A stretch of DNA of 64,000 nt from Bacteroidales bacterium (GTDB lineage: Bacteria > Bacteroidota > Bacteroidia > Bacteroidales > Marinilabiliaceae): assembly GCA_024401365.1 (NCBI GenBank), contig JAKSLE010000001.1:186001-250000 (forward strand). Reading direction: 5' to 3'. Shown piece after piece: positions 1 through 64,000 of the stretch (the first letter of the stretch is position 1; every line of letters starts with the position of its first letter). The notes under the pieces are model-generated. The model worked only from the letters and a program-made list of their open reading frames with translations. It was not told the DNA's origin and searched no databases. Position numbers and translations under genes: made by a program.

Positions 1-2394
1 GCGAGCCACGTGACCGATTACAAAGGTGGGCGAGTAATCATACTAAGTGAGAATCGTCCAGCATGGGCCTATGCCATATTTGGTATTTGGCAAGCGGGAG
101 CAACTGCTGTACCTGTAGACGCCGCTTCCACTGCTACAGACATTGCATACGTTATTGACGACTGTACACCAGCGGCGATTTTTGTATCGAAAGACAAATC
201 TGCATTAGTTGATGAGGCTGTAGCTATGGCCACACACAAGCCCCGCATACTCAACATAGACGAGATAGAGGGGCAGTTGTCCGCAGCAGAAGAGCCAGCA
301 CAAGTTTCAGAGATAAAATACGAGACAGACGACATTGCTGTAATAGTCTACACATCGGGCACTACTGGTTCCCCAAAGGGAGTAATGCTATCGTATGGCA
401 ATATTATGACCAATGTAAGATCTGTATCTGAGGAAGTTAAGATATTCCACGAAGATCTCTGCACATTGGTTTTATTACCTTTGCACCACATATTACCTTT
501 ACTAGGCTCGATTATAGCGCCACTGACTACGGGAGGATCTGTAGCCTTCTGTCCATCCATGGCGGCGGGAGACCTGATGAAGACCCTACAAGACAACAAA
601 GTAGGCATGATTATAGGTGTACCTAGGCTCTACTCTACCCTAGTCAAGGGCATTATGGACAAGGTCAACGCCACTGCTGCAGGCAGGACCATGTATAAGA
701 TATGTGAGAAGTTGCAATGCAGGTGGCTATCTCGCAAGATATTCAGTGCTGTACACGAGAAGATGGGTGGACATGTAGAGTTCCTTGTCAGTGGTGGAGC
801 TGCGTTAGATGCGAATATTGCCAAGACACTTTTGACATTAGGCTTTGACCTATTGGAAGGCTATGGTATGACAGAAGCCTCACCTATGATTGCCTTCACC
901 CGTCCGGGCCGTGCTATTCCGGGATCAGCCGGTCAGCCAGTGCCATACGTAGACGTTGAGATACGAGACGGCGAGATCTGTGCCAAGGGTGGCAACATTA
1001 TGAAAGGCTACTACAACAGACCAGAAGAGACAGCTCAAGTTATCAAAGACGGATGGCTATACACAGGAGACCTTGGCTATTTGGACGACAAGAAGAGACT
1101 CTTCATTACGGGCAGGAGGAAAGAGATTATTGTACTTTCGAACGGCAAGAACGTCAACCCTGTAGAGATAGAATACAAGATAGAGAACTACGCGGCGATG
1201 GTAAAAGAGTGCGGTGTGATGCCAAACTCAGACTTGCTACACGCCATCATAGTACCGCAAGACGAGATAGCGGCGACTATGTCGGACGACGAGATACGAG
1301 AGAAGCTAAAGTGGGACGTTATAGAGCCATACAATAAAGACATAGCTCCATACAAGAAGATTATGAGCTTCAGCATCTACAGAGGTTCACTTCCACGTAC
1401 CAAGCTAGAGAAGCTCCAGCGATTCCGTTTGCCACAGCTCATTGAAGAGATTGAGGGCAACGGCAAGAAATCGGATGATGCAGCGGTAAAAGAAGAGAAT
1501 CTTTCGAAAGAATACTGTGTAATCCGCGACTACATACAAGAAGAGAAGCACTGCAAGGTAGCGCCAGACAAGCATATTGAGATGGACCTTGCGTTTGACT
1601 CGCTTGACAAGGTAGGCTTACAAGTATTCTTGCAGAACACCTTTGGCATTGAAGTCACCACAGACCAGATAGCGCAATTCCCAAGTGTAGGTGCTATGGC
1701 CGAGTGGGTAGCGCTATCGAAGACCCGTATAGAAGTAGAAAAAGTTGACTGGGCGCAAATTCTCAAGCAGCACGCCAAGGTAAAATTGCCAGAGTCGTGG
1801 GCTACAGGTAACATTTTCATGGCAATAACCAGGCCACTCTTCAAGTTGTACTTCAAGCTATCGGGCAAGGGAGAAGACAACATACCAAGTGACGGTCCGG
1901 TAATTTATGCCCCCAACCATCAAAGTTTCCTTGACGGGCTATTTGTGATGTCGTTCCTCAAGTGGAGAAGTATCAAGAACACCTACTTCTATGCCAAGGA
2001 GCAACATGTAAGGCGTCCGCTCGTTAAGTTCATAGCCAACAGGCACAATGTGATAGTGCTTGACATGAGCAACATCAAGGACTCCATACAGAAGTTGGGC
2101 GAGGCATTGAAGAAGAAAAAGAACATCATTATTTTCCCAGAAGGCACGAGAACCAATGACGGCAAGTTGGGCGAATTCAAGAAGACATTTGCCATTTTGA
2201 GCAAAGAACTTGGAGTTCCTGTGGTACCAGTCAGCATAAAGGGAGCCTTTGAGGCGATGCCAAAGGGAACGATATTCCCTAGACCAAAGCCTGTGAAGGT
2301 AGAATTTTTGAAGCCGATATATCCAAATTCGAGATCGTACCAAGATTTGACGAATGAGGTTTGCAAGCGCATAGAAGAGAACCAAGCCAAATAA
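1..2394 (+). CDS. Aas-like fusion: acyl-ACP/CoA synthetase, carrier domain and PlsC acyltransferase (5' partial)
   Basis: The reading frame is open to the left window edge, so the N-terminus is missing; the GTG at 10 is probably internal. Three domains are visible. An AMP-binding adenylate-forming domain carries the phosphate loop TSGTTGSPKG (about residue 115 counted from the GTG) and YGMTEASP near 288. An acyl-carrier-like domain follows, with a DSLDK motif near 528 whose serine could carry phosphopantetheine. A C-terminal lysophosphatidate-type acyltransferase has NHQSFLD (HX4D) near 636 and FPEGTR near 709. By analogy with Aas-type proteins it should activate fatty acids and re-acylate lysophospholipids at the membrane. 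The extra carrier domain suggests the acyl chain is handed over within the same polypeptide; that is inference. Confidence 0.88.
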   Translation, partial: ASHVTDYKGGRVIILSENRPAWAYAIFGIWQAGATAVPVDAASTATDIAYVIDDCTPAAIFVSKDKSALVDEAVAMATHKPRILNIDEIEGQLSAAEEPAQVSEIKYETDDIAVIVYTSGTTGSPKGVMLSYGNIMTNVRSVSEEVKIFHEDLCTLVLLPLHHILPLLGSIIAPLTTGGSVAFCPSMAAGDLMKTLQDNKVGMIIGVPRLYSTLVKGIMDKVNATAAGRTMYKICEKLQCRWLSRKIFSAVHEKMGGHVEFLVSGGAALDANIAKTLLTLGFDLLEGYGMTEASPMIAFTRPGRAIPGSAGQPVPYVDVEIRDGEICAKGGNIMKGYYNRPEETAQVIKDGWLYTGDLGYLDDKKRLFITGRRKEIIVLSNGKNVNPVEIEYKIENYAAMVKECGVMPNSDLLHAIIVPQDEIAATMSDDEIREKLKWDVIEPYNKDIAPYKKIMSFSIYRGSLPRTKLEKLQRFRLPQLIEEIEGNGKKSDDAAVKEENLSKEYCVIRDYIQEEKHCKVAPDKHIEMDLAFDSLDKVGLQVFLQNTFGIEVTTDQIAQFPSVGAMAEWVALSKTRIEVEKVDWAQILKQHAKVKLPESWATGNIFMAITRPLFKLYFKLSGKGEDNIPSDGPVIYAPNHQSFLDGLFVMSFLKWRSIKNTYFYAKEQHVRRPLVKFIANRHNVIVLDMSNIKDSIQKLGEALKKKKNIIIFPEGTRTNDGKLGEFKKTFAILSKELGVPVVPVSIKGAFEAMPKGTIFPRPKPVKVEFLKPIYPNSRSYQDLTNEVCKRIEENQAK

Positions 2395-2445
2395 GGGTTG
2401 GTTCTCTCCACTATACATTAACCAGTTATTACTATCAGCACACAC

Positions 2446-3294
2446 ATGACAAGAGCAGAAAACCAGACGTTTGATGGAGAACGTCCATTTTACAACCTTG
2501 ACGGCCTTGAGCTTAAGAATGTTACTATTGGAGTTGGCGAATCGGCACTAAAAGAGACAAATAACATTTTAGCCGACGGGTGTACCTTTGAAGGAAGGTA
2601 TCCATTCTGGTGCAATAAGGGGGTAAAGATTATCAACTGTAAGTTTGGCGATGATGCGAGAGCTGCGTTGTGGTACTCGCAAGACACGACGATAGAGAAT
2701 ACAGTATTTGACTCGCCAAAAGCCATCAGAGAGATGGACCGAGTAAAGCTCAAGAATGTAAAAGTCAACAATGCCATAGAGTACTTATGGTTTTGCAGAG
2801 GAGTAGAAATAGAAGACACTGAGATTTTGAATGGCGACTATCTATTTTTGCACAGTGAGAATATCAAGTGTAAGAACTTTAAGTTTCAAGGCAAGTATTC
2901 GTTCCAATACTGCAAGAACATAGAGATAGAAGACTCGGTACTTGATACCAAGGATGCGTTTTGGATGACAGAAAACGTGACGCTCAAGAGATGTGTAGTC
3001 AAGGGCGAGTATTTGGCGTGGTACTGTAAGAACCTCACGCTTATAGACTGTCAGATAAGTGGCACTCAGCCGCTATGTTATGCAGAGAATCTAAGGATGG
3101 AGAACTGCACTATGGGTGCGGATGCAGATTTAGCGTTTGAATATTCATCAGTCAATGCGACAATCAAGGGCAACATTACCAGTGTAAAGAATCCTACCAC
3201 GGGAATGATTGTTGCCGATTCGATAAGTGAGATTATTCTTGATGAGAACATCAGGAAGCCAGCAGACTGTGTGATAAAGGTAAACAAACAATAA
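2446..3294 (+). CDS. DUF3737 family right-handed beta-helix protein
   Basis: The 282-residue product is built of short repeating rungs such as NVTLKRCVVKG and NLTLIDCQISG, typical of a parallel beta-helix. It matches the DUF3737 family as I know it (opening NQTFDGERPFYNLDGL, with many Trp, Tyr and Cys residues at repeat turns). No signal peptide is visible, so it is probably cytoplasmic. It lies 51 bp after the acyltransferase fusion and may be co-transcribed with it. A strong intrinsic terminator follows at 3435-3478. The family's function is not known to me; the fold suggests carbohydrate or ligand binding but no catalytic residues can be named. Confidence 0.8.
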   Translation: MTRAENQTFDGERPFYNLDGLELKNVTIGVGESALKETNNILADGCTFEGRYPFWCNKGVKIINCKFGDDARAALWYSQDTTIENTVFDSPKAIREMDRVKLKNVKVNNAIEYLWFCRGVEIEDTEILNGDYLFLHSENIKCKNFKFQGKYSFQYCKNIEIEDSVLDTKDAFWMTENVTLKRCVVKGEYLAWYCKNLTLIDCQISGTQPLCYAENLRMENCTMGADADLAFEYSSVNATIKGNITSVKNPTTGMIVADSISEIILDENIRKPADCVIKVNKQ

Positions 3295-3434
3295 TTAGAA
3301 GGATTCGCGAAAGAGAGCGTTTCACTTTAAATAAACAGACATTCGATGAAGGGTCGATGCAATTAATGTTAAAGGTGCAACTTTTGGTCGATTAGTGGCG
3401 TAGCACCTAGTGCATTTACCTTTATATCCTAACT

Positions 3435-3478
3435 AAAGCGTTGTTGCGGTTCTCTCCCAGCAGCGCTTTCTTTTTTTT
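3435..3478 (+). terminator. Intrinsic terminator after the DUF3737 gene
   Basis: AAAGCGTTGTTG (3435-3446) pairs with CAGCAGCGCTTT (3458-3469) over 12 bp including two G-U pairs, with an 11-nt loop, followed by C and eight T residues. This is a textbook rho-independent terminator on the plus strand. Confidence 0.85.
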
Positions 3479-3553
3479 ACTATATGGGCAGGGCAAGACA
3501 ATAGAGAATGCTGTATATGAGAAGGTTGTAGATATATTCTGGTATAAGGCTGA

Positions 3554-3587
3554 TATAAGGGAGATATAAGGTTGCTCGCAGTTTTTT
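3554..3587 (+). repeat. Dispersed intergenic element, copy A
   Basis: TATAAGGGAG box followed after 7 nt by the invariant core GTTGCTCGCAGTTTTTT (3571-3587), plus orientation. It sits between convergent genes. It is one of nine copies in the window. Confidence 0.85.
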
Positions 3588-3671
3588 AATTATTGACTGA
3601 TTTATTGGAGAGTGGAGAAATGGTATTTTTGGGGGAAGAAAGAGATACGTTTGGGGTAGGTATATAATACG

Positions 3672-3710
3672 ACAACCCTCCTATCAGAGAGAACTGACAG
3701 GAGGGGTTGT
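3672..3710. terminator. Long hairpin between convergent genes
   Basis: The arm at 3672-3686 (ACAACCCTCCTATCA) pairs with 3695-3710 over about 15 bp with one bulge and a G-U pair, around an 8-nt loop. There is no strong T run on either side, but it lies directly after the minus-strand outer membrane gene and probably stops or stabilises its transcript. Confidence 0.6.
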
Positions 3711-3766
3711 TATATAAAAAAGGGGGAATTATATTCTAGGGAGCTTAGGATTTGCCTATTTAGATA

Positions 3767-4507
3767 TTATTTGATCAACCAGCAAAGACCCGCCTCGATG
3801 TTCCAGTTATCTGCCAATTGCTTTAAATTGCGGTTAGAATACCTTGTTGTAGACAAATCGAGTTGGAGACGTGGAAGGATTTGATAAGCAAGAGCCACTC
3901 CGATGTAATAGGTATTATATACATGATTAGCCATACCATCGCAATAGAACTCGGCAGAGAGAGACAACTTATCGTTGAGAGACCTACCAGCTGCCAAAGC
4001 AACGGTAGAGATGAAAGTATCATCGCCCTTAGTAGTACGTGTAGCGGCATTAGCCGACATAGACCAATTCTCGTTAAGTTTGACAGAATATAGGAGGGCG
4101 AGTGCGCCACTAGGGTCGTTGTCATCCACGGGAAAGCTAAACTTAGGAAGGACGGAGAACTTGGTATTATTCTTTTCGATCAATCCGATTTTTGCTGCAA
4201 GAGAAAGATTAGAACAATGGAATCCACCATCGTAAATAGATTCGGTAGCACTAAAGCGGCCCTCTATACGATCAGTAAAGCCGAAACGCAAAGTAGACGT
4301 ATTGACGGTAGTAATACTACCCAAGTTGTCGTATGCGACACCCGTTTCGAGCAACAAAGATTTTTTACCCACGAGAGAAGCTGAAGTTGTATATCCAGGG
4401 CGACCAGAAGGCATGTATACGCTCTCTGTCTCCTGGGCGTAGAGATTGATGACCGGTGTAAGCAAGAGGATTGCTACGGAAAGGAAAGTGAATTTTGTTG
4501 ACTTCAT
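3767..4507 (-). CDS. Outer membrane beta-barrel protein, transporter-like (MetA-pathway/phenol-type barrel)
   Basis: A 246-residue protein with a cleavable signal peptide (hydrophobic LSVAILLLTPVINLYAQ, predicted cut near the AQ) followed by alternating aromatic and polar strands (for example LLLETGVAYDN and IEAGLCWLIK) ending near the C-terminus, as expected of an outer membrane barrel. The GRPGYTTSASLVGKKSLLLETG start resembles the 'putative MetA-pathway of phenol degradation' transporter-like barrels common in Bacteroidetes. The substrate is unknown. It lies 54 bp downstream of priA on the same strand and could be read from that operon. Confidence 0.65.
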   Translation of the reverse strand: MKSTKFTFLSVAILLLTPVINLYAQETESVYMPSGRPGYTTSASLVGKKSLLLETGVAYDNLGSITTVNTSTLRFGFTDRIEGRFSATESIYDGGFHCSNLSLAAKIGLIEKNNTKFSVLPKFSFPVDDNDPSGALALLYSVKLNENWSMSANAATRTTKGDDTFISTVALAAGRSLNDKLSLSAEFYCDGMANHVYNTYYIGVALAYQILPRLQLDLSTTRYSNRNLKQLADNWNIEAGLCWLIK

Positions 4508-4561
4508 TATGATTAGATATTTATTTACATATTTAATAAACTACCATAGAAAAGCAGACAA

Positions 4562-7030
4562 TCAATACGGATCCACATCTACGACCACTGAGACACCCTT
4601 GAAGGCATGGTCGGAGAGAACAATATTTATGCGATCCATGAGAAGCTGCTTAAACTTCTGAGGATTAGCCTTTTTCTCCATTTTCACTATTATGCGCTGG
4701 AGGTAGAAATTCTGCATTCTTGCGATAGTTGGCGACTGAGGGCCTAGGATACGGTTACCAAACAACTGTGTAAGTTCGCGAGCCAATATACAAGCCGAAT
4801 TATAGGCAGTCTGCTCATCGACATGCTTGACGGTAATATGTATAAGGCGGACGAACGGAGGGTAGCCATACTGCTGACGCTCAGCCAGTTCACGTTGTGC
4901 GTTAGCCTTATAATCGCTACTGATACTATTCTGGACGACAGGAGAATCCACCTGTTTAGTCTGGAGCAGCACCTGTCCGCGTATACCACGACGGCCAGCT
5001 CGGCCTGAGACCTGAGAAATCATAGCGAAAGCTCGTTCGTATGCGCGGAAGTCGGGCAGATTCAGCATACTATCCACGTTGAGTATGCCCACTGTAGTAA
5101 CGCGATCGAAATCCAGCCCCTTACTAATCATCTGAGTACCGATAAGGATATCGTAATTATACTTTTCGAAATCGGAAATTATCTGTTCGAAAGCCTTGCG
5201 AGTACGAGCCGTATCCAAGTCCATACGTACCACGCGAGCATCTGGGAACTGCTCCTTGACCTCCTCCTCTATTTTCTCGGTGCCATATCCCTGAAGTTCG
5301 AGAGATGCATTGCCACAAGCTGGGCAAGTCATAGGCAATTTAGCGCGAGCGCCGCAATAATGGCATACCAATTCGCCAGTATTCTTATGGTACGTCATAG
5401 AGACATCGCAATTGATGCACTTAGCCGTCCAAGCGCACTGGTGGCACTCCACGTAGGGGGCGAATCCACGGCGATTCTGGAATAGGATGACCTGCTCCTT
5501 ATTAGACAAAGCCTTTAATATACGGTCGCGCAAAGCGAAAGAAAAGATACCCTTAACCTCCTTATGTTTACGAGCCACGGTCATATCAATAGTCTCCACA
5601 TGAGGCAATGCCACATCGGCATAGCGGGTTGTAAGCTCCACGTAACCATACATACCCGTTTGGGCGTTATTATAGCTCTCGAGAGAAGGCGTTGCGCTAC
5701 CAAGGAGCACTTTAGCCTGGTGAATACCAGACATAACCACTGCCATATCACGAGCGTTGTATCGTGGGGCTGGGTCGTACTGTTTAAAAGACGACTCATG
5801 CTCCTCATCGACAATTATCAAGCCCAAGTCGCGGAAAGGGAGCAAGACAGCAGAACGCACTCCCAGTATCAAGCCATAAGGCTTATTACTCAAGAGATTA
5901 TTCCACAATTCGACACGTTGTGCGTCGTTGAATTTAGAATGATATATACCCAAAGTATCACCGAAATGCTTTTGGAGGCGAGACGTAATCTGCGTAGTAA
6001 GTGCGATTTCGGGGAGGAGATAGAGGACCTGTTTACCCTGCTCCAAAGCCCTATGGATGAGATGGATATATATTTCTGTTTTGCCAGAACTTGTAACGCC
6101 GTTCAACAAGACGACGCGTTTATTATCCTTATAGAACGAATTATTTATTTCGTCGAAAGCCTTAGCCTGAGCCTCGGACAAGTCGTGAGGAGGGATAAGA
6201 TTATCCAGTTTAGGTTTCAGTCGGCTCACAGGCACCTTTTCGCAAGCCAAGATATCCTTTTTAACAAGTTCATTAAGGACTGTAGGAGAAATACCCTTTT
6301 TAGTCAGATCATCCTTTTTGACCAACTGTCCTATTTGAGCCTGACCCAAGCCGCCGCCGATTTGCAAGTAAGACATAAGAGCCTCGAGCTGTTTAGGGGC
6401 GCGTTGAAGTGCATCCATACGAGAAAGCAACAACTCCTCGTCATTGCGGCAAGCATCAGAGAGGCGGTAGACCGATTCTGTTTTCGGCTTATAAGCATCT
6501 CGCAACTCCTCGGAGATGTAAATAGCATCCATTTCGAGAAGTTTTTTCAGTTGAGGTAAAGGGTTAGCCCCCTCGAGGTGAGCAGTCAGTTCGCTGATAG
6601 TACACGTTTTCTGTTGCTCAATATAATTAAGTATCATCTCCTGTCGCTCGGTGAGAGGGACAGAAGCCTCGAAGAGAGTATTATATAGCAGATGCGTTTC
6701 GCTCTCCAGTTTAAGTCCAGAAGGCATAGCCGCCTTATAGACCTCGCCAAGAGAACACACATAGTAATCGGCCAACCAATGCCACAATTGCAGTTGGCGT
6801 TCAGTAACTATAGGTTCTGTATCGACTACGGCATCGATAGATTTTGCCTTGTACTCCACCGGTTCTGGGACGTTGAGAGTGTGGACTATAGCCGAATAGC
6901 TCTTTTTTCGTCCGAACTGCACTACAACGCGAGAACCCACAGATATGCAAGGCTGCAACTCTGTGGGTACGCTATAAGTAAACAGTTTCGCTATAGGAAC
7001 TGGCAGTATTACATCGACAAACATTGGCAA
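4562..7030 (-). CDS. priA: Primosomal protein N' (replication restart helicase PriA)
   Basis: An 822-residue superfamily 2 DNA helicase that reloads the replisome at stalled forks. The N-terminal DNA-binding region begins MPMFVDVILPVPIAKLFTY. Walker A is NGVTSSGKTEIY and the Walker B box is VDEEHESSFKQYDP. The zinc-binding insert is complete, with paired cysteines in CHQCAWTAKCINC and CHYCGARAKLPMTCPAC. The helicase C-terminal part carries GTQMISKGLDFDRVT and QVSGRAGRRG. It ends in a normal PriA C-terminus, so it appears full length. It starts 18 bp after ftsH on the same strand. Confidence 0.96.
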   Translation of the reverse strand: MPMFVDVILPVPIAKLFTYSVPTELQPCISVGSRVVVQFGRKKSYSAIVHTLNVPEPVEYKAKSIDAVVDTEPIVTERQLQLWHWLADYYVCSLGEVYKAAMPSGLKLESETHLLYNTLFEASVPLTERQEMILNYIEQQKTCTISELTAHLEGANPLPQLKKLLEMDAIYISEELRDAYKPKTESVYRLSDACRNDEELLLSRMDALQRAPKQLEALMSYLQIGGGLGQAQIGQLVKKDDLTKKGISPTVLNELVKKDILACEKVPVSRLKPKLDNLIPPHDLSEAQAKAFDEINNSFYKDNKRVVLLNGVTSSGKTEIYIHLIHRALEQGKQVLYLLPEIALTTQITSRLQKHFGDTLGIYHSKFNDAQRVELWNNLLSNKPYGLILGVRSAVLLPFRDLGLIIVDEEHESSFKQYDPAPRYNARDMAVVMSGIHQAKVLLGSATPSLESYNNAQTGMYGYVELTTRYADVALPHVETIDMTVARKHKEVKGIFSFALRDRILKALSNKEQVILFQNRRGFAPYVECHQCAWTAKCINCDVSMTYHKNTGELVCHYCGARAKLPMTCPACGNASLELQGYGTEKIEEEVKEQFPDARVVRMDLDTARTRKAFEQIISDFEKYNYDILIGTQMISKGLDFDRVTTVGILNVDSMLNLPDFRAYERAFAMISQVSGRAGRRGIRGQVLLQTKQVDSPVVQNSISSDYKANAQRELAERQQYGYPPFVRLIHITVKHVDEQTAYNSACILARELTQLFGNRILGPQSPTIARMQNFYLQRIIVKMEKKANPQKFKQLLMDRINIVLSDHAFKGVSVVVDVDPY

Positions 7031-7048
7031 TGCATTTTAGGGAGGATA

Positions 7049-9070
7049 TTAAGCCTCCTGTGAAGCGCTATCCGATGGCTCTACTGGCGTGGCGGCAGGC
7101 TCCTCGGCTGTTGGGAGGGCATCGGCCTTAGCCTCATTCTCCTCGGCAGCCAATATTTCGCCGCGGGTATCCCAAGGGCGCTTACCGAATATAGCCTCGA
7201 GGTCGTCGGCGAAGATCACCTCACGTTCGAGGAGGAGTTCGGCCAATTGCTTATGCTGTTCGGCGTGCTCTGTAAGGATCTGCTTAGCGCGGGCATACTG
7301 CTCCTCGATCATAGCAGAGACCTCGGAATCGATTATTTGGGCGCGAGACTCAGAATAAGGGCGATTGAAAGACATATCGCTTTGGCCGGTTGAGTCGTAG
7401 TAGCTTACGTTTGGCAATTTCTCGCTCATACCATAATACACTACCATAGCCTGAGCCTGGCGAGTAACCTTTTCGAGGTCGTTGAGGGCGCCTGTGCTTA
7501 TTCGTCCGAATACCACCTCCTCGGCAGCACGGCCGCCGAGAGTAGAACACATCTCATCAAGGAGCTGTTCGCGTGTTGTTATCTGTCGTTCCTCTGGGAG
7601 GTACCAAGCGGCGCCAAGAGCCTTACCACGAGGGACGATAGTCACCTTTACGAGAGGGTGAGCATAACGGAGGAGCCAAGATATAGAAGCGTGGCCGGCC
7701 TCGTGGAATGCGATAGCGCGTCGCTCGTCGTTGGTTATTATCTTATTCTTTTTCTCGAGGCCACCCACAATGCGGTCTACTGCGTCGAGGAAATCCTGCT
7801 TATCGACAGCTGTTTTACCCTTACGAGCAGCGGTAAGAGCAGCCTCGTTACAAACATTCGCTATATCGGCGCCAGAAAAACCTGGGGTCTGCTTAGCCAA
7901 AAACGACTTATCGAAGCCCTCGATAAGTTTCAATGGGCGGAGGTGGACATCGAATATAGCCTCGCGCTCGTGCAGATCAGGGAGATCCACAGATATCTGG
8001 CGGTCGAAACGGCCAGCGCGCAAGAGGGCTCGATCGAGGATATCCACGCGGTTGGTTGCAGCCAAGATAATGACACCCGAGTTAGTACCGAAGCCATCCA
8101 TCTCGGTTAGGAGCTGGTTGAGAGTATTTTCGCGCTCCTCGTTGGACGAGAATCCGCCATTTCGACCGCGGGCGCGACCGATAGCATCAATCTCATCAAT
8201 AAATATGATAGCTGGAGACTTCTCCTTAGCCTTTTTGAACAAGTCTCGTACTCGGCTAGCGCCCACTCCGACGAACATCTCCACGAAATCGGAACCCGAC
8301 ATAGAGAAGAAAGGCACATTAGCCTCGCCGGCAACAGCCTTAGCCAAGAGAGTTTTACCTGTACCAGGAGGGCCTACGAGGAGGGCGCCCTTAGGTATTT
8401 TACCACCCAAGTCGGTATATTTCTTAGGATTACGGAGGAATTCGACTATTTCCACCAATTCATCCTTAGCGCCATCGAGGCCAGCCACATCCTTGAAAGA
8501 GACATTAACGTTCTCGTCCTTATCCACCAATTGGGCGCGCGACTTACCGACGGAGAAAATACCGCCGCCACCGTTACCGCCCCCTGTCATACGGCGGAAG
8601 AAGAAGAAATAGATAGCCAGCATGATTATGAGAGGCCATGTCATAGCGAATATTTCGCCCACGACATTACTACGTTGCTGGTAGAAAACCAACAACTTAC
8701 GGCCCGTACGAGTTTCGGAAGCCTTACGGCTCTCCTCGAAGCTATCTATAGAAGGGATATCGGTAGAGAAATGTGGGCCTTGGACTGGCACGGTACGGCC
8801 ATCGGTCAGAAGCTTCTTATATTTCTCCAAAGTACCCTCCTTGAGAGTTATTTCAGCCTTGTTTTCATTGCGGATTACTTCGATTTTTGCTACATCCTCG
8901 CTATCGATGAGTTCGCTCTCGAAGACACCATAAGAGATACTTTGAGGAGCGTTGCCCATATTCATTGTGCTAATGAATATGATAGCAGCGGCGATAAGTC
9001 CGTAAATCCAGTAAGGGCTGAACTTAGGCTTATTGTTTTTTGGTGATAGACCCTGATTTGGCTGTTCCAT
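7049..9070 (-). CDS. ftsH: ATP-dependent membrane zinc metalloprotease FtsH
   Basis: A 673-residue AAA+ protease for quality control of membrane and regulatory proteins. It has two N-terminal transmembrane segments (YWIYGLIAAAIIFIST and FAMTWPLIIMLAIYFFFF) with a periplasmic domain between them. Walker A is GPPGTGKTLLAKAVAGEA, Walker B is IIFIDEIDAIGR, and the zinc site is HEAGHASISW with the later acidic ligand in LNDLEKVT. A Gly-rich linker (GGGNGGGG) follows the second membrane segment. The tail is rich in Ala and Glu. It lies 22 bp downstream of rsfS, an arrangement common in Bacteroidetes. Confidence 0.97.
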   Translation of the reverse strand: MEQPNQGLSPKNNKPKFSPYWIYGLIAAAIIFISTMNMGNAPQSISYGVFESELIDSEDVAKIEVIRNENKAEITLKEGTLEKYKKLLTDGRTVPVQGPHFSTDIPSIDSFEESRKASETRTGRKLLVFYQQRSNVVGEIFAMTWPLIIMLAIYFFFFRRMTGGGNGGGGIFSVGKSRAQLVDKDENVNVSFKDVAGLDGAKDELVEIVEFLRNPKKYTDLGGKIPKGALLVGPPGTGKTLLAKAVAGEANVPFFSMSGSDFVEMFVGVGASRVRDLFKKAKEKSPAIIFIDEIDAIGRARGRNGGFSSNEERENTLNQLLTEMDGFGTNSGVIILAATNRVDILDRALLRAGRFDRQISVDLPDLHEREAIFDVHLRPLKLIEGFDKSFLAKQTPGFSGADIANVCNEAALTAARKGKTAVDKQDFLDAVDRIVGGLEKKNKIITNDERRAIAFHEAGHASISWLLRYAHPLVKVTIVPRGKALGAAWYLPEERQITTREQLLDEMCSTLGGRAAEEVVFGRISTGALNDLEKVTRQAQAMVVYYGMSEKLPNVSYYDSTGQSDMSFNRPYSESRAQIIDSEVSAMIEEQYARAKQILTEHAEQHKQLAELLLEREVIFADDLEAIFGKRPWDTRGEILAAEENEAKADALPTAEEPAATPVEPSDSASQEA

Positions 9071-9092
9071 GTGTGAATACAGTTATTCTTAT

Positions 9093-9449
9093 TTAATCCT
9101 CGTTAGGAATATCGATACGCTTAGCGTCGTTCCAAAGAGTCTCGATGCTATAGAAGGCGCGAGTTGGGCGGTGGAAGATATGGAGGATAACCTCGTGATA
9201 ATCGAGGAGTATCCACGTAGCATTCTGTCGTCCCTCGTCATGGAGAGGTTTCTCGCGAAGATCCTGATGTACGCGATCCCATACAGAATCGGCGATGGCA
9301 TCGGTCTGTGTGATACTATTTGCGTCGCAGATGACATAATAATCGCATATTGAGCCACCGATACCGCGCAAATCAAGAATTGTTATATTTTCTCCTTTTT
9401 TGTCTTTGATACCCTCTACTATTGTATTTACGAGTTTGTTGTCTGTCAT
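9093..9449 (-). CDS. rsfS: Ribosome silencing factor RsfS
   Basis: A 118-residue protein of the RsfS/Iojap family, which binds ribosomal protein uL14 and blocks subunit joining when nutrients are short. Family features are the N-terminal LVNTIVEGIKDKKGENITILDL, the CDYYVICDANS strand and the C-terminal WILLDYHEVILHIFHRPTRAFYSIETLW. It is the first gene of a run with ftsH and priA (spacings 22 and 18 bp). Confidence 0.93.
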   Translation of the reverse strand: MTDNKLVNTIVEGIKDKKGENITILDLRGIGGSICDYYVICDANSITQTDAIADSVWDRVHQDLREKPLHDEGRQNATWILLDYHEVILHIFHRPTRAFYSIETLWNDAKRIDIPNED

Positions 9450-9487
9450 ATTATATATGTATGTTGATTCTAAGTTAATGATTAGCT

Positions 9488-11911
9488 TTATTTATTAAAA
9501 TTGATAGCCTCTTGGATAACCTCCTCTATAGTATGGACATAGTGGAAGTTGAGACCGCGAATATAATCAACTTTTATTTCATCTACATCACGTTTATTCT
9601 CAAAGCACATTACGATATCAGTAATACCTGCGCGTTTAGCTGCGAGAATTTTCTCTTTGATACCACCCACGGGGAGCACTTTACCGCGGAGAGTTATCTC
9701 TCCAGTCATAGCCAAGCGCTTATGTACTGGGGCGCCAGAGAGAGCTGAGACGATAGCGGTGACCATAGTAATACCTGCGGATGGGCCATCTTTAGGTATT
9801 GCGCCCTCGGGCACATGGATATGTACATTGAGGTTATCGAAATCCCAAGAAGAGATATTCCAGGTAGACGCGTGAGAATGGACATACTCCAGAGCCAGCA
9901 CGGCAGACTCCTTCATAACGTCGCCCAGTTGGCCCGTCAGAGTCAGTTTACTACCCTTACCAATAGTAGCGCTTGTCTCCACGAAGAGGATCTGACCACC
10001 CACGGCGGTCCAAGCGAGGCCAGTAACCACGCCAGGTTTCATATCATCCTGCCACATATCATCGTTGTACCGTTCCACGCCCAGCATATCCTTCACCTCG
10101 GGCAGAGAAATTGGGAAATTAGATGTATCGGCGCCCTTAGCCTTTTGCAAGGCACGTTTACGACATACGGTAGCCAGCACCTTATTAAGTTGGCGCACAC
10201 CGCTCTCGCGAGTATAATGAGAAATGATATGAGACAACACATCGGCAGGGATCTGCACATCCTCGGTTTTCAGTCCATGTTCAGTCACCTGGCGAGGGAG
10301 GAGATGTCGTTCGGCAATTTCGCACTTCTCCTGCTGGACATAACCTGTGACCTCGATAAGCTCCATACGATCCAAGAGAGGAGCTGATATCTGGTTGACG
10401 TTATTCGCAGTAGCAATAAACATCACCTTAGAGAGATCGTAATCGATATCCAGGTAATTATCGTGGAAGGTACTATTCTGCTCAGGATCCAGCACCTCGA
10501 GAAGAGCAGAAGCGGGATCGCCGTGAGACGCGGAAGTCACCTTATCTATTTCATCCAGCATAAACACTGGGTTAGACGTACCCGCCTTTTTGATACCCTG
10601 CAAGACACGGCCCAACATGGCACCGATATATGTTTTACGGTGGCCACGTATTTCAGACTCATCGTGGAGTCCGCCCAAAGATATACGTATATACTTACGA
10701 CCCAGTGCCTCGGCTATGCTCTTACCCAAGGAAGTCTTACCCACGCCAGGAGGGCCGTACAAGCAAAGGATAGGAGACTTCATATCGCCCTTCTGCTTCA
10801 ATACGGCCAGATGTTCGAGTATACGCTCCTTGACCTTATCCAAACCATAGTGGTCGGCATTCAGGCGATCCTCAGCAGCCTGAATATCGAAATTATCCTC
10901 AGTATACTCATTCCAAGGGAGGTCGAGAATAGTCTCGACGTAATTTATCTGCATTGAGTACTCAGGGTTTCCTGGGTTGATACGTTGGAGGATCTCCACC
11001 TCCTTATTAAAAGTCTCGCGGACGGCATCGGGCCATTTTTTCTTCTCGGCTCGAGTTTGGTACTCAGCGATACGTTTATCATTAGGGTTACCCCCCAGTT
11101 CATCCTGAATAGCGCGCATCTCCTTTTGGAGGAAGAACTCCTTCTGTTGCTGGTCGATATCCCCCTTGACCTTAGACTGGATACGCATTTTAAGTTCCAC
11201 GTACTGCAGCTGCTGGTTGAGAGCGCTCAAGAGCAGCATACTACGGTCGTACAAGTTATCGGTATCGAGGACGGACTGCTTCTCGCCCACTGATATAGGC
11301 GAATTAGCTGCGACGAAGTTGACCGTAAGCGACTGGCCCTGTACATCGCGCACAGCCTGAGCCAATTCTACGGGGGCAGAAGCCTGAACGCGTATTATTT
11401 TCTGGGCAGCCTCCTTGATAGTACTCAACACTGCGGAGAACTCCCCCTGTTTATCGGGAGCTATCTGTTCATCGACGCGGCGATGAGCCTTAACCTGGAG
11501 ATAAGGCTCCTTGGCCACCAATTCATCGAGGCGCATACGGACTCGGCCCTGGAGGATGACCGTTATAGAGCCATCGGGCAATTCCAAGACTCGGAGTATT
11601 CGAGCCAAGGAGCCGACGCTATAAAGATCCTCGAGAGTAGGCTGTTCGGCGGTATCCTCCTTTTGAGCCACCACGATGAAAGTACCGCGAGAGCGTTCCA
11701 TATCACGAATAAGTTGCACAGAAGTCTTGCGGCGCACCGATATAGGCATGATACAACCTGGGAAGAGGACATTGCCGCGGATAGGGAGCAAAGGGAATGT
11801 AGCATCGGCAGACAATTCGCCCTCTCCATCCTCGTCAACAGGGGTATAGAGCGGGATAACCTGTTGAGGAGTATTAGCCTCCAGTCTATAATGATTAAGT
11901 ATATCGTTCAA
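9488..11911 (-). CDS. lon: ATP-dependent serine protease Lon
   Basis: An 807-residue AAA+ protease degrading misfolded and regulatory proteins. The N-terminal substrate-binding domain starts [18 protein letters not shown], Walker A is [13 protein letters not shown], Walker B is [10 protein letters not shown], and the protease dyad is the Ser in [10 protein letters not shown] with the Lys in [14 protein letters not shown]. The best start is a TTG at 11911-11909; no in-frame ATG lies nearby without losing the conserved N-terminus. A likely -7 box is at 11940-11947. Confidence 0.95.
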
Positions 11912-11939
11912 TGTTGGGTATTCTATTTATCTATTGGGA

Positions 11940-11947
11940 CAAAGATA
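11940..11947 (-). promoter_or_regulatory. Likely -7 box of the lon promoter
   Basis: Read on the minus strand this is TATCTTTG, matching the Bacteroidetes -7 consensus TAnnTTTG, 28 nt before the lon TTG start. No clear -33 TTTG was found at the right distance, so the call is moderate. Confidence 0.5.
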
Positions 11948-12092
11948 CATAAACTTTGCGAGGGAACAGATACTTTGGTCAAAAATATAGCAAAGAAGCC
12001 CAGAAGGGAGAAATTTAATGCATAAATATACAATGATTGCATATTGCAGACAGATGAAAATAAGATTTAACAAATAAATTAGGGGATATTGG

Positions 12093-12122
12093 TTTGATAT
12101 TGAAACAATTTATCTAACTTTG
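12093..12122 (+). promoter_or_regulatory. Promoter for the candidate small RNA
   Basis: TTTG at 12093-12096, an 18-bp spacer and TAACTTTG at 12115-12122 fit the Bacteroidetes TTTG/TAnnTTTG promoter. The spacer is slightly short. No ORF follows on this strand, which is why an RNA is proposed. Confidence 0.6.
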
Positions 12123-12126
12123 CAGA

Positions 12127-12330
12127 TGAATTATTATTCATTCGTATTGATTAATACGGGTGAAGATTGCGCTGGTATACGGTTAACCAAACTAATTGAC
12201 TAAAACCAAAGAAATGAGACTGAGGTGCGAGCCTCGGTTGCACGACAAAACGTGTAACAGCGTAAATAGAGGTATATAAGTTGTTATGAATGACAGAGGG
12301 TCGTGGCGTGATGCTCGACCCTTTGTTTGT
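12127..12330 (+). ncRNA. Candidate structured small RNA with intrinsic terminator
   Basis: The predicted transcript of about 200 nt begins just after a consensus promoter. TCATTCGTA (12138-12146) can pair with TATGAATGA (12285-12293), closing the molecule. Two inner hairpins follow one another: CTGAGG/CCTCGG (12220-12237) and GTTGCACG/CGTGTAAC (12237-12258), the second perfect apart from one G-U pair. A terminator follows. Paired ends plus a terminator resemble 6S-type RNAs, but I cannot identify the family. No open reading frame of note lies within it. Confidence 0.55.
12297..12330 (+). terminator. Terminator of the candidate small RNA
   Basis: AGGGTCG (12297-12303) pairs with CGACCCT (12316-12322) around a 12-nt loop, followed by the T-rich TTGTTTGTC. 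The T tract is interrupted by G but the stem is strong. Confidence 0.65.
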
Positions 12331-12397
12331 CTATATATATCACTGATAATGAGAGAGTGATGGGAAGAAGCTAACAAGCGGGAAGGTATAGGGAGGT

Positions 12398-12430
12398 TAT
12401 AGAGAGCATAGAGGTTGCTCGCAGTTTTTT
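12398..12430 (+). repeat. Dispersed intergenic element, copy B
   Basis: TATAGAGAGCATAGAG followed directly by the core GTTGCTCGCAGTTTTTT (12414-12430), plus orientation. Both flanking protein genes are on the minus strand; only the candidate RNA upstream is on the same strand. Confidence 0.85.
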
Positions 12431-12479
12431 ATTTTAGCGCGGACGTCGAAATAGATGTGAAAGACGACGCTAGACGGCA

Positions 12480-13436
12480 TTATTGAGCATCGGGCATAGT
12501 TTTTTCTGCCAGCAGAGAAGCCAGATAGACCTGCTCTGCCTGTCCCTTAGTAGGAGTCAGCACTGCTCGGTCCAAGGCGTTGAGGATATAGAGATCCATT
12601 ATGGTAGTATAACCCGAATGAGAATAGACATGCTGAGCCCGCTGGATGAAATGGGCTATTTCGGGAGCAGAAGCATTGGGGTAGCAATTGTAATTAGGGT
12701 TATTATTATCTATACCACCTATGAGCACACTAGGTGCGTCGTGTGTGGTTAGTGGCTGTGTTAAGGGAGCGTTAAGAGAAGATTCATACTCCCTTCGGGT
12801 TTTACGAGGGCCAGTTATGATATGCAAGCTATAGATATCTAAAGGGGCATTTTTCACCTTATACTCGGCATAGCGAGACAGAGGACCCACGTAGAACAAT
12901 CGGGATTTAACGCGACAAGATGCAGTAGAGAGCGAACCCGCCAAGCGATGATCGGGGAAATCGGGGACTATGCAGAAATTGAACTTCGACAAGAGGCGAG
13001 CTATACCCCAAGAGACCACGTGGCGAATCAAAGCAGGGCAAGAGGTCCACGGGATAGGCGAAAGTTGGTGCGTAATAATCGCCGTAGGGCACGATGAAGA
13101 GTACAACCCGTATCGATTGTCGGATATCACCATATCGATATTATGCTCTCTTACAACTCTCCGGAGGGCCATATGCTCCCGCAAGATACAGAAGAAAAAA
13201 TAAGGCAATTGGAGCGTTATAGCCAAAGGCAGAGGCAGCCAAGAAGGCACCCAAGGAGAAAAAGATGACAAATTGACAGTAGGCAAGTGAGGGAACTCAC
13301 TCTGGAGCAACTGCAAAGAATCGCCCGAGCCGGCAAGAAGCACCTCATTGTGGTGAGCCAAGAGGTGTTTGACGACTGCTGCGGAGCGAGAGGCGTGGCC
13401 CAAGCCCCAATCAAGGGGTGAGATGAGGATACGCAT
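12480..13436 (-). CDS. MurG-like glycosyltransferase (GT28 type)
   Basis: A 318-residue protein from the ATG at 13436, chosen because MRILISPLDWGLGHASRS opens the glycine-rich N-terminal sugar-acceptor domain; the frame is open further upstream but that stretch is hydrophobic and non-conserved. The C-terminal GGIDNNN region, SHSGYTTIMDLYILN and PTKGQAEQVYLA resemble the donor-nucleotide site of MurG/GT28 enzymes. The C-terminus ends shortly after the QAEQ motif, shorter than MurG. The acceptor is unknown. It is divergent from the DUF1232 gene. Confidence 0.7.
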   Translation of the reverse strand: MRILISPLDWGLGHASRSAAVVKHLLAHHNEVLLAGSGDSLQLLQSEFPHLPTVNLSSFSPWVPSWLPLPLAITLQLPYFFFCILREHMALRRVVREHNIDMVISDNRYGLYSSSCPTAIITHQLSPIPWTSCPALIRHVVSWGIARLLSKFNFCIVPDFPDHRLAGSLSTASCRVKSRLFYVGPLSRYAEYKVKNAPLDIYSLHIITGPRKTRREYESSLNAPLTQPLTTHDAPSVLIGGIDNNNPNYNCYPNASAPEIAHFIQRAQHVYSHSGYTTIMDLYILNALDRAVLTPTKGQAEQVYLASLLAEKTMPDAQ

Positions 13437-13504
13437 GATGATGACAAAAATAGTGATATTTTCAAGAAGAGAGAATAAGGAGAACACATATGAAAGTTTG
13501 GCAG

Positions 13505-13512
13505 TATATTTG
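13505..13512 (+). promoter_or_regulatory. Likely -7 box for the DUF1232 gene
   Basis: TATATTTG matches TAnnTTTG 42 nt before the start at 13555. No TTG at the expected -33 distance was found. Confidence 0.45.
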
Positions 13513-13554
13513 TAGGGGAAGAAAAGTGTAGTGTTAAACCAAAAAACAAAAGGA

Positions 13555-13938
13555 ATGACGAATTTACCTGCAAACATTGAGAATTACGGGGGGCATTATT
13601 CCGACTCCTCGCTTTGGGACAAGATCAAGAAGCTCCTTGGCAAGGCCGGCAAAGAGGTTGTATATAACGCCTTGACGCTATACTATGCGCTACAAAACCC
13701 CAAGTTACCCACCAAAGACAAAGCGATTATCATTGGTGCGTTAGGTTATCTGATATTACCAGCCGACCTTGTGCCTGATTTTCTGCCATTGGTAGGTTAC
13801 ACTGATGATGCAGCTGCGTTGTATGCTGCCATCAAGAAGGTTTGGGGCAGCATTACGCCTGAGGTCAAGTTAAAGGCGAGAGCCAAGACAGATTCGCTAC
13901 TTGGCACTGGGGAAGTAACGGACATCATCTCCAAGTAG
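13555..13938 (+). CDS. DUF1232 (YkvA-like) membrane-associated protein
   Basis: A 127-residue protein; the ATG at 13555 is preferred over one 24 nt upstream because AAAGGA lies just before it. The DUF1232 signature is clear: TLYYALQNPKLPTKDKAIIIGALGYLILPADLVPDFLPLVGYTDDAAAL (given only to show the DLVPD and GYTDD boxes). One hydrophobic segment could insert in the membrane. Function is unknown in the family. It is monocistronic, ending at a hairpin shared with the convergent FNT gene. Confidence 0.8.
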   Translation: MTNLPANIENYGGHYSDSSLWDKIKKLLGKAGKEVVYNALTLYYALQNPKLPTKDKAIIIGALGYLILPADLVPDFLPLVGYTDDAAALYAAIKKVWGSITPEVKLKARAKTDSLLGTGEVTDIISK

Positions 13939-13980
13939 GGATACGACCAGAGACAAAAAGCATTTAACTCTTTATACACA

Positions 13981-14033
13981 AAGGGTACTTCGCCATGAAC
14001 CGATAGGCGGGGTGCCCTTAATTTTGATTTTTA
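13981..14033 (+). terminator. Bidirectional hairpin between the DUF1232 and FNT genes
   Basis: AAGGGTACTTCGCC (13981-13994) pairs with GGCGGGGTGCCCTT (14006-14019) over 14 bp with three G-U pairs, followed on the plus strand by T-rich sequence up to 14033. It overlaps the last codon of the FNT gene. Confidence 0.7.
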
Positions 14034-14614
14034 GGCACAAACAATCGATAGAGATTACACCCTGCGAGGTTACCAATTACGATAGCCACATAAACGGCCG
14101 AGACACTCAAAGCATTATCTGCCAGCAGAGACGTTGATGCCATACAATAGTAGTAGGCGTCGGCTATGCAGTGGGTAAAACCGCACAAAATAAAGACAGG
14201 CACGCCGAAGACAAGCGGGAGCCACTGCTGTTTGCGGGCAAACTCCACGGCGGTGGTCATGATAAGGCCGCAGCCGATACCCAGCAATCCACACTTTACC
14301 GGTCCTAAAGAAAGACGTTTCATCACTATAGCGTCGGCGCTCTCTATGAGAGAAGGAGTAGTATATCTCACGAGGAGAGCTGAGATGAAGCATCCGAAGA
14401 TATTTGCGAGTAAGATAACCCCGAGGGCACCCCACGAGTTGCGAGTAACATAACCCGCTGTACCCGTATAGAGTTTCAGTTTATAATGGACGACAGCCAG
14501 CAAGCCGAAAGCGAACATCACGGCGCCAGGTATGCCACCGACATTCAAGAAAACAGTACCACCAATAGCTATGGCTATACCTGCAAAGATTCCGAGTCGT
14601 ACTGTATTTATCAT
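14018..14614 (-). CDS. Formate/nitrite transporter (FNT) family channel
   Basis: A 198-residue integral membrane protein starting at the ATG at 14614 (MINTVRLGIFAGIAIAIGG); the upstream extension is not conserved in character. About six hydrophobic segments are visible with the FNT hallmarks LYTGTAGYVTRNSWG and LCGFTHCIADAYYY, the latter containing the conserved central His. FNT proteins form pentameric channels for small monovalent anions such as formate, nitrite or hydrosulfide. It is short for the family (usually about 250 or more residues), so the substrate cannot be assigned. It stands alone. Confidence 0.75.
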   Translation of the reverse strand: MINTVRLGIFAGIAIAIGGTVFLNVGGIPGAVMFAFGLLAVVHYKLKLYTGTAGYVTRNSWGALGVILLANIFGCFISALLVRYTTPSLIESADAIVMKRLSLGPVKCGLLGIGCGLIMTTAVEFARKQQWLPLVFGVPVFILCGFTHCIADAYYYCMASTSLLADNALSVSAVYVAIVIGNLAGCNLYRLFVPKNQN

Positions 14615-14740
14615 GTCAAATAGAATAATGTTATGAGGCAAAAGTATAAAAGAATTTGGACTTAACACGATACTTGGAACAAAAGAGAAGTCAGATTCAC
14701 GAATAGTCGGTCGTTATTAGGCTTCAGCATAGTCGCTGTC

Positions 14741-14773
14741 TATATAGAGTCTCCTTGTTGCTCGCAGTTTTTT
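14741..14773 (+). repeat. Dispersed intergenic element, copy C
   Basis: TATATAGAGTCTCCTT followed by the core GTTGCTCGCAGTTTTTT (14757-14773), plus orientation. Both neighbouring genes are on the minus strand and no plus-strand transcript is evident, so this copy is antisense to its surroundings. Confidence 0.85.
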
Positions 14774-14797
14774 ATTTAAACGCATTCAAAATAAGCA

Positions 14798-14830
14798 AGA
14801 AAAGCGAAGCACCTAGAAGGCACTTCGCTT
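14798..14830 (-). terminator. Terminator of the beta-helix lipoprotein gene
   Basis: AAGCGAAG (14802-14809) pairs perfectly with CTTCGCTT (14823-14830). Read on the minus strand the stem is followed by TTCTTGC and a T-rich stretch. Confidence 0.7.
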
Positions 14831-14866
14831 GGATTTACGTTATTATTATGTAGACGTTCTACTAAA

Positions 14867-16399
14867 TCAGAAAGGCATTTCGTCGAGGACGGCAGGTTTG
14901 ATTTCTACATCCTCCTCCTTCTCCTCATCCCAGTAAGAATACTCAGTCTCGTCGTATACGTTACCCAGCTTACAGTTCTCGAAAGTTACATTCTCAGTTG
15001 AGATCTGAGGCTTATCACTACCACGACTACCCAACTTGATACCGTAGGCATTGCTATTAGAGACCTTGACATTCTTCATAGTACCCTTTGCATCGTTAGC
15101 GATATAGATAGCCTGACTGTTATCCTCATAACCACCTTCAGAGACTATGAGGTTCTCGATATTGATAGATTCAGACCTACTGCAATCCAAGAAGAGACCA
15201 TTCCAGTACATATCATCAGCCAAGCCCTTGAAAGTAACAGGAGCCTTTTCAGTACCCTTAACTATCAGTTTTGTTTCATATTCGAAATTAACAGACTCAG
15301 CCTCTTTAACTATGAAAGTTACGCCCTCCTCGATAGTACAAGTAGTACCACTATCTTTAGCGCGGGCGCCATAATAAAGAAAATATGGGATACCATGATT
15401 CTTGAGAGTATACCTATTACCCTTTTCTAACCAATAAGCATTTATTCTTATCATCTCATTGTCATTATTCTTAAAAGAATTATCTGAGAAGGTATCGAGA
15501 GTACGGAAATCATTGACAACTATTGGATAACCTGCATTATCCTCGAAGATATTATTCTCAGCTGCGAGTACAGTAACGGCGTCATTAACCCAGATAGCAT
15601 CAGAATCAGAACCCTTGAATGTACAGTTTTTGATTGTCACCTTCGCCTCATCAAGAATTGCTACCATTTCGTCGTTGCTACCGCCATTGATAAACTCTAC
15701 ATACTCCCATACATTCTCCTTACGGCTTGAGTGAAGAGCGATACGGTCCCATGCGCCTGAGCCAGGATTAGTAGGAACACCTGTGAACTGGATAGGCATA
15801 TCCTTTGTACCCTTCATAACGAGGCCGCAGTCGCCAGCCACATCGATAGCAGAGCTAGAAGAAGCGAATGCGATAGTAACACCCTTCTCAATAGTAAGAG
15901 TAGCGTTACCGCTAATCCAAAGAGTACCATCGATGATGTAATCGATAGGGAGACCGAGATCCTTAAGAGTAGTATGCTTGTCGATAGTACCATTAAGTTC
16001 CTGTGGGTCGGTAACTGTTGTATTACCACCAGGATTTACGTCACCCTTAACAGTAACAGTAACTACGTAAGCTGCTGTAGAGCCATCCTCGGCCTTTACG
16101 GTATAGACTACAGGGTTTGTAAAATCCACCTGTGCGCCAGAAGCTGGGGTAACAGTTGCCTTATCAGACACAACGATAGTTGGGACAAGAGTCTTAACAT
16201 CTGTACCAGCAGGCACCTCGACATTAATCTGCTTAGTCTGCTCATTAACCACGCCCGACACAGCTGGGATAGCGAAGTTGAAAGTTGTCAATTGTTTAGC
16301 ATCGCTAAGTTTAGGTTCATCCTTTTCATCCTCTCCACAAGAAGAGAAGCACAGTGCTGCTGCTACGAATGCGAACAGTAACTTTAGTGTTTTTGTCAT
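14867..16399 (-). CDS. Surface lipoprotein: DUF5018-like N-domain plus right-handed beta-helix
   Basis: A 510-residue protein with a lipoprotein signal peptide ending at the lipobox FSSC (acylated Cys near 20) followed by an acidic linker EDEKDEP. Residues about 35-125 form a beta-sandwich-like domain with VPAGTDVKTLVPTIVVS and YTVKAEDGS, matching the DUF5018 type. The rest is a repetitive parallel beta-helix with rungs such as EYVEFINGG and VTIKNCTFKG and many Asn and Asp residues. It is presumably exposed at the outer membrane; no catalytic site is recognised. It is transcribed divergently from a histidine kinase/response regulator pair that may control it. Confidence 0.75.
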   Translation of the reverse strand: MTKTLKLLFAFVAAALCFSSCGEDEKDEPKLSDAKQLTTFNFAIPAVSGVVNEQTKQINVEVPAGTDVKTLVPTIVVSDKATVTPASGAQVDFTNPVVYTVKAEDGSTAAYVVTVTVKGDVNPGGNTTVTDPQELNGTIDKHTTLKDLGLPIDYIIDGTLWISGNATLTIEKGVTIAFASSSSAIDVAGDCGLVMKGTKDMPIQFTGVPTNPGSGAWDRIALHSSRKENVWEYVEFINGGSNDEMVAILDEAKVTIKNCTFKGSDSDAIWVNDAVTVLAAENNIFEDNAGYPIVVNDFRTLDTFSDNSFKNNDNEMIRINAYWLEKGNRYTLKNHGIPYFLYYGARAKDSGTTCTIEEGVTFIVKEAESVNFEYETKLIVKGTEKAPVTFKGLADDMYWNGLFLDCSRSESINIENLIVSEGGYEDNSQAIYIANDAKGTMKNVKVSNSNAYGIKLGSRGSDKPQISTENVTFENCKLGNVYDETEYSYWDEEKEEDVEIKPAVLDEMPF

Positions 16400-16459
16400 A
16401 ATTCTATGTGTTTTTTGTTGTTAATATTTCCTTTCTATTGTGACTAGAAGTTCACGATG

Positions 16460-16490
16460 CAAATTTCGGCATGATAGAAATTTGTCACAA
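16460..16490 (-). promoter_or_regulatory. Promoter of the beta-helix lipoprotein gene with overlapping inverted repeat
   Basis: On the minus strand: TTG (16490-16488), a 20-bp spacer, then GAAATTTG (16467-16460), seven of eight bases of the -7 consensus TAnnTTTG. The same stretch holds a perfect inverted repeat CAAATTTC/GAAATTTG (16460-16467 and 16477-16484, 9-bp gap) that covers the -7 box and part of the spacer, as an operator would. A second small palindrome, CCCAC-TTTT-GTGGG, lies at 16492-16505. Confidence 0.5.
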
Positions 16491-16549
16491 TCCCACTTTT
16501 GTGGGGGTAGTGATTATAATTCATATCCGATAACTATATTTGTTACGCT

Positions 16550-16581
16550 TTTGTTTTTTTTTGTTACAATAATTATATTTG
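16550..16581 (+). promoter_or_regulatory. Promoter of the histidine kinase/response regulator operon
   Basis: TTTG ending at 16553, a 20-bp spacer and TATATTTG at 16574-16581 match the Bacteroidetes promoter well. Transcription would begin near 16586-16590, which places the ATG at 16584 outside the message and supports 16608 as the kinase start. Confidence 0.65.
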
Positions 16582-16607
16582 CAATGAGAAATAATCACAC
16601 ACAATTT

Positions 16608-18161
16608 ATGAACAAGAAACTATGGGGAATGGCGGTGTTGCTCCTTATGATTGGGCAATCATCTGCATTTTCCCAATATGGCGACCATCGAAACAGACAT
16701 GAAGATTCGTTAGAAGTCGTTTTGCACACCCAAGAACTTACTCCCCAAGAGAAAGTGCGCACCCTCTCGAACCTTATGTGGGGGTTTTTACAGACAGACG
16801 GTGAAAAATCGAAGAGATATGCATGGCAATTAATAGAGCATGCGCAGAAGTACGATTTTGCGCTAGCTGAAAGTGACGCCTATAGGATATTGGGGCAGCA
16901 CGAATATGCCAGTGGGCAGCATTTCAGAGCGGACAGTCTATTTCAGTGTTCGCAGAGAGCCATAGAAAAGATGAAGACGTTGGATGAATACACTGAATCG
17001 GACGTTGACAACATGCAATCGACGCTCTGGGGAGCCATAGCCAACAATGAAAATGTTCAGGGGAAGTCGGCAGAAGCCATTGATCATTACGAAAAGATGC
17101 TTAATCTGCTGATTAAGCACAACTGGAAAGAGAATCAGGCAATACTCTTTTATAATATAGGAGAGTTATACTTAGAATTAAAAGACCTTGAAAATGCGAC
17201 AAAAAGCTATCAAAAAGCTGAAGAAATAGCAGAAGCGACAGGAGATTCGCTTATTTTAGCTATAACCAAGAAAGGAACTGTGTCTCTGTTGATAGCACAA
17301 GGAGAATATGGGAAGGCTTTGGAAGAGTCACGTCAATCGCTAGAATATTTTCAGAGGCATAGAGAAGAAAGAGAAAGTGAGAATGAGGTACTTACCACGC
17401 AAGTAGAGGCACTAGAGAAGATTAACAGTCAGGCTCACACTATAAATATTATTGGCTACATACTTGTGGTGGCGTTGGCATGCGTTATAGTCATGGCATT
17501 CTTCCTTATGAAACAACAGAAAAAGAGAGCCGAGAGTGAGAAGAAATTAGCTGAGATTAGGGCCACTATAGCTGGAGAGACAGAAGAGAGAACCAGACTT
17601 GCCAAAGATTTGCACGACGGCATAGGCAGTATGCTCACGGCGGTAAGGATAAATCTTGAGTCGTTTCAGCAGCACCTCACTGACACTATGCCCGGTGAGA
17701 GTCTAGAGCAGACATACGTAGTACTTGACAAAGCCAGAACAGAGCTAAGACGAGTGGCGCATCACCTTATGCCAGATGCTCTTCAGAAAAACGGTCTTGA
17801 TGCGGCGTTGAGCGATTTCTGCAGATGTACGCCTAAAGTCAACTATTTTTCCACTGGGTACAAACCGATGGACAGTGAAATGGAAAAAATGCTATATTTG
17901 GTAACGCATGAGCTAGTAAACAACGCTCTCAAGCACGCCAACGCCGACAACATAGAAGTGCAACTACTTCAGGATGAGCAACAAATATCCATCACGGTCA
18001 GTGACGACGGTTGCGGCATGAGCAAAGAGACGGTTGACCGCGGCATGGGACTTAACAATATTAAAGAGCGCATAGCGGTCTACAGCGGGCGCATGTCGGT
18101 AGACAGTGTACAGGGCGAAGGCACGGAGATATTAATCACATTACCATATAAAGGAATATGA
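16608..18161 (+). CDS. TPR-containing sensor histidine kinase (HisKA_3 type)
   Basis: A 517-residue protein from the ATG at 16608 (MNKKLWGMAVLLL). It has a signal sequence, then periplasmic tetratricopeptide-like helices (AILFYNIGELYLELKDLENA and neighbours), a coiled coil, a transmembrane helix (IIGYILVVALACVIVMAFFL) and a NarX/DesK-type kinase. The phospho-acceptor His is in KDLHDGIGSML; the ATPase domain has THELVNNALKHA (N box), DDGCGMS and GMGLNNIKERI (G boxes). It overlaps the response regulator by ATGA, indicating translational coupling. The signal is unknown; the divergent lipoprotein is a likely target. Confidence 0.88.
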   Translation: MNKKLWGMAVLLLMIGQSSAFSQYGDHRNRHEDSLEVVLHTQELTPQEKVRTLSNLMWGFLQTDGEKSKRYAWQLIEHAQKYDFALAESDAYRILGQHEYASGQHFRADSLFQCSQRAIEKMKTLDEYTESDVDNMQSTLWGAIANNENVQGKSAEAIDHYEKMLNLLIKHNWKENQAILFYNIGELYLELKDLENATKSYQKAEEIAEATGDSLILAITKKGTVSLLIAQGEYGKALEESRQSLEYFQRHREERESENEVLTTQVEALEKINSQAHTINIIGYILVVALACVIVMAFFLMKQQKKRAESEKKLAEIRATIAGETEERTRLAKDLHDGIGSMLTAVRINLESFQQHLTDTMPGESLEQTYVVLDKARTELRRVAHHLMPDALQKNGLDAALSDFCRCTPKVNYFSTGYKPMDSEMEKMLYLVTHELVNNALKHANADNIEVQLLQDEQQISITVSDDGCGMSKETVDRGMGLNNIKERIAVYSGRMSVDSVQGEGTEILITLPYKGI

Positions 18162-18778
18162 CAGACAATATTACCAGGATATTATTGACAGATGACCACA
18201 ATCTGCTTGTGGACGGGCTAAAGAGGAGTCTGAACGAGGCAGACGGGCTAAAGGTGGTAGGTACGGCCAACTCCATAAAAGAGTGCATGGAGTTTCTGTC
18301 GGGGCATCCAGTAGACCTTCTACTACTTGACGTTCAGCTACCAGACGGGAACAGCATAGATTTTGTACCCAAGATATTGCAGGCACACAGCAGTTTGAAG
18401 ATTGTCATACTATCCTCATTTGCTGAGCCCACGGTAATACGAAGAGCCATTGATGCCGGGATATCAGGATATTTACTCAAGAACAGCAATTCGGACGAGA
18501 TTACCAAAGGGGTTTTAGCAGTTGCGGACGGAGAGCATTATATTTCGCCAGAAGCTAATGCTCTATTAAAAGAGGCACCTAAACATGTACCATCGCTAAC
18601 CAGAAGAGAGCGAGAAGTGCTGCACCTAGTAGTAGAAGGGCTATCGACGAAAGAGATAGCGGCGAGACTTGACCTCAGTTTTGACACCATACATGACTAT
18701 CTGAGGAATTTGAGGATAAAATTAGATGCAAAAAGCATGGCTGACCTAGTATGCAGGGCCAAGGACCAGTGTTTATAG
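18158..18778 (+). CDS. LuxR/NarL-family response regulator
   Basis: A 206-residue regulator. The receiver domain has the acidic pair in LLTDDHN, the phospho-acceptor Asp in LLLDVQLPDG, the conserved Ser in ILSSFAE and the Lys in GYLLKN. The C-terminal helix-turn-helix is of GerE/LuxR type (LTRREREVLHLVVEGLSTKE, then IAARLDLSFDTIHDYLRN). It is the partner of the upstream kinase, with a 4-bp overlap. Confidence 0.92.
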   Translation: MTDNITRILLTDDHNLLVDGLKRSLNEADGLKVVGTANSIKECMEFLSGHPVDLLLLDVQLPDGNSIDFVPKILQAHSSLKIVILSSFAEPTVIRRAIDAGISGYLLKNSNSDEITKGVLAVADGEHYISPEANALLKEAPKHVPSLTRREREVLHLVVEGLSTKEIAARLDLSFDTIHDYLRNLRIKLDAKSMADLVCRAKDQCL

Positions 18779-18787
18779 AGAGGAATA

Positions 18788-19180
18788 TCAGTCAAAATCG
18801 GTAGTAGCATCGATACCTGTAGACTGAGGGAGGTTGAGATATCTTTCATAGAACTGGACTAGCTCCTGGTAGTTCAGTTTTATTTTTGTAGGTCTCATCA
18901 GGTAATCGCTCACGTAGCGATTGGACGATGTATGGAGATCTATGAACTGGAGGCCCTTGATTTTGAGGTAATAATCCAACAGCTGAGCGCGATTGAAGCG
19001 GTTGTGGGTCAGTTTACGCATTTCGTTGATAACTTTTTCGCACTGTTCGTTACCCTCTGGGAAAAGAGACGACATCAAATCGGCCTCTGCGCGTTTATCC
19101 AAGATATTTGCACGGATGTAATGAATCCAAACCAGCATTGGAGACAAAAGAGCTATTATGATGAATACGTAATAGGCCAC
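18788..19180 (-). CDS. Small membrane-anchored protein of unknown function
   Basis: A 130-residue protein with one N-terminal transmembrane helix (YYVFIIIALLSPMLVWIHYI) and a charged helical cytoplasmic part containing LTHNRFNRAQLLDYYLKIKG. I do not recognise a family with known function. It is convergent with the response regulator gene and divergent from ileS. Coding potential is supported by clean spacing with both neighbours. Confidence 0.6.
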   Translation of the reverse strand: MAYYVFIIIALLSPMLVWIHYIRANILDKRAEADLMSSLFPEGNEQCEKVINEMRKLTHNRFNRAQLLDYYLKIKGLQFIDLHTSSNRYVSDYLMRPTKIKLNYQELVQFYERYLNLPQSTGIDATTDFD

Positions 19181-19248
19181 GTAGCTATTTGATTATTACA
19201 AAGTTGCGAAAAGTTAGACAATAGTGCTAAAAATAGGATTTCATTCAC

Positions 19249-19256
19249 TACCTTTG
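19249..19256 (+). promoter_or_regulatory. Likely -7 box of the ileS operon
   Basis: TACCTTTG matches TAnnTTTG 95 nt upstream of the ileS start. No -33 TTG is evident at the usual distance. Confidence 0.5.
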
Positions 19257-19350
19257 CACTGCAAAAATAGTAACTTAAGGTGAGTTGTAGAAATGTTTGA
19301 GTAAGTTTTTACAATATTCACAAAGCAAAATATTTTCCAGAAGTAGTATA

Positions 19351-22300
19351 ATGAAAAAGAGATTTGCTGAATATAAGGGATTAGATCTCGCAGGAATTAA
19401 CCGCGAGGTGCTCGAGAAGTGGCAAAAGAACAATACATTTGAGTCGAGCGAGAAAGAACGTGCAGGTGCTCCAAAGTACGTATTCTTTGATGGACCTCCA
19501 TCGGCCAATGGCCGTCCAGGTATCCACCACGTTATGGCTCGTACCATTAAGGACTGCTTCTGTAGGTATAAGACATTGCAAGGCTTTGACGTTAAGCGCA
19601 AGGCAGGATGGGACACACACGGTCTTCCTGTAGAGCTTGGTGTTGAGAAGAGCCTTGGCATTACAAAAGAAGATATTGGCAAGAAGATCAGCGTTGATGA
19701 ATACAATGCGGCTTGTCGCAAGGACGTCATGAAATACATTGACCTTTGGGGCAAGTTGACCGACGACATGGGGTACTGGATTGATATGGACGATCCATAC
19801 ATCACCTACGACAACAGGTATATTGAGTCGTGCTGGTGGTTGCTCAAGCAGCTCTATCAGAAGAATCTTCTCTACAAGGGCTACACTATTCAGCCATATT
19901 CGCCAGCTGCTGGCACAGGCCTTTCGACGCACGAGCTCAACCAGCCAGGTTGTTACCGTGATGTAAAGGACACTACAATGACGGCGCAGTTCAAGATGAT
20001 ACGAGACGAGAAATCGGAATCGATCTTTGCGCTTTGCGACGCTCCTCTTTACACTCTAGCATGGACTACTACTCCATGGACATTACCATCGAACACAGCG
20101 CTCTGTGTAGGTGAGAAGATAGAGTATGTACTTGTAAAGACATTCAATCCATATACAGCAGAACCTATGTGTGCTATCCTTGCCAAGGATAGACTCTCGG
20201 CATACCTTGCTCCAGAAGGAGCAGAGATGGAGATGGCATACGCTGCTGGTGACAAGAAGGTACCATACAGAGTACTTGGCTCATACATGGGCAAGGAACT
20301 AATAGGCATGAAGTATGAGCAGCTTATGCCGATGGTAAAACTTGAGGGCAAGGCCTTTGAGGTTATTTCGGGCGACTATGTTACCACTTCGGACGGTACA
20401 GGCATTGTACATATTGCTCCTGTATTTGGTGCTGACGATGCCAAGGTTGCCAAGAATTATGGTATTGAGGCACTCATGGTAATGGATGCTGACGGTAAGA
20501 TGGTACCTATGGTTGACAAGAGAGGTCGTATCATGCCTCGAGCAGATATGGACCAGAATTTCGTTGCCAAGTTCATCAATGCCGACCAGTATGCAGAGTG
20601 GGAGGGCCGTTTCGTAAAGAATGCCTACGACGAGAACCTCACAGATAAGGATGCTACTATTGACATAGACATTTCGGTAAGTCTAAAGGCGCAAAACAAG
20701 GCATTCAAAATTGAGAAGCACGTTCACTCGTATCCACACTGCTGGAGAACAGACAAGCCTGTGCTCTATTATCCATTGGACTCATGGTTTATCAAGACGA
20801 CAGCTGTACGTGAGCGCTTGATAGAACTCAACAATACAATTACATGGAAGCCTGCCTCTACAGGTAGCGGTCGTTTTGGCAACTGGCTTGAGAATCTTCA
20901 AGACTGGAACCTCTCACGTTCACGTTACTGGGGCACACCTCTTCCTATCTGGCGCACAGAAGACGGCAAGGAAGAGATTTGCATAGGCTCTATGGAAGAG
21001 CTCATGGCTGGCATTGAGGCATCTATCAAGGCAGGCTTTATGACTGAGAACCCATACAAGAAGTTCAAGGTAGGCGATATGAGCGCGGAGAACTATGCTC
21101 CTGAGAACATTGACCTTCACCGACCATATATTGATGGTGTTATACTTGTGAGTCCTAGTGGCAAGCCTATGCGCAGAGAGCCAGACTTGATTGACGTTTG
21201 GTTTGACTCTGGAGCTATGCCATACGCACAGTATCACTATCCATTTGAGCACAAAAATGACCTTCCATTCCCAGCTGACTTTATTGCAGAAGGTGTAGAC
21301 CAGACACGAGGTTGGTTCTTTACACTTCATGCTATTGCTACGATGTGTTTTGACAGTGTAGCATTCAAGAATGTCATCTCGAACGGCTTGGTACTTGACA
21401 AGAATGGCAACAAGATGTCGAAGCGACTTGGCAATGCTATTGATCCATTTGAGTGTCTTGGTGCTCAGGGTGCAGATGCTGTAAGATGGTATATGATTAC
21501 CAACTCGCAGCCATGGGACAACTTGAAGTTTGACATTGCGGGTGTTGATGAAGTTAAGAGAAAATACTTCGGCACACTATATAATACATACTCATTCTTT
21601 GCACTTTACGCAAATATTGACGGATTCACGGGCAACGAGGCGCTCGTTCCTGTAGAGAAGCGTCCAGAGATTGACCGTTGGATTATCTCTCTCCTTAACT
21701 CACTTGTAGCAGAAGTACAAGATGCTATGGAGAGTTATGAGCCTACACGTGCTGGTCGTGCTATCCAAGACTTCGTTCTTGAAAGCCTTTCAAACTGGTA
21801 TGTACGACTCAACCGCAAGCGTTTCTGGGGAGGCGAGTTGAACGAAGACAAGTTGGCTGCATATCAGACACTCTTTGAGTGCTTGAAGAAAGTTGCCATT
21901 ATGTCGGCACCTATTGCTCCATTCTTCTCGGACAGGCTATATGTTGACCTTCTCGGGTTGGAAGACAACGCACACAACACAGTACACTTGGCAGAGTTCC
22001 CTAAGGTAGAGACAAAGCTTATTGACAAGGCTCTTGAACAGCGTATGGGATATGCTCAGAGTCTTTCAAGTATGATTCTTGCTCTACGCAGGAAGGTTAG
22101 CATCAAGGTTCGCCAGCCATTGAACAAGATTATGCTTCCAATTCTTGACGAGCAGTTCCAAGCGCAAGTTGACCTTGTCAAGAATCTCATTCTGACAGAA
22201 GTCAACGTCAAGGAGCTCGAGTATCTGACAGATACAGAAGGTGTACTTGTAAAGCGTATCAAGCCAAACTTCAAGACACTTGGTCCTAAGTACTCTAAGC

Positions 22301-22779
22301 AGATGAAGGCTATTGCTGCTGAGGTAGCTAAGATGACATCTCACGACATAGCAGTATTTGAGAAGTCGGGCTCATTTGAGCTCACACTTCCAGACGCCAC
22401 TAAGATAGTTCTTGCTCCAGAAGATGCAGAGATACAGAGTGAGGATATTCCTGGCTGGCTTGTTGCTAACGAAGGTGCATTGACAGTTGCCCTTGACATC
22501 AATGTCACACCAGAGTTGAAGGAAGAAGGTATTGCTCGAGAGCTTATCAACCGTATCCAGAACATACGTAAGGATTCAGGATTTGACGTTACCGATAAGA
22601 TTTCGGTCAAGATTTCGCGTAATGCATCGACAGACGCTGCTATTGAGAAGCATGCTGAGTACATTGGTTCGCAGACATTGGCTACCAGTGTAGTATTGGC
22701 TAATGCTGCTGATTTGCGAGATGCTCAGGAAGTTGAGATAGACGAAGAGACAAAATTGATGATAGAGGTTAAGCGTTAA
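19351..22779 (+). CDS. ileS: Isoleucyl-tRNA synthetase
   Basis: A 1142-residue class I synthetase that charges tRNA-Ile. The ATG at 19351 (MKKRFAEYKGLDLAG) is preferred to one 54 nt upstream, which is not conserved in character. The HIGH-like box lies in PSANGRPGIHHVMAR, the editing domain follows, and the KMSKR box is DKNGNKMSKRLGNAIDPF. The C-terminal anticodon-binding and tail regions look complete. It heads an operon with the DksA-like gene and lspA. Confidence 0.97.
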   Translation: MKKRFAEYKGLDLAGINREVLEKWQKNNTFESSEKERAGAPKYVFFDGPPSANGRPGIHHVMARTIKDCFCRYKTLQGFDVKRKAGWDTHGLPVELGVEKSLGITKEDIGKKISVDEYNAACRKDVMKYIDLWGKLTDDMGYWIDMDDPYITYDNRYIESCWWLLKQLYQKNLLYKGYTIQPYSPAAGTGLSTHELNQPGCYRDVKDTTMTAQFKMIRDEKSESIFALCDAPLYTLAWTTTPWTLPSNTALCVGEKIEYVLVKTFNPYTAEPMCAILAKDRLSAYLAPEGAEMEMAYAAGDKKVPYRVLGSYMGKELIGMKYEQLMPMVKLEGKAFEVISGDYVTTSDGTGIVHIAPVFGADDAKVAKNYGIEALMVMDADGKMVPMVDKRGRIMPRADMDQNFVAKFINADQYAEWEGRFVKNAYDENLTDKDATIDIDISVSLKAQNKAFKIEKHVHSYPHCWRTDKPVLYYPLDSWFIKTTAVRERLIELNNTITWKPASTGSGRFGNWLENLQDWNLSRSRYWGTPLPIWRTEDGKEEICIGSMEELMAGIEASIKAGFMTENPYKKFKVGDMSAENYAPENIDLHRPYIDGVILVSPSGKPMRREPDLIDVWFDSGAMPYAQYHYPFEHKNDLPFPADFIAEGVDQTRGWFFTLHAIATMCFDSVAFKNVISNGLVLDKNGNKMSKRLGNAIDPFECLGAQGADAVRWYMITNSQPWDNLKFDIAGVDEVKRKYFGTLYNTYSFFALYANIDGFTGNEALVPVEKRPEIDRWIISLLNSLVAEVQDAMESYEPTRAGRAIQDFVLESLSNWYVRLNRKRFWGGELNEDKLAAYQTLFECLKKVAIMSAPIAPFFSDRLYVDLLGLEDNAHNTVHLAEFPKVETKLIDKALEQRMGYAQSLSSMILALRRKVSIKVRQPLNKIMLPILDEQFQAQVDLVKNLILTEVNVKELEYLTDTEGVLVKRIKPNFKTLGPKYSKQMKAIAAEVAKMTSHDIAVFEKSGSFELTLPDATKIVLAPEDAEIQSEDIPGWLVANEGALTVALDINVTPELKEEGIARELINRIQNIRKDSGFDVTDKISVKISRNASTDAAIEKHAEYIGSQTLATSVVLANAADLRDAQEVEIDEETKLMIEVKR

Positions 22780-22829
22780 AAGCGCTTAACCCTCTTTTAA
22801 ATATAATCACTACACTAAATTCAAAAGCT

Positions 22830-23204
22830 ATGGAAAAGACAAGATACTCTGACGAGGAGCTCGAGGAGTTCAAGGCAGTAATTCTAGAGAAATTGGAGAA
22901 AGCGAAAAGTGACTATGAGTTGTTCAAGAACGACATTACGCATGGCGATGGCAATGACACGCAAGATACATCTCCTACATTCCATGTATTGGAAGAGGGA
23001 GCTTCGGTGCTCTCGAAGGAAGAATCTGGTCGTCTAGCACAGCGTCAGCAGAAGTTCATTCAAAGTCTTCAGGCGGCACTTGTACGCATTGAGAACAAGA
23101 CGTATGGTGTTTGTCGAGTTACAGGCAAGCTCATTCCTAAGGAGCGTCTTCTTGCTGTACCTCATGCGACATTAAGTATTGAGGCAAAGAATAAGCAGAA
23201 CTAA
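22830..23204 (+). CDS. TraR/DksA-family regulator lacking the four-cysteine zinc site
   Basis: A 124-residue protein with an N-terminal coiled coil (EELEEFKAVILEKLEKAKSD) and a DksA-like C-terminal globule, YGVCRVTGKLIPKERLLAVP. Only one cysteine remains where canonical DksA has CxxC-x17-CxxC, as seen in many Bacteroidetes members. DksA-type proteins bind in the RNA polymerase secondary channel and modulate promoters with ppGpp; that role here is inferred from family. It lies between ileS and lspA, a conserved order in the phylum. Confidence 0.85.
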   Translation: MEKTRYSDEELEEFKAVILEKLEKAKSDYELFKNDITHGDGNDTQDTSPTFHVLEEGASVLSKEESGRLAQRQQKFIQSLQAALVRIENKTYGVCRVTGKLIPKERLLAVPHATLSIEAKNKQN

Positions 23205-23229
23205 TTTAACCTATTAGCTTTAGCGAGAA

Positions 23230-23871
23230 TTGAAACGTCACGACGGAATAATATCAATAGCCATAATCTTGGCTGTCTTGATTTTTGATCAGGCAGTCAA
23301 GATTGCTATTAAGACCCACTTCATGTTGGGCGAGGAAGTTGCAGTATTTGGCGACTGGTTCAAACTGCACTTTGTAGAGAATAATGGCATGGCCTTTGGC
23401 ATGGAGTTAGGAGAAGGCAATGTAGGCAAGATAGCGCTATCGCTATTCCGCATAGTTGCGGTAATAGGCATTGGCTACATTATCTATACCATGTGCAAGC
23501 GAGAAAAGCCAGTGAGCAGAATGTTGCTGGTATGTTCGTCCCTTGTATGGGCTGGTGCTTTTGGCAATATCATTGACTCCCTATTTTACGGCGTGATATT
23601 TGATTCCAGTTGGGGTCAGGTAGCCACCCTTTTCCCGGAAGCGGGTGGATATAGCACTTGGCTTCATGGCAGGGTTGTGGACATGCTCTACTTCCCGCTC
23701 ATTGAGGGGAATTTTCCTTCGTGGATGCCTATTTGGGGCGGTGAGCACTTTGTATTTTTCCACCCTGTATTCAACATTGCTGATGCTGCCATATCGGTTG
23801 GCATGGCATTAGGATTGATATTCTGTCACAAAGAGCTCTCGGAAGAGTTTGATGGTGAGAAGAGCAAGTAA
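23230..23871 (+). CDS. lspA: Lipoprotein signal peptidase (signal peptidase II)
   Basis: A 213-residue inner membrane aspartyl protease that cleaves lipoprotein signal peptides. It probably starts at TTG 23230; no suitable ATG lies before the conserved N-terminal helix. Conserved boxes are VENNGMAFG, GAFGNIIDS with the first catalytic Asp, and FNIADAAIS with the second. The insertion containing GRVVDMLYFP before the last helices is typical of Bacteroidetes LspA. It lies 25 bp after the DksA-like gene. Confidence 0.93.
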   Translation: MKRHDGIISIAIILAVLIFDQAVKIAIKTHFMLGEEVAVFGDWFKLHFVENNGMAFGMELGEGNVGKIALSLFRIVAVIGIGYIIYTMCKREKPVSRMLLVCSSLVWAGAFGNIIDSLFYGVIFDSSWGQVATLFPEAGGYSTWLHGRVVDMLYFPLIEGNFPSWMPIWGGEHFVFFHPVFNIADAAISVGMALGLIFCHKELSEEFDGEKSK

Positions 23872-23894
23872 GATACAACCAACATACAAGTAAC

Positions 23895-24689
23895 ATGTCT
23901 ACGGTTCTATATGATAGTCCGATTTTCGGTCCTGTTATAAGCAGGAGGATGGGCACATCGCTAGGTGTGAATCTCAACCCATCGAAGCGTAAGGTATGTT
24001 CATTTGACTGTATATATTGTGAGTGCGGGTACAATGTCAAGGAGCCATTGACGTCGGCACCCGGGCATCACATTCCAAGCAGGGCAGAAGTTGCGGGTGC
24101 ATTAGAAGCCACGCTTCAAAAGATGCGCTCTGAGGGGAAAACCTTAGACGTTATCACCTTTGCTGGCAATGGAGAACCCACATTACACTCTGAATTCTAT
24201 GGTGTGATACAAGACACTGTACGTTTACGAGACGAATATTATCCCGATGCCAATATTGCGGTACTCAGCAATGGCACCAGGGTTCATATACCATCCGTTT
24301 TTGAAGCTTTGAAGATGACAGACAAGCCATGCATCAAGATAGACTGCATGGACATGGGGATTGTGAAAGCGTTAGACAGGCCTGTGGATGCTGACTACGA
24401 CGTAAAGCGGGTGGTTGACACGCTAGCGCACAACAAGATGGAGAATCTGACCATACAGACCATGTTTTGTCAGTGGGCGGAGAACGGGGTATGGAAGAAC
24501 AACTACTCCGAGAAGAATATTGCGGATTGGGTAGAGATGATCAAGGCATTAAAGCCAAAGGCTGTGCAAGTATATACGATATCCCGTGAGACGCCATACA
24601 AAGAGATGCAGAAGATTCCTGAAGAGACAATCAGAGGAATAGCCAAGATGGTTGAGGGGTATACTAAAGAGATATCTGTATCGATGTAG
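23895..24689 (+). CDS. Radical SAM protein
   Basis: A 264-residue protein with the radical SAM cluster motif CSFDCIYC (CxxxCxxC) at about residues 35-42, followed by ECGYNVKEP, and the SAM-binding glycine region TFAGNGEPTLH. The opening YDSPIFGPVISRRMGTSLGVN resembles a widespread group of short radical SAM enzymes with no assigned reaction. It starts 24 bp after lspA and so may be read with the ileS operon. The substrate is unknown. Confidence 0.8.
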   Translation: MSTVLYDSPIFGPVISRRMGTSLGVNLNPSKRKVCSFDCIYCECGYNVKEPLTSAPGHHIPSRAEVAGALEATLQKMRSEGKTLDVITFAGNGEPTLHSEFYGVIQDTVRLRDEYYPDANIAVLSNGTRVHIPSVFEALKMTDKPCIKIDCMDMGIVKALDRPVDADYDVKRVVDTLAHNKMENLTIQTMFCQWAENGVWKNNYSEKNIADWVEMIKALKPKAVQVYTISRETPYKEMQKIPEETIRGIAKMVEGYTKEISVSM

Positions 24690-24708
24690 GATTAAAAAAT
24701 CATATACT

Positions 24709-25911
24709 ATGGATGCTGCTATTGATGAAAGATTGACCCCATGTTTGGAGTTGATTCAGACGGAAGCCAAGAATAAGAAATTCCGCATAGGTATTCCGTC
24801 GGGCATAGGCGAAGAAGATGCACGAATAGCGCTCACTCCGCAAGCGGTAGAAGCCCTAGTTGTACAAGGGCACACGATAGTATATGAAAAAAGTGCTGGC
24901 AAGGATGCCAGATTTGCGGACGAACAATATGCCAAATCGGGGGCACAAATGGTAGAAACACATAAAGAAGCATTTATGTGTGACATTATTGTGAGGCTAA
25001 CGCTACCCACTACAGAAGAGATAGAATTCATGCCCAATGGGGCCACAATGATATGCTGTCTAAAAAATATACGCAGGAATGCTGAGGCATACTCCCTACT
25101 AGCAAAAAAGAGAATTAACATTATTGGCATAGACTATCTCAAGCAAGCGTCGGACGACGAGACGCTACTAGGGTCATGTTTAGGAGAAGTCAAGGGTCAG
25201 TTAGCCATTACTACTGCGGCGCATCTACTTGAATCGGACGGAGAAGAGAGTAAAGGCGTGATAATAGGTGGGGCTACAGGCGTACCTCCTACGGAGATTA
25301 TTATCCTTGGATCGGACACTACGGCATTCAGTGTTGCAAGAGTTGCGCTTGCTTTTGGAAGTGTAGTTAAGATATTTGACAGTACACATGTGAGGCTAAA
25401 GAAGTTGCAAGACCGACTTGGGTGCAACAATCACGTATTCACTTCGATATTTCATCCGCAAGCATTTGACAAGTCGCTTCTATCTGCAGATGTACTGATA
25501 GCCTCCGAATCGGCCAATGGGGACATTGACTATCACGTATCCAAGGAATCGCTATCACACTTAAAGAAGAATGCGGTAGTAATAGACCTTACGCCAAGCC
25601 ATAAGTCGGCCATTGAGACAACGCAGAACAAGTCGACCATTAAAGAACCAGCCTACAACGAAGACGGGCATATATTTGTAAAACTACCTGACATATCGAT
25701 GCTTGCGGCCCATACTGCCAGCATAATCATCAGCGACATTGTTACGGCCAGCATTAACAGCATAAGCAGATCTGGGCATATATCTGAAGCCACTATTGTA
25801 GACGACTATATTTGTCAAGGCACGGCTATGCTAGCCGGCATAACGACGAATAAAGAGGTGGCAGAATGGTATGGGGTTGAATACTGTGACATAAGGCTAT
25901 TGAGGTTCTGA
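24709..25911 (+). CDS. Alanine dehydrogenase/PNT-family protein with degenerate nucleotide-binding loop
   Basis: A 400-residue protein; the ATG at 24709 (MDAAIDERLTPCLELI) is preferred over an earlier one overlapping the radical SAM gene. The N-terminal domain keeps the family motif RIALTPQAVEALVVQGHTIV and the middle keeps VPPTEIIILG before the Rossmann fold. The expected GAGTVG loop is GSDTTA, losing the second and third glycines. The lysine and histidine of the pyruvate site in true alanine dehydrogenases are also not seen (IIVRLTLP and MICCLKNI occupy those places). It may therefore not be an active alanine dehydrogenase. It starts 19 bp after the radical SAM gene. Confidence 0.7.
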   Translation: MDAAIDERLTPCLELIQTEAKNKKFRIGIPSGIGEEDARIALTPQAVEALVVQGHTIVYEKSAGKDARFADEQYAKSGAQMVETHKEAFMCDIIVRLTLPTTEEIEFMPNGATMICCLKNIRRNAEAYSLLAKKRINIIGIDYLKQASDDETLLGSCLGEVKGQLAITTAAHLLESDGEESKGVIIGGATGVPPTEIIILGSDTTAFSVARVALAFGSVVKIFDSTHVRLKKLQDRLGCNNHVFTSIFHPQAFDKSLLSADVLIASESANGDIDYHVSKESLSHLKKNAVVIDLTPSHKSAIETTQNKSTIKEPAYNEDGHIFVKLPDISMLAAHTASIIISDIVTASINSISRSGHISEATIVDDYICQGTAMLAGITTNKEVAEWYGVEYCDIRLLRF

Positions 25912-25935
25912 GGACTGTTTCTGGGTAGCGTGTGA

Positions 25936-25969
25936 TATAAGTGAGGGTATTGGTTGCTCGCAGTTTTTT
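25936..25969 (+). repeat. Dispersed intergenic element, copy D
   Basis: TATAAGTGAGGGTATTG followed by the core GTTGCTCGCAGTTTTTT (25953-25969), plus orientation. GTGAG can pair with CTCGC of the core. It is the first of two tandem copies 55 bp apart. Confidence 0.85.
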
Positions 25970-25991
25970 TATTATGTAGGTAGTTGCTGTG

Positions 25992-26023
25992 TATATAGAG
26001 CATAGCTGTTGCTCGCAGTTTTT
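25992..26023 (+). repeat. Dispersed intergenic element, copy E
   Basis: TATATAGAGCATAGCT followed by GTTGCTCGCAGTTTTT (26008-26023, five T residues then C), plus orientation. It lies 76 nt before tRNA-Ser, upstream of its promoter. Confidence 0.82.
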
Positions 26024-26054
26024 CATTTAACGGCGATATTTTTTTGCTTCAAAA

Positions 26055-26086
26055 TTTGCAAAGAGGACATATTTGGTATATCTTTG
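26055..26086 (+). promoter_or_regulatory. Promoter of tRNA-Ser
   Basis: TTTG at 26055-26058, a 20-bp spacer and TATCTTTG at 26079-26086 match the Bacteroidetes promoter fully. The tRNA begins 14 nt later. Confidence 0.75.
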
Positions 26087-26099
26087 CACCGTCATTCAA

Positions 26100-26182
26100 G
26101 GAGAGATGGCAGAGTGGTCGATTGCACCGGTCTTGAAAACCGGCGTACGAGAGTACCGGGAGTTCGAATCTCTCTCTCTCCG
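26100..26182 (+). tRNA. tRNA-Ser (anticodon TGA)
   Basis: The acceptor arm GGAGAGA (26100-26106) pairs with TCTCTCC (26175-26181), followed by discriminator G. The anticodon loop CTTGAAA gives anticodon TGA. A long variable arm (around CGTACGAGAGTACCG) marks it as a class II serine tRNA, and the T arm is GGGAG-TTCGAAT-CTCTC. CCA is not encoded. It has its own promoter and terminator. Confidence 0.95.
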
Positions 26183-26186
26183 CAGA

Positions 26187-26222
26187 AAATCAAGTATCAG
26201 TTTGTGGTACTTGATTTTTTTA
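26187..26222 (+). terminator. Terminator of tRNA-Ser
   Basis: AAATCAAGTA (26187-26196) pairs with TACTTGATTT (26208-26217) around an 11-nt loop and runs into a T tract. Confidence 0.85.
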
Positions 26223-26252
26223 TTTTATGGGGTTGGAGAGACAGCACCACGT

Positions 26253-28988
26253 TTAGTGTGCATTCTGCAGATAATTCTCGTTAAAGAAGCTATCGTAGAT
26301 CAGATCTTTATCTACAGACAATATACGGACCTGCTCGACAGGGATAGCATACAACTGAGGCAATGGTCGGTCGGTGACTACCTCCTTCAAGAACTGCTGT
26401 TCGCGTACTGAGTAGAAATACTGCATTGCTGCCTGCTTATTAGCGAAGCCAAAGACTACGACAGCAGGGCGGCCCTCAAGAAGATTTACGATAGACAAAT
26501 CGTAGTCGTCAAGCAAGAAGTTGGTAAAATTATAATCAGCGACCCTATACTGAGCTCTATTCTGAGCATCCTTATCGACTATGATGACCACTGCATGAGG
26601 GGAATCGGGCTTATACTCGTACATTATCTTAGAATCTACGCTAGCAGACTCGATAGACTCGAAATCGCGCTTATCAGCCAAAGGCGACTTATACTCCTCG
26701 TGTGCCACGGGGCTCTTACCCTGAGCCAGCATAGCCAAGAAGCTCTGAGCCAAGGTATCCTCGGGCGTATTGGTATACTTTGCTGTAATATCGCGCAAAT
26801 CGGCTTCGAAAGAGATTCGGTTGCCCATTTTGGCATTAGACAATGCTCGTACCAACAAGTACTTAGAGTGATAATCAGACTCGGCATCCGACTTCAAGGC
26901 ATCAGAAGCTATATTCTGAGCGTTGGCATACTCACCTGTAAGGTAGGCATTGTATGCAGACTTATAGAGGAGCTCGTGAGCCTCGAGTTTTGCATCTGCG
27001 CTTGCGAAATAACTCTTTGCGCCCTGAGTGAGATAAGAAGCAAATTCGCTATTAGGGTACTCGTTACGGATTATGCTAGCTGTAGACTGAGCCAAAGAGC
27101 CATCGTTGTTCTTTGAAGCAGAGAAATACAACAATGTGAGGGCATCGTAACGATTATCTGTTTTAGGATAGCGGCGCAAAAGTTCAGAGAACTGCTTAGC
27201 GGCAGCCTTATAATCCCTGACATCATCGTACAATATGACACCCGACTTGAACAAGGATGATTCTACCTCTCCGTTACACTTCTCCTGAGCGGCAGGAGAC
27301 AATGGCAATCCTGCGAGGAGGGACTCCCTTGTGATAGTTTTAGTCTCAGAAGAGCCATCCGGTTCTGGCGTATCATCTGAGAACTGAGACTTTTCGCCAT
27401 TTGCGTCAAGATCATCAGGGTTCACCTTATTGTCACCCAAGGAGATATCATTAGAGCTCTTATCTACGCGACGCCAATCATCCTCATTAGCACGTCGTCC
27501 CCATTTCTGGATAAACGTCGACTTTCCAGCCTGAACCAAGGACGTATTATAGAAATACCACGACGACCTAGACGAGCCTGTAGCGGTACCAGATATTCTG
27601 TAGAAATCGGACTGAGACATACCCATAGACTCCTGAGCCTCACGTTGAGCCTCCAAAGCCTCCAAGCGTTCCTTTTCTTTAGAAAGGATATCATCGATAA
27701 AACGTTCACGCTCGCGCTCAGACATATTAGCGATACGCAACAAAGAGTCGTTATTCTGTATTATCTGCAATTCACGAACCAAAGGACGCAATAGAGATGC
27801 ACGAGACTGAGCCTGCTCCTTACGGAGATTAGTGACAGGCAAAAGTTGTGATGCACTATCGGCGTACATTCCCTCGGGCAGATAATCAGGCTCCAAGGCT
27901 GCGATATCAGACATTGCCCAATAAGACAAGCCACGTTGGTTATTATTTGACACACTACGATTGACGCTCTGACGGAAATAATTCTGCGCTTGAGGAATAT
28001 TGCCACGTGTCTGCTGAAGTTTACCCAACGCGTAAAAGATTTGATCGACATACTCCTCGTTCTTTACCTCGCGAGACATTTTGCGAAGAAGTTTCTCGGT
28101 AGCGATCATGTCAGCTTCAGTAACAGCCACGGTAGCCAGTTCCATTTTAGCGGCAAACGCCATATCGTAGTCGGCCATTGAGCGAGACAATTCCCTAAAC
28201 AACGGCACAGCCTTAGCAGGTTGGCCCACCTCGCGATAAACCTGAGCCAAGATATATTTCAATCTACGCACGTCGGCTCTTGCGCCACCCTCCTTTATTG
28301 CGCTCTCCAAGAATGGGATAGCCTCGGCGTACTCACCCAGCTCCAAGCAGATATTAGCGCGGGCACGCTGATAATCGAAATAAAGATCAGAAGGGGCGAG
28401 ACCATCGAGGTCGTATGAATCCAATGCGCCTTTAGCCGTGGCGAATTGAGATATCTGGGAACAAGCTATAGCCTTCCATATAAGAGACTCATACGCGGCA
28501 TGCTCCGAAGGGAATTTCTGATGTACGTAATCCAGCACCTTGAAAGCCTCCTGCTCGTCGTGGCGAACGACATTAGCCTGGCCCATGAGGAGGTAAGCCT
28601 CTGCCACGTAGGGGTTATATTCATCTTTGAGCTGCATTGCTCGCTGACGAGGGGTAGGATTATCCTGACGTTTAGGTTTGACGGTAATACTATGCAGTTC
28701 GACCAGTTTATGCGCTTTTTTCAGAGCAGACTCCATATCGCCTGAAGCAGGCTTAGCGTTCTGAGCAGAAGCGAACTTATAGACGGGGAGGATGCGAGAG
28801 TAGTCCTCCTTGACAGAAGTATTGATTTTATCGAGGCCCGAATTAAATGCTTCCTTGCCGTTGAAATAGACATTATAATGCGATGTCATTCGTTGATAAC
28901 CGCGCGAAAGCCATGTATTGTGCTGAGTTGAGCATCCTGCTACAATCAACACAATAGAAAGAAGAACAAATATATATCTAGTTTTCAA
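26253..28988 (-). CDS. Type IX secretion lipoprotein, PorW/SprE-like TPR protein
   Basis: A 911-residue lipoprotein with the signal peptide MKTRYIFVLLSIVLIVAGC and the characteristic CSTQHNTWLSRGYQRMTSHY followed by NVYFNGKEAF, which I recognise from PorW/SprE. Many tetratricopeptide-like helices follow (for example YVAEAYLLMGQANVVRHDE and AQNYFRQSVN). A charged low-complexity segment lies near residues 480-570 and a conserved C-terminal domain closes the protein. PorW/SprE proteins sit at the outer membrane periplasmic face and are needed for type IX secretion. It is divergent from trpS, with no other secretion gene in the window. Confidence 0.85.
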   Translation of the reverse strand: MKTRYIFVLLSIVLIVAGCSTQHNTWLSRGYQRMTSHYNVYFNGKEAFNSGLDKINTSVKEDYSRILPVYKFASAQNAKPASGDMESALKKAHKLVELHSITVKPKRQDNPTPRQRAMQLKDEYNPYVAEAYLLMGQANVVRHDEQEAFKVLDYVHQKFPSEHAAYESLIWKAIACSQISQFATAKGALDSYDLDGLAPSDLYFDYQRARANICLELGEYAEAIPFLESAIKEGGARADVRRLKYILAQVYREVGQPAKAVPLFRELSRSMADYDMAFAAKMELATVAVTEADMIATEKLLRKMSREVKNEEYVDQIFYALGKLQQTRGNIPQAQNYFRQSVNRSVSNNNQRGLSYWAMSDIAALEPDYLPEGMYADSASQLLPVTNLRKEQAQSRASLLRPLVRELQIIQNNDSLLRIANMSERERERFIDDILSKEKERLEALEAQREAQESMGMSQSDFYRISGTATGSSRSSWYFYNTSLVQAGKSTFIQKWGRRANEDDWRRVDKSSNDISLGDNKVNPDDLDANGEKSQFSDDTPEPDGSSETKTITRESLLAGLPLSPAAQEKCNGEVESSLFKSGVILYDDVRDYKAAAKQFSELLRRYPKTDNRYDALTLLYFSASKNNDGSLAQSTASIIRNEYPNSEFASYLTQGAKSYFASADAKLEAHELLYKSAYNAYLTGEYANAQNIASDALKSDAESDYHSKYLLVRALSNAKMGNRISFEADLRDITAKYTNTPEDTLAQSFLAMLAQGKSPVAHEEYKSPLADKRDFESIESASVDSKIMYEYKPDSPHAVVIIVDKDAQNRAQYRVADYNFTNFLLDDYDLSIVNLLEGRPAVVVFGFANKQAAMQYFYSVREQQFLKEVVTDRPLPQLYAIPVEQVRILSVDKDLIYDSFFNENYLQNAH

Positions 28989-29124
28989 TACTATCTTATA
29001 TAATAACTTGTAACGCGATTTGAATCACGGTGCTAATTTCGCTTTTTTTCTGCTGTTATTGCTATAAATTGCTCAAAAAAATGCAATTTTGCAGGCTGAA
29101 ACAAACAAAAAATATACGTTGGAG

Positions 29125-30120
29125 ATGGAAAGCGTAGTGAGCGGCATCAGGCCGACAGGAAACTTGCACTTAGGCAACTATTTCGGAGCAGTAACCAGTT
29201 TCGTAAAAATGCAGGACGATTATGACTGCAAATTCTTCATTGCAGACTGGCACTCTTTGACGACACACCCAAAGCCTGAAGACATTCAAGCGTCAACAAA
29301 TACAATCCTTGCAGAGTACTTGGCATGTGGAATTGACCCAGAGAAGTCGGTAATCTATATGCAAAGTGACGTTCCAGAGGTATTGGAACTATACTTGTAC
29401 CTTAACATGAACACATATCTCGGAGAATTGGAGCGCGTAACCACATTCAAGGAGAAGGCGCGCAAGCAGCCAGACAACGTCAATGCAGGTTTGCTCACCT
29501 ACCCTACCCTTATGGCTGCGGACATTTTGTTGCATCGTGCTCTCAAGGTACCCGTAGGTAAGGATCAGGAGCAGAATATGGAGATGGCGCGCAAGTGTGC
29601 TCGTCGTTTCAACAACATATACGGTGTAGAATTCTTCCCAGAGCCACAATCGTTCTATTTTGCTAAAGAAGCTATAAAGATTCCAGGTCTTGACGGTTCG
29701 GGCAAGATGGGCAAGAGCGAAGGCAACTGTATATACCTTAAGGACGATGCCAAGACTATTGAGAAGAAGGTAAAGAAGGCTGTTACAGATGCCGGTCCAA
29801 CAGAGCCAAATTCGGAGAAGCCAGAAGTAATAAAGAATCTCTTTACATTCCTCAACATTGTATCGGCGCCTGAGACTGTACAATACTTTGAAGAGAAGTG
29901 GAATGACTGTTCGATACGTTATGGCGACCTTAAGAAGCAGTTGGCGCAAGACATCATTGGATATACAGAGCCAATACGTGAAAGAATCAACGAGTACTCT
30001 GCCGACAAAGACCTTTTGAGGAAGGTTGCTGAGCAAGGTGCTGAAAAAGCTCGTGAGAGTGCACGTAAGACATTGACAGAAGTTAGACAGATCATTGGCT
30101 TTAAGACTTCGAAATTTTAA
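29125..30120 (+). CDS. trpS: Tryptophanyl-tRNA synthetase
   Basis: A 331-residue class I synthetase. The ATG at 29125 (MESVVSGIRPTGNLHLGNYF) is preferred; a TTG at 29089 lies in a promoter-like AATTTTG sequence and adds nothing conserved. The HIGH-like box is GNLHLGNYFG and the KMSKS box is the variant GKMGKSEGN. It appears full length and ends before repeat F and a terminator. Confidence 0.95.
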   Translation: MESVVSGIRPTGNLHLGNYFGAVTSFVKMQDDYDCKFFIADWHSLTTHPKPEDIQASTNTILAEYLACGIDPEKSVIYMQSDVPEVLELYLYLNMNTYLGELERVTTFKEKARKQPDNVNAGLLTYPTLMAADILLHRALKVPVGKDQEQNMEMARKCARRFNNIYGVEFFPEPQSFYFAKEAIKIPGLDGSGKMGKSEGNCIYLKDDAKTIEKKVKKAVTDAGPTEPNSEKPEVIKNLFTFLNIVSAPETVQYFEEKWNDCSIRYGDLKKQLAQDIIGYTEPIRERINEYSADKDLLRKVAEQGAEKARESARKTLTEVRQIIGFKTSKF

Positions 30121-30171
30121 ATCTGCCGATAAAGACTGAGCTATCTGTTCTCGGCGAGTATACTTTCTGCA

Positions 30172-30204
30172 TATAGGGAGATTACTTGTTGCTCGCAGTT
30201 TTTT
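30172..30204 (+). repeat. Dispersed intergenic element, copy F
   Basis: TATAGGGAGATTACTT followed by the core GTTGCTCGCAGTTTTTT (30188-30204), plus orientation, between the convergent trpS and alpha-galactosidase genes. It is the last plus-oriented copy. Confidence 0.85.
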
Positions 30205-30236
30205 ATAATGCGAGGTGTCGAGATCAGATAAAAAAT

Positions 30237-30267
30237 AAAAAGGCGAGGAGTAAATCCCCGCCTTTTT
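30237..30267. terminator. Bidirectional terminator between trpS and the GH36 gene
   Basis: AAAAAGGCGAGGA pairs with TCCCCGCCTTTTT (one A-C mismatch) around a short loop. T runs are available on both strands, so it can serve both convergent operons. Confidence 0.85.
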
Positions 30268-30285
30268 CTATTTAGGTATCATACT

Positions 30286-32511
30286 CTATTCCAAAAGCAA
30301 AACTCTACTAGACCATGACGACTGCAACTGCCAATCGACATCATGAGTATATGGGAGTTCGAGACCTACCTCCATAAGATATTTGCCAGTAAACGACTTA
30401 CCCTCGAAAGGAAGAGGGCTCTTATCGATGCGATTAAGTTCAACGATCTTATATGAGCGATCAGGATCGAGGCCTGCCATAAGAACACGAGGGAGATGCT
30501 GATTCATGAAAGTTTCGGTTTTCCACCAATAGAATACAGCCTTTGACTTATCTGAAGCCACATACATAAGAGATGCTGCGCCCTTCTTGTCGTAAGGAGA
30601 AAGGAGTCGGTAGATATCACCCTGCTGAACGATTGGACGGATCTCCTTATATTGAGCGATAGCTTTACGGCAGAAATCCTTTTCGGCATCGGTCATATTC
30701 TTTGGCTGTATTTCCATACCCAGGCGGCCACTCATAGCCACATCGGTGCGATACTTAAGCGACACTACGCGATGAGTATTATGGTTAGGCGAAGCTGATA
30801 TATGCGAAGCCATAGCCACTGCGGGGAAGAACATAGAAGTACCCCACTGCATATACACACGCTGGAGGGCATCTGTATCATCAGAAACCCAGAACTCATC
30901 GAAATATGGCAATATACCATAGTTAGCACGACCTCCACCACTTGCGCACGCCTGAATTGTCAGGTCGGGATACTTAGCACGGATACGCTCCATGACCTTT
31001 GTGAGTCCACGATGATACTCGATATAGAGATGGCTTTGCTTATCCATTGGGAGATACTGAGAGCCATAATTCATGATTGACATATTTGCATCCCACTTGA
31101 TATAATCTATTTCAGGATACTTAGTCATAAGATTATCGACCAAATTATATATGAAATCCTGGACTTTAGGATTAGACAAGTCAAGTACTACCTGTGTTCC
31201 GCCACGACCCTGAACGAGGTCGCGTTTAGGCGCCTTAATGACCCAATCTGGGTGAGCTTCGTACAATTCGGAAGTTGTATTAGCCATTTCAGGCTCGAGC
31301 CAGATACCGAACTTGATGCCATGCTTCTTTGCATCGGAAAGGAGTCCCTCTATGCCTTTAGGAAGTTTGTTTTTATCAACCACCCAATCGCCCAAAGAAG
31401 AGCAATCATCCTTTCGAGGATACTTATCACCGAACCAGCCATCGTCCATAACGAAAAGTTCGCCACCCATAGAGGCGATATCACCCATCATTTGGTCCAT
31501 GCCCTCCTGGTTGATGTCGAAATATACGCCCTCCCACGAATTAAGGAGAACCTTACGAAGCTGCTTACCATGAGCAATTTTGTACTCACGTGCCCACGAA
31601 TGGAAGTTTCGGCTCACGCCGCTCTTTCCCTCTCGGGAATATGAGAATGCAACAGCAGGGGTAATGAAGAGTTCGTTAGGCGCCAAGGAATAATTGGAAT
31701 AATCCTCGTTCATGCCGATATAGAACTTATGGTATTCGGTATCACCCGTCTCAACACGTATCTTGTAATTACCACCATAGCAGAGGGCAGCTCCGATAAC
31801 TCGACCATTGAGTTCCTGAGGTTTACCATCGAGAGAAAACATTACTTCGCTATGGGCGGTATGAGAATTTCTAACGCCGTCGCGGTTAGACACGACCTTA
31901 ATACCTGGTTGGAGTTGCTCCTCTACCATATTAGCTTCATTACCCCATGAACCAGTGAAAGAAGTAAACCAGACTTCGCCACGACGGATAGGCATATATG
32001 CGGATGCGAATTGTGTCAACTCGACTGGCTTCTTCTCCTGGTGGCGAATTTCTGTCCATGTCTCTATTATATCGACATTGTTATAAGCCTTGTAGCAAAC
32101 GTCTACGAAAAATGGATAGACCTTGTCTTTGAGAGAGATACGGGTAATAGAGCAATCAGCAGATGACTCTGTGGTACTTTTATCTACGACTAGATCCAAT
32201 GTCAGGTTACCATCGGCATGCTTACATGCTAGAGCTACGTCGGAAGTCGCTTCGAGACCGAAAGCTGGATAAGCGTTCATGAGACGCTGGCTCTCGAACC
32301 GTTCGATTTTTGCATCACCTGCTTCCAGAATTGTTTTTTCATCGGAAGCATTGAGGCGGGTACCATAATAGACGAATTGCAATGACTTGCCTGGGGTAGC
32401 ATTGACAATTAACTCTGTATTAGGTGTCTTTATCGTTTGCGGTTGCGCCATTAGCAAAACTGGTGCAAATACAGACACCGCGAGAAGAACAATAGTGTGA
32501 AAATGTGCCAT
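30286..32511 (-). CDS. Alpha-galactosidase, glycoside hydrolase family 36
   Basis: A 741-residue secreted enzyme with a signal peptide ending near LLMAQPQ. The N-terminal beta-sandwich is followed by the GH36 barrel: LNSWEGVYFDINQEG, DDGWFGDKYPRKDD, the nucleophile Asp in IDYIKWDANMSIMNYG and the acid/base Asp in FWVSDDTDALQRV. GH36 enzymes release alpha-1,6-galactose with retention of configuration. It is the last gene of a run starting at glnS (33 bp after the Wzz-like gene). The link to polysaccharide export is unexplained. Confidence 0.92.
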   Translation of the reverse strand: MAHFHTIVLLAVSVFAPVLLMAQPQTIKTPNTELIVNATPGKSLQFVYYGTRLNASDEKTILEAGDAKIERFESQRLMNAYPAFGLEATSDVALACKHADGNLTLDLVVDKSTTESSADCSITRISLKDKVYPFFVDVCYKAYNNVDIIETWTEIRHQEKKPVELTQFASAYMPIRRGEVWFTSFTGSWGNEANMVEEQLQPGIKVVSNRDGVRNSHTAHSEVMFSLDGKPQELNGRVIGAALCYGGNYKIRVETGDTEYHKFYIGMNEDYSNYSLAPNELFITPAVAFSYSREGKSGVSRNFHSWAREYKIAHGKQLRKVLLNSWEGVYFDINQEGMDQMMGDIASMGGELFVMDDGWFGDKYPRKDDCSSLGDWVVDKNKLPKGIEGLLSDAKKHGIKFGIWLEPEMANTTSELYEAHPDWVIKAPKRDLVQGRGGTQVVLDLSNPKVQDFIYNLVDNLMTKYPEIDYIKWDANMSIMNYGSQYLPMDKQSHLYIEYHRGLTKVMERIRAKYPDLTIQACASGGGRANYGILPYFDEFWVSDDTDALQRVYMQWGTSMFFPAVAMASHISASPNHNTHRVVSLKYRTDVAMSGRLGMEIQPKNMTDAEKDFCRKAIAQYKEIRPIVQQGDIYRLLSPYDKKGAASLMYVASDKSKAVFYWWKTETFMNQHLPRVLMAGLDPDRSYKIVELNRIDKSPLPFEGKSFTGKYLMEVGLELPYTHDVDWQLQSSWSSRVLLLE

Positions 32512-32544
32512 AGTATTAAAACTGATATAATGAAAAGGAGGCTG

Positions 32545-33729
32545 TTATGCCTCCTCTGTTTCTTTGATTTCGTACTGAGCCTTTAGGGCTTTGTATTTTT
32601 TCTCGTTGAAGACTTGGAGGTATACGATATTGGCGATCAACCAACCAAGCGACAAGAAAAGACCCATTGCTATACCTACTAGCATGTACTTCACTATATT
32701 GGGAGCGCAAGGTGCGCTAGGCAGGATAGCTGGTTGAAGAATTGTGAATACAGGGGTCTCCTCCATGACATTAAGCTTAGCCTCCTCCATTTGGTTGGCT
32801 ATAGTCTTGAGCAGACCGTATGACAACTCATATTGATCGGACAACTGCTGATACTCTACATCGACTCTTTCGTCGATCATATTTCTATGAGAATCCTTGT
32901 ATGCATAGTACTTCTTGCGAATCTGCTCGTAATCCTCGTTAACCAATTGATATCTCTCTTCTATAAACTTAAGGGCGAGAGAAGAGCGTTTTGTTTTATA
33001 CTCAGTCACGATTTCCTGAAGGATATCCAAGGCTGAAGATGCTAAGACTGCTGCCTGTTCTGGAACCTCGCATGTAGCAGAAACATTTATAGCATTTATA
33101 CTTCTATCTTCCTCTACTACCAGCATGCTCATAAGCAGAGATATAGCCGTTCTTTCATACGAATCCTGAATGATAAAAGAAGACTCTTTAGGATCGCTAT
33201 TTGCAGAAGCTACGTCATTTGATGCTAAGATAGCGTCGATGTTTGGGGTTATAGGCGGGCTAATTAAATTAGCCAATGTGGTAGGGAGTCCTATTGTATA
33301 TGATTTTACAATATCAATAAAAGAAGGTTCTAACAACTTTGCATACTCATAGGCGCTCATAACAGTATCCTTATCCTTCCATTTTAATGGCACCGTAATA
33401 AGTTTACGCATGAAAGGCGTTGATGAGGCTACTGCCGGATAAAGATCAGGCGTTATTACATTCTCTGCCTGAGCCCCCATACCCATATTCATACCCGTCA
33501 TGGACGCCAGCATGCCCATATTACTTGACATACTAGACCTTGAGGAAACTGGAAGGATGGAGGCTGTACTGTTATACTGCTTAGACTTGGTAAAAAACAA
33601 CAATGTAAAAATTACAAAAGCAATTCCTACAGCATATAGTATTAGCTTTCGCTTATCCAATACATACCGAATAAGCCACACTATATCAATCTCCTCTTCC
33701 TGTTGTATATTAGGGTTTGGTTCCACCAT
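32545..33729 (-). CDS. Polysaccharide chain-length determinant (Wzz/PCP family)
   Basis: A 394-residue inner membrane protein with the two-helix topology of polysaccharide co-polymerases: an N-terminal helix (LILYAVGIAFVIFTLLFF), a long periplasmic helical domain with coiled coil (KFIEERYQLVNEDYEQIRKK) and a C-terminal helix (YMLVGIAMGLFLSLGWLIA) preceded by PAILPSAPCAPN. A Met/Gly-rich patch (SSNMGMLASMTGMNMGMG) is unusual. It has no tyrosine kinase domain. It pairs with the Wza-like gene 8 bp upstream to control export and length of a surface polysaccharide. Confidence 0.87.
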   Translation of the reverse strand: MVEPNPNIQQEEEIDIVWLIRYVLDKRKLILYAVGIAFVIFTLLFFTKSKQYNSTASILPVSSRSSMSSNMGMLASMTGMNMGMGAQAENVITPDLYPAVASSTPFMRKLITVPLKWKDKDTVMSAYEYAKLLEPSFIDIVKSYTIGLPTTLANLISPPITPNIDAILASNDVASANSDPKESSFIIQDSYERTAISLLMSMLVVEEDRSINAINVSATCEVPEQAAVLASSALDILQEIVTEYKTKRSSLALKFIEERYQLVNEDYEQIRKKYYAYKDSHRNMIDERVDVEYQQLSDQYELSYGLLKTIANQMEEAKLNVMEETPVFTILQPAILPSAPCAPNIVKYMLVGIAMGLFLSLGWLIANIVYLQVFNEKKYKALKAQYEIKETEEA

Positions 33730-33736
33730 ATGATTA

Positions 33737-36202
33737 CTACTTTACTCTTATCAAGTTAACAACAATTGCCAACATTGCGACAACAGATGATGACATAGAA
33801 ACGATAGCTGCTGCTCCAATGTGCTCACGCTTAACCTTTTCAGGCACTACGACTTGAGAACCTGGGGTAACCTTTGGGTATTTCTTAAACCACAAAAAAT
33901 GCTTTGTAGCTACAGCCTTACCGCTAGGATGGATAACAAACAACTTACTTTTGTATGAATTTGGAGAAAAACCACCCGCTAATTCAACGTAATCCTTTGC
34001 ACTAAGCCCCTCAGCATATGTTAAAGATACTGCATTAAGGACTTGTCCGGTAACAGAAACTGTCTCTTGTCTTTCCGGTATTACGATTTCATCATTTGCT
34101 CGGATATGGAATTCAGCATACTTATTAGGATTTTTGATTATATCTCCCAAATCTATAGCTACCAATTCATAATGGTCTTCTGTCATAATCTCAATATCAA
34201 CCTTTTCCTCTCCCTCCATACTCTTATTATTCCTCTCCAGAATCTCTTTCATTTTATCATCCAGACGAATCTGTCTGTACAAACGAGCTCCATCGATATC
34301 CGCAGACTTAGTAAAACCACCAACTCTTCTGATTACTGACAACAATGTCTCGTCGGAAGAAGCGATTGAATATTGTCCAGGGAAAGCGACCTCTCCTGAC
34401 ACTTGAACCATTCCTCTATCCTTAGAACTTGGATATGGCAAAACCGTAATAACATCATAAGGTTGCAGTATGAAATCATTCTCCTTGGCTCCTATTGCCA
34501 AATCTTTAGTTATCGTAACTGTTTTGACAACACCATTGGCATCTGTTTCTACGGTATCTCTTTCTGCGCTTGTCAGCGTTCTAAAGATTTCGACTCTATT
34601 AGGTGTAGCCTTTTCCTCCAAGCCTCCTGCTAAGACAATAGCATCACCTAATGTTATATTATCTCTATATTCAAAAGTAATAGGATTGCACACGTGTCCA
34701 GTAACCTGGATAGTGCGAGACTGTCTCATTTTCTCTTGTGTAGAAATATAGATAGAGTCTCCGTCATAAACATTTGTATCGTACTTGCCATTAACCAAAT
34801 CAGCTACATTGAAATTCAATGCTTTCAATGATCTATCCTCATTGAATCTAGATATCACACCACGGTTAAGAAAGGCATTTTCAGTTATACCTCCGGCTTG
34901 CTTCACTAAGGTTGACAACATCAATCCAGGCTTATACTCATATGGGCCCGGTGCAAAAACTGCACCTTCGATAACAACTTGGTTATTTATACGTTTTTCA
35001 TTTATCGTAGCCACCGTAAGAACATCTCCATTCATAATAGGTACTGCATCGCCTACTTTGATGGATTTATACTCTTTGCCTTTGATGGAATTTCTAGTAT
35101 ACTGTACGTTGTCCTCATACGCATCAGGAGCAAAACCACCAGCATATGATATAATATCATCTGTAGTCTCACCTTCTTTGGCCTCAAAATAACCAACACG
35201 CTTAAATGCTCCTTCAACAGTAACTCGTTTTTGATAAGTAGGAACCATAACGATATCCCCATCTCTCAACGCTACATTGACTGCTGAATTACCCTTGACA
35301 ATAAAATCATAAACATCAAGATGCGATATGACTTTACCATCTCTAAGCAACTGAACATCACGGAACGAACCAAATCTATTAGGTCCTCCACTGAGATACA
35401 ACACATTAAATAATGATGTCGCGCCAGAAACCGTATATGTTCCAGGAGCCGTAACCTCGCCTAATACGCTGACATTTATCGTACGAAGTTTTCCGATATT
35501 CACAGACAGAGATGTCTTGCCCCCCAAATCGCTATATATAGACTTGAGTCTTGACATTACAATTTGACGGGCAGAAGCCAATGTCTGTCCTGCCAAAAAG
35601 ATAGGTCCTACCAATGGGACATCGATGCTTCCGGACCTACCTACCTCCTCCGTGTAATTCTGATGAGATAAGCCGAATACATCGATAATCACCACATCTC
35701 CAGGTCCTAAAACATAAGAATCGGACACCGGGCTATTCACATTTGGCTCAAACGACAGTTTTTTGTTATTAAACAACGAGTGTCCAAATATTTTAGCCTC
35801 TTCTGCAGTAATCGAATCCTGCTCTATCTCTTTCTCTAAATCTCGAATAGAACGCTCGTCTACGACCTCATCTTCTGTGTCGTCCTGTAAATACTTGCTG
35901 TTTGTACCTGGTGTTTTAGTATTTCCACTCTTAGCCTTCAAAATCTTCTCTTCCATATCTGCAATTTGCTTTTCCGACGCGCCTCGTGAGCGAGCCAAAG
36001 CTTTAGCCTGCGACATACTGAGATTACGCTTGTCCATTTCATCAATCACCTTGTCAATCTGAGCATCTGAGAATTCAGAGACTTTAGCACTACTTGGTGA
36101 TTTACGAATCTGCGCATCTGTATGCACTGGTGGTATACAAGCGAAGAGAACGATTACTATAAGCAATCGCAATAATTGGAAATATTTAATTGTAAATTGC
36201 AT
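33737..36202 (-). CDS. Polysaccharide export outer membrane protein with SLBB repeats (Wza-like)
   Basis: An 821-residue protein with a signal peptide, a conserved linker of short helices (FSDAQIDKVIDEMDKRNLSM), the Poly_export domain with YVLGPGDVVIIDVFG and several SLBB domains recognisable by repeated 'VxGxVxxPGxYxxxxGxxLxxLIxxAGG' patterns (for example VLGEVTAPGTYTVSGATS and VSGEVAFPGQYSIASSD). A C-terminal hydrophobic segment (AAIVSMSSSVVAMLAIVVNLI) may anchor it. Such proteins form the exit pore for capsule or exopolysaccharide. It lies 26 bp after glnS and 8 bp before the Wzz-like gene. Confidence 0.9.
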   Translation of the reverse strand: MQFTIKYFQLLRLLIVIVLFACIPPVHTDAQIRKSPSSAKVSEFSDAQIDKVIDEMDKRNLSMSQAKALARSRGASEKQIADMEEKILKAKSGNTKTPGTNSKYLQDDTEDEVVDERSIRDLEKEIEQDSITAEEAKIFGHSLFNNKKLSFEPNVNSPVSDSYVLGPGDVVIIDVFGLSHQNYTEEVGRSGSIDVPLVGPIFLAGQTLASARQIVMSRLKSIYSDLGGKTSLSVNIGKLRTINVSVLGEVTAPGTYTVSGATSLFNVLYLSGGPNRFGSFRDVQLLRDGKVISHLDVYDFIVKGNSAVNVALRDGDIVMVPTYQKRVTVEGAFKRVGYFEAKEGETTDDIISYAGGFAPDAYEDNVQYTRNSIKGKEYKSIKVGDAVPIMNGDVLTVATINEKRINNQVVIEGAVFAPGPYEYKPGLMLSTLVKQAGGITENAFLNRGVISRFNEDRSLKALNFNVADLVNGKYDTNVYDGDSIYISTQEKMRQSRTIQVTGHVCNPITFEYRDNITLGDAIVLAGGLEEKATPNRVEIFRTLTSAERDTVETDANGVVKTVTITKDLAIGAKENDFILQPYDVITVLPYPSSKDRGMVQVSGEVAFPGQYSIASSDETLLSVIRRVGGFTKSADIDGARLYRQIRLDDKMKEILERNNKSMEGEEKVDIEIMTEDHYELVAIDLGDIIKNPNKYAEFHIRANDEIVIPERQETVSVTGQVLNAVSLTYAEGLSAKDYVELAGGFSPNSYKSKLFVIHPSGKAVATKHFLWFKKYPKVTPGSQVVVPEKVKREHIGAAAIVSMSSSVVAMLAIVVNLIRVK

Positions 36203-36227
36203 GCAATAAAAACAACCAGATATATAA

Positions 36228-37955
36228 TTACTTCTTAACTTCCTTAGCCCAACTATCCTTCAAACCTACAGTCTTATTAAACACCATCTTCTCAGCCGTA
36301 GATTTAGGATCCAAGTTAAAATAACCTATACGCTGGAACTGGAAATGATCCAACGCCTTAGCACTCTTAAGGCTAGGCTCCATCTTGGCATTTGAGATAA
36401 CCTGCAGAGAATCAGGATTGAGATACTCCTTGAAATCATGTCCCTCAGTCTCATGTCCGCCTGGCTCAGGATCATTAAAGAGTCGATCGTACACACGAAC
36501 TTCTGCATCAAAACAATGACGGGCTGATACCCAATGAAGCGTACCCTTAACCTTACGGTCAGCACCTGGCATACCGCTCTTAGTGTCAGGATCGTATGTC
36601 ACATGAATAGTAGTAATATTACCCTCAGCATCCTTTTCTACTGATTCGCACTTAACAATATACGCACCCTTAAGACGAACCTCACCACCAGGGCACAAAC
36701 GGAAGTACTTCTTTGGAGGATTCTCCATAAAGTCCTCACGCTCGATATACAACTCCTTGCAGAATGGAATCTCACGTGTACCTTGTGTCTCATCCTCTGG
36801 ATTATTGATGGTTTCCATCATCTCAACTTTATCCTCAGGATAGTTATCTACCACAACTTTCACCGGATCAAGCACAGCAAATACACGTGGAGCAATCTTA
36901 TTCAAATCTTCACGAGCACAAGACTCAAGAAGTGCAAAATCAATAACATTCTCACGCTTGGCAATACCTACCTTCTCTGCGAAGTCACGGACACTCTTTG
37001 GAGTATAACCTCTACGACGAAGACCGCAGATAGTAGGCATTCGTGGATCATTCCACCCATCAACAATACCCTCCTTTACAAGTTGGAGAAGCTTTCGCTT
37101 ACTCATTACCGTATAGTTAAGGTTGAGTCGCGCAAACTCAATCTGACGGTTACGTGTCTTTGGTGCAGGCTGCCCCTCAAGAATCTGATCAAGGAACCAA
37201 TCATATAGTGGTCTGTGAACCTCAAACTCTAGAGTACAGATAGAGTGCGTAATTCCCTCACAGAAATCGCTCTGACCATGAGCAAAATCATACAATGGGT
37301 ATATACACCACTTATCCCCTGTACGATGATGCGAACGATGGATAATACGGTACATATTTGGGTCACGCATATGCATATTTGGCGAAGCCATATCTATCTT
37401 TGCGCGGAGCACACACTCACCTTCAGCATATTGCCCCGAGCGCATCTTTTCGAACTCTGCCAAATTCTCCTCTACAGATGTATTTCTGTATGGGCTTTCT
37501 GTACCAGGTGTTGTTGGCGTTCCCTTCTGCGCAGCAATCTGTTCTGCTGTCTGATGATCAACATACGCCTTTCCTTTCTTAATGAGCATTATAGCCCACT
37601 CATAAAGTTGGTCAAAATAGTCCGATGCATATTTAGGCTCACCAACCCAGTCAAATCCAAGCCAATGAATATCTTCCATGATAGAGTCAACATACTCTAC
37701 GTCTTCCTTGACCGGATTTGTATCGTCAAAACGGAGATTACACCCCCCCTTGAAATCTCGCGCAATACCGAAGTTCAGGCACAGCGACTTAGCATGGCCA
37801 ATGTGAAGATAGCCATTTGGCTCTGGTGGGAATCGTGTCAATACAGCACCCCCATTCTTGCCCGCTGCAAGATCCTGGTCTATCTCTTGATATATGAAAT
37901 TCTTAGCCTCAGTCGAAACCGAAACTTCCGATTTATTTTCTTCTGCCATATTCAT
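36228..37955 (-). CDS. glnS: Glutaminyl-tRNA synthetase
   Basis: A 575-residue class I synthetase with the HIGH box in [20 protein letters not shown] and the KMSKS-type box VMSKRKL. The C-terminal anticodon-binding barrels look complete. The start may be 37955 (MNMAEE) or the second Met at 37949. A -7 box TATTTTTG on the minus strand lies upstream, near 37979-37986. It heads the minus-strand run of Wza-like, Wzz-like and GH36 genes. Confidence 0.95.
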
Positions 37956-38018
37956 TTTCGATAAATTCTTTTATGTGGCAAAAATAATGAAATAATGCTT
38001 ATGTTGGGCCTTTTTATA

Positions 38019-38026
38019 TATTTTTG
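38019..38026 (+). promoter_or_regulatory. -7 box immediately before folB
   Basis: TATTTTTG matches TAnnTTTG and ends only 4 nt before the folB ATG, so the transcript would start at or next to the start codon. No good -33 element was found. Confidence 0.4.
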
Positions 38027-38030
38027 CGAT

Positions 38031-38390
38031 ATGAATGCAACAATAGAACTAGACAAAATAGAACTTTGGGCTCAGCATGGCTGCTACGGACAGGAGCAGA
38101 TAGTGGGCAACAAATACGAAATCGACATCAAATTGGAGGTTAACATCGATAGCCCCCTAGCTTCCGACGACGTTCACGACGCTCTCAACTATGTGGAGGT
38201 CTACGAAATCACAAAACGTGAAATGGCGAAAACCCAACATTTAGTGGAATCGGTCGCATACAACATCGTTTCTGCTATCCGAAAGCAATACTCAGAGGAT
38301 ATTCTCAAGCACATCTCAGTACGAGTAGCCAAAATGGCCCCCCCAGTCGGAGGCAAGATGAAAGATGTAGCCGTTACAGTCGCTATTTGA
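38031..38390 (+). CDS. folB: Dihydroneopterin aldolase
   Basis: A 119-residue protein for folate synthesis. The ATG at 38031 (MNATIELDKIELWAQHGCYG) is chosen because the family begins there; an upstream in-frame ATG would translate promoter sequence. Family features include the active-site-flanking HGCYGQEQ, the Tyr in LNYVEVYEI and the C-terminal Lys in RVAKMAPPVGGKM. It is divergent from glnS with a very short leader. Confidence 0.9.
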   Translation: MNATIELDKIELWAQHGCYGQEQIVGNKYEIDIKLEVNIDSPLASDDVHDALNYVEVYEITKREMAKTQHLVESVAYNIVSAIRKQYSEDILKHISVRVAKMAPPVGGKMKDVAVTVAI

Positions 38391-38495
38391 CCCTACGTTA
38401 CGTAGAGAAAAACTTTCAAGAACTTTTAGTCAGAAAAACAAACAAATCACCCTCTACAGAAAAACAATTCTCCCCATGGCATTTATTCTTTTGCC

Positions 38496-38503
38496 TAACT
38501 TTG
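38496..38503 (+). promoter_or_regulatory. -7 box before the 54-residue ORF
   Basis: TAACTTTG matches TAnnTTTG and ends 7 nt before the ATG at 38511, implying an almost leaderless message. The -33 element is not obvious. Confidence 0.4.
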
Positions 38504-38510
38504 TATCGTT

Positions 38511-38675
38511 ATGGGGAAATTATTTGCTATAGCCAATCTATTTAAACCAAAGGACAAACTTTCGGACTCCGACCAATTGAAGAAAAAGATTTTTCTCTAT
38601 TCTTTGGCAGAAACCGGACTGATTGTTCTTTTGTTCGCGTTCTCGTTTTTCCTTTTCAGAGTACTCGTAGGCTAA
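38511..38675 (+). CDS. Small single-pass membrane protein, 54 residues
   Basis: The ORF encodes a charged N-terminal half (FKPKDKLSDSDQLKKKIF) and one C-terminal transmembrane helix (TGLIVLLFAFSFFLFRVLVG). It follows a -7 promoter box by 7 nt and its stop overlaps the convergent kdtA stop by 4 bp. No family is recognised. The promoter, composition and fit into the gap support it, but its small size leaves doubt. Confidence 0.5.
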   Translation: MGKLFAIANLFKPKDKLSDSDQLKKKIFLYSLAETGLIVLLFAFSFFLFRVLVG

Positions 38676-39928
38676 CCTATTTTACTCTCGACTTCGACCA
38701 TAATCTTTTCTGTAGCTCCACACATCGAAGCTACATACTTGCCAGCAGATTCTCCTGCTTTCTTTAAACTTTCGTCGTCGCTGAGCCAAAGGTCCAACTT
38801 CGAAGCCACTTCTCCCCTATTCTTCACACAATAGCCGCCTTGACAGTCAATCAAATCACAGGCTTCCTTGAATCGCTTATAGTTCGGGCCAAACATGACT
38901 GGCATCGAATATGTAGCAGCTTCAAGTGTATTGTGTATGCCAACTCCAAATCCACCTCCAATATATCCTATCTGACCGTATTTGTATATCGTCGATAAAA
39001 GACCAATAGTATTAACTACTAATACCTGACAATCTTCAAGATCACCAACTGGCTCTGTAAATAATGATGTCTTAACCGTCAACCTGCCAAGCAATCCCTT
39101 TATTCTCTCTTGATGAATCTCGTGAGGAGCTACTATAAGCTTGATATCCTTTGGTGCGTTGTTAATATAAGGGAACACAACCTCATCATCTGGAGGCCAT
39201 GCACTACCCATTACTATTACTTTTTTCGCATTCGAAACAAATCGCTCTACTACAGGCACATCAGGCGCATTGGCTGCAATCTGACTTACACGGTCAAATC
39301 GCGTATCTCCCGCAATTACATACTTGTCGTCGGCAATACCTATAGATTTCAACAGCTCTGCCGACAAATTGTCCTGTACATATAGTCGTGTGTATTTGTG
39401 GAGCATATCCCTGAACCAACTTCCCCAAGCCTGGAAGAATGGTTGCGCTTCCCTAAATATTACAGATACTCCATACAATGGAATCTCTCTCTTATATATC
39501 TCATTAATATAGTGATGCCAAAACTCATACTTAACAAAAAATGCCATCTCTGGATTTATTGCTTCTATAAATTTCTTGGCATTACCCCTCGTGTCTGATG
39601 GTAAATAGCAAACTAAATCTGCCTCTTTATAGTTTTTCCTTACCTCATACCCTGATGGGGAATAAAAAGTAAGAACAATCTTTATTGTAGGGTACTTAGC
39701 TCTTATCGCCTCAATTATTGGACGCCCTTGCTCAAATTCTCCTAAAGATGCCGCATGTACCCAGATACACGACTGCGTTTTATCGTATTTTCCAACCTTC
39801 TTCCACGTCTCTTTTCTTCCTTCTACTAACAACTTCGCCTTTTTATGCCCGCATAATGCTACTATACTCAACACAAATCCATAAAAAGGCATACCAATGG
39901 CATACATTATAGATATTATCTGCCTCAT
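38672..39928 (-). CDS. waaA: 3-deoxy-D-manno-octulosonic acid (Kdo) transferase
   Basis: A 418-residue inner membrane glycosyltransferase that adds Kdo to lipid A precursor. The ATG at 39928 (MRQIISIMYAIG), 11 nt after the upstream gene's stop, is preferred over an earlier start that would overlap it. Hallmarks are the N-terminal anchor, the catalytic-base region VHAASLGEFEQGRPI and the donor site GGGFGVGIHNTLEAA followed by MFGPNYKRFKEA. Another lipid A gene, lpxK, is in the window but not adjacent. Confidence 0.92.
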   Translation of the reverse strand: MRQIISIMYAIGMPFYGFVLSIVALCGHKKAKLLVEGRKETWKKVGKYDKTQSCIWVHAASLGEFEQGRPIIEAIRAKYPTIKIVLTFYSPSGYEVRKNYKEADLVCYLPSDTRGNAKKFIEAINPEMAFFVKYEFWHHYINEIYKREIPLYGVSVIFREAQPFFQAWGSWFRDMLHKYTRLYVQDNLSAELLKSIGIADDKYVIAGDTRFDRVSQIAANAPDVPVVERFVSNAKKVIVMGSAWPPDDEVVFPYINNAPKDIKLIVAPHEIHQERIKGLLGRLTVKTSLFTEPVGDLEDCQVLVVNTIGLLSTIYKYGQIGYIGGGFGVGIHNTLEAATYSMPVMFGPNYKRFKEACDLIDCQGGYCVKNRGEVASKLDLWLSDDESLKKAGESAGKYVASMCGATEKIMVEVESKIG

Positions 39929-39938
39929 CTCTTGTTTT

Positions 39939-42900
39939 TTATCTGTTACTGTCTTTATTCCAAGGTTCAAATCCTACTATACTGATATCGTCAGTCTGCT
40001 CATTAATGCCTCGCCAATCTTCAAGTCTCTGATATAGAATAACCTTCTGATCTCTAGCCGGCATCTTATGTATATTCAGCAATAGGTGCTTGAATCGTCT
40101 ATGCTTAAATTTCTTCTGCTCTGGTCCTCCAAACTGATCCACATAGCCGTCCGAGAACATATAGAACATATCTCCTCTCTTATAGTCTACCCTGTGTGTC
40201 CTATATACTGGAAGCGATTCTTTCCCAGGATCCATCGAGGTATTGGTACCAATAGTGTATCGGTCTCCTTTATATGTCGATATCTCATTATCTCTGATCA
40301 TATACAGATCGTTCATCGCTCCCGCAAACTCAAGGTACGACTCGTTATGGTGCACCACACAAATAGTCATATCCATTCCCTCATTGAAGTTCTGATGCGT
40401 CGTACTGTGCTTAAAGACTGTCGAATATGTCTCTTGGTGCAAATATGTCAATATCTTACCCGCATCATCTTCTTTCTGCTTCATGATAATGTTGAACAGG
40501 TGGTCCATACCCAAAATGGATATAAACGCTCCTGGCACACCATGTCCCGTACAATCTGCCGCTATAATAAAGGTCTTATCATCTCTGTGATAAAAACAGC
40601 AGTAATCTCCAGATACAATATCCTTTGGCTTATACAGCACAAAGAGTTTCTTGAACATGTGGGCCACAGAATCTGCCTTAGGCATAATTCCTTCTTGGAT
40701 ATGCTTGGCGTAACTGATACTGTCTGTCTGATCCTTATGTATTTTCGCTAGTCTGTTTCTCTGATCTTCAATGGCTTTCTTACCTCGCATCTCTTCTGCC
40801 ATCTGCCTCATACGCCTGTTAACGCTTCTGAATCTCATGTTCAGCAATAGCCAGAGTATCATCAGTAGCATGAAGATATAGAATACCAATGCCGCCGTCG
40901 AAGCCCACATCGGTGGCACAACATTGACCTTAAACTTTAGACTGGCATCCGACATCTGCTTGTCGCCATTGGACGACCTGACTTCTACATCATACAGACC
41001 TGGAACAAGTCCCGAGAGAATAATCTCATTATTCGTCCCTATATGAATCCACTCTTCTTTGTCTATCCTGTACTTGTATTCGTTACGATTGGGGATACTC
41101 ATGTCGGATGACCCCAACTGTATTCGCAAGCCGGCCTTGACAAGATACTTGATACTGTATATAGAGTCAGTACTCATATAGTATACCGACTCTTCGCCCG
41201 ATTGACCATATAGCAATTGGCTGACATACGTGCTGGGTATCCTGTCATTCAACCTCACCCTATGCAGATTCATGGAGCTGACAGATGTCGCGTTACCAAA
41301 ATATATGTAATCATCAATAATGGTGAACTTCCTGCACTCATTACCAAGATATTTCAATCCGTCATAATGATCAAATCTATATACCCTGCTATTGCTTTCT
41401 ACATAACCTACCCCCGTATTTGTACTTATCCATAGTGCGTCTTCCTCGTCCGTAGCAATACTGTATACAATGGTATTGTCAAATGATTGATTGAACGACG
41501 CCGTCGATACATGGTCTGTCTTCTTGTCATAACTGAGTACACCCGATGCCGTACCTATCAATACCTGATCGTCATACTCACAGAAACAGTACGTATGGTT
41601 GTTCGGCGCATGATTGGTCAAATACGCATCTGTCTGCTCAAATCCACTGCCGTCTGAACGCTTGACAAACGACCCTACGTGATTTCCACACCATATCCAT
41701 CCGTCTTTGTCTTCGTAGACACACTCTATGCTCTGCCCCCAAAGACCATCACTCACTTGTGGCTCACATACAAAACCATTATAGCGGAACAGACCAAGGT
41801 TGGTCGCCAACCATATATTGCCTAAGCAGTCTTCACAAATATCTTTTGTCAAAATCCTGCTGACACGCATAGTGTCTATAATCTCTTGAGGGAACGGAAT
41901 AATCTTCTCCAACTTCTCTGCACCATGGGAGTATATCCTGACGTCTTCCCCAGTGCCTACTATCAGATCATCATTCTTTCTCTGATAAACAGAATAAACA
42001 TTCCTCTCCGGTACGACATACATCTTCGACGTGCGTTTCAGAACATCAATTTTCAATATTCCATACTCTCCACACGATGCATATATCTCATCCCTACGCT
42101 TACCATGGAAATTGTATGTATGATAATTCTCAGGCAAGTCGGTTTTTATCACATGAGTACGTATCTTCGGATTCTTGGTGTCAAGTTTTATTACACCCGA
42201 ATTAACCGTACTCACCCATAGCAACCCATTATCATCCAAATACATATCTCTGATAATAGTCTGCTTACTGAAGAAGTCGGATGTATTGGATATTACCCTG
42301 TATGACTTGTCCTTCGGATCCCATTTCATTATCTCTGAGTCGTCATGAGCAATCCAATAGCCACCTGTTTCGTCTATAGCTATAGCCTGAACACTTCCTA
42401 CCCCTTCTATCTCTTGCTTCTTCAACTTGCGACTGTTCAGATTGTATACATATAGTCCTTGCGAGGTCGCCATGAATACATTGGAACTGTCAATAGGACA
42501 TATGTTGTTTATCGCATCTATCTTGCTTGTCTTGCCAAACCTGACTACTCTCATATATGGAATGTCAGTACAAACAATGCCTATCGCTGAACGCCCAAGC
42601 ATCATTATTACATGCTTATCATTATTGGGCACGCTCTTTATCTTGGTAGGTATTGTAGTATTCCCAGAGTAACGGTACGCACCAGGAATGTGCAAGTCAA
42701 AATACTCTCCCGTACTGTTGACTCTTTTTAAAATATGATCCGTATAAGCAATATATGAGCAATCACCTACTTCGGCTACTCCATATACCGGCTCAAATTC
42801 ATTCGCATTCGGAAAATCAATACCATTCGCATCCTTACCGTTCAAAAATACATTGTTGAGCCTGTCAAATGTCGACAAACCTCCATCCGCCAATGATACT

Positions 42901-43247
42901 TGCAAATATCTGTTGGATATCTTGTTGATTCCCCTGATATTCTTTCCTAATATGGCTTCCGCATTGTCTCTCTCTGGCAGATACGTCATAAAGTCATAGC
43001 CGTCATATCTGCTCAGACCGTCATTGGTTCCAATCCATATCATGCCGTCATCGTCTTTCTCTAGACATTGAACCATATTCGACGGCAAGCCTTTCTCAGC
43101 ACTCAATATAGAGTAGTTGAATATCTCTAGGTCCGACCTCCTTCGCATACTGCTGCTGGATACGGCAATATACTCTCCCGCTACGCTTTCAGTCGCAAAA
43201 AGCGTAGGCAATAGGACAATTATTATTAGGAGGCGGATAAACATCAA
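39939..43247 (-). CDS. Sensor phosphatase: reg_prop beta-propeller, Y_Y_Y, membrane helix and SpoIIE-type PP2C domain
   Basis: A 1102-residue protein with a signal peptide, a long periplasmic run of two-component-regulator propeller repeats (for example GMIWIGTNDGLSRYDGYDF and GLLWVSTVNSGVIKLD), a Y_Y_Y domain (YKYRIDKEEW), one transmembrane helix (ALVFYIFMLLMILWLLLN), a short coiled coil and a C-terminal PP2C/SpoIIE phosphatase (KPKDIVSGDYCCFYH, AADCTGHGVPGAFISILG, MFSDGYVDQFGG). Reg_prop modules usually feed a histidine kinase; here the output is a serine/threonine phosphatase. The ligand and the target are unknown. kdtA follows 10 nt after its stop. Confidence 0.88.
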   Translation of the reverse strand: MMFIRLLIIIVLLPTLFATESVAGEYIAVSSSSMRRRSDLEIFNYSILSAEKGLPSNMVQCLEKDDDGMIWIGTNDGLSRYDGYDFMTYLPERDNAEAILGKNIRGINKISNRYLQVSLADGGLSTFDRLNNVFLNGKDANGIDFPNANEFEPVYGVAEVGDCSYIAYTDHILKRVNSTGEYFDLHIPGAYRYSGNTTIPTKIKSVPNNDKHVIMMLGRSAIGIVCTDIPYMRVVRFGKTSKIDAINNICPIDSSNVFMATSQGLYVYNLNSRKLKKQEIEGVGSVQAIAIDETGGYWIAHDDSEIMKWDPKDKSYRVISNTSDFFSKQTIIRDMYLDDNGLLWVSTVNSGVIKLDTKNPKIRTHVIKTDLPENYHTYNFHGKRRDEIYASCGEYGILKIDVLKRTSKMYVVPERNVYSVYQRKNDDLIVGTGEDVRIYSHGAEKLEKIIPFPQEIIDTMRVSRILTKDICEDCLGNIWLATNLGLFRYNGFVCEPQVSDGLWGQSIECVYEDKDGWIWCGNHVGSFVKRSDGSGFEQTDAYLTNHAPNNHTYCFCEYDDQVLIGTASGVLSYDKKTDHVSTASFNQSFDNTIVYSIATDEEDALWISTNTGVGYVESNSRVYRFDHYDGLKYLGNECRKFTIIDDYIYFGNATSVSSMNLHRVRLNDRIPSTYVSQLLYGQSGEESVYYMSTDSIYSIKYLVKAGLRIQLGSSDMSIPNRNEYKYRIDKEEWIHIGTNNEIILSGLVPGLYDVEVRSSNGDKQMSDASLKFKVNVVPPMWASTAALVFYIFMLLMILWLLLNMRFRSVNRRMRQMAEEMRGKKAIEDQRNRLAKIHKDQTDSISYAKHIQEGIMPKADSVAHMFKKLFVLYKPKDIVSGDYCCFYHRDDKTFIIAADCTGHGVPGAFISILGMDHLFNIIMKQKEDDAGKILTYLHQETYSTVFKHSTTHQNFNEGMDMTICVVHHNESYLEFAGAMNDLYMIRDNEISTYKGDRYTIGTNTSMDPGKESLPVYRTHRVDYKRGDMFYMFSDGYVDQFGGPEQKKFKHRRFKHLLLNIHKMPARDQKVILYQRLEDWRGINEQTDDISIVGFEPWNKDSNR

Positions 43248-43355
43248 TTACTATAAATCTAAACTCAGCAAATATAGGAAAAAGATATCAACATATCCCT
43301 ATCTACAAGGCATTATTTCATCAGACGTAAATTACAACTTCAATACTCAATAATA

Positions 43356-43389
43356 AAAAAACTGCGAGCAACAAGTACACTCCAACTAC
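43356..43389 (-). repeat. Dispersed intergenic element, copy G
   Basis: On the minus strand GTAGTTGGAGTGTACTT precedes the core GTTGCTCGCAGTTTTTT (43372-43356). It lies just downstream of dxr. Further upstream (43410-43399) it shares TAGTCTCTGTAT with copy H. It is the first minus-oriented copy. Confidence 0.83.
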
Positions 43390-43412
43390 TCAGCCTTAAT
43401 ACAGAGACTACT

Positions 43413-44570
43413 TTACAACTTTGCCAAAATGGCCTCTTCTGCTATCTTCCTGCACTCGGCATCGCATTGCATATAATCGTCCAACGAAGGATCCGCAACA
43501 AACGGTGTCTTTGCCATTACAGTTCTGATAACGTCCGACATGCCCACAAACGAAACGCGCTCTTCCAAGAATGCTTTTACCGCTACCTCATTGGCAGCAT
43601 TCATGGCACAAGGTACGTTTCCTCCCTTCTCCATCGCATCAAATGCTATCTGAAGATTCTGGAAAACCGCTCTGTCTGGATACTCAAATGTCAGGTTGGA
43701 ATGTGCAGCAAAATCCAATGGCGCAGCAGGACACGCTATCCTGTCCGGATAGGTCAGCGCATATTGTATAGGAAGTCGCATATCTGGCATTCCCATCTGC
43801 GCCTTTACACTGTTGTCCTCAAATTCTACCATCGAGTGTATTATCGATTGCGGATGTACCACAATCTTTATCTTTGAAGGTGGACACGAAAACAACCACC
43901 TGGCTTCTATACTCTCAAGCCCTTTGTTCATCAGCGAAGCCGAATCTATCGTTACCTTCGCTCCCATATTCCAGTTAGGATGCTTCAACGCCTGCGCCGG
44001 AGTAACATTCTCCAATTGCGCACGTGTCCACCCCCTGAATGGACCGCCCGACGCAGTGAGTATGATAGTCTTCGGCGTCAGATGTCGCTCTCCATTCAAA
44101 CATTGGAATATCGCCGAATGCTCACTGTCTACAGGCAAAATAGGTACCTGATTCATAGCGGCTTGCTGCATGACAAGCTGACCTGCCACTACAAGTGTCT
44201 CTTTATTGGCTAATGCTATAGGCTTATGGGCCTTAATGGCAGCTAATGTCGGACGAAGCCCTGCAAAACCTACCATGGCAGCTAAAACAATGTCTACACA
44301 GTCTAGCGTTACCACTTCTTCTATGGCCTTCGCTCCCGCATATACCTTTATAGGTAAGGATTCTAACCTCTTCTTGAGTTCCGCCCACTTGCTTTCATCT
44401 CCTATTACTACAATATTTGGCTTGAACTCTCTGGCTTGCAATTCTAATAAATCAATATTTGTACCAGCAACAAGTATCTCAGCAGCAAACTTGTCTGGAT
44501 GCATCCTCACAATATCCAATGTCTGCTTGCCTATCGAACCTGTCGAACCTAATATAGCTATTCTCTTCAT
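43413..44570 (-). CDS. dxr: 1-deoxy-D-xylulose 5-phosphate reductoisomerase
   Basis: A 385-residue enzyme of the non-mevalonate isoprenoid pathway that makes methylerythritol phosphate using NADPH. The N-terminal nucleotide loop is ILGSTGSIGKQTLDIV, the catalytic loop region is LTASGGPFRGW, and metal and substrate binding are in PVDSEHSAIFQ and KVTIDSASLMNKGLE. Length and C-terminus are normal. It starts 25 bp after the M23 peptidase gene on the same strand. Confidence 0.96.
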   Translation of the reverse strand: MKRIAILGSTGSIGKQTLDIVRMHPDKFAAEILVAGTNIDLLELQAREFKPNIVVIGDESKWAELKKRLESLPIKVYAGAKAIEEVVTLDCVDIVLAAMVGFAGLRPTLAAIKAHKPIALANKETLVVAGQLVMQQAAMNQVPILPVDSEHSAIFQCLNGERHLTPKTIILTASGGPFRGWTRAQLENVTPAQALKHPNWNMGAKVTIDSASLMNKGLESIEARWLFSCPPSKIKIVVHPQSIIHSMVEFEDNSVKAQMGMPDMRLPIQYALTYPDRIACPAAPLDFAAHSNLTFEYPDRAVFQNLQIAFDAMEKGGNVPCAMNAANEVAVKAFLEERVSFVGMSDVIRTVMAKTPFVADPSLDDYMQCDAECRKIAEEAILAKL

Positions 44571-44595
44571 GGCCTACTTGTCTGATAAAATAACG

Positions 44596-45465
44596 TCAAT
44601 CAAATGATATATAATTCTCAGGATTCAAAGGAACCCCCTGGTACCACAACTCAAAGTGCAAGTGAGGCGCCGTGGACAACTCGCCCGAATTGCCAGTAAG
44701 CGCGATAATCTCTCCCGCCGACACTCGCATGCCTGGCATCTTGAGCAACTTGCTGTTGTGCTTGTATATCGATACCAACTGATTGTCATGCTGTACTTGT
44801 ATCACATTGCCTGTCTCTACAGTCCACTCCGCAAAAATTACCGTACCGTCAAGTACCGACGCAACTCTCGCTCCTTCTACCGCTGCAATGTCAACTCCAT
44901 AATGCCCCTCTTTGTCTCCAAATTTGTTGGTCACAACTCCCTTGAGCGGCACGTCTAGGAACAACATCTCCAACTTGGTGTCTACTTGATCTGCCTGATT
45001 ACCTAACACGTTGTACTTGTCTTGCGACTCAACATCCATCCTGAAGATACTGTCAACTTCCGACTTGCTGAACTCTATGTGCATCGTATTCGACTTGTGA
45101 GCATTGACTACCGAGTCTTTGTCCCACTCATCTATAGGTACCCTCTCACTGAGAACCAACCTCATATCGTTAATCAAATGATCCCTCAACGCAATCTCGT
45201 CTAACAGAGAATCCGTACGCTGCAAATTCTCCATTATCATCCTTCGCTCTTCTCCAGTCGGATACCCAGGTATATATTCTCGCAACCCCGTAAACGCAAT
45301 CAGCACAGTCACACCAGCTATAAGCAAAATGCCAAGCAACGCTATCGTAAACAGCACACTGAACGGTGTCAGATGTACCGAAAACAGCTGCTCAAATGAT
45401 GCGTCCGCGAAGACTGCTATATTTAGCTTTCGCCAAAGTCGGGATTGTTTCGCCTTCTTTGCCAT
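44596..45465 (-). CDS. M23-family metallopeptidase (LytM type), membrane-anchored
   Basis: A 289-residue protein with a transmembrane helix at about residues 37-60 (FTIALLGILLIAGVTVLIAF), a periplasmic helical stretch and a C-terminal LytM domain. Zinc ligands are visible in GHYGVDIAA (HxxxD) and HLHFELW (HxH). It should cut peptidoglycan cross-links or activate an amidase; which of these is not shown. It precedes dxr by 25 bp. Confidence 0.9.
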   Translation of the reverse strand: MAKKAKQSRLWRKLNIAVFADASFEQLFSVHLTPFSVLFTIALLGILLIAGVTVLIAFTGLREYIPGYPTGEERRMIMENLQRTDSLLDEIALRDHLINDMRLVLSERVPIDEWDKDSVVNAHKSNTMHIEFSKSEVDSIFRMDVESQDKYNVLGNQADQVDTKLEMLFLDVPLKGVVTNKFGDKEGHYGVDIAAVEGARVASVLDGTVIFAEWTVETGNVIQVQHDNQLVSIYKHNSKLLKMPGMRVSAGEIIALTGNSGELSTAPHLHFELWYQGVPLNPENYISFD

Positions 45466-45518
45466 TAATTATTTCCTATTATGTGCGCACAAAGTTAAGA
45501 AAAGTAATTTGTAATGAA

Positions 45519-45558
45519 TAAAAAAAACTCTAGTCAGAGAATAATCTCCAACTAGAGT
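45519..45558 (-). terminator. Terminator of the glycogen operon
   Basis: On the minus strand ACTCTAGT (45558-45551) pairs with ACTAGAGT (45534-45527) and is followed by eight T residues. It lies 35 nt after the glucan phosphorylase stop. Confidence 0.9.
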
Positions 45559-45592
45559 CCTTCTTATCTGATAATTAACTATCGCTAGCCGA

Positions 45593-48136
45593 TTAAATCC
45601 ACTTGAGCAATGGGAAATCCTGCTTGTGTGGAAGAAGCGAGTTCGATGGGTAAATTCTGATACCGAACTTGAATACACCAGGGAAATTCAAGCCAAGTGA
45701 TACAGTATATGTAGATACCGAACCCTCAGACTTAACCAACGAGAATGGCTCAGAGTTAACAATCTTCATGTTGTTGTTGTCAGAACCTGTAGCAAATACC
45801 AACTCCATACCGAGCTCTACATCAGGATTCTTCTTGTCAACAGTAACAGAAATATTGTATGTGTCACCAAGACCAAGGACCTCCTTACCAATATCAGGCA
45901 TGTCTACCGACAAAATCTCAATGTTATCCCACTGCGAACGAACCAAATCCTTCCATTGTACCAAATCACGGATCGCCTTATTGTCCTCAGCCTTGAGAAC
46001 ATTCGAACGACGTGCCTGTGGAATGTAGAATCTGTTCAAGTAATCAGTGATCATTCGCTTTGTAGTGAACTCTGGAGCAATGCGCGCAATAGAATTCTTG
46101 ATGTACTGGATCCAACCCTTTGGTACGTCATTTGTCTGATCGTAGTACAATGGGATAATCTCATTCTCAAGTGTATAGTATATTGTCGCAGCATCGAGCT
46201 CATCCTGATACTTGTGATCCTCGTATGTCTGCTTGTCTGTAAGCGCCCAACCAGCACCTTCCTTGTAGCCTTCATACCACCAGCCATCAAGTACAGAGAA
46301 GTTCAATACACCATTGAGCTCTGCCTTCTGGCCTGATGTACCAGATGCCTCAAGTGGACGTGTAGGCATGTTCATCCATACGTCAACACCACTTACAAGA
46401 CGACGAGCCAACTCCATATCGTAGTTCTCCAAGAAGATAATCTTGCCAAGGAACTCTGGACGATGCGAAATCTCAACAATGTTCTTGATCAATGCCTGAC
46501 CACCACCATCTGCTGGGTGAGCCTTACCTGCAAAGATGAACTGTACAGGACGCTCAGGATTGTTAACGATCTTAGCCAAACGATCAAGATCCGAGAACAA
46601 AAGGTGTGCACGCTTGTATGTAGCAAAACGACGAGCAAAACCAATTGTCAACGCATTCTGACGGATACCCTCAAGTACCTCAATAACACGCGATGGATCA
46701 GGATTCGACTGGAGGTTGTTGACCTTGCGCGACTTGATATAGTCAAAGAGCTTCTTCTTCAAGCGCTTACGTACTGTCCAGATAGCTGCGTCGTCTACTT
46801 GGTAAATCTTGTCCCAGTATGTCTTGTTTGATACATCCTTCATCAAGTCTGGGTGCAAGTTCTCCTCGTAGAAGCGCTGCATCTCACTTGCTGTCCATGT
46901 ACCATAGTGTACACCGTTTGTTACATAGCTTACATGTAGCTCGTCAGCTGTGTAGCCTGGCCACAAGTGCTTGAACATCTTCTTCGATACCTCACCGTGC
47001 AACCAGCTCACACCGTTCATCTCCTGTGATGTATAAGCCGCCAAGACTGACATTGAGAACTTACCGTCTGTGTCACGACCAAGTGCCATGAAGTCTTGCC
47101 ATGAAATGTTGAGCAACTCTGGTACATGATACATGTACTTAGAGAACAAACCTTCCTCAAACTTATCATGTCCTGCAGGTACAGGTGTATGTGTCGTAAA
47201 GAGAGATGTAGCCTTAACCAACTCAAGTGCCTGTGAATATGTCAAGCCCTTGTCTGTGTAGTCAATGAGTCGCTGTACATTGAGAAGTGCAGCATGACCC
47301 TCGTTGCAATGATATACGTCTGCCTGAACACCAAGAGCATTCAAAAGACGAACACCACCCATACCAAGAATCATCTCCTGCTTCAAACGATTCTCCCAGT
47401 CACCACCATAAAGTGCATGTGTAATTGGACGATCCTCAGGATTATTCAATGGATGGTCTGTATCAAGCAAGTAGAGTGAAATACGACCTACCTGTGCCTT
47501 CCATACCTTGAGCTGAACCTGACGGCCTGGCATATTGATAGGAATGTAAAGAAGCGCACCATTAGCATCTCTTACCTCCTCAATAGGCAATGTCTGGAAC
47601 TCCTGTGGCTCATAAATAGCCTGCTGCTCACCATTCATCGAGAGTGTCTGCTTGAAATAACCATAACGGTAAAGCAAACCTACAGCTGTCATGTTTACTC
47701 GTGAGTCAGAAGCCTCCTTCAAGTAGTCACCTGCCAAAATACCGAGACCACCAGAGTAAATCTTAAGAATATTTGAGAGACCATACTCCATAGAGAAGTA
47801 TGCGATAGATGGAGCATACTCAAATGGCTGATTCATGTATGCCTGGAACTTAGCATACAAGCCATTCAATCTAGCTACAAAAGAAGCATTGTTTGCAAGC
47901 TCGTTCAAACGAGCATACGAAACCTTCTCGAGCAACAAAATAGGGCTCTTCTCTACCTCTTCCCACAACTCAAGGTCGATAGACTCAAAGAGCTCAATTG
48001 CTTCATAATTCCAGCACCACCATAGATTTCTTGATATCTCATGGAGACATGACAACTCCTTAGGGAGCTTCGACTTCACAATGATCGACTTCCATTGTGG
48101 CTCAGATGCTGGTGTAAAGTTTTTAGTTATTTCCAT
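45593..48136 (-). CDS. glgP: Alpha-glucan (glycogen) phosphorylase, GT35
   Basis: An 847-residue pyridoxal-phosphate enzyme releasing glucose 1-phosphate from glycogen or maltodextrins. It belongs to the shorter 'alpha-glucan family phosphorylase' type: IAYFSMEYGLSNILKIYSGG for the glucan and phosphate region, YHCNEGHAALLN, FAGKAHPADGGGQ, and the cofactor lysine in SGTSGQKAELNG followed by LDGWWYEGY. It is the last gene of the glycogen run, 24 bp after the GH57 gene, and ends in a normal C-terminal domain. Confidence 0.95.
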   Translation of the reverse strand: MEITKNFTPASEPQWKSIIVKSKLPKELSCLHEISRNLWWCWNYEAIELFESIDLELWEEVEKSPILLLEKVSYARLNELANNASFVARLNGLYAKFQAYMNQPFEYAPSIAYFSMEYGLSNILKIYSGGLGILAGDYLKEASDSRVNMTAVGLLYRYGYFKQTLSMNGEQQAIYEPQEFQTLPIEEVRDANGALLYIPINMPGRQVQLKVWKAQVGRISLYLLDTDHPLNNPEDRPITHALYGGDWENRLKQEMILGMGGVRLLNALGVQADVYHCNEGHAALLNVQRLIDYTDKGLTYSQALELVKATSLFTTHTPVPAGHDKFEEGLFSKYMYHVPELLNISWQDFMALGRDTDGKFSMSVLAAYTSQEMNGVSWLHGEVSKKMFKHLWPGYTADELHVSYVTNGVHYGTWTASEMQRFYEENLHPDLMKDVSNKTYWDKIYQVDDAAIWTVRKRLKKKLFDYIKSRKVNNLQSNPDPSRVIEVLEGIRQNALTIGFARRFATYKRAHLLFSDLDRLAKIVNNPERPVQFIFAGKAHPADGGGQALIKNIVEISHRPEFLGKIIFLENYDMELARRLVSGVDVWMNMPTRPLEASGTSGQKAELNGVLNFSVLDGWWYEGYKEGAGWALTDKQTYEDHKYQDELDAATIYYTLENEIIPLYYDQTNDVPKGWIQYIKNSIARIAPEFTTKRMITDYLNRFYIPQARRSNVLKAEDNKAIRDLVQWKDLVRSQWDNIEILSVDMPDIGKEVLGLGDTYNISVTVDKKNPDVELGMELVFATGSDNNNMKIVNSEPFSLVKSEGSVSTYTVSLGLNFPGVFKFGIRIYPSNSLLPHKQDFPLLKWI

Positions 48137-48160
48137 ACTTACGTTGTTGACGTATTGATT

Positions 48161-49552
48161 TTATTTTGAAGTACTAGTGCGTTTACGCGTTGTTTTTTTC
48201 TTTGGTTCAGCTTCTTCAGCTTTTTTAGACTTTGTTGTAGTTTTCTTAGAAGTCGCCTTGGCCTTAGGTGCTACACCGGCCTTTACCAACTGCTTCTCCA
48301 ACTCCTGAATCTCCTTCTGCTGCTGTGCAATGGTATCCTGGAGGGCTTCTACTTCAACATTGCCCGAAGGTACATTCTGACGAAGTCTCTGAGCAAAGTC
48401 TGTGAGGATATTCATATAGTTGATGAATGCCTCGTATGGTGTCTGATATGGGTTCGAATATGCTCTCGCACCATTAGCAAAGAACTTTGTACCCATATAG
48501 TAGAAATGGTCTGACGACTGAAGATACTGCCAATCCTTGAGCAATGCCTGATCTGTACACTTCTCTACCAAAGGAACAAGGTCGTACAACTTGTCTACAG
48601 CCTCATTCTGCATCTCATTACCAAGCCATGCTGTAACATCTCTCTCCTCATCTACCCAGCTGGTAGCATTTGGAACATGGATAGCACTTACAGGCTGAAG
48701 CGAGCTTGCTGCCTTCGATGGAGTAGTGAATGCATAGTTCTTGTCATTCAAAACTACCTGTGGAAGTGATGCCAGGAAGCCCTGAATACCACTCTCCTGT
48801 GAATGAACACCACCAAAGGTCTCATAATTCATGAACAGGTTAACTACCTCTTCTGTCTCTGGAACACCATCAAGCCATGCCTTGAACTTGTCTGCTGTCA
48901 ATGGCCATGCATCCCATGCCTGATTTGAGAATCTCAATGCAATATCGTCCGAAAGAGAGTAATTCTTCATCAATACCTTGAGTCTTGGCTCTACAGCATT
49001 GCAATATAGATAGTTAGAACTCTTCCATCCCAATACTTGCTTAGCGCCCTCAGAAAGAATCGCCTTGAAGCCCATCTGCGAAACAACCTCACCGATGCTG
49101 TCGGAATAAATAAGCTCTGTATTTCTAAATACTACTGGAACTTGTCCAAATGTATCTTCAATATTCTTTACCTGCTGTGCAACCTGTCTCTTGAACTCTT
49201 CTTGATTTCTCAACGAAGCAAGCGAATGCGCAGATGTCTCCGCAAGGAACTCAACATGCTTTGTCTTTGCCAATTCCTTGAAACTGTCAATAACCTCTGG
49301 CGCATACAACTTGAGTTGATCAAGCATTGTGCCCGAGATAGAGAACGCTACAGAGAACTTGCCCTTGTATTTCTTCAAAAGATCAAGCAATATCCTATTC
49401 GTAGGCAAATAGCATGTGTGAGCTAGTCGATTGATGTTCGACTCGTTCGCATAGTCGTCATAGTAATAGTGGTCGTTACCTATATCGAAGAAACGGTAGC
49501 GACGCAACTTAACTGGCTGATGGAGCTCAAAGTATAAGCATATATTCTTCAT
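48161..49552 (-). CDS. GH57 glycosidase (alpha-amylase/glucanotransferase type) with basic tail
   Basis: A 463-residue cytoplasmic enzyme of GH57. The HQP motif is in LYFELHQPVKLRRY, the nucleophile region is probably EFLAETSAHSLASL and a conserved acid lies in MNYETFGGVH. It sits between the glycogen-synthase-type gene and the phosphorylase, an order found in Bacteroides, implying a role in glycogen or maltodextrin remodelling. The last 57 residues are unusual: a short coiled coil (QQQKEIQELEKQLVKAG) and then a Lys/Thr/Ser/Ala-rich tail. Confidence 0.88.
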   Translation of the reverse strand: MKNICLYFELHQPVKLRRYRFFDIGNDHYYYDDYANESNINRLAHTCYLPTNRILLDLLKKYKGKFSVAFSISGTMLDQLKLYAPEVIDSFKELAKTKHVEFLAETSAHSLASLRNQEEFKRQVAQQVKNIEDTFGQVPVVFRNTELIYSDSIGEVVSQMGFKAILSEGAKQVLGWKSSNYLYCNAVEPRLKVLMKNYSLSDDIALRFSNQAWDAWPLTADKFKAWLDGVPETEEVVNLFMNYETFGGVHSQESGIQGFLASLPQVVLNDKNYAFTTPSKAASSLQPVSAIHVPNATSWVDEERDVTAWLGNEMQNEAVDKLYDLVPLVEKCTDQALLKDWQYLQSSDHFYYMGTKFFANGARAYSNPYQTPYEAFINYMNILTDFAQRLRQNVPSGNVEVEALQDTIAQQQKEIQELEKQLVKAGVAPKAKATSKKTTTKSKKAEEAEPKKKTTRKRTSTSK

Positions 49553-49583
49553 TGTCTTCTTTATTTTCTTGTTAGGTAATTAT

Positions 49584-50876
49584 TTAATGACGAACTACGG
49601 AGTCGTAAATCTGCTTAATCTTAACTGCCGAGTTCTCCCACTTGAGCGAGTCTACCTCCTCTTTTCCGTATTTTGCAAAGAGCTCTTGCAATGATGGGTA
49701 GTTCAATACACCATACATGGCATCAGCCATCGCATCTATATCCCAGAAGTCTGTCTTGATAGCATACTTCAAAATCTCAGACACACCCGACTGGTACGAA
49801 ATAAGAACAGGTACATTACTCTGCATAGCCTCCAATGGAGAAATACCAAATGGCTCAGAAACCGATGGCATAACGTACAAGTCCGACATGCTCAACATCT
49901 GATATACGTCTTGTCCTCTCAAGAAGCCCGTGAAGTGGAACCTGTCTGTAATCTTCAGACTGGCAGCACGTCTGATCATCTTCTCCATCATATCACCCGA
50001 ACCTGCCATCACAAAACGTACATTGTCCATCTTCTGGAGCACCTTGTGCGCAGCTTCTATGAAGTACTCTGGACCCTTCTGCATTGTAATACGTCCAAGG
50101 AACGTAACAATCTTCTCGTCTATCGACTTCGGACCAAAGCCTGTGTACTCTTTCTTCAATGGGTCTACAGCATTATATACCGTCACAACCTTCTCAGCAG
50201 GTACACCATACTTCTCTATAACAATATTTCTTGTGAGGTTCGATACCGTGATAACCTTATCAGCAGCATGCATACCCCTACGCTCTATATCATATACAAC
50301 TGGGTTAACACTACCTCCCGAACGGTCAAAGTCAGTAGCATGAACATGAACTACAAGTGGCTTGCCTGTAGCTTCCTTCGCTGCAATACCCGCTGGATAT
50401 GTCAACCAGTCATGCGCATGGATAACATCAAAGTCATTGTCCTGCGCAATGATGTTTGCAATAATCGCATAATTCCTAATCTCTTCCAAAAGAGTGGTGC
50501 CATACTTACCAGTGAAGTGGAACTTTCCTTCATGGTTCGTCTGCAAAAAACGGAATGTCTCACCTACTTGCAAAGAGCGCAACCTCCAATAGTCTTCTGG
50601 ATCAACATAAGGAACCAACTTAGATTCTACCTCTACATAGTCCAATTGCTTGCTGTAGTGAGATACTCTAAGGCGCTTGCCATGAACCGAGATATTATTG
50701 GCTCCGATAATGTCCTCTACCTTGCTCTTGTCCTCATCTCCCCATGCTTTAGGCACTACAAACTTGACGTCAAGATCTGGAACCGACGCCATACCACGTG
50801 TCAAGCCATAACACGCCGTACCTAAACCACCTGAAATGTGAGGTGGGAACTCCCAACCAAACATCAAAACCCTCAT
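49584..50876 (-). CDS. Glycogen/starch synthase-like glycosyltransferase (GT4/GT5)
   Basis: A 430-residue GT-B enzyme. The N-terminal acceptor loop is GWEFPPHISGGLGTA, a conserved HAHDWLTY lies mid-protein, and the donor domain has FLGRITMQKGPEYF and the EX7E motif SEPFGISPLEAM. In Bacteroides-type clusters this protein is the glycogen synthase candidate; the absence of a separate GlgA nearby supports that but does not prove it. It lies 31 bp before the GH57 gene and 46 bp after the debranching enzyme gene. Confidence 0.88.
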   Translation of the reverse strand: MRVLMFGWEFPPHISGGLGTACYGLTRGMASVPDLDVKFVVPKAWGDEDKSKVEDIIGANNISVHGKRLRVSHYSKQLDYVEVESKLVPYVDPEDYWRLRSLQVGETFRFLQTNHEGKFHFTGKYGTTLLEEIRNYAIIANIIAQDNDFDVIHAHDWLTYPAGIAAKEATGKPLVVHVHATDFDRSGGSVNPVVYDIERRGMHAADKVITVSNLTRNIVIEKYGVPAEKVVTVYNAVDPLKKEYTGFGPKSIDEKIVTFLGRITMQKGPEYFIEAAHKVLQKMDNVRFVMAGSGDMMEKMIRRAASLKITDRFHFTGFLRGQDVYQMLSMSDLYVMPSVSEPFGISPLEAMQSNVPVLISYQSGVSEILKYAIKTDFWDIDAMADAMYGVLNYPSLQELFAKYGKEEVDSLKWENSAVKIKQIYDSVVRH

Positions 50877-50922
50877 ATAATATAGTCGCGTTTATTGTTT
50901 TTACTACATTCTTATCTCGAGG

Positions 50923-52845
50923 TTAACCCTCAATAATCTTCATAAGTTTCAGCAACGCTGCCACATTCCATGCCATCGAGATAGCTCCCTTGCCCTGATG
51001 GCTCGGATTACCATTGTACCTCTCCGATATGGTGCCGATACAGTGATTTGCAATCTCAGAGTTGAAGTCATCTACAATGCGCTTCAACTGCGCCATGCCA
51101 CTGTTTCTGTGAACCTCAAGCATCACATCAGCATAGAATCCCAACAACCAAGGATATGCTGTTCCCTGGTGTATAGCCAATGCTCGCTGATTCTCGTCAC
51201 CTTCAATAGCACCTATATATTTCTCATCCTTTGGAGAGAGCGAACGCAAACCTCTAGGTGTAAGCAACTCTCTTGTACAGATGTCAAGTATACACTTCTT
51301 CTGCTCTCTCGTCAATGGAGAATATTTCAAACCTGCCGCAATAAGCATGTTTGGTCTTACCGAACCCGACTTGTGGTCTCCGTCAACGTAGTCGTACAAG
51401 TACAACTGGTCGTTGCAGAATGTCTGAACAAATCCTACACCTACCGAATCAAGTCTTGGAATCCACTCATCAACAAATGCCTTATTCTTGAGTTTCTTGG
51501 CAACTTCAATCGTAGTCGCAATAGCATTATACCACAATGCGTTAACCTCAACAGCACATCCATATCGTGGTGTCACAAGCCATCCACTAGGTGTCTTGGC
51601 ATTCATCCATGTCTGTGGCTGACCTTCTGCTCTAGCATAGATCAAGCAGTTGTCCTGTCTGTGCATCTTGCCTGGAACACCATTCCAATAGAGATAGAGC
51701 AGATCTTTCATCAAGTCGAAATAGGCTGTCGATTTAACCATCTTTGGCAACCAACGCTCCATCTCATTGATACAGTAGAAGAACCACAATGGAACATCTA
51801 TAGATGTATTGTTCATCGCAGTCTCTTCTATATATAGTCTGCGTAGATTTGGTAACGCAGTCTGCAATATCTCACCAAATACCTTCTTGTCATCCTGATA
51901 GATAGCCAACCCAGGTAGCGCTACAAACATATCACGCATCTGTGGCTTCTTCCAGTGATAACCAGCCTTGAGCATCACACTGCCGTCTTTTCTCTCCACA
52001 AACTGCTGTGCAGCATTTACCAACAAGTTCTGTAGACTTGTCTTAGGAGTACGACGACTAACCTCCTTGGTGAACTTAGACTTCAATGTCGATGGCGTAA
52101 CTTGCGTCAACGACGCAGCTATTACCACACTCTCACCTTTCTTGATAGGGAACTCAAAGTATCCTGGCACATACAAGTCCTCATGGTAGTCATATCCACG
52201 ATACCTCTCCTTGATGTACTCTACATCCCTATACCAGTCTGGCATAGCCACATAGTCCATCTTCTTGTTGGCCTGGATATACAAATCTGGGAATCCTTGA
52301 TACAAACAGAACTTAGCTCCGTTCGTAACCTCATCATAATGAGTGTTGACTTGCATATTCTCATGTGTCAACTCATGAACCTCACGGAACGCAAGGAATG
52401 GCTTCAACCTGAGCAATGTATCACTGTGAGCATCCTCAAGAGTATACTTGATCAATACCTGATTCTCATTCTCAGCCAAGATAAACTCTTGCGACAGCAC
52501 AACACCACCAACACGGTGCGTCAATTTGGTCGTAGGATCCGCAGTATAATCCACCATATACTTGTGACCCTTAGGCTCAAAATACTCATCCTTGTACTCT
52601 TGCAAGCCAAGGTTGAACGTCTTGTCATGCTGGACTACCGAGCATTGCAGAGATGAGAGCATCACGTAAGTAGCACCTCCCATTTGAGGAAGTGGACAGA
52701 CCAAAAGTCCATGATACTTTCTAGTATTACACCCAGTCAAGCTGGTACTCATGTAAGCTCCCGCTCTATTTGTTCGCAGAATCTCCTTGAATAGAGAGTA
52801 CTCAAGGTTCGGAAGCTTTGCATTATCAAATTGTATGTACTTCAT
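50923..52845 (-). CDS. Glycogen debranching enzyme (amylo-alpha-1,6-glucosidase type)
   Basis: A 640-residue enzyme: an N-terminal beta-sandwich domain (LRTNRAGAYMSTSLTGCNTR, KYHGLLV) and a C-terminal (alpha/alpha)6 barrel with DMFVALPGLAIYQDD, QTWMNAKTPSGW and RYNGNPSHQGKGAISMAWN. It matches the prokaryotic GDE family that removes alpha-1,6 branches. It is the first gene of the minus-strand glycogen operon, about 70 nt after its promoter. Confidence 0.92.
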   Translation of the reverse strand: MKYIQFDNAKLPNLEYSLFKEILRTNRAGAYMSTSLTGCNTRKYHGLLVCPLPQMGGATYVMLSSLQCSVVQHDKTFNLGLQEYKDEYFEPKGHKYMVDYTADPTTKLTHRVGGVVLSQEFILAENENQVLIKYTLEDAHSDTLLRLKPFLAFREVHELTHENMQVNTHYDEVTNGAKFCLYQGFPDLYIQANKKMDYVAMPDWYRDVEYIKERYRGYDYHEDLYVPGYFEFPIKKGESVVIAASLTQVTPSTLKSKFTKEVSRRTPKTSLQNLLVNAAQQFVERKDGSVMLKAGYHWKKPQMRDMFVALPGLAIYQDDKKVFGEILQTALPNLRRLYIEETAMNNTSIDVPLWFFYCINEMERWLPKMVKSTAYFDLMKDLLYLYWNGVPGKMHRQDNCLIYARAEGQPQTWMNAKTPSGWLVTPRYGCAVEVNALWYNAIATTIEVAKKLKNKAFVDEWIPRLDSVGVGFVQTFCNDQLYLYDYVDGDHKSGSVRPNMLIAAGLKYSPLTREQKKCILDICTRELLTPRGLRSLSPKDEKYIGAIEGDENQRALAIHQGTAYPWLLGFYADVMLEVHRNSGMAQLKRIVDDFNSEIANHCIGTISERYNGNPSHQGKGAISMAWNVAALLKLMKIIEG

Positions 52846-52919
52846 TAGGTAACCTTTGTGTATGTGTAATCATAGCGTCCTGAAGTAACAACTTCATATC
52901 TCCGCTCGATAGATGCTTG

Positions 52920-52951
52920 TAAAATTATAAGTATATTGACTCATATCCAAA
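52920..52951 (-). promoter_or_regulatory. Promoter of the glycogen operon
   Basis: On the minus strand TTTG (52951-52948), a 20-bp spacer and TAATTTTA (52927-52920, seven of eight bases of TAnnTTTG) give a Bacteroidetes promoter with a leader of about 70 nt before the debranching enzyme gene. No further control site was recognised. Confidence 0.55.
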
Positions 52952-53021
52952 TAATTAGCAACCAACTTGCGTAGTATAAACGTTATTTAACCATATGTAC
53001 GCTGAGACGTAAATAAATGTT

Positions 53022-53975
53022 TCAACAAATGCGTGTACCCCACTTCTCGTTAAAGAGGCCCAACTTCTCGTTTATAGTCTGCATGTGCTTCTCTATGTCC
53101 GACTCGTGCCCCATGGGTCTATGTGCCATCAATTTGCTTAACGACTCCCCTTCTTTGGCATATTCTTTCAACTTGTCGTCAAAATATACATCCATGAATT
53201 TCTCAAAGACATAGTCAACTGCCACCTCTGACGGATGTACCATGTCTTCTGCATAAAACCTGTAGTCTCTCAAGTCATCAAGTATTATCTCATACGACGG
53301 GAAATATACAACCTTGGGGTCAGCAGCCCTCATTATGGCATCTTCTACGCCAAGCAACAACGTCGATTTGCTGATGGCATTCCCATGCGCCGTGTCTTTC
53401 AAGTGCCTTATCGGTGACACTGTCAATACCACTATGGCTTCGTCATTCAATTGCCTTATCATCCTTATCGCATTTCTTAGCGATAGCGAGACTTCATTTA
53501 CCGCCATCATTACCCTGTCAAAGTCGGATGCGGGCAACTTATGGCAGTTGGCTACCACAAACCTCATATATTTGTATACCCATGCCGTACCAAGGGTCAG
53601 CACTATCATCTTGGCCGATTTCATATCTTCATGGGCCTTGGCTGTAGCCGCCCTTAGATTCTCCGTCAATTGCTCCTTGCTGTCAGCGCCTAATTTACTG
53701 TGGGCCATCAGGGAATGATACGCCCCATCTCTCACCACTACCTCAACATCGGGATAGTCCATCGCCTTGTAGACGATACGCTCAACTTGCCTCTCTATCG
53801 ACATCGGATTATATACCACCCCATAAGGATTGGAGTTGCATTCTATCTTCTTCCTCATGAGCCTGTCGGTTATCTCATCCGAAAAACACGACCCCATAGT
53901 AAATACCTTGTCGCCGACTTTCAACTTGTCGGCGGAATGCCCAACTTCTACTATCGTCCTGAATTCATTCATCAC
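53022..53975 (-). CDS. GSCFA-domain protein
   Basis: A 317-residue protein named for its motif VFTMGSCFSDEITDRL near residue 25, where the Ser or Cys may be catalytic; the family resembles SGNH hydrolases. Other conserved parts are NPYGVVYNPMSI, VLTLGTAWVYKY and the late EDMVHPSEVAVDYVFEKF with a His that could complete the site. The substrate is unknown. It is monocistronic with its own -7 box at 54000-54007 and begins with two Met codons. Confidence 0.85.
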   Translation of the reverse strand: MMNEFRTIVEVGHSADKLKVGDKVFTMGSCFSDEITDRLMRKKIECNSNPYGVVYNPMSIERQVERIVYKAMDYPDVEVVVRDGAYHSLMAHSKLGADSKEQLTENLRAATAKAHEDMKSAKMIVLTLGTAWVYKYMRFVVANCHKLPASDFDRVMMAVNEVSLSLRNAIRMIRQLNDEAIVVLTVSPIRHLKDTAHGNAISKSTLLLGVEDAIMRAADPKVVYFPSYEIILDDLRDYRFYAEDMVHPSEVAVDYVFEKFMDVYFDDKLKEYAKEGESLSKLMAHRPMGHESDIEKHMQTINEKLGLFNEKWGTRIC

Positions 53976-53999
53976 ACTTAACTTTTAAGAGTATTTTTT

Positions 54000-54007
54000 C
54001 AAATATA
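54000..54007 (-). promoter_or_regulatory. Likely -7 box of the GSCFA gene
   Basis: On the minus strand this is TATATTTG, an exact TAnnTTTG match 25 nt before the gene. The -33 position would fall within the upstream terminator stem and no TTG is seen there. Confidence 0.45.
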
Positions 54008-54008
54008 C

Positions 54009-54045
54009 AAAAAATACTCCCACCGCATTACGCAGTAGGAGTAAT
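54009..54045 (-). terminator. Terminator of the 54.1-kb anchored-protein gene
   Basis: On the minus strand TACTCC (54043-54038) pairs with GGAGTA (54020-54015), with further partial pairing inside, and is followed by six T residues. Confidence 0.75.
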
Positions 54046-54116
54046 TTTCATATCTCAATTCTGACATCCCTCTCAGAATTTATTTTGTTCTTAGTCTTAG
54101 TCTATCACCCAATTTA

Positions 54117-54710
54117 TTAGCGGATGTACTGGAGGCTCTGCTCTTCTGTCTTCTGCCACTCCGAACCGCTCCATGCATAACCGATCTTCTTGCAAGGATT
54201 AAGACCGCCATCATATACGTACTCTTCCTTTGTCAAGCCGCTGATGATACCATTGTTGTCCTGATACTGAGCAGACATAATCAAGTTGCCGTCCTTATCA
54301 AAAAGAATGTCCTCAAATGTCTCATCATTCGAGAGATCTGCATATGATACAGAACTTGTCAAAAGCCACTCACCATCCTTTGGTTGATATGTCGACTCCG
54401 AAATAAGATTCTCATCGTCATATGTGCAAACGCTCTTCGATACGCGAACCCAGTCACCGTTAACACTCTTGTAGTTTACAAGGGTAACCGACTCCTCTGA
54501 GTACTCCTTCGTAGATCGAGATGTCTCAATCCACGCATTTGCTTGCAAGTTAAATGTTGTCTCTTCAACAACTCGGCCCATGTCGTCACACTTAATCAAT
54601 GTCTTTGCGATTGTTGGCTCACTTGTCGAATCTACACTCTTGCGATCCAATACTATTGCTGCAGTAATAATTGCAACGGCCAACGACAATGTGATAACGA
54701 TATTCTTCAT
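54117..54710 (-). CDS. Membrane-anchored or secreted protein of unknown function (DUF3836-like)
   Basis: A 197-residue protein with an N-terminal hydrophobic signal/anchor (IVITLSLAVAIITAAIVLD) and a periplasmic region made of repeated short beta segments such as DDMGRVVEETTFNLQANAWI and YDDENLISESTYQPKDGEWL, resembling the YD-like repeats of DUF3836-type Bacteroidales proteins. No enzyme motif is visible. A tandem direct repeat that looks like a LytTR regulator site lies 123-157 bp upstream. Confidence 0.6.
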   Translation of the reverse strand: MKNIVITLSLAVAIITAAIVLDRKSVDSTSEPTIAKTLIKCDDMGRVVEETTFNLQANAWIETSRSTKEYSEESVTLVNYKSVNGDWVRVSKSVCTYDDENLISESTYQPKDGEWLLTSSVSYADLSNDETFEDILFDKDGNLIMSAQYQDNNGIISGLTKEEYVYDGGLNPCKKIGYAWSGSEWQKTEEQSLQYIR

Positions 54711-54832
54711 TACGATAAATGTTTATGTAGTTAGTTTTTGATTTTACTTGTTGGATTTATTTCCTGTTTCTGTTCTCTTTTTCGGTCGAAGTCCTTTGTT
54801 TGTTTCGCATTATCAACTTTTTTAGCACTATT

Positions 54833-54867
54833 TTTGACGAACTGCACTTATCGTTTGACGAACTGCA
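54833..54867. promoter_or_regulatory. Tandem 14-bp direct repeat, probable LytTR-type operator
   Basis: TTTGACGAACTGCA occurs exactly at 54833-54846 and again at 54854-54867, a 21-bp period (two helical turns). On the minus strand each copy reads GCAGTTCGTC, close to the known LytTR consensus (CAGTTNGT core, two sites about 21 bp apart). It could control the minus-strand gene at 54710 or, less likely, the PBP1A operon. Confidence 0.5.
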
Positions 54868-55013
54868 TTCAGAGTGTAAAATAATGTTAAAGACAGCTCT
54901 TAGCTAACTCCCTAAAACTCCATTCTGCCCCGTAATACTGAGACTCTTACACTTTTGTTACATTTATTCCAATGTTTTTTATTCAAACCGCCCCTCAAAG
55001 ATTGCTTTTTAAC

Positions 55014-55048
55014 AAAAAACTGCGAGCAACCTTAACTCTCACACTATA
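55014..55048 (-). repeat. Dispersed intergenic element, copy H
   Basis: On the minus strand TATAGTGTGAGAGTTAAG precedes the core GTTGCTCGCAGTTTTTT (55030-55014). TGTGAG can pair with CTCGCA of the core over 6 bp. It is the only copy between divergent genes. Confidence 0.85.
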
Positions 55049-55247
55049 CAGAGACTACCCAGACACTCTCCCGACCACACCCTCACACATCCCATCATTA
55101 TTACATTTCACCGCCTTTTTCATAACCTCCACGCCTCCTAATAGCGTCCCAAGGAGCATCGACCATACTTTATAATAAAAGAGTGTAGGATTTCGCCACA
55201 AAAAAGACTACCTTTACAACCGAATATAAACACTATATTTTTCTGCC

Positions 55248-57725
55248 ATGGCTGAACAAAAGCAAACAACCGATAAAAACAAAAAGCGCAAATACCTAAT
55301 CTTCTTGTGGAGCGCATTCGCTACACTGGTGATTGCTACTATAGTTTTCTTTACCCTCTTGTCGTACGGCTTACTGGGTTTCATGCCTTCGTTCGAGGAT
55401 CTGGAGAACCCTAAAAGCGCACTCGCCACAGATATCATATCTGAGGATGGCGTCACTATCGGTAAGTTCTATATCGAAAACCGTTCTCAAGTCGACTTCG
55501 AGGATATGGCTCCTTGCCTCATCCAGGCTCTGGTCTCTACAGAGGATGAACGATTCTACGAGCACTCGGGTATCGATATGCGTGGCTTGGCTCGCGTATT
55601 GTTCAAGACCGTCATCTTGCAACAGAAGAGCTCTGGTGGTGGTTCTACTATTACTCAGCAGTTGGCTAAACTTCTCTTCCACGAGGAGGAGATTCGCAAT
55701 GGCCAGACTAAGTGGGAGCGCTACACGCAGAAACTTAAGGAGTGGGTTATCGCTGTTAAACTGGAACGTGCATATACTAAGGAGGAGATCCTCGCAATGT
55801 ACCTCAACCGCGCCGGATTTATCTACGACGCCTATGGTATCGAGTCGGCTTCTTGGACTTTCTTCCATACTAATGTGGGCAACCTGAAACCCGAACAGGC
55901 AGCAATGCTCGTGGGTATGCTCAAGAACCCTGCCTTGTACAACCCTATCCGCCGCCCAGAAATGGTGCTCGAACGCCGAAATACTGTCTTGTTCCAGATG
56001 CGCCGAGCTCATCATATCAACCAGGCTGAGTATGATTCCCTTAAGGCTTTGCCTCTTGGATTGGATTTCAACCGCTCCGACCATAAGGAGGGTATCGCTC
56101 CTTATTTCCGCGAGTGGATCCGTCTGACATTGACTGCCCCAGAGCCTAAACGCGAAAACTACGCAAGCTGGCAAGCACAGAAATTCTACGAGGATAGCCT
56201 CCAATGGGTCAACAACCCTGCTTATGGTTGGATCCACAAGAACCCTAAATCTGATGGCTCTCTATACAATATATATAAGGATGGCCTCAAGATTCATACA
56301 ACCCTCGACTCTCGATTGCAGAAGTTCGCCGAGCAGTCTCTCGAGGAACACCTGGGCAATGAACTCCAACCTAAATTCTTCCAGTCCAAGAGCGCAAAGG
56401 GTAAACACGCAGATATGCCTTTCAGCTCTAAGATATCAAAGAGCCAGGCCGAGGAGATCATCAATCGCGCCGCTAAGAATTCCGACCGCTACCGAGCTCT
56501 CAAAAAGGCTGGCGCTAGCGAGGCGGAAATAACAAAGAACTTCAACACAGCCACAGAGATGAAGGTCTTCTCTTGGCAGGGCGAGGTGGATACCGTTCTC
56601 ACTCCTATGGATTCTATCAAATACCATAAGTTCTTCCTCCGCGCTGGTATGATGAGCGTCGACCCTCATAATGGCCATATCAAGGTCTATGTGGGTGGTC
56701 CTAACTTCAAGTACTTCCAGTACGATATGGTTTCTGTGGGCAAACGCCAGGTGGGTTCTACCGTCAAGCCTTTCGTATACGCTCTTGCTATGCGCGAAGG
56801 CCATACTCCTTGCGACCTGGCTCCTAATACGCCTCAGACGTTCCAGATCCGCGACCCTCAGGGCAACTGGACAACATGGACTCCACGTAACGCAGGTGAT
56901 GCTCGCGCAGATGAAATGGTGAGCCTTAAATGGGGATTGGCTAATTCCAACAACAACGTTACTGCTTGGGTAATGAAGCAGTACTCGCCAGAGGGCGTCG
57001 CTCAGTTGATGCACGACCTAGGCGTGGTTTCCCATATCGACCCGGTAGTTTCCCTATGTCTGGGTACTAGCGAAGTTACTTTGTACGAAATGGTTTCTGC
57101 CTACTCTACCTTCGCAAACAGGGGCGTACATATCGAACCTATAGCTATAACATCTATCGAGGATAAGTACGGCAACACAATATCTCAGTTCGTGTCAACC
57201 GAAAAGGAGGTCATGAACGAAGAGGCTTCTTATATGATGATCAACCTCCTCGAGGGTGTTATCAATCAGGGTACAGGTCGCCGACTCCGTGGTCCTGCTT
57301 ACCAATTGCGCAACAAGATGGGTGGTAAAACGGGTACAACTCAGGAGCACGCCGATGGCTGGTTCATGAGCGTTATGCCTAACTTGGTTAGCGGCGTATG
57401 GGTAGGCGGCGAGGATCGTAGTATCCACTTCGATAGCATGAACCTGGGCCAGGCAGCCAATATGGCAGTCCCAGTATTCGGCCGATTCGCCCTTAAGGTA
57501 TTCGCTAATGAGGGACTGAAACACCCTACAAGCAAAACTAATTTTACCGTTTCTCCCGAGGATACATTTATGCCACCTCCATATATTACCTATAATCTTG
57601 ATTGTTCTGATGAACATATCAACGCAGATGAGGGTGAGGATGCCGACATAAAGGAGCTTCGTGAAAAATACGACCTCAATGAATATGAGTCTGATGGCTC
57701 TGGCGATTCAGTTTTCGACTTCTAA
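55248..57725 (+). CDS. Class A penicillin-binding protein 1A (glycosyltransferase/transpeptidase)
   Basis: An 825-residue peptidoglycan polymerase. It has an N-terminal cytoplasmic tail and transmembrane helix (FLWSAFATLVIATIVFFTLL), then a GT51 domain with the catalytic Glu in STEDERFYEHSGIDMRG and GGSTITQQLAK, then a transpeptidase domain with SxxK in GSTVKPFVYALA, SxN in NSNNNVTAW and KTGTTQEH. The acidic C-terminal tail is variable. It is the first gene of a plus-strand run with an LPG-synthase-like gene (16 bp after it), lpxK and a purine phosphorylase gene. C-ending codons are frequent here compared with the plus-strand genes at the left end. Confidence 0.95.
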   Translation: MAEQKQTTDKNKKRKYLIFLWSAFATLVIATIVFFTLLSYGLLGFMPSFEDLENPKSALATDIISEDGVTIGKFYIENRSQVDFEDMAPCLIQALVSTEDERFYEHSGIDMRGLARVLFKTVILQQKSSGGGSTITQQLAKLLFHEEEIRNGQTKWERYTQKLKEWVIAVKLERAYTKEEILAMYLNRAGFIYDAYGIESASWTFFHTNVGNLKPEQAAMLVGMLKNPALYNPIRRPEMVLERRNTVLFQMRRAHHINQAEYDSLKALPLGLDFNRSDHKEGIAPYFREWIRLTLTAPEPKRENYASWQAQKFYEDSLQWVNNPAYGWIHKNPKSDGSLYNIYKDGLKIHTTLDSRLQKFAEQSLEEHLGNELQPKFFQSKSAKGKHADMPFSSKISKSQAEEIINRAAKNSDRYRALKKAGASEAEITKNFNTATEMKVFSWQGEVDTVLTPMDSIKYHKFFLRAGMMSVDPHNGHIKVYVGGPNFKYFQYDMVSVGKRQVGSTVKPFVYALAMREGHTPCDLAPNTPQTFQIRDPQGNWTTWTPRNAGDARADEMVSLKWGLANSNNNVTAWVMKQYSPEGVAQLMHDLGVVSHIDPVVSLCLGTSEVTLYEMVSAYSTFANRGVHIEPIAITSIEDKYGNTISQFVSTEKEVMNEEASYMMINLLEGVINQGTGRRLRGPAYQLRNKMGGKTGTTQEHADGWFMSVMPNLVSGVWVGGEDRSIHFDSMNLGQAANMAVPVFGRFALKVFANEGLKHPTSKTNFTVSPEDTFMPPPYITYNLDCSDEHINADEGEDADIKELREKYDLNEYESDGSGDSVFDF

Positions 57726-57741
57726 ACGCAACTGAGTGTCT

Positions 57742-58839
57742 ATGACTAACGAGGAACTAACAAAACCACAGGCAAATGAACCTGAACAGGATATTAGTGT
57801 CCTGGATGGGTTGAAATCTTGGAAGATATTCATCCCTATCATCATCGGACTGGGTGTCACTGTCTGGATGTTCATGAGGGAGTACGAACCGGGAATGTTC
57901 GATATGATCCAGTTCTCTGGATGGACCATATTCTGGTTTTTCGTATCTGCCTTGGCTATGGCAACTCGCGATATAGGGTACATGGCACGAATACGTATCC
58001 TAAGCGACAGAGATATATCTTGGCGTAGCGCCTTTAGAATCATTATGCTGTGGGAGTTCGCTTCGGCTGTCTCTCCTTCTGCCGTGGGCGGTACTAGCGT
58101 AGCTTTGTTCTTTGTCAACCGCGAGGGCATAAATATGGGCCGCTCTACAGGTATAGTAATGGTGACCTCTTTCTTGGACGAACTTTTCTTCGCCTTGGTA
58201 TTCCCTCTGGTCATATTGCTCATAGGTTATGCTAATGTATTTGGCGTAGATGATGGCTTGATAAGCGATTTCGCCAAGTTGGCTTGGATCGGATATGGCC
58301 TTAAGTTGGGCTATATATTGTTGTTGAGCTATGGTTTGTTTGTCAACCCTCAGGGATTCAAATGGTTGCTGAACCAATTATTCCGCTTGCCCGTCTTACG
58401 CCGCTGGAAAGCAAAGGCGGAGAGCACGGGCGATGATATAGTAAATACTTCTATCTACTTCCGCCACTGGCCGTTCAAACGTTGGATAAAGGCGTTTATC
58501 GCTACCTCGGCTAGCTGGTTGGCAAGGTATTGGGTTGCCAACGCCCTCATAGTCGCATTCTTCGGCATACACCAGTTGGGATGGTTCGACCATTTTATAG
58601 TTTTCGGTAAACAGTTGGCTATGTGGATCATGATGCTCGTAGCTCCTACCCCTGGAGGTGCCGGATTCGCAGAGTATATCTTCAAGGAGTTCCTCGGAGC
58701 ATTCATCCCTATGGGCGCCGGCATAGCCTTGGCTTTGGCATGGCGCTTGGTTAGCTACTACCCTTACCTCATCATGGGTGCCTTGCTCCTCCCTAAATGG
58801 GTAAGCGAAATAAAGTTGGGTAAGAAAAATAAAAAGTAA
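57742..58839 (+). CDS. Lysylphosphatidylglycerol synthase TM-region family (flippase-like) membrane protein
   Basis: A 365-residue membrane protein with about eight helices; the ATG at 57742 is chosen over a GTG 6 nt upstream. It shows the UPF0104/LPG_synthase_TM signature LWEFASAVSPSAVGGTSVAL, a long loop and the C-terminal APTPGGAGFAEYIF. It lacks the aminoacyl-transferase domain of true MprF, so lipid lysylation is not implied; these proteins are thought to move lipids or lipid-linked sugars. It lies 5 bp before lpxK. Confidence 0.85.
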   Translation: MTNEELTKPQANEPEQDISVLDGLKSWKIFIPIIIGLGVTVWMFMREYEPGMFDMIQFSGWTIFWFFVSALAMATRDIGYMARIRILSDRDISWRSAFRIIMLWEFASAVSPSAVGGTSVALFFVNREGINMGRSTGIVMVTSFLDELFFALVFPLVILLIGYANVFGVDDGLISDFAKLAWIGYGLKLGYILLLSYGLFVNPQGFKWLLNQLFRLPVLRRWKAKAESTGDDIVNTSIYFRHWPFKRWIKAFIATSASWLARYWVANALIVAFFGIHQLGWFDHFIVFGKQLAMWIMMLVAPTPGGAGFAEYIFKEFLGAFIPMGAGIALALAWRLVSYYPYLIMGALLLPKWVSEIKLGKKNKK

Positions 58840-58844
58840 TACCC

Positions 58845-59834
58845 ATGAACGCCCGTAAATTATTATTGCCTATATCATGGCTATATGGTATCGCTGTCGA
58901 TACTATCGGGCTGTTGTATGATTCAGGATTCAAAAAGGCTATCCCTGCTCCCGTCCGTACCGTATGCGTAGGAAACCTGACTGTAGGCGGAACAGGGAAA
59001 ACGCCTATTACGGAGTACCTGATAGATAAACTCCAATCTCACGGACTGAAAGTCGCCATGCTTAGCCGAGGATACCGCCGTAAGACTAAGGGTCTCCAAG
59101 TGGCTACTGAGCACTCTACCGTCTATGATATAGGTGATGAGCCTATGCAAATACATAAACGCCACCCTCATATCCCTATAGTGGTGGATGGCGACCGCAA
59201 CCGAGCACTGAATTATATTAAGCAGAATATGCCTGATGTCAATATCGTAATCATGGACGATGGCATGCAACATAGGTCTACTATCGCTTCTGAATATATC
59301 CTTGTATGCGATTACGCTAGACCTATATATAATGACACCCTCTTGCCCGCTGGCAATCTGCGAGAGCATTGGAGCGCAAGACGCCGCGCTAATACTATAA
59401 TCGTCAATAAGTGTCCGCTCAATATCAGCGAGCACGAAATGTCGGAAATAAAACGAAAACTTAAACTGGACGATCGCCAGAGACTATATTTCACCGGAAT
59501 TGAGTACCAGGAACTTATAGGTTCCGACTGCCCTACCCACAAGGCCTTGGCTATAGCCGGCATCGGACGCCCAGCCCCTTTCTTCGAGGAGATACGCCGC
59601 CGCTATGGCTCCGATACGGAGTGCATAGCCTATGGCGACCACCATAAATTCACCGACAAGGAGCTGAATACTATAAAAGATAAATTGGATGCTCTTGGTG
59701 ATGAGTCAATATTGATATGTACCGAAAAAGATGCTCAGCGTCTAAGTAACAAAATCGGCTCTCACTCAGTATGCTATCTACGAATAGGTCTTCGAATCCT
59801 CGGAGGTCCTTCTTTTGATATCGTCGAAATTTAA
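58845..59834 (+). CDS. lpxK: Tetraacyldisaccharide 4'-kinase
   Basis: A 329-residue membrane-associated kinase that phosphorylates the lipid A precursor. The P-loop is GNLTVGGTGKTPITE, followed by LSRGYRRKTKG and the conserved IMDDGMQHR. The N-terminal helix (LLLPISWLYGIAVDTIGLLY) associates with the inner membrane. It fits between the LPG-type membrane protein and the purine phosphorylase in one operon. Confidence 0.95.
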   Translation: MNARKLLLPISWLYGIAVDTIGLLYDSGFKKAIPAPVRTVCVGNLTVGGTGKTPITEYLIDKLQSHGLKVAMLSRGYRRKTKGLQVATEHSTVYDIGDEPMQIHKRHPHIPIVVDGDRNRALNYIKQNMPDVNIVIMDDGMQHRSTIASEYILVCDYARPIYNDTLLPAGNLREHWSARRRANTIIVNKCPLNISEHEMSEIKRKLKLDDRQRLYFTGIEYQELIGSDCPTHKALAIAGIGRPAPFFEEIRRRYGSDTECIAYGDHHKFTDKELNTIKDKLDALGDESILICTEKDAQRLSNKIGSHSVCYLRIGLRILGGPSFDIVEI

Positions 59835-59853
59835 TACGTAACAATATACTATC

Positions 59854-60672
59854 ATGATTAACAAGATAAAGGAAGCTGCTGCGTACCTTAAGTCGCAGTT
59901 CTCAGCACAGCCTCGAGTGGGCATCATACTTGGAACTGGTCTTGGTGGACTAGTCAACGAGATCAAAATCGAAAAGTCAATAGACTACAAGGAGATTCCT
60001 CACTTCCCTGTCTCTACAGTGGAGGGCCATAGCGGTCGCCTCATCCTTGGCACCATCGGCGGCGTACCAGTTCTAGCCATGCAGGGTCGTTTCCACTACT
60101 ACGAGGGATACACAATGCAGCAGGTTACTTTCCCTGCCCGCGTAATGAAGGTTTGCGGTATCAATACATTGTTCGTCTCTAACGCTAGTGGCGGTCTTAA
60201 CCCTTCTTTCAAAGTTGGAACAATCATGGTCATCAAGGACCATATCAATATGTTCGGCACTAATCCTCTTATCGGCCCTAATATGGCTGAGTTCGGCCCA
60301 CGTTTCCCAGATATGTCTGAGGTATACAGCAAGAGACTCCGCAAAAAGGCGTTCGAAATCGCAGAACGTGAGAATATACACCTCCTCGATGGCGTATACG
60401 TGGGTACCACTGGTCCTACATTCGAGACTCCTTCTGAGTACAAAATGTTCCGCCTCTTAGGCGCAGACGCAGTGGGTATGTCTACCGTTCCTGAGGTTAT
60501 AGTAGCCCATCACGCCGGCATGGAGGTATTCGGCGTATCTATCATTACCGATTCTGGAGTACCAGGAGAGATCGTAGAGGTCAGCCACGAAGAGGTTCAG
60601 AAAGTGGCCGCAGCCGCAGAGCCTAAAATGACAAAGATCATCGCTCAGTTGGTTCAGGAACTGGATAAGTAA
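59854..60672 (+). CDS. Purine nucleoside phosphorylase
   Basis: A 272-residue class I (trimeric) PNP that splits purine nucleosides to base and ribose 1-phosphate. The phosphate-binding loop is IILGTGLGGLV; other conserved parts are HFPVSTVEGHSGRL, MQGRFHYYEGYTMQ, the base-binding Glu in TGPTFETPSEY and VGMSTVPEVIVA. It is the last gene of the PBP1A operon, followed by a terminator at 60697-60731. The PNP-lpxK neighbourhood is common in Bacteroidetes. Confidence 0.95.
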   Translation: MINKIKEAAAYLKSQFSAQPRVGIILGTGLGGLVNEIKIEKSIDYKEIPHFPVSTVEGHSGRLILGTIGGVPVLAMQGRFHYYEGYTMQQVTFPARVMKVCGINTLFVSNASGGLNPSFKVGTIMVIKDHINMFGTNPLIGPNMAEFGPRFPDMSEVYSKRLRKKAFEIAERENIHLLDGVYVGTTGPTFETPSEYKMFRLLGADAVGMSTVPEVIVAHHAGMEVFGVSIITDSGVPGEIVEVSHEEVQKVAAAAEPKMTKIIAQLVQELDK

Positions 60673-60696
60673 ATCCTATTCTACATTAATATACAA

Positions 60697-60731
60697 GGGA
60701 GGAGGTCATACCACGACTTCCTCCTTTTTTT
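60697..60731 (+). terminator. Terminator of the PBP1A-lpxK-PNP operon
   Basis: GGAGGAGGTC (60698-60707) pairs with GACTTCCTCC (60715-60724) with one G-U pair, followed by seven T residues. Confidence 0.88.
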
Positions 60732-60755
60732 ATATGCCACACGTAGGCAATATTT

Positions 60756-60789
60756 AAAAAACTGCGAGCAACCTTAATGCTCTCTTATA
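60756..60789 (-). repeat. Dispersed intergenic element, copy I
   Basis: On the minus strand TATAAGAGAGCATTAAG precedes the core GTTGCTCGCAGTTTTTT (60772-60756). It lies between the convergent PNP and anion-symporter genes and between their two terminators. Confidence 0.85.
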
Positions 60790-60810
60790 TCACAAAGTAT
60801 ACAGCAATAA

Positions 60811-60844
60811 AAAAGCTCCCTTCCAAAAAGGAAAGAGAGCTTTT
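60811..60844 (-). terminator. Terminator of the DASS symporter gene
   Basis: AAAAGCTCCCTTCC pairs with GGAAAGAGAGCTTTT with small mismatches around an A-rich loop; on the minus strand it is followed by a T run. It can probably act in both directions. Confidence 0.8.
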
Positions 60845-60872
60845 ATATTAACTATCAAATATTTACTTCTGC

Positions 60873-62306
60873 TTAGAAGAGGCCCATCTTTACTGCAAGC
60901 ATGAGTACCGCATAACCGAGAACGATACCAATGAGGCCTACAATGATACCTACCTTTGCCATCTGGCTCTGATTTACAGCACCAGTTGCATGTGCAAGAG
61001 CATTTGGAGGTGTAGAGATTGGAAGTGCCATAGCCAACGAAGCCGAGATAGCAACACCAACAAGCATTGTAACTGTACCACCAAGATCAGCAATTGCATC
61101 ACCCATACCTGTTGCGATAGCTGCCAAGATTGGAACCAACAACGCCGCAGATGCAGTGTTACTCATAAATGTAGACATTACGCAGCAGAGCAAACCTGAT
61201 GAAGCAAATACTACCCAAGGCTCCCATGAATCGAATGGAATAGATACTACGAAATGCTCTGCAAGACCACTCGCGTTGAGTGCTACACCAAGAGCAAAAC
61301 CACCAGCTACAAGCCAGAGCACATCCCAGTTGATCATCTTCAACTCTTCCTTTCCGATAATACCTGTAATACAGAATACTGTCAAAGGAATAAATGCGAC
61401 TACGTTAGCATTGAGGTTTGTCTTCTTATCAAGCAACCAGAGCAATACTGTAACAGCAAATGTTACATATACAATGATAGACTTCTTATCCTTACGCCAC
61501 TTACCCTCGATGTTAAGATCAATCTCCTTCTGTGTGAATGGGAAGAACTTAAGCAACAAGAAATATGAGATAACCAAAAGAACGAGTACAAATGGTACCA
61601 TGATCATCATCCACTGACCAAAACCAATCTCGTTGTCTGGCATCGACTCTGCCAAATATCTCAAAGCAATAGCATTTGGAGGTGTACCGATTGGTGTACC
61701 GATACCACCAATATTAGCGCCCAATGGAATAGCCATTGTGAGTGCAATACGACCCTTACCCTCAGGTGGAAGTGTCTTAAGCACTGGAGCAATGATAGCA
61801 AGCATCATAGCCGCAGTAGCTGTGTTACTCATAAACATTGAGAGAACAGCTGTTACCATCAAGAAACCAATCAACACCATCTCCGACTTACGACCGAATG
61901 GCTTCAAAACCACACGGGCAATATTTACGTCGAGACCTGTTCTTGTAGCAGCAATAGCCAACGCAAATCCACCCATGAAGAGCATTACGATAGGGTCAGC
62001 CCAAGCCGCCATGATATCCTTATAAGCAATAGGTGTACCGAACAACTCTGTTCCAGCAGCTGCCTTAAACGGAGCAAACATACTGCTTGAGACTGTTACA
62101 AGCAAAAGACCCATAATGAGGACCGATGTTGTCCAAATAGGAATTGCCTCGAAAATCCACATTAAAGCGGCAAAAATAAAGATTGCGATTACTCGCTGCT
62201 CGATGACGGTCAACCCATCAATCCCATAGCATTCAGCAGGTAGCATCCATGCCACCAAAGAGAGAACTATCGCTATGATTAGCTTGATAAGCTTACTCTT
62301 TTCCAT
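60873..62306 (-). CDS. Divalent anion:Na+ symporter (DASS/SLC13 family)
   Basis: A 477-residue inner membrane protein with about eleven hydrophobic segments. The two SNT signature motifs that bind sodium and substrate carboxylate in the VcINDY structure are present: MFMSNTATAAMML in the first half and TFMSNTASAALLV in the second, each followed by a proline-rich loop (GTPIGTPPNAIA and PISTPPNALA). It probably imports C4-dicarboxylates such as succinate; sulfate is possible. It is monocistronic. Confidence 0.93.
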   Translation of the reverse strand: MEKSKLIKLIIAIVLSLVAWMLPAECYGIDGLTVIEQRVIAIFIFAALMWIFEAIPIWTTSVLIMGLLLVTVSSSMFAPFKAAAGTELFGTPIAYKDIMAAWADPIVMLFMGGFALAIAATRTGLDVNIARVVLKPFGRKSEMVLIGFLMVTAVLSMFMSNTATAAMMLAIIAPVLKTLPPEGKGRIALTMAIPLGANIGGIGTPIGTPPNAIALRYLAESMPDNEIGFGQWMMIMVPFVLVLLVISYFLLLKFFPFTQKEIDLNIEGKWRKDKKSIIVYVTFAVTVLLWLLDKKTNLNANVVAFIPLTVFCITGIIGKEELKMINWDVLWLVAGGFALGVALNASGLAEHFVVSIPFDSWEPWVVFASSGLLCCVMSTFMSNTASAALLVPILAAIATGMGDAIADLGGTVTMLVGVAISASLAMALPISTPPNALAHATGAVNQSQMAKVGIIVGLIGIVLGYAVLMLAVKMGLF

Positions 62307-62439
62307 TGTTATGTTTTTATCTAGTATTTATTATTGTTTATCTACAGATTAGATATCCGTAATCGTGAAAAACGATTGCAAAGATTGCTAATAAATAGAT
62401 AATAGGCAAATTATTTGGACATAATAATTAAAAAGTTTC

Positions 62440-64000
62440 TTACTTGTTCATCAGCACCGCTGCTTTCTCTCCGCCAATAGTGAGTTTCAGTACTCCCTTT
62501 TTTATCTTTGGCTGCGATTTCAAAACACCTCCATCCTTTGTGTCAGAGAGCATTTCTATAGTCGCACCCTTGCCGAAAATATCATCAATATTAAGGGTTA
62601 TTTCACGGTCGCCTTTCTCTCCATTTGTTACAGCAAGATACCACTTGTCGCCACTACGACGCGCTAGTACTATATATTTACCTGGGTAACCATCAACAAA
62701 TTTTGTCTCGTCCCATTCTGTAGGAACATCGGTAAGGAACTCTAAACACTCTTTTGGAGCATCTTCCAAGTTATTGGGCGCCAAAGCAAAATTCTGTATG
62801 GCGTTCTGGAAAAGAATACACGACGAGAGCTGGAAGACATCGCTCGTACGACGGTAGGTGCCACTGTTGTTGCTCTTATGCATTCTCTTGTTCATGAAAC
62901 ATCCTCCGTATTCCATAGAACCTATCGCATTACGAACGAATGGGTACATGGTGGTACGGAAACCCTCTTGGTCGCAGTTATGCTGACCGAAAATCATGTT
63001 TTCCGACGCAAGAACAGCTTCAGAACCAGCATAATTAGGATACATGCGCTCCCAACCTCTAGGAATAGTACACCCATGGAAGATTACCATCAACCCATTA
63101 TCATCAGCATCACTCAATATATCCTCGTATAGTCTCATCGTCTCTTGCTTGTCACCGCCAAAGAAATCAACCTTGATACCCTTGACCCCAAGAGATTTCA
63201 TCCATTTCATCTCTTTTTTACGCACAAGCGCCCTGTCCATACAGTGAATAGGCCCTTGAACTATATCGTTCCAATATCCAGACGAAGAGTACCACAAGAA
63301 AACATCTACCCCCTTGGAATGTGCATACTTGATAAGTTCTTCTATTTTCTCCTTTCCTATATTCGTGTCCCACCAGTTGTCTACTAGTACATACTGGAAC
63401 TTCATAGCAGCTGCCAAGTCAACATATTTGACTTGGTCTTCAAAGTTGATCGACTCATCTTGCCAAAGAATCCAACTCCATGTCCCTTTGCCTGCCTTGA
63501 ACGCATTTTCCGACTCATAAATCGGATCTACAAGTGCCCAAGTAATGGTAGACTCTATAATAGGTTTAAGGGTATTGCCAAGGGTAATGGTTCTCCAAGG
63601 CGTAGCACCTGGCAGTGAAAATGCTGGCTCAACAGTACCATTGCCATTATTCTCTTCTGGCATAGGAAATTCCACTAAAAATACACCATTGACATTATTG
63701 GAGAGGTGCGATGCACAGTATTTTGAATCAACTCCTGTCTCGGATACAAGAGCCCAACCATTATTTGGCAAATGGAAGAGACATGGGAACGTGAAGCCAT
63801 GGTTAAACTTAGAGTATGCATTTAATGGAGCATCGGCTACATATTCTTCTTCGTAAGATGGCTTAGTGCGCTTCCAACCTACCATCGCGTCAGATTGTGG
63901 GCACATAAATGTTGTCGTCTCTTTTGGGAAACGGAATCCTGATGCTTCTGAGAAAATACGCGTAGATCCTGTCTCTCTACTTTTAGGCATTATATATCTG
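62440..64000 (-). CDS. GH97 glycoside hydrolase, probable retaining alpha-galactosidase type (5' partial)
   Basis: The frame is open to the right window edge, so the N-terminal beta-sandwich domain is largely missing; an internal Met at 63990 is not a credible start. About 520 residues are visible, with the GH97 barrel (WSWILWQDESINFEDQVKYV, YVLVDNWWD, FLWYSSSGYWND) and a C-terminal beta domain. The segment GVKGIKVDFFGGDKQ has an Asp where retaining GH97 alpha-galactosidases carry the nucleophile and where the inverting SusB-type enzymes have Gly. The signal peptide cannot be seen. It lies upstream of the anion symporter gene on the same strand, with a 133-bp gap holding nothing recognised. 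Confidence 0.85.
   Translation of the reverse strand, partial: RYIMPKSRETGSTRIFSEASGFRFPKETTTFMCPQSDAMVGWKRTKPSYEEEYVADAPLNAYSKFNHGFTFPCLFHLPNNGWALVSETGVDSKYCASHLSNNVNGVFLVEFPMPEENNGNGTVEPAFSLPGATPWRTITLGNTLKPIIESTITWALVDPIYESENAFKAGKGTWSWILWQDESINFEDQVKYVDLAAAMKFQYVLVDNWWDTNIGKEKIEELIKYAHSKGVDVFLWYSSSGYWNDIVQGPIHCMDRALVRKKEMKWMKSLGVKGIKVDFFGGDKQETMRLYEDILSDADDNGLMVIFHGCTIPRGWERMYPNYAGSEAVLASENMIFGQHNCDQEGFRTTMYPFVRNAIGSMEYGGCFMNKRMHKSNNSGTYRRTSDVFQLSSCILFQNAIQNFALAPNNLEDAPKECLEFLTDVPTEWDETKFVDGYPGKYIVLARRSGDKWYLAVTNGEKGDREITLNIDDIFGKGATIEMLSDTKDGGVLKSQPKIKKGVLKLTIGGEKAAVLMNK

Follow-up and report, generated by a model that had tools for sequence, protein, structure and literature searches.

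A dispersed intergenic repeat of 11-bp units oriented with the skew-inferred replication strand in a restricted group of Bacteroidales

Copies of a short non-coding sequence in a 64,000-nucleotide stretch of DNA (the window; contig 1 of the genome G000, positions 186,001-250,000) were found to belong to a dispersed repeat. We give about an even chance to the explanation that this is a clade-restricted, non-autonomous and replication-oriented repeat family, whose copies are inserted in a manner coupled to the replication fork. The copy number, the 11-bp register, the restriction to a clade, differences in sites between species, similar arrays at distant places, and orientation with the skew-defined strand were all observed directly, and fork-coupled insertion accounts jointly for the orientation, the turnover, the limited distribution, and the dynamics of the units. 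Replication-oriented dispersed sequences have usually been traced to hairpin-ended single-strand transposons or short segregation signals. The present family shares the orientation but has neither hairpins nor a wide distribution, and site differences between congeners are frequent enough to be followed. A scattered, replication-pointing repeat suggests tiny mobile or chromosome-marking DNA, and this one could make it testable whether intergenic DNA acquires its fork polarity through insertion or through selection.

G000 is a 3.05-Mb draft genome of a gut bacterium (76 contigs, 87% complete). In the window, nine core matches (up to 3 mismatches) were found, whereas 100 shuffles averaged 0.17 matches and never exceeded 1, and the nine positions and strands reported by a preceding sequence-only reading were all confirmed. 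Eight of the nine cores were perfect, and the core at 26008 had the T-to-C change of its last T that this reading had named. The nine elements were as follows:

3527..3587, + strand: element 1, 11-bp units and core 3571-3587; TRF independently reported an 11-bp array at 3539-3571 (period 11, 3 copies)
12370..12430, + strand: element 2, 11-bp units and core 12414-12430; runs antisense to the genes on either side
14713..14773, + strand: element 3, upstream units and core 14757-14773; runs antisense to the genes on either side
25912..25969, + strand: element 4, the first of two cored units in one array (core 25953-25969); without a counterpart at the matching place in the genomes G013, G008, and G010
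25970..26024, + strand: element 5, second 55-bp unit of this array, with core 26008-26024 ending in C in place of T; tRNA-Ser (26100-26183) lies downstream
30144..30204, + strand: element 6, units and core 30188-30204; between convergent genes
43356..43412, - strand: element 7, core 43356-43372; units start just past the stop codon of the DXP reductoisomerase gene (43413-44570)
55014..55074, - strand: element 8, core 55014-55030; between divergent genes
60756..60816, - strand: element 9, core 60756-60772; between convergent genes

The cores at 25953 and 26008 form a single tandem array with a period of 55 bp. The rightward direction of the first six copies and the leftward direction of the last three held in the window. 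All nine were also intergenic, as had been claimed, when compared with long ORFs; one 91-aa ORF (26009-26284) overlaps the core at 26008, and this ORF, which also spans the tRNA-Ser gene, is probably spurious. One copy (copy C) had been regarded as the sole exception to a position in sense downstream of a transcript; there were three exceptions, the cores at 12414 and 14757 (antisense to both neighbors) and at 55014 (between divergent genes). Element 9 directly follows a hairpin-plus-T stretch that, by eye, resembles an intrinsic terminator. The copy number of nine applies to the window only: in the whole of G000, 170 core copies (84 forward and 86 reverse; up to 2 mismatches) were found versus 2 matches of a control pattern read backwards, most copies were intergenic, and a second core subtype (TTCATCGYAR-T6) occurs in addition.

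The real element proved to be longer than the 34 bp originally proposed, the core being one unit within an in-register run of 11-bp units. A looser upstream box (TATAAGNGAG-like) had been described as well; it is present, not as a separate box, but within the run of 11-bp units that keeps the register of the core. In the structure that we propose, each copy would be a run of 11-bp units, with a CTR linker and then a GAR linker, each with a variable word (the linkers being weak in G010), and the array would finish with a conserved unit (TTGCTCGCAR or TTCATCGYAR) and a T tract. Core conservation was judged from mismatch counts in 843 kb of G000, not from the alignment, in which the search pattern fixes the core: among 91 matches (up to 3 mismatches), 50 had none, 30 had one, 7 had two, and 4 had three, and the mismatches were mostly at three positions. 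In the core-aligned copies (90 from G000, 85 from G013, 20 from G008, and 23 from G010), a T tract of 5-6 follows the core and is succeeded by a short A/T-rich tail; conservation fades approximately 22 bp past the start of the core. The GAR linker (-11 to -9) was found in 77/90 copies of G000, 76/85 of G013, and 16/20 of G008, and the CTR linker (-22 to -20) in 57/90, 62/85, and 9/20, respectively; G010 fits the linker scheme poorly because GAR and CTR were found in 12/23 and 1/23 of its copies. The words standing between the linkers are variable, and upstream words vary far more than the core; common ones are TATAAG and TAGTT in G000, TATAAG and CCCTT in G013, ACTCGG in G008, and CCTAT in G010. 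No shared inverted ends were noticed by inspection of the element sequences.

The register was also apparent from spacing. Core spacings in tandem arrays were multiples of 11 bp in 17/17 cases in G000 and 11/13 in G013, the remaining two being 67 and 89. Autocorrelation over the 67 upstream bases peaked at lags 11 and 22 (0.352 and 0.356 in G000; 0.464 and 0.401 in G013); at lag 33, it was 0.319 in G000, no higher than at lag 7, and 0.354 in G013, while other lags gave 0.22-0.32. Eleven bp is approximately one helical turn. Among periods of 6-18, 11 was the commonest array period in the G000 and G013 stretches, and other 11-bp arrays without the core were found (9 in 843 kb of G000 and 9 in 543 kb of G013). 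These core-less arrays in the same genomes speak for drift of a minisatellite, i.e., immobile 11-bp slippage repeats spread by gene conversion and old duplication, with their orientation arising from strand-specific slippage. We consider this highly unlikely, since a conserved 16-bp core at well above 100 places in the genome cannot come from slippage, and copying between loci is required.

The orientation of the repeat was analyzed in 843 kb (28%) of G000, in which elements (up to 1 mismatch) on one strand within 250 bp were combined into 72 groups. Replication direction, and with it the place of the terminus, was inferred from GC skew on unordered contigs, using windows of up to 30 kb in which the surroundings of elements had been masked. 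Gene calls were crude (longest ORF), and the groups inside such calls (15/72 in G000 and 6/52 in G013) were dropped from the counts of neighbor classes and retained in the skew and gene-bias counts. Agreement with the local intergenic GC skew was found in 60/72 groups of G000 (50 versus 5 where the absolute skew exceeded 0.1) and with the strand-balanced third-codon skew in 51/64. The unthinned binomial p values, 8e-9 for G000 and 1.3e-4 for G013, treat groups as independent and overstate the evidence because neighboring groups share a skew window; thinned counts are safer, and 22/26 groups agreed with the skew when G000, the one genome thinned, was cut down to a single group in every 40 kb (p = 5e-4). 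Agreement with local gene direction was found in just 38/72. The 57 groups outside ORF calls comprised 17 sense to both neighbors, 15 sense-antisense, 14 antisense to both, 10 antisense-sense, and 1 with one neighbor unknown; the difference between 17 and 14 was not significant (p = 0.72), and the skew agreed with 15/17 of the former and 10/14 of the latter. Orientation therefore follows the skew-inferred replication strand, not the flanking genes; it was neither random with respect to replication direction nor explained by transcript strand, the two outcomes against which the sequence-only reading had been set.

G013 repeated this replication-strand orientation more weakly than G000: 40/52 groups agreed with the intergenic skew (27 versus 9 where the skew was strong), 29/46 with the strand-balanced third-codon skew, and 31/52 with gene direction. 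Two aspects of these counts argue against fork-coupled insertion, namely, that orientation disagrees with the skew in 12/72 groups of G000 and 12/52 of G013, and that orientation in G013 also leans with local gene direction, 31 versus 19 where the gene bias is strong. In the window, the cumulative GC skew peaks at 24-32 kb, and the switch in orientation (30.2-43.4 kb) adjoins this peak. On contig C46 of G013 (100 kb examined), the sign changes once, at 59.6-78.8 kb, and the balanced skew beyond is near zero. A search with a proteobacterial dif consensus yielded 4 matches versus 2.4 expected, and dif was not found.

The possibility that GAG pairs with CTC before the T tract had raised a role in transcription end or RNA processing. 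A terminator or RNA 3' processing element of this type (a GAG/CTC stem followed by T6) would be in keeping with the T tract after the core and with the many copies located just downstream of genes; we nevertheless rate it as the least probable of the explanations weighed, there being no folding signal, no covariation, and no orientation with transcripts. The mean folding z of 60 elements per genome was near that of shuffled sequences on both strands (sense, -0.59 in G000 and -0.11 in G013; antisense, -0.33 and 0.06), and four elements folded as DNA gave z values from -0.93 to 1.31. In G000, the top 28 pairs by mutual information all had separations of 1-3 bases; in G013, the separations were 1-3 or 11 bases, except for one non-complementary pair at 24. 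None of the pairs suggested a long-range stem. The similar numbers of groups sense and antisense to both neighbors also oppose a terminator, as do several copies that sit after a separate hairpin terminator (judged by eye) and an Rfam search of the window in which tRNA was the sole match. An intrinsic terminator has a G+C-rich stem directly before the T tract and lies in sense to the upstream gene; the element lacks this stem, and the upstream gene was sense in 33/57 and antisense in 24/57 groups of G000.

Among 15 genomes of the genus, carriers were limited to G000, G008, G010, and G013, with 75 core copies in G008, 69 in G010, and 150 in G013 versus 0-2 in each of the other 11. In 56 other genomes of the family, a wider core pattern gave 0-3 matches each, overall no more than the reversed control, and 24 order-level genomes had 0-5 matches of a 17-mer. 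When 14-mers at 5 or more loci were counted, G000 (331 kb) had 32 and G013 (358 kb) had 110, with the element as the leading dispersed sequence in both; none were found in the non-carriers G003 (315 kb; a few at 4 loci) and G009 (160 kb). These samples speak against the idea that close relatives use a different sequence of comparable length for some universal function, the 14-mer counts being blind to an 8-mer signal. A single-gene tree of 7 genomes gave no resolution on whether the carriers form one clade. Viral carriage was considered and rejected: 19 IMG/VR stretches (14 distinct) matched the 17-mer, one with GAR and another with CTR at the expected position and none with both, and these were taken as chance.

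These results bear on the reading of the repeat as a polar chromosome-organizing signal, in which a DNA-binding protein peculiar to the clade would be loaded at the core and extend along the 11-bp array, with the direction of the sites toward the terminus maintained by selection, similar to KOPS for FtsK or a dispersed centromere-like array. We regard this as the main rival to fork-coupled insertion, but as rather doubtful, well short of an even chance. It draws on the leading-strand orientation in two genomes, the conserved core with variable surroundings, and the orientation and core retained at shared syntenic sites despite diverged words; moreover, 11-bp direct repeats may resemble the iteron arrays of partition or replication proteins. 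The repeat is also dense at both skew switches examined (9 copies in the 64-kb window and 14 cores in the 100 kb of C46), although the window was picked for its copies and its density is thus subject to ascertainment. Against it, the repeat is absent from 11/15 genomes of the genus, no comparable repeat was found in 475 kb from two of these, the element is far longer and rarer than the KOPS or AIMS octamers, and most anchored sites are not common to the carriers. Of the polar, replication-oriented signal originally suggested, the orientation stood, while a role as an FtsK-guiding, Chi-like, or nucleoid-protein site is conjectural.

DNA identity between G000 and the other carriers was approximately 67-83% in matching stretches (short RNA and repeat matches left out), and occupancy at matching places was compared. 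The tRNA-Ser locus has the two-core array in G000 and none at the syntenic place in the three other carriers, while after the stop codon at window position 38674, G013 has an element within 84 bp versus 3 bp in G000. In G008, two elements are located between an apparent promoter and the start codon of a gene that we take, by similarity, to be folB-like. Usable anchors were lacking for 66/72 groups of G000 and 42/52 of G013, a shortfall due in large part to the comparison having covered just portions of the genomes. Among the anchored groups, 8/10 of G013 and 3/6 of G000 had no element in the other species, and 2/10 and 3/6, respectively, had one in the same orientation; in two of the three shared G000 cases, the G013 gap was 2.4-3.3 kb, making the identity of the site uncertain. 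In one close shared pair, the core subtype differed and the words were unrelated. The element beside the gene ending at window position 60672 has the opposite direction in G013, with synteny broken beyond. Copying was indicated within G013: arrays at 51 kb and 67 kb of contig C4 were 91% identical over 159 bp, and two back-to-back composites differed by exactly one 11-bp unit. To judge from these sequences, similar distant arrays and one-unit composites point to copying plus the gain or loss of units. One insertion brought approximately 110 and 60 bp of non-element flank. A 6-bp candidate target-site duplication (AGGCTA) was seen at one G013 site. Insertion after a T tract did not emerge as a rule, the upstream T runs of first-of-array copies in G000 being only mildly raised, in some bins.

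For fork-coupled insertion, we propose that copies would arrive by a one-strand process at the replication fork, either by insertion into the single-stranded lagging-strand template or by clamp- or fork-guided insertion. The core and T tract may serve as the fixed recognition end, and arrays would later grow and shrink by whole 11-bp units. According to one source (PMC5371812), IS200/IS605 and other elements, including single-strand and clamp-guided ones, are oriented with host replication. Several points weigh against this mechanism in addition to the exceptions to the skew. No enzyme family tested tracks the repeat; no target-site duplication emerged as general, and no subterminal hairpin was found; the variable upstream words around the core resemble the pattern of a bound site under selection; and shared same-orientation sites with diverged words could reflect selection to keep the element, some anchors being kilobases off. 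Compared with fork insertion, a polar mark accounts better for core conservation and for the few sites in common, and less well for clade restriction and turnover. Both could be true of a repeat that was first acquired and then recruited to a function.

A mobilizing enzyme was sought among families known from small repeats. Y1 transposase (PF01797) was found in 1/4 carriers (G000 only) and 4/11 non-carriers, this model missing RAYT-like genes that were found by protein search; RAYT-like genes were present in 3/4 carriers (G000, G008, and G013) and 6/11 non-carriers, and reverse transcriptase in 3/4 and 4/11, respectively. All three were rejected as the mobilizer because their presence does not track the element. 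The RAYT-like protein of G008 scored 51 bits with NCBIfam REP_Tyr_transpos, below the cut-off of 80, and had no Pfam hit at E 0.001. A recurrent neighboring gene family was not detected beyond chance among 1,054 ORFs (31 clusters of at least 3; best p = 0.010 before correction). That the family consists of REP/REPIN-type repeats moved by host RAYT transposases is unlikely, even with RAYT-like genes in three carriers and repeats that are mostly intergenic, strand-biased, and present in dozens to hundreds per genome. The core with its T tract was missing at 8/8 carrier RAYT loci (1.9-3.7 kb), two of which had a loose core match without the T tract; G010 (91% complete) has its repeats without a RAYT match, a missed gene being possible in this draft; G002-G006 and G014 have RAYT matches without repeat enrichment; and neither a palindrome nor a subterminal hairpin was found by folding of elements from G000 and G013.

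The element was compared with known systems. The BrickBuilt MITE of Porphyromonas gingivalis has 23-nt units, 19 copies, a leader, a tail, and short terminal inverted repeats (PMC4596501); the present element is likewise an intergenic, dispersed sequence of Bacteroidales with imperfect tandem direct repeats of variable number, but its units are 11 bp long, its copies number 170, terminal inverted repeats were not noticed, and it has a replication-strand orientation. Like REPs and REPINs (PMC3116915), it is a short extragenic repeat in which a single 16-bp stretch is strongly conserved and the sequence around it varies, and it differs in having no palindrome, hairpin, or RAYT proximity and in its cores lying head-to-tail at multiples of 11 bp. 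The orientation with host replication is as in IS200/IS605 (PMC5371812), whereas the element has no transposase gene or subterminal hairpins, and Y1 was matched in 1/4 carriers. KOPS and architecture imparting sequences are octamers described from almost every genome, with enrichment toward the terminus (PMC5993296); leading-strand bias and convergence at a skew switch are common to both, while the present element is 50-60 bp, mostly intergenic, and found in 4/15 genomes of the genus. The element shares its orientation with IS200/IS605 and KOPS and its tandem build with BrickBuilt, yet for each of REPINs, BrickBuilt, IS200/IS605 derivatives, intrinsic terminators, and KOPS/AIMS, it lacks one or more of the defining features tested; it is therefore regarded as a variant of dispersed intergenic repeats. 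More tentatively, and as a minority chance, it may be a new kind of bacterial element that grows by whole 11-bp units behind a fixed core, spreads intergenically, takes its polarity from the fork, has neither hairpins nor a known transposase, and doubles as a polar replichore mark in the clade that acquired it.

In the open-licence PMC literature, no title or abstract start names the element, which is not proof of absence. A 25-mer query of named genomes found none, and a 21-mer pattern detected 33 stretches, which belong to three MAG assemblies: JAKSLD01 and JAKSLC01 (horse faeces), and JAUNDI01.

Synteny between the source genome, G000, and its congener G013 was broken at elements (runs of 11-bp units ending in a conserved core and T tract): window position 30295 was joined in G013 to 11913 with an element in between, and both corresponding junctions in G000 also held elements.

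Window 11913-12480 and 30120-30286, and locus L205 5680-5967: synteny breakpoint at elements

The two core subtypes (TTGCTCGCAR and TTCATCGYAR) also formed back-to-back composites in G013, and the two examples differed by one 11-bp unit.

L315 about 2014-2112, G013 contig C3: back-to-back composite
L316 about 1336-1445, G013 contig C3: back-to-back composite

When periods of 6-18 were compared away from cores, the most frequent in both G000 and G013 was 11 (9 arrays each). Such arrays, in one example CTGTATTAAG repeats turning into GAGTGTTAAG, gave z values of -3.3 to 0.6 when folded as single-stranded DNA (n=4). Further core-less arrays exist besides those listed.

L072 2280-2332: 11-bp unit array without the TTGCTCGCAG core
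L073 7915-7978: the same
L069 18130-18193: the same

Units of this length (GTGCGTATGAY), followed by about 140 bp, also made up a longer dispersed repeat, for which a search against Rfam gave no match. The G000 and G013 copies, at seemingly unrelated loci, were identical at 174/182 aligned positions.

L055 about 16770-16981, minus strand: longer dispersed repeat
L310 about 5457-5710: longer dispersed repeat

A RAYT-like transposase was found in G000 and in another carrier genome of the genus, G008.

L273, G000 C76:91391-92104: RAYT-like transposase
L272, G008 C195:36620-37333: RAYT-like transposase

Since the two proteins were 96% identical, as against a DNA identity of about 67-80% in other matching stretches, this gene was probably transferred recently.

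Two reverse transcriptase loci (L266 and L271), presumably resembling those of diversity-generating retroelements, were near-identical between G000 and G013, and their adjoining ORFs were similar. G013 also carried a riboswitch.

L319 14825-15041, G013: cobalamin riboswitch
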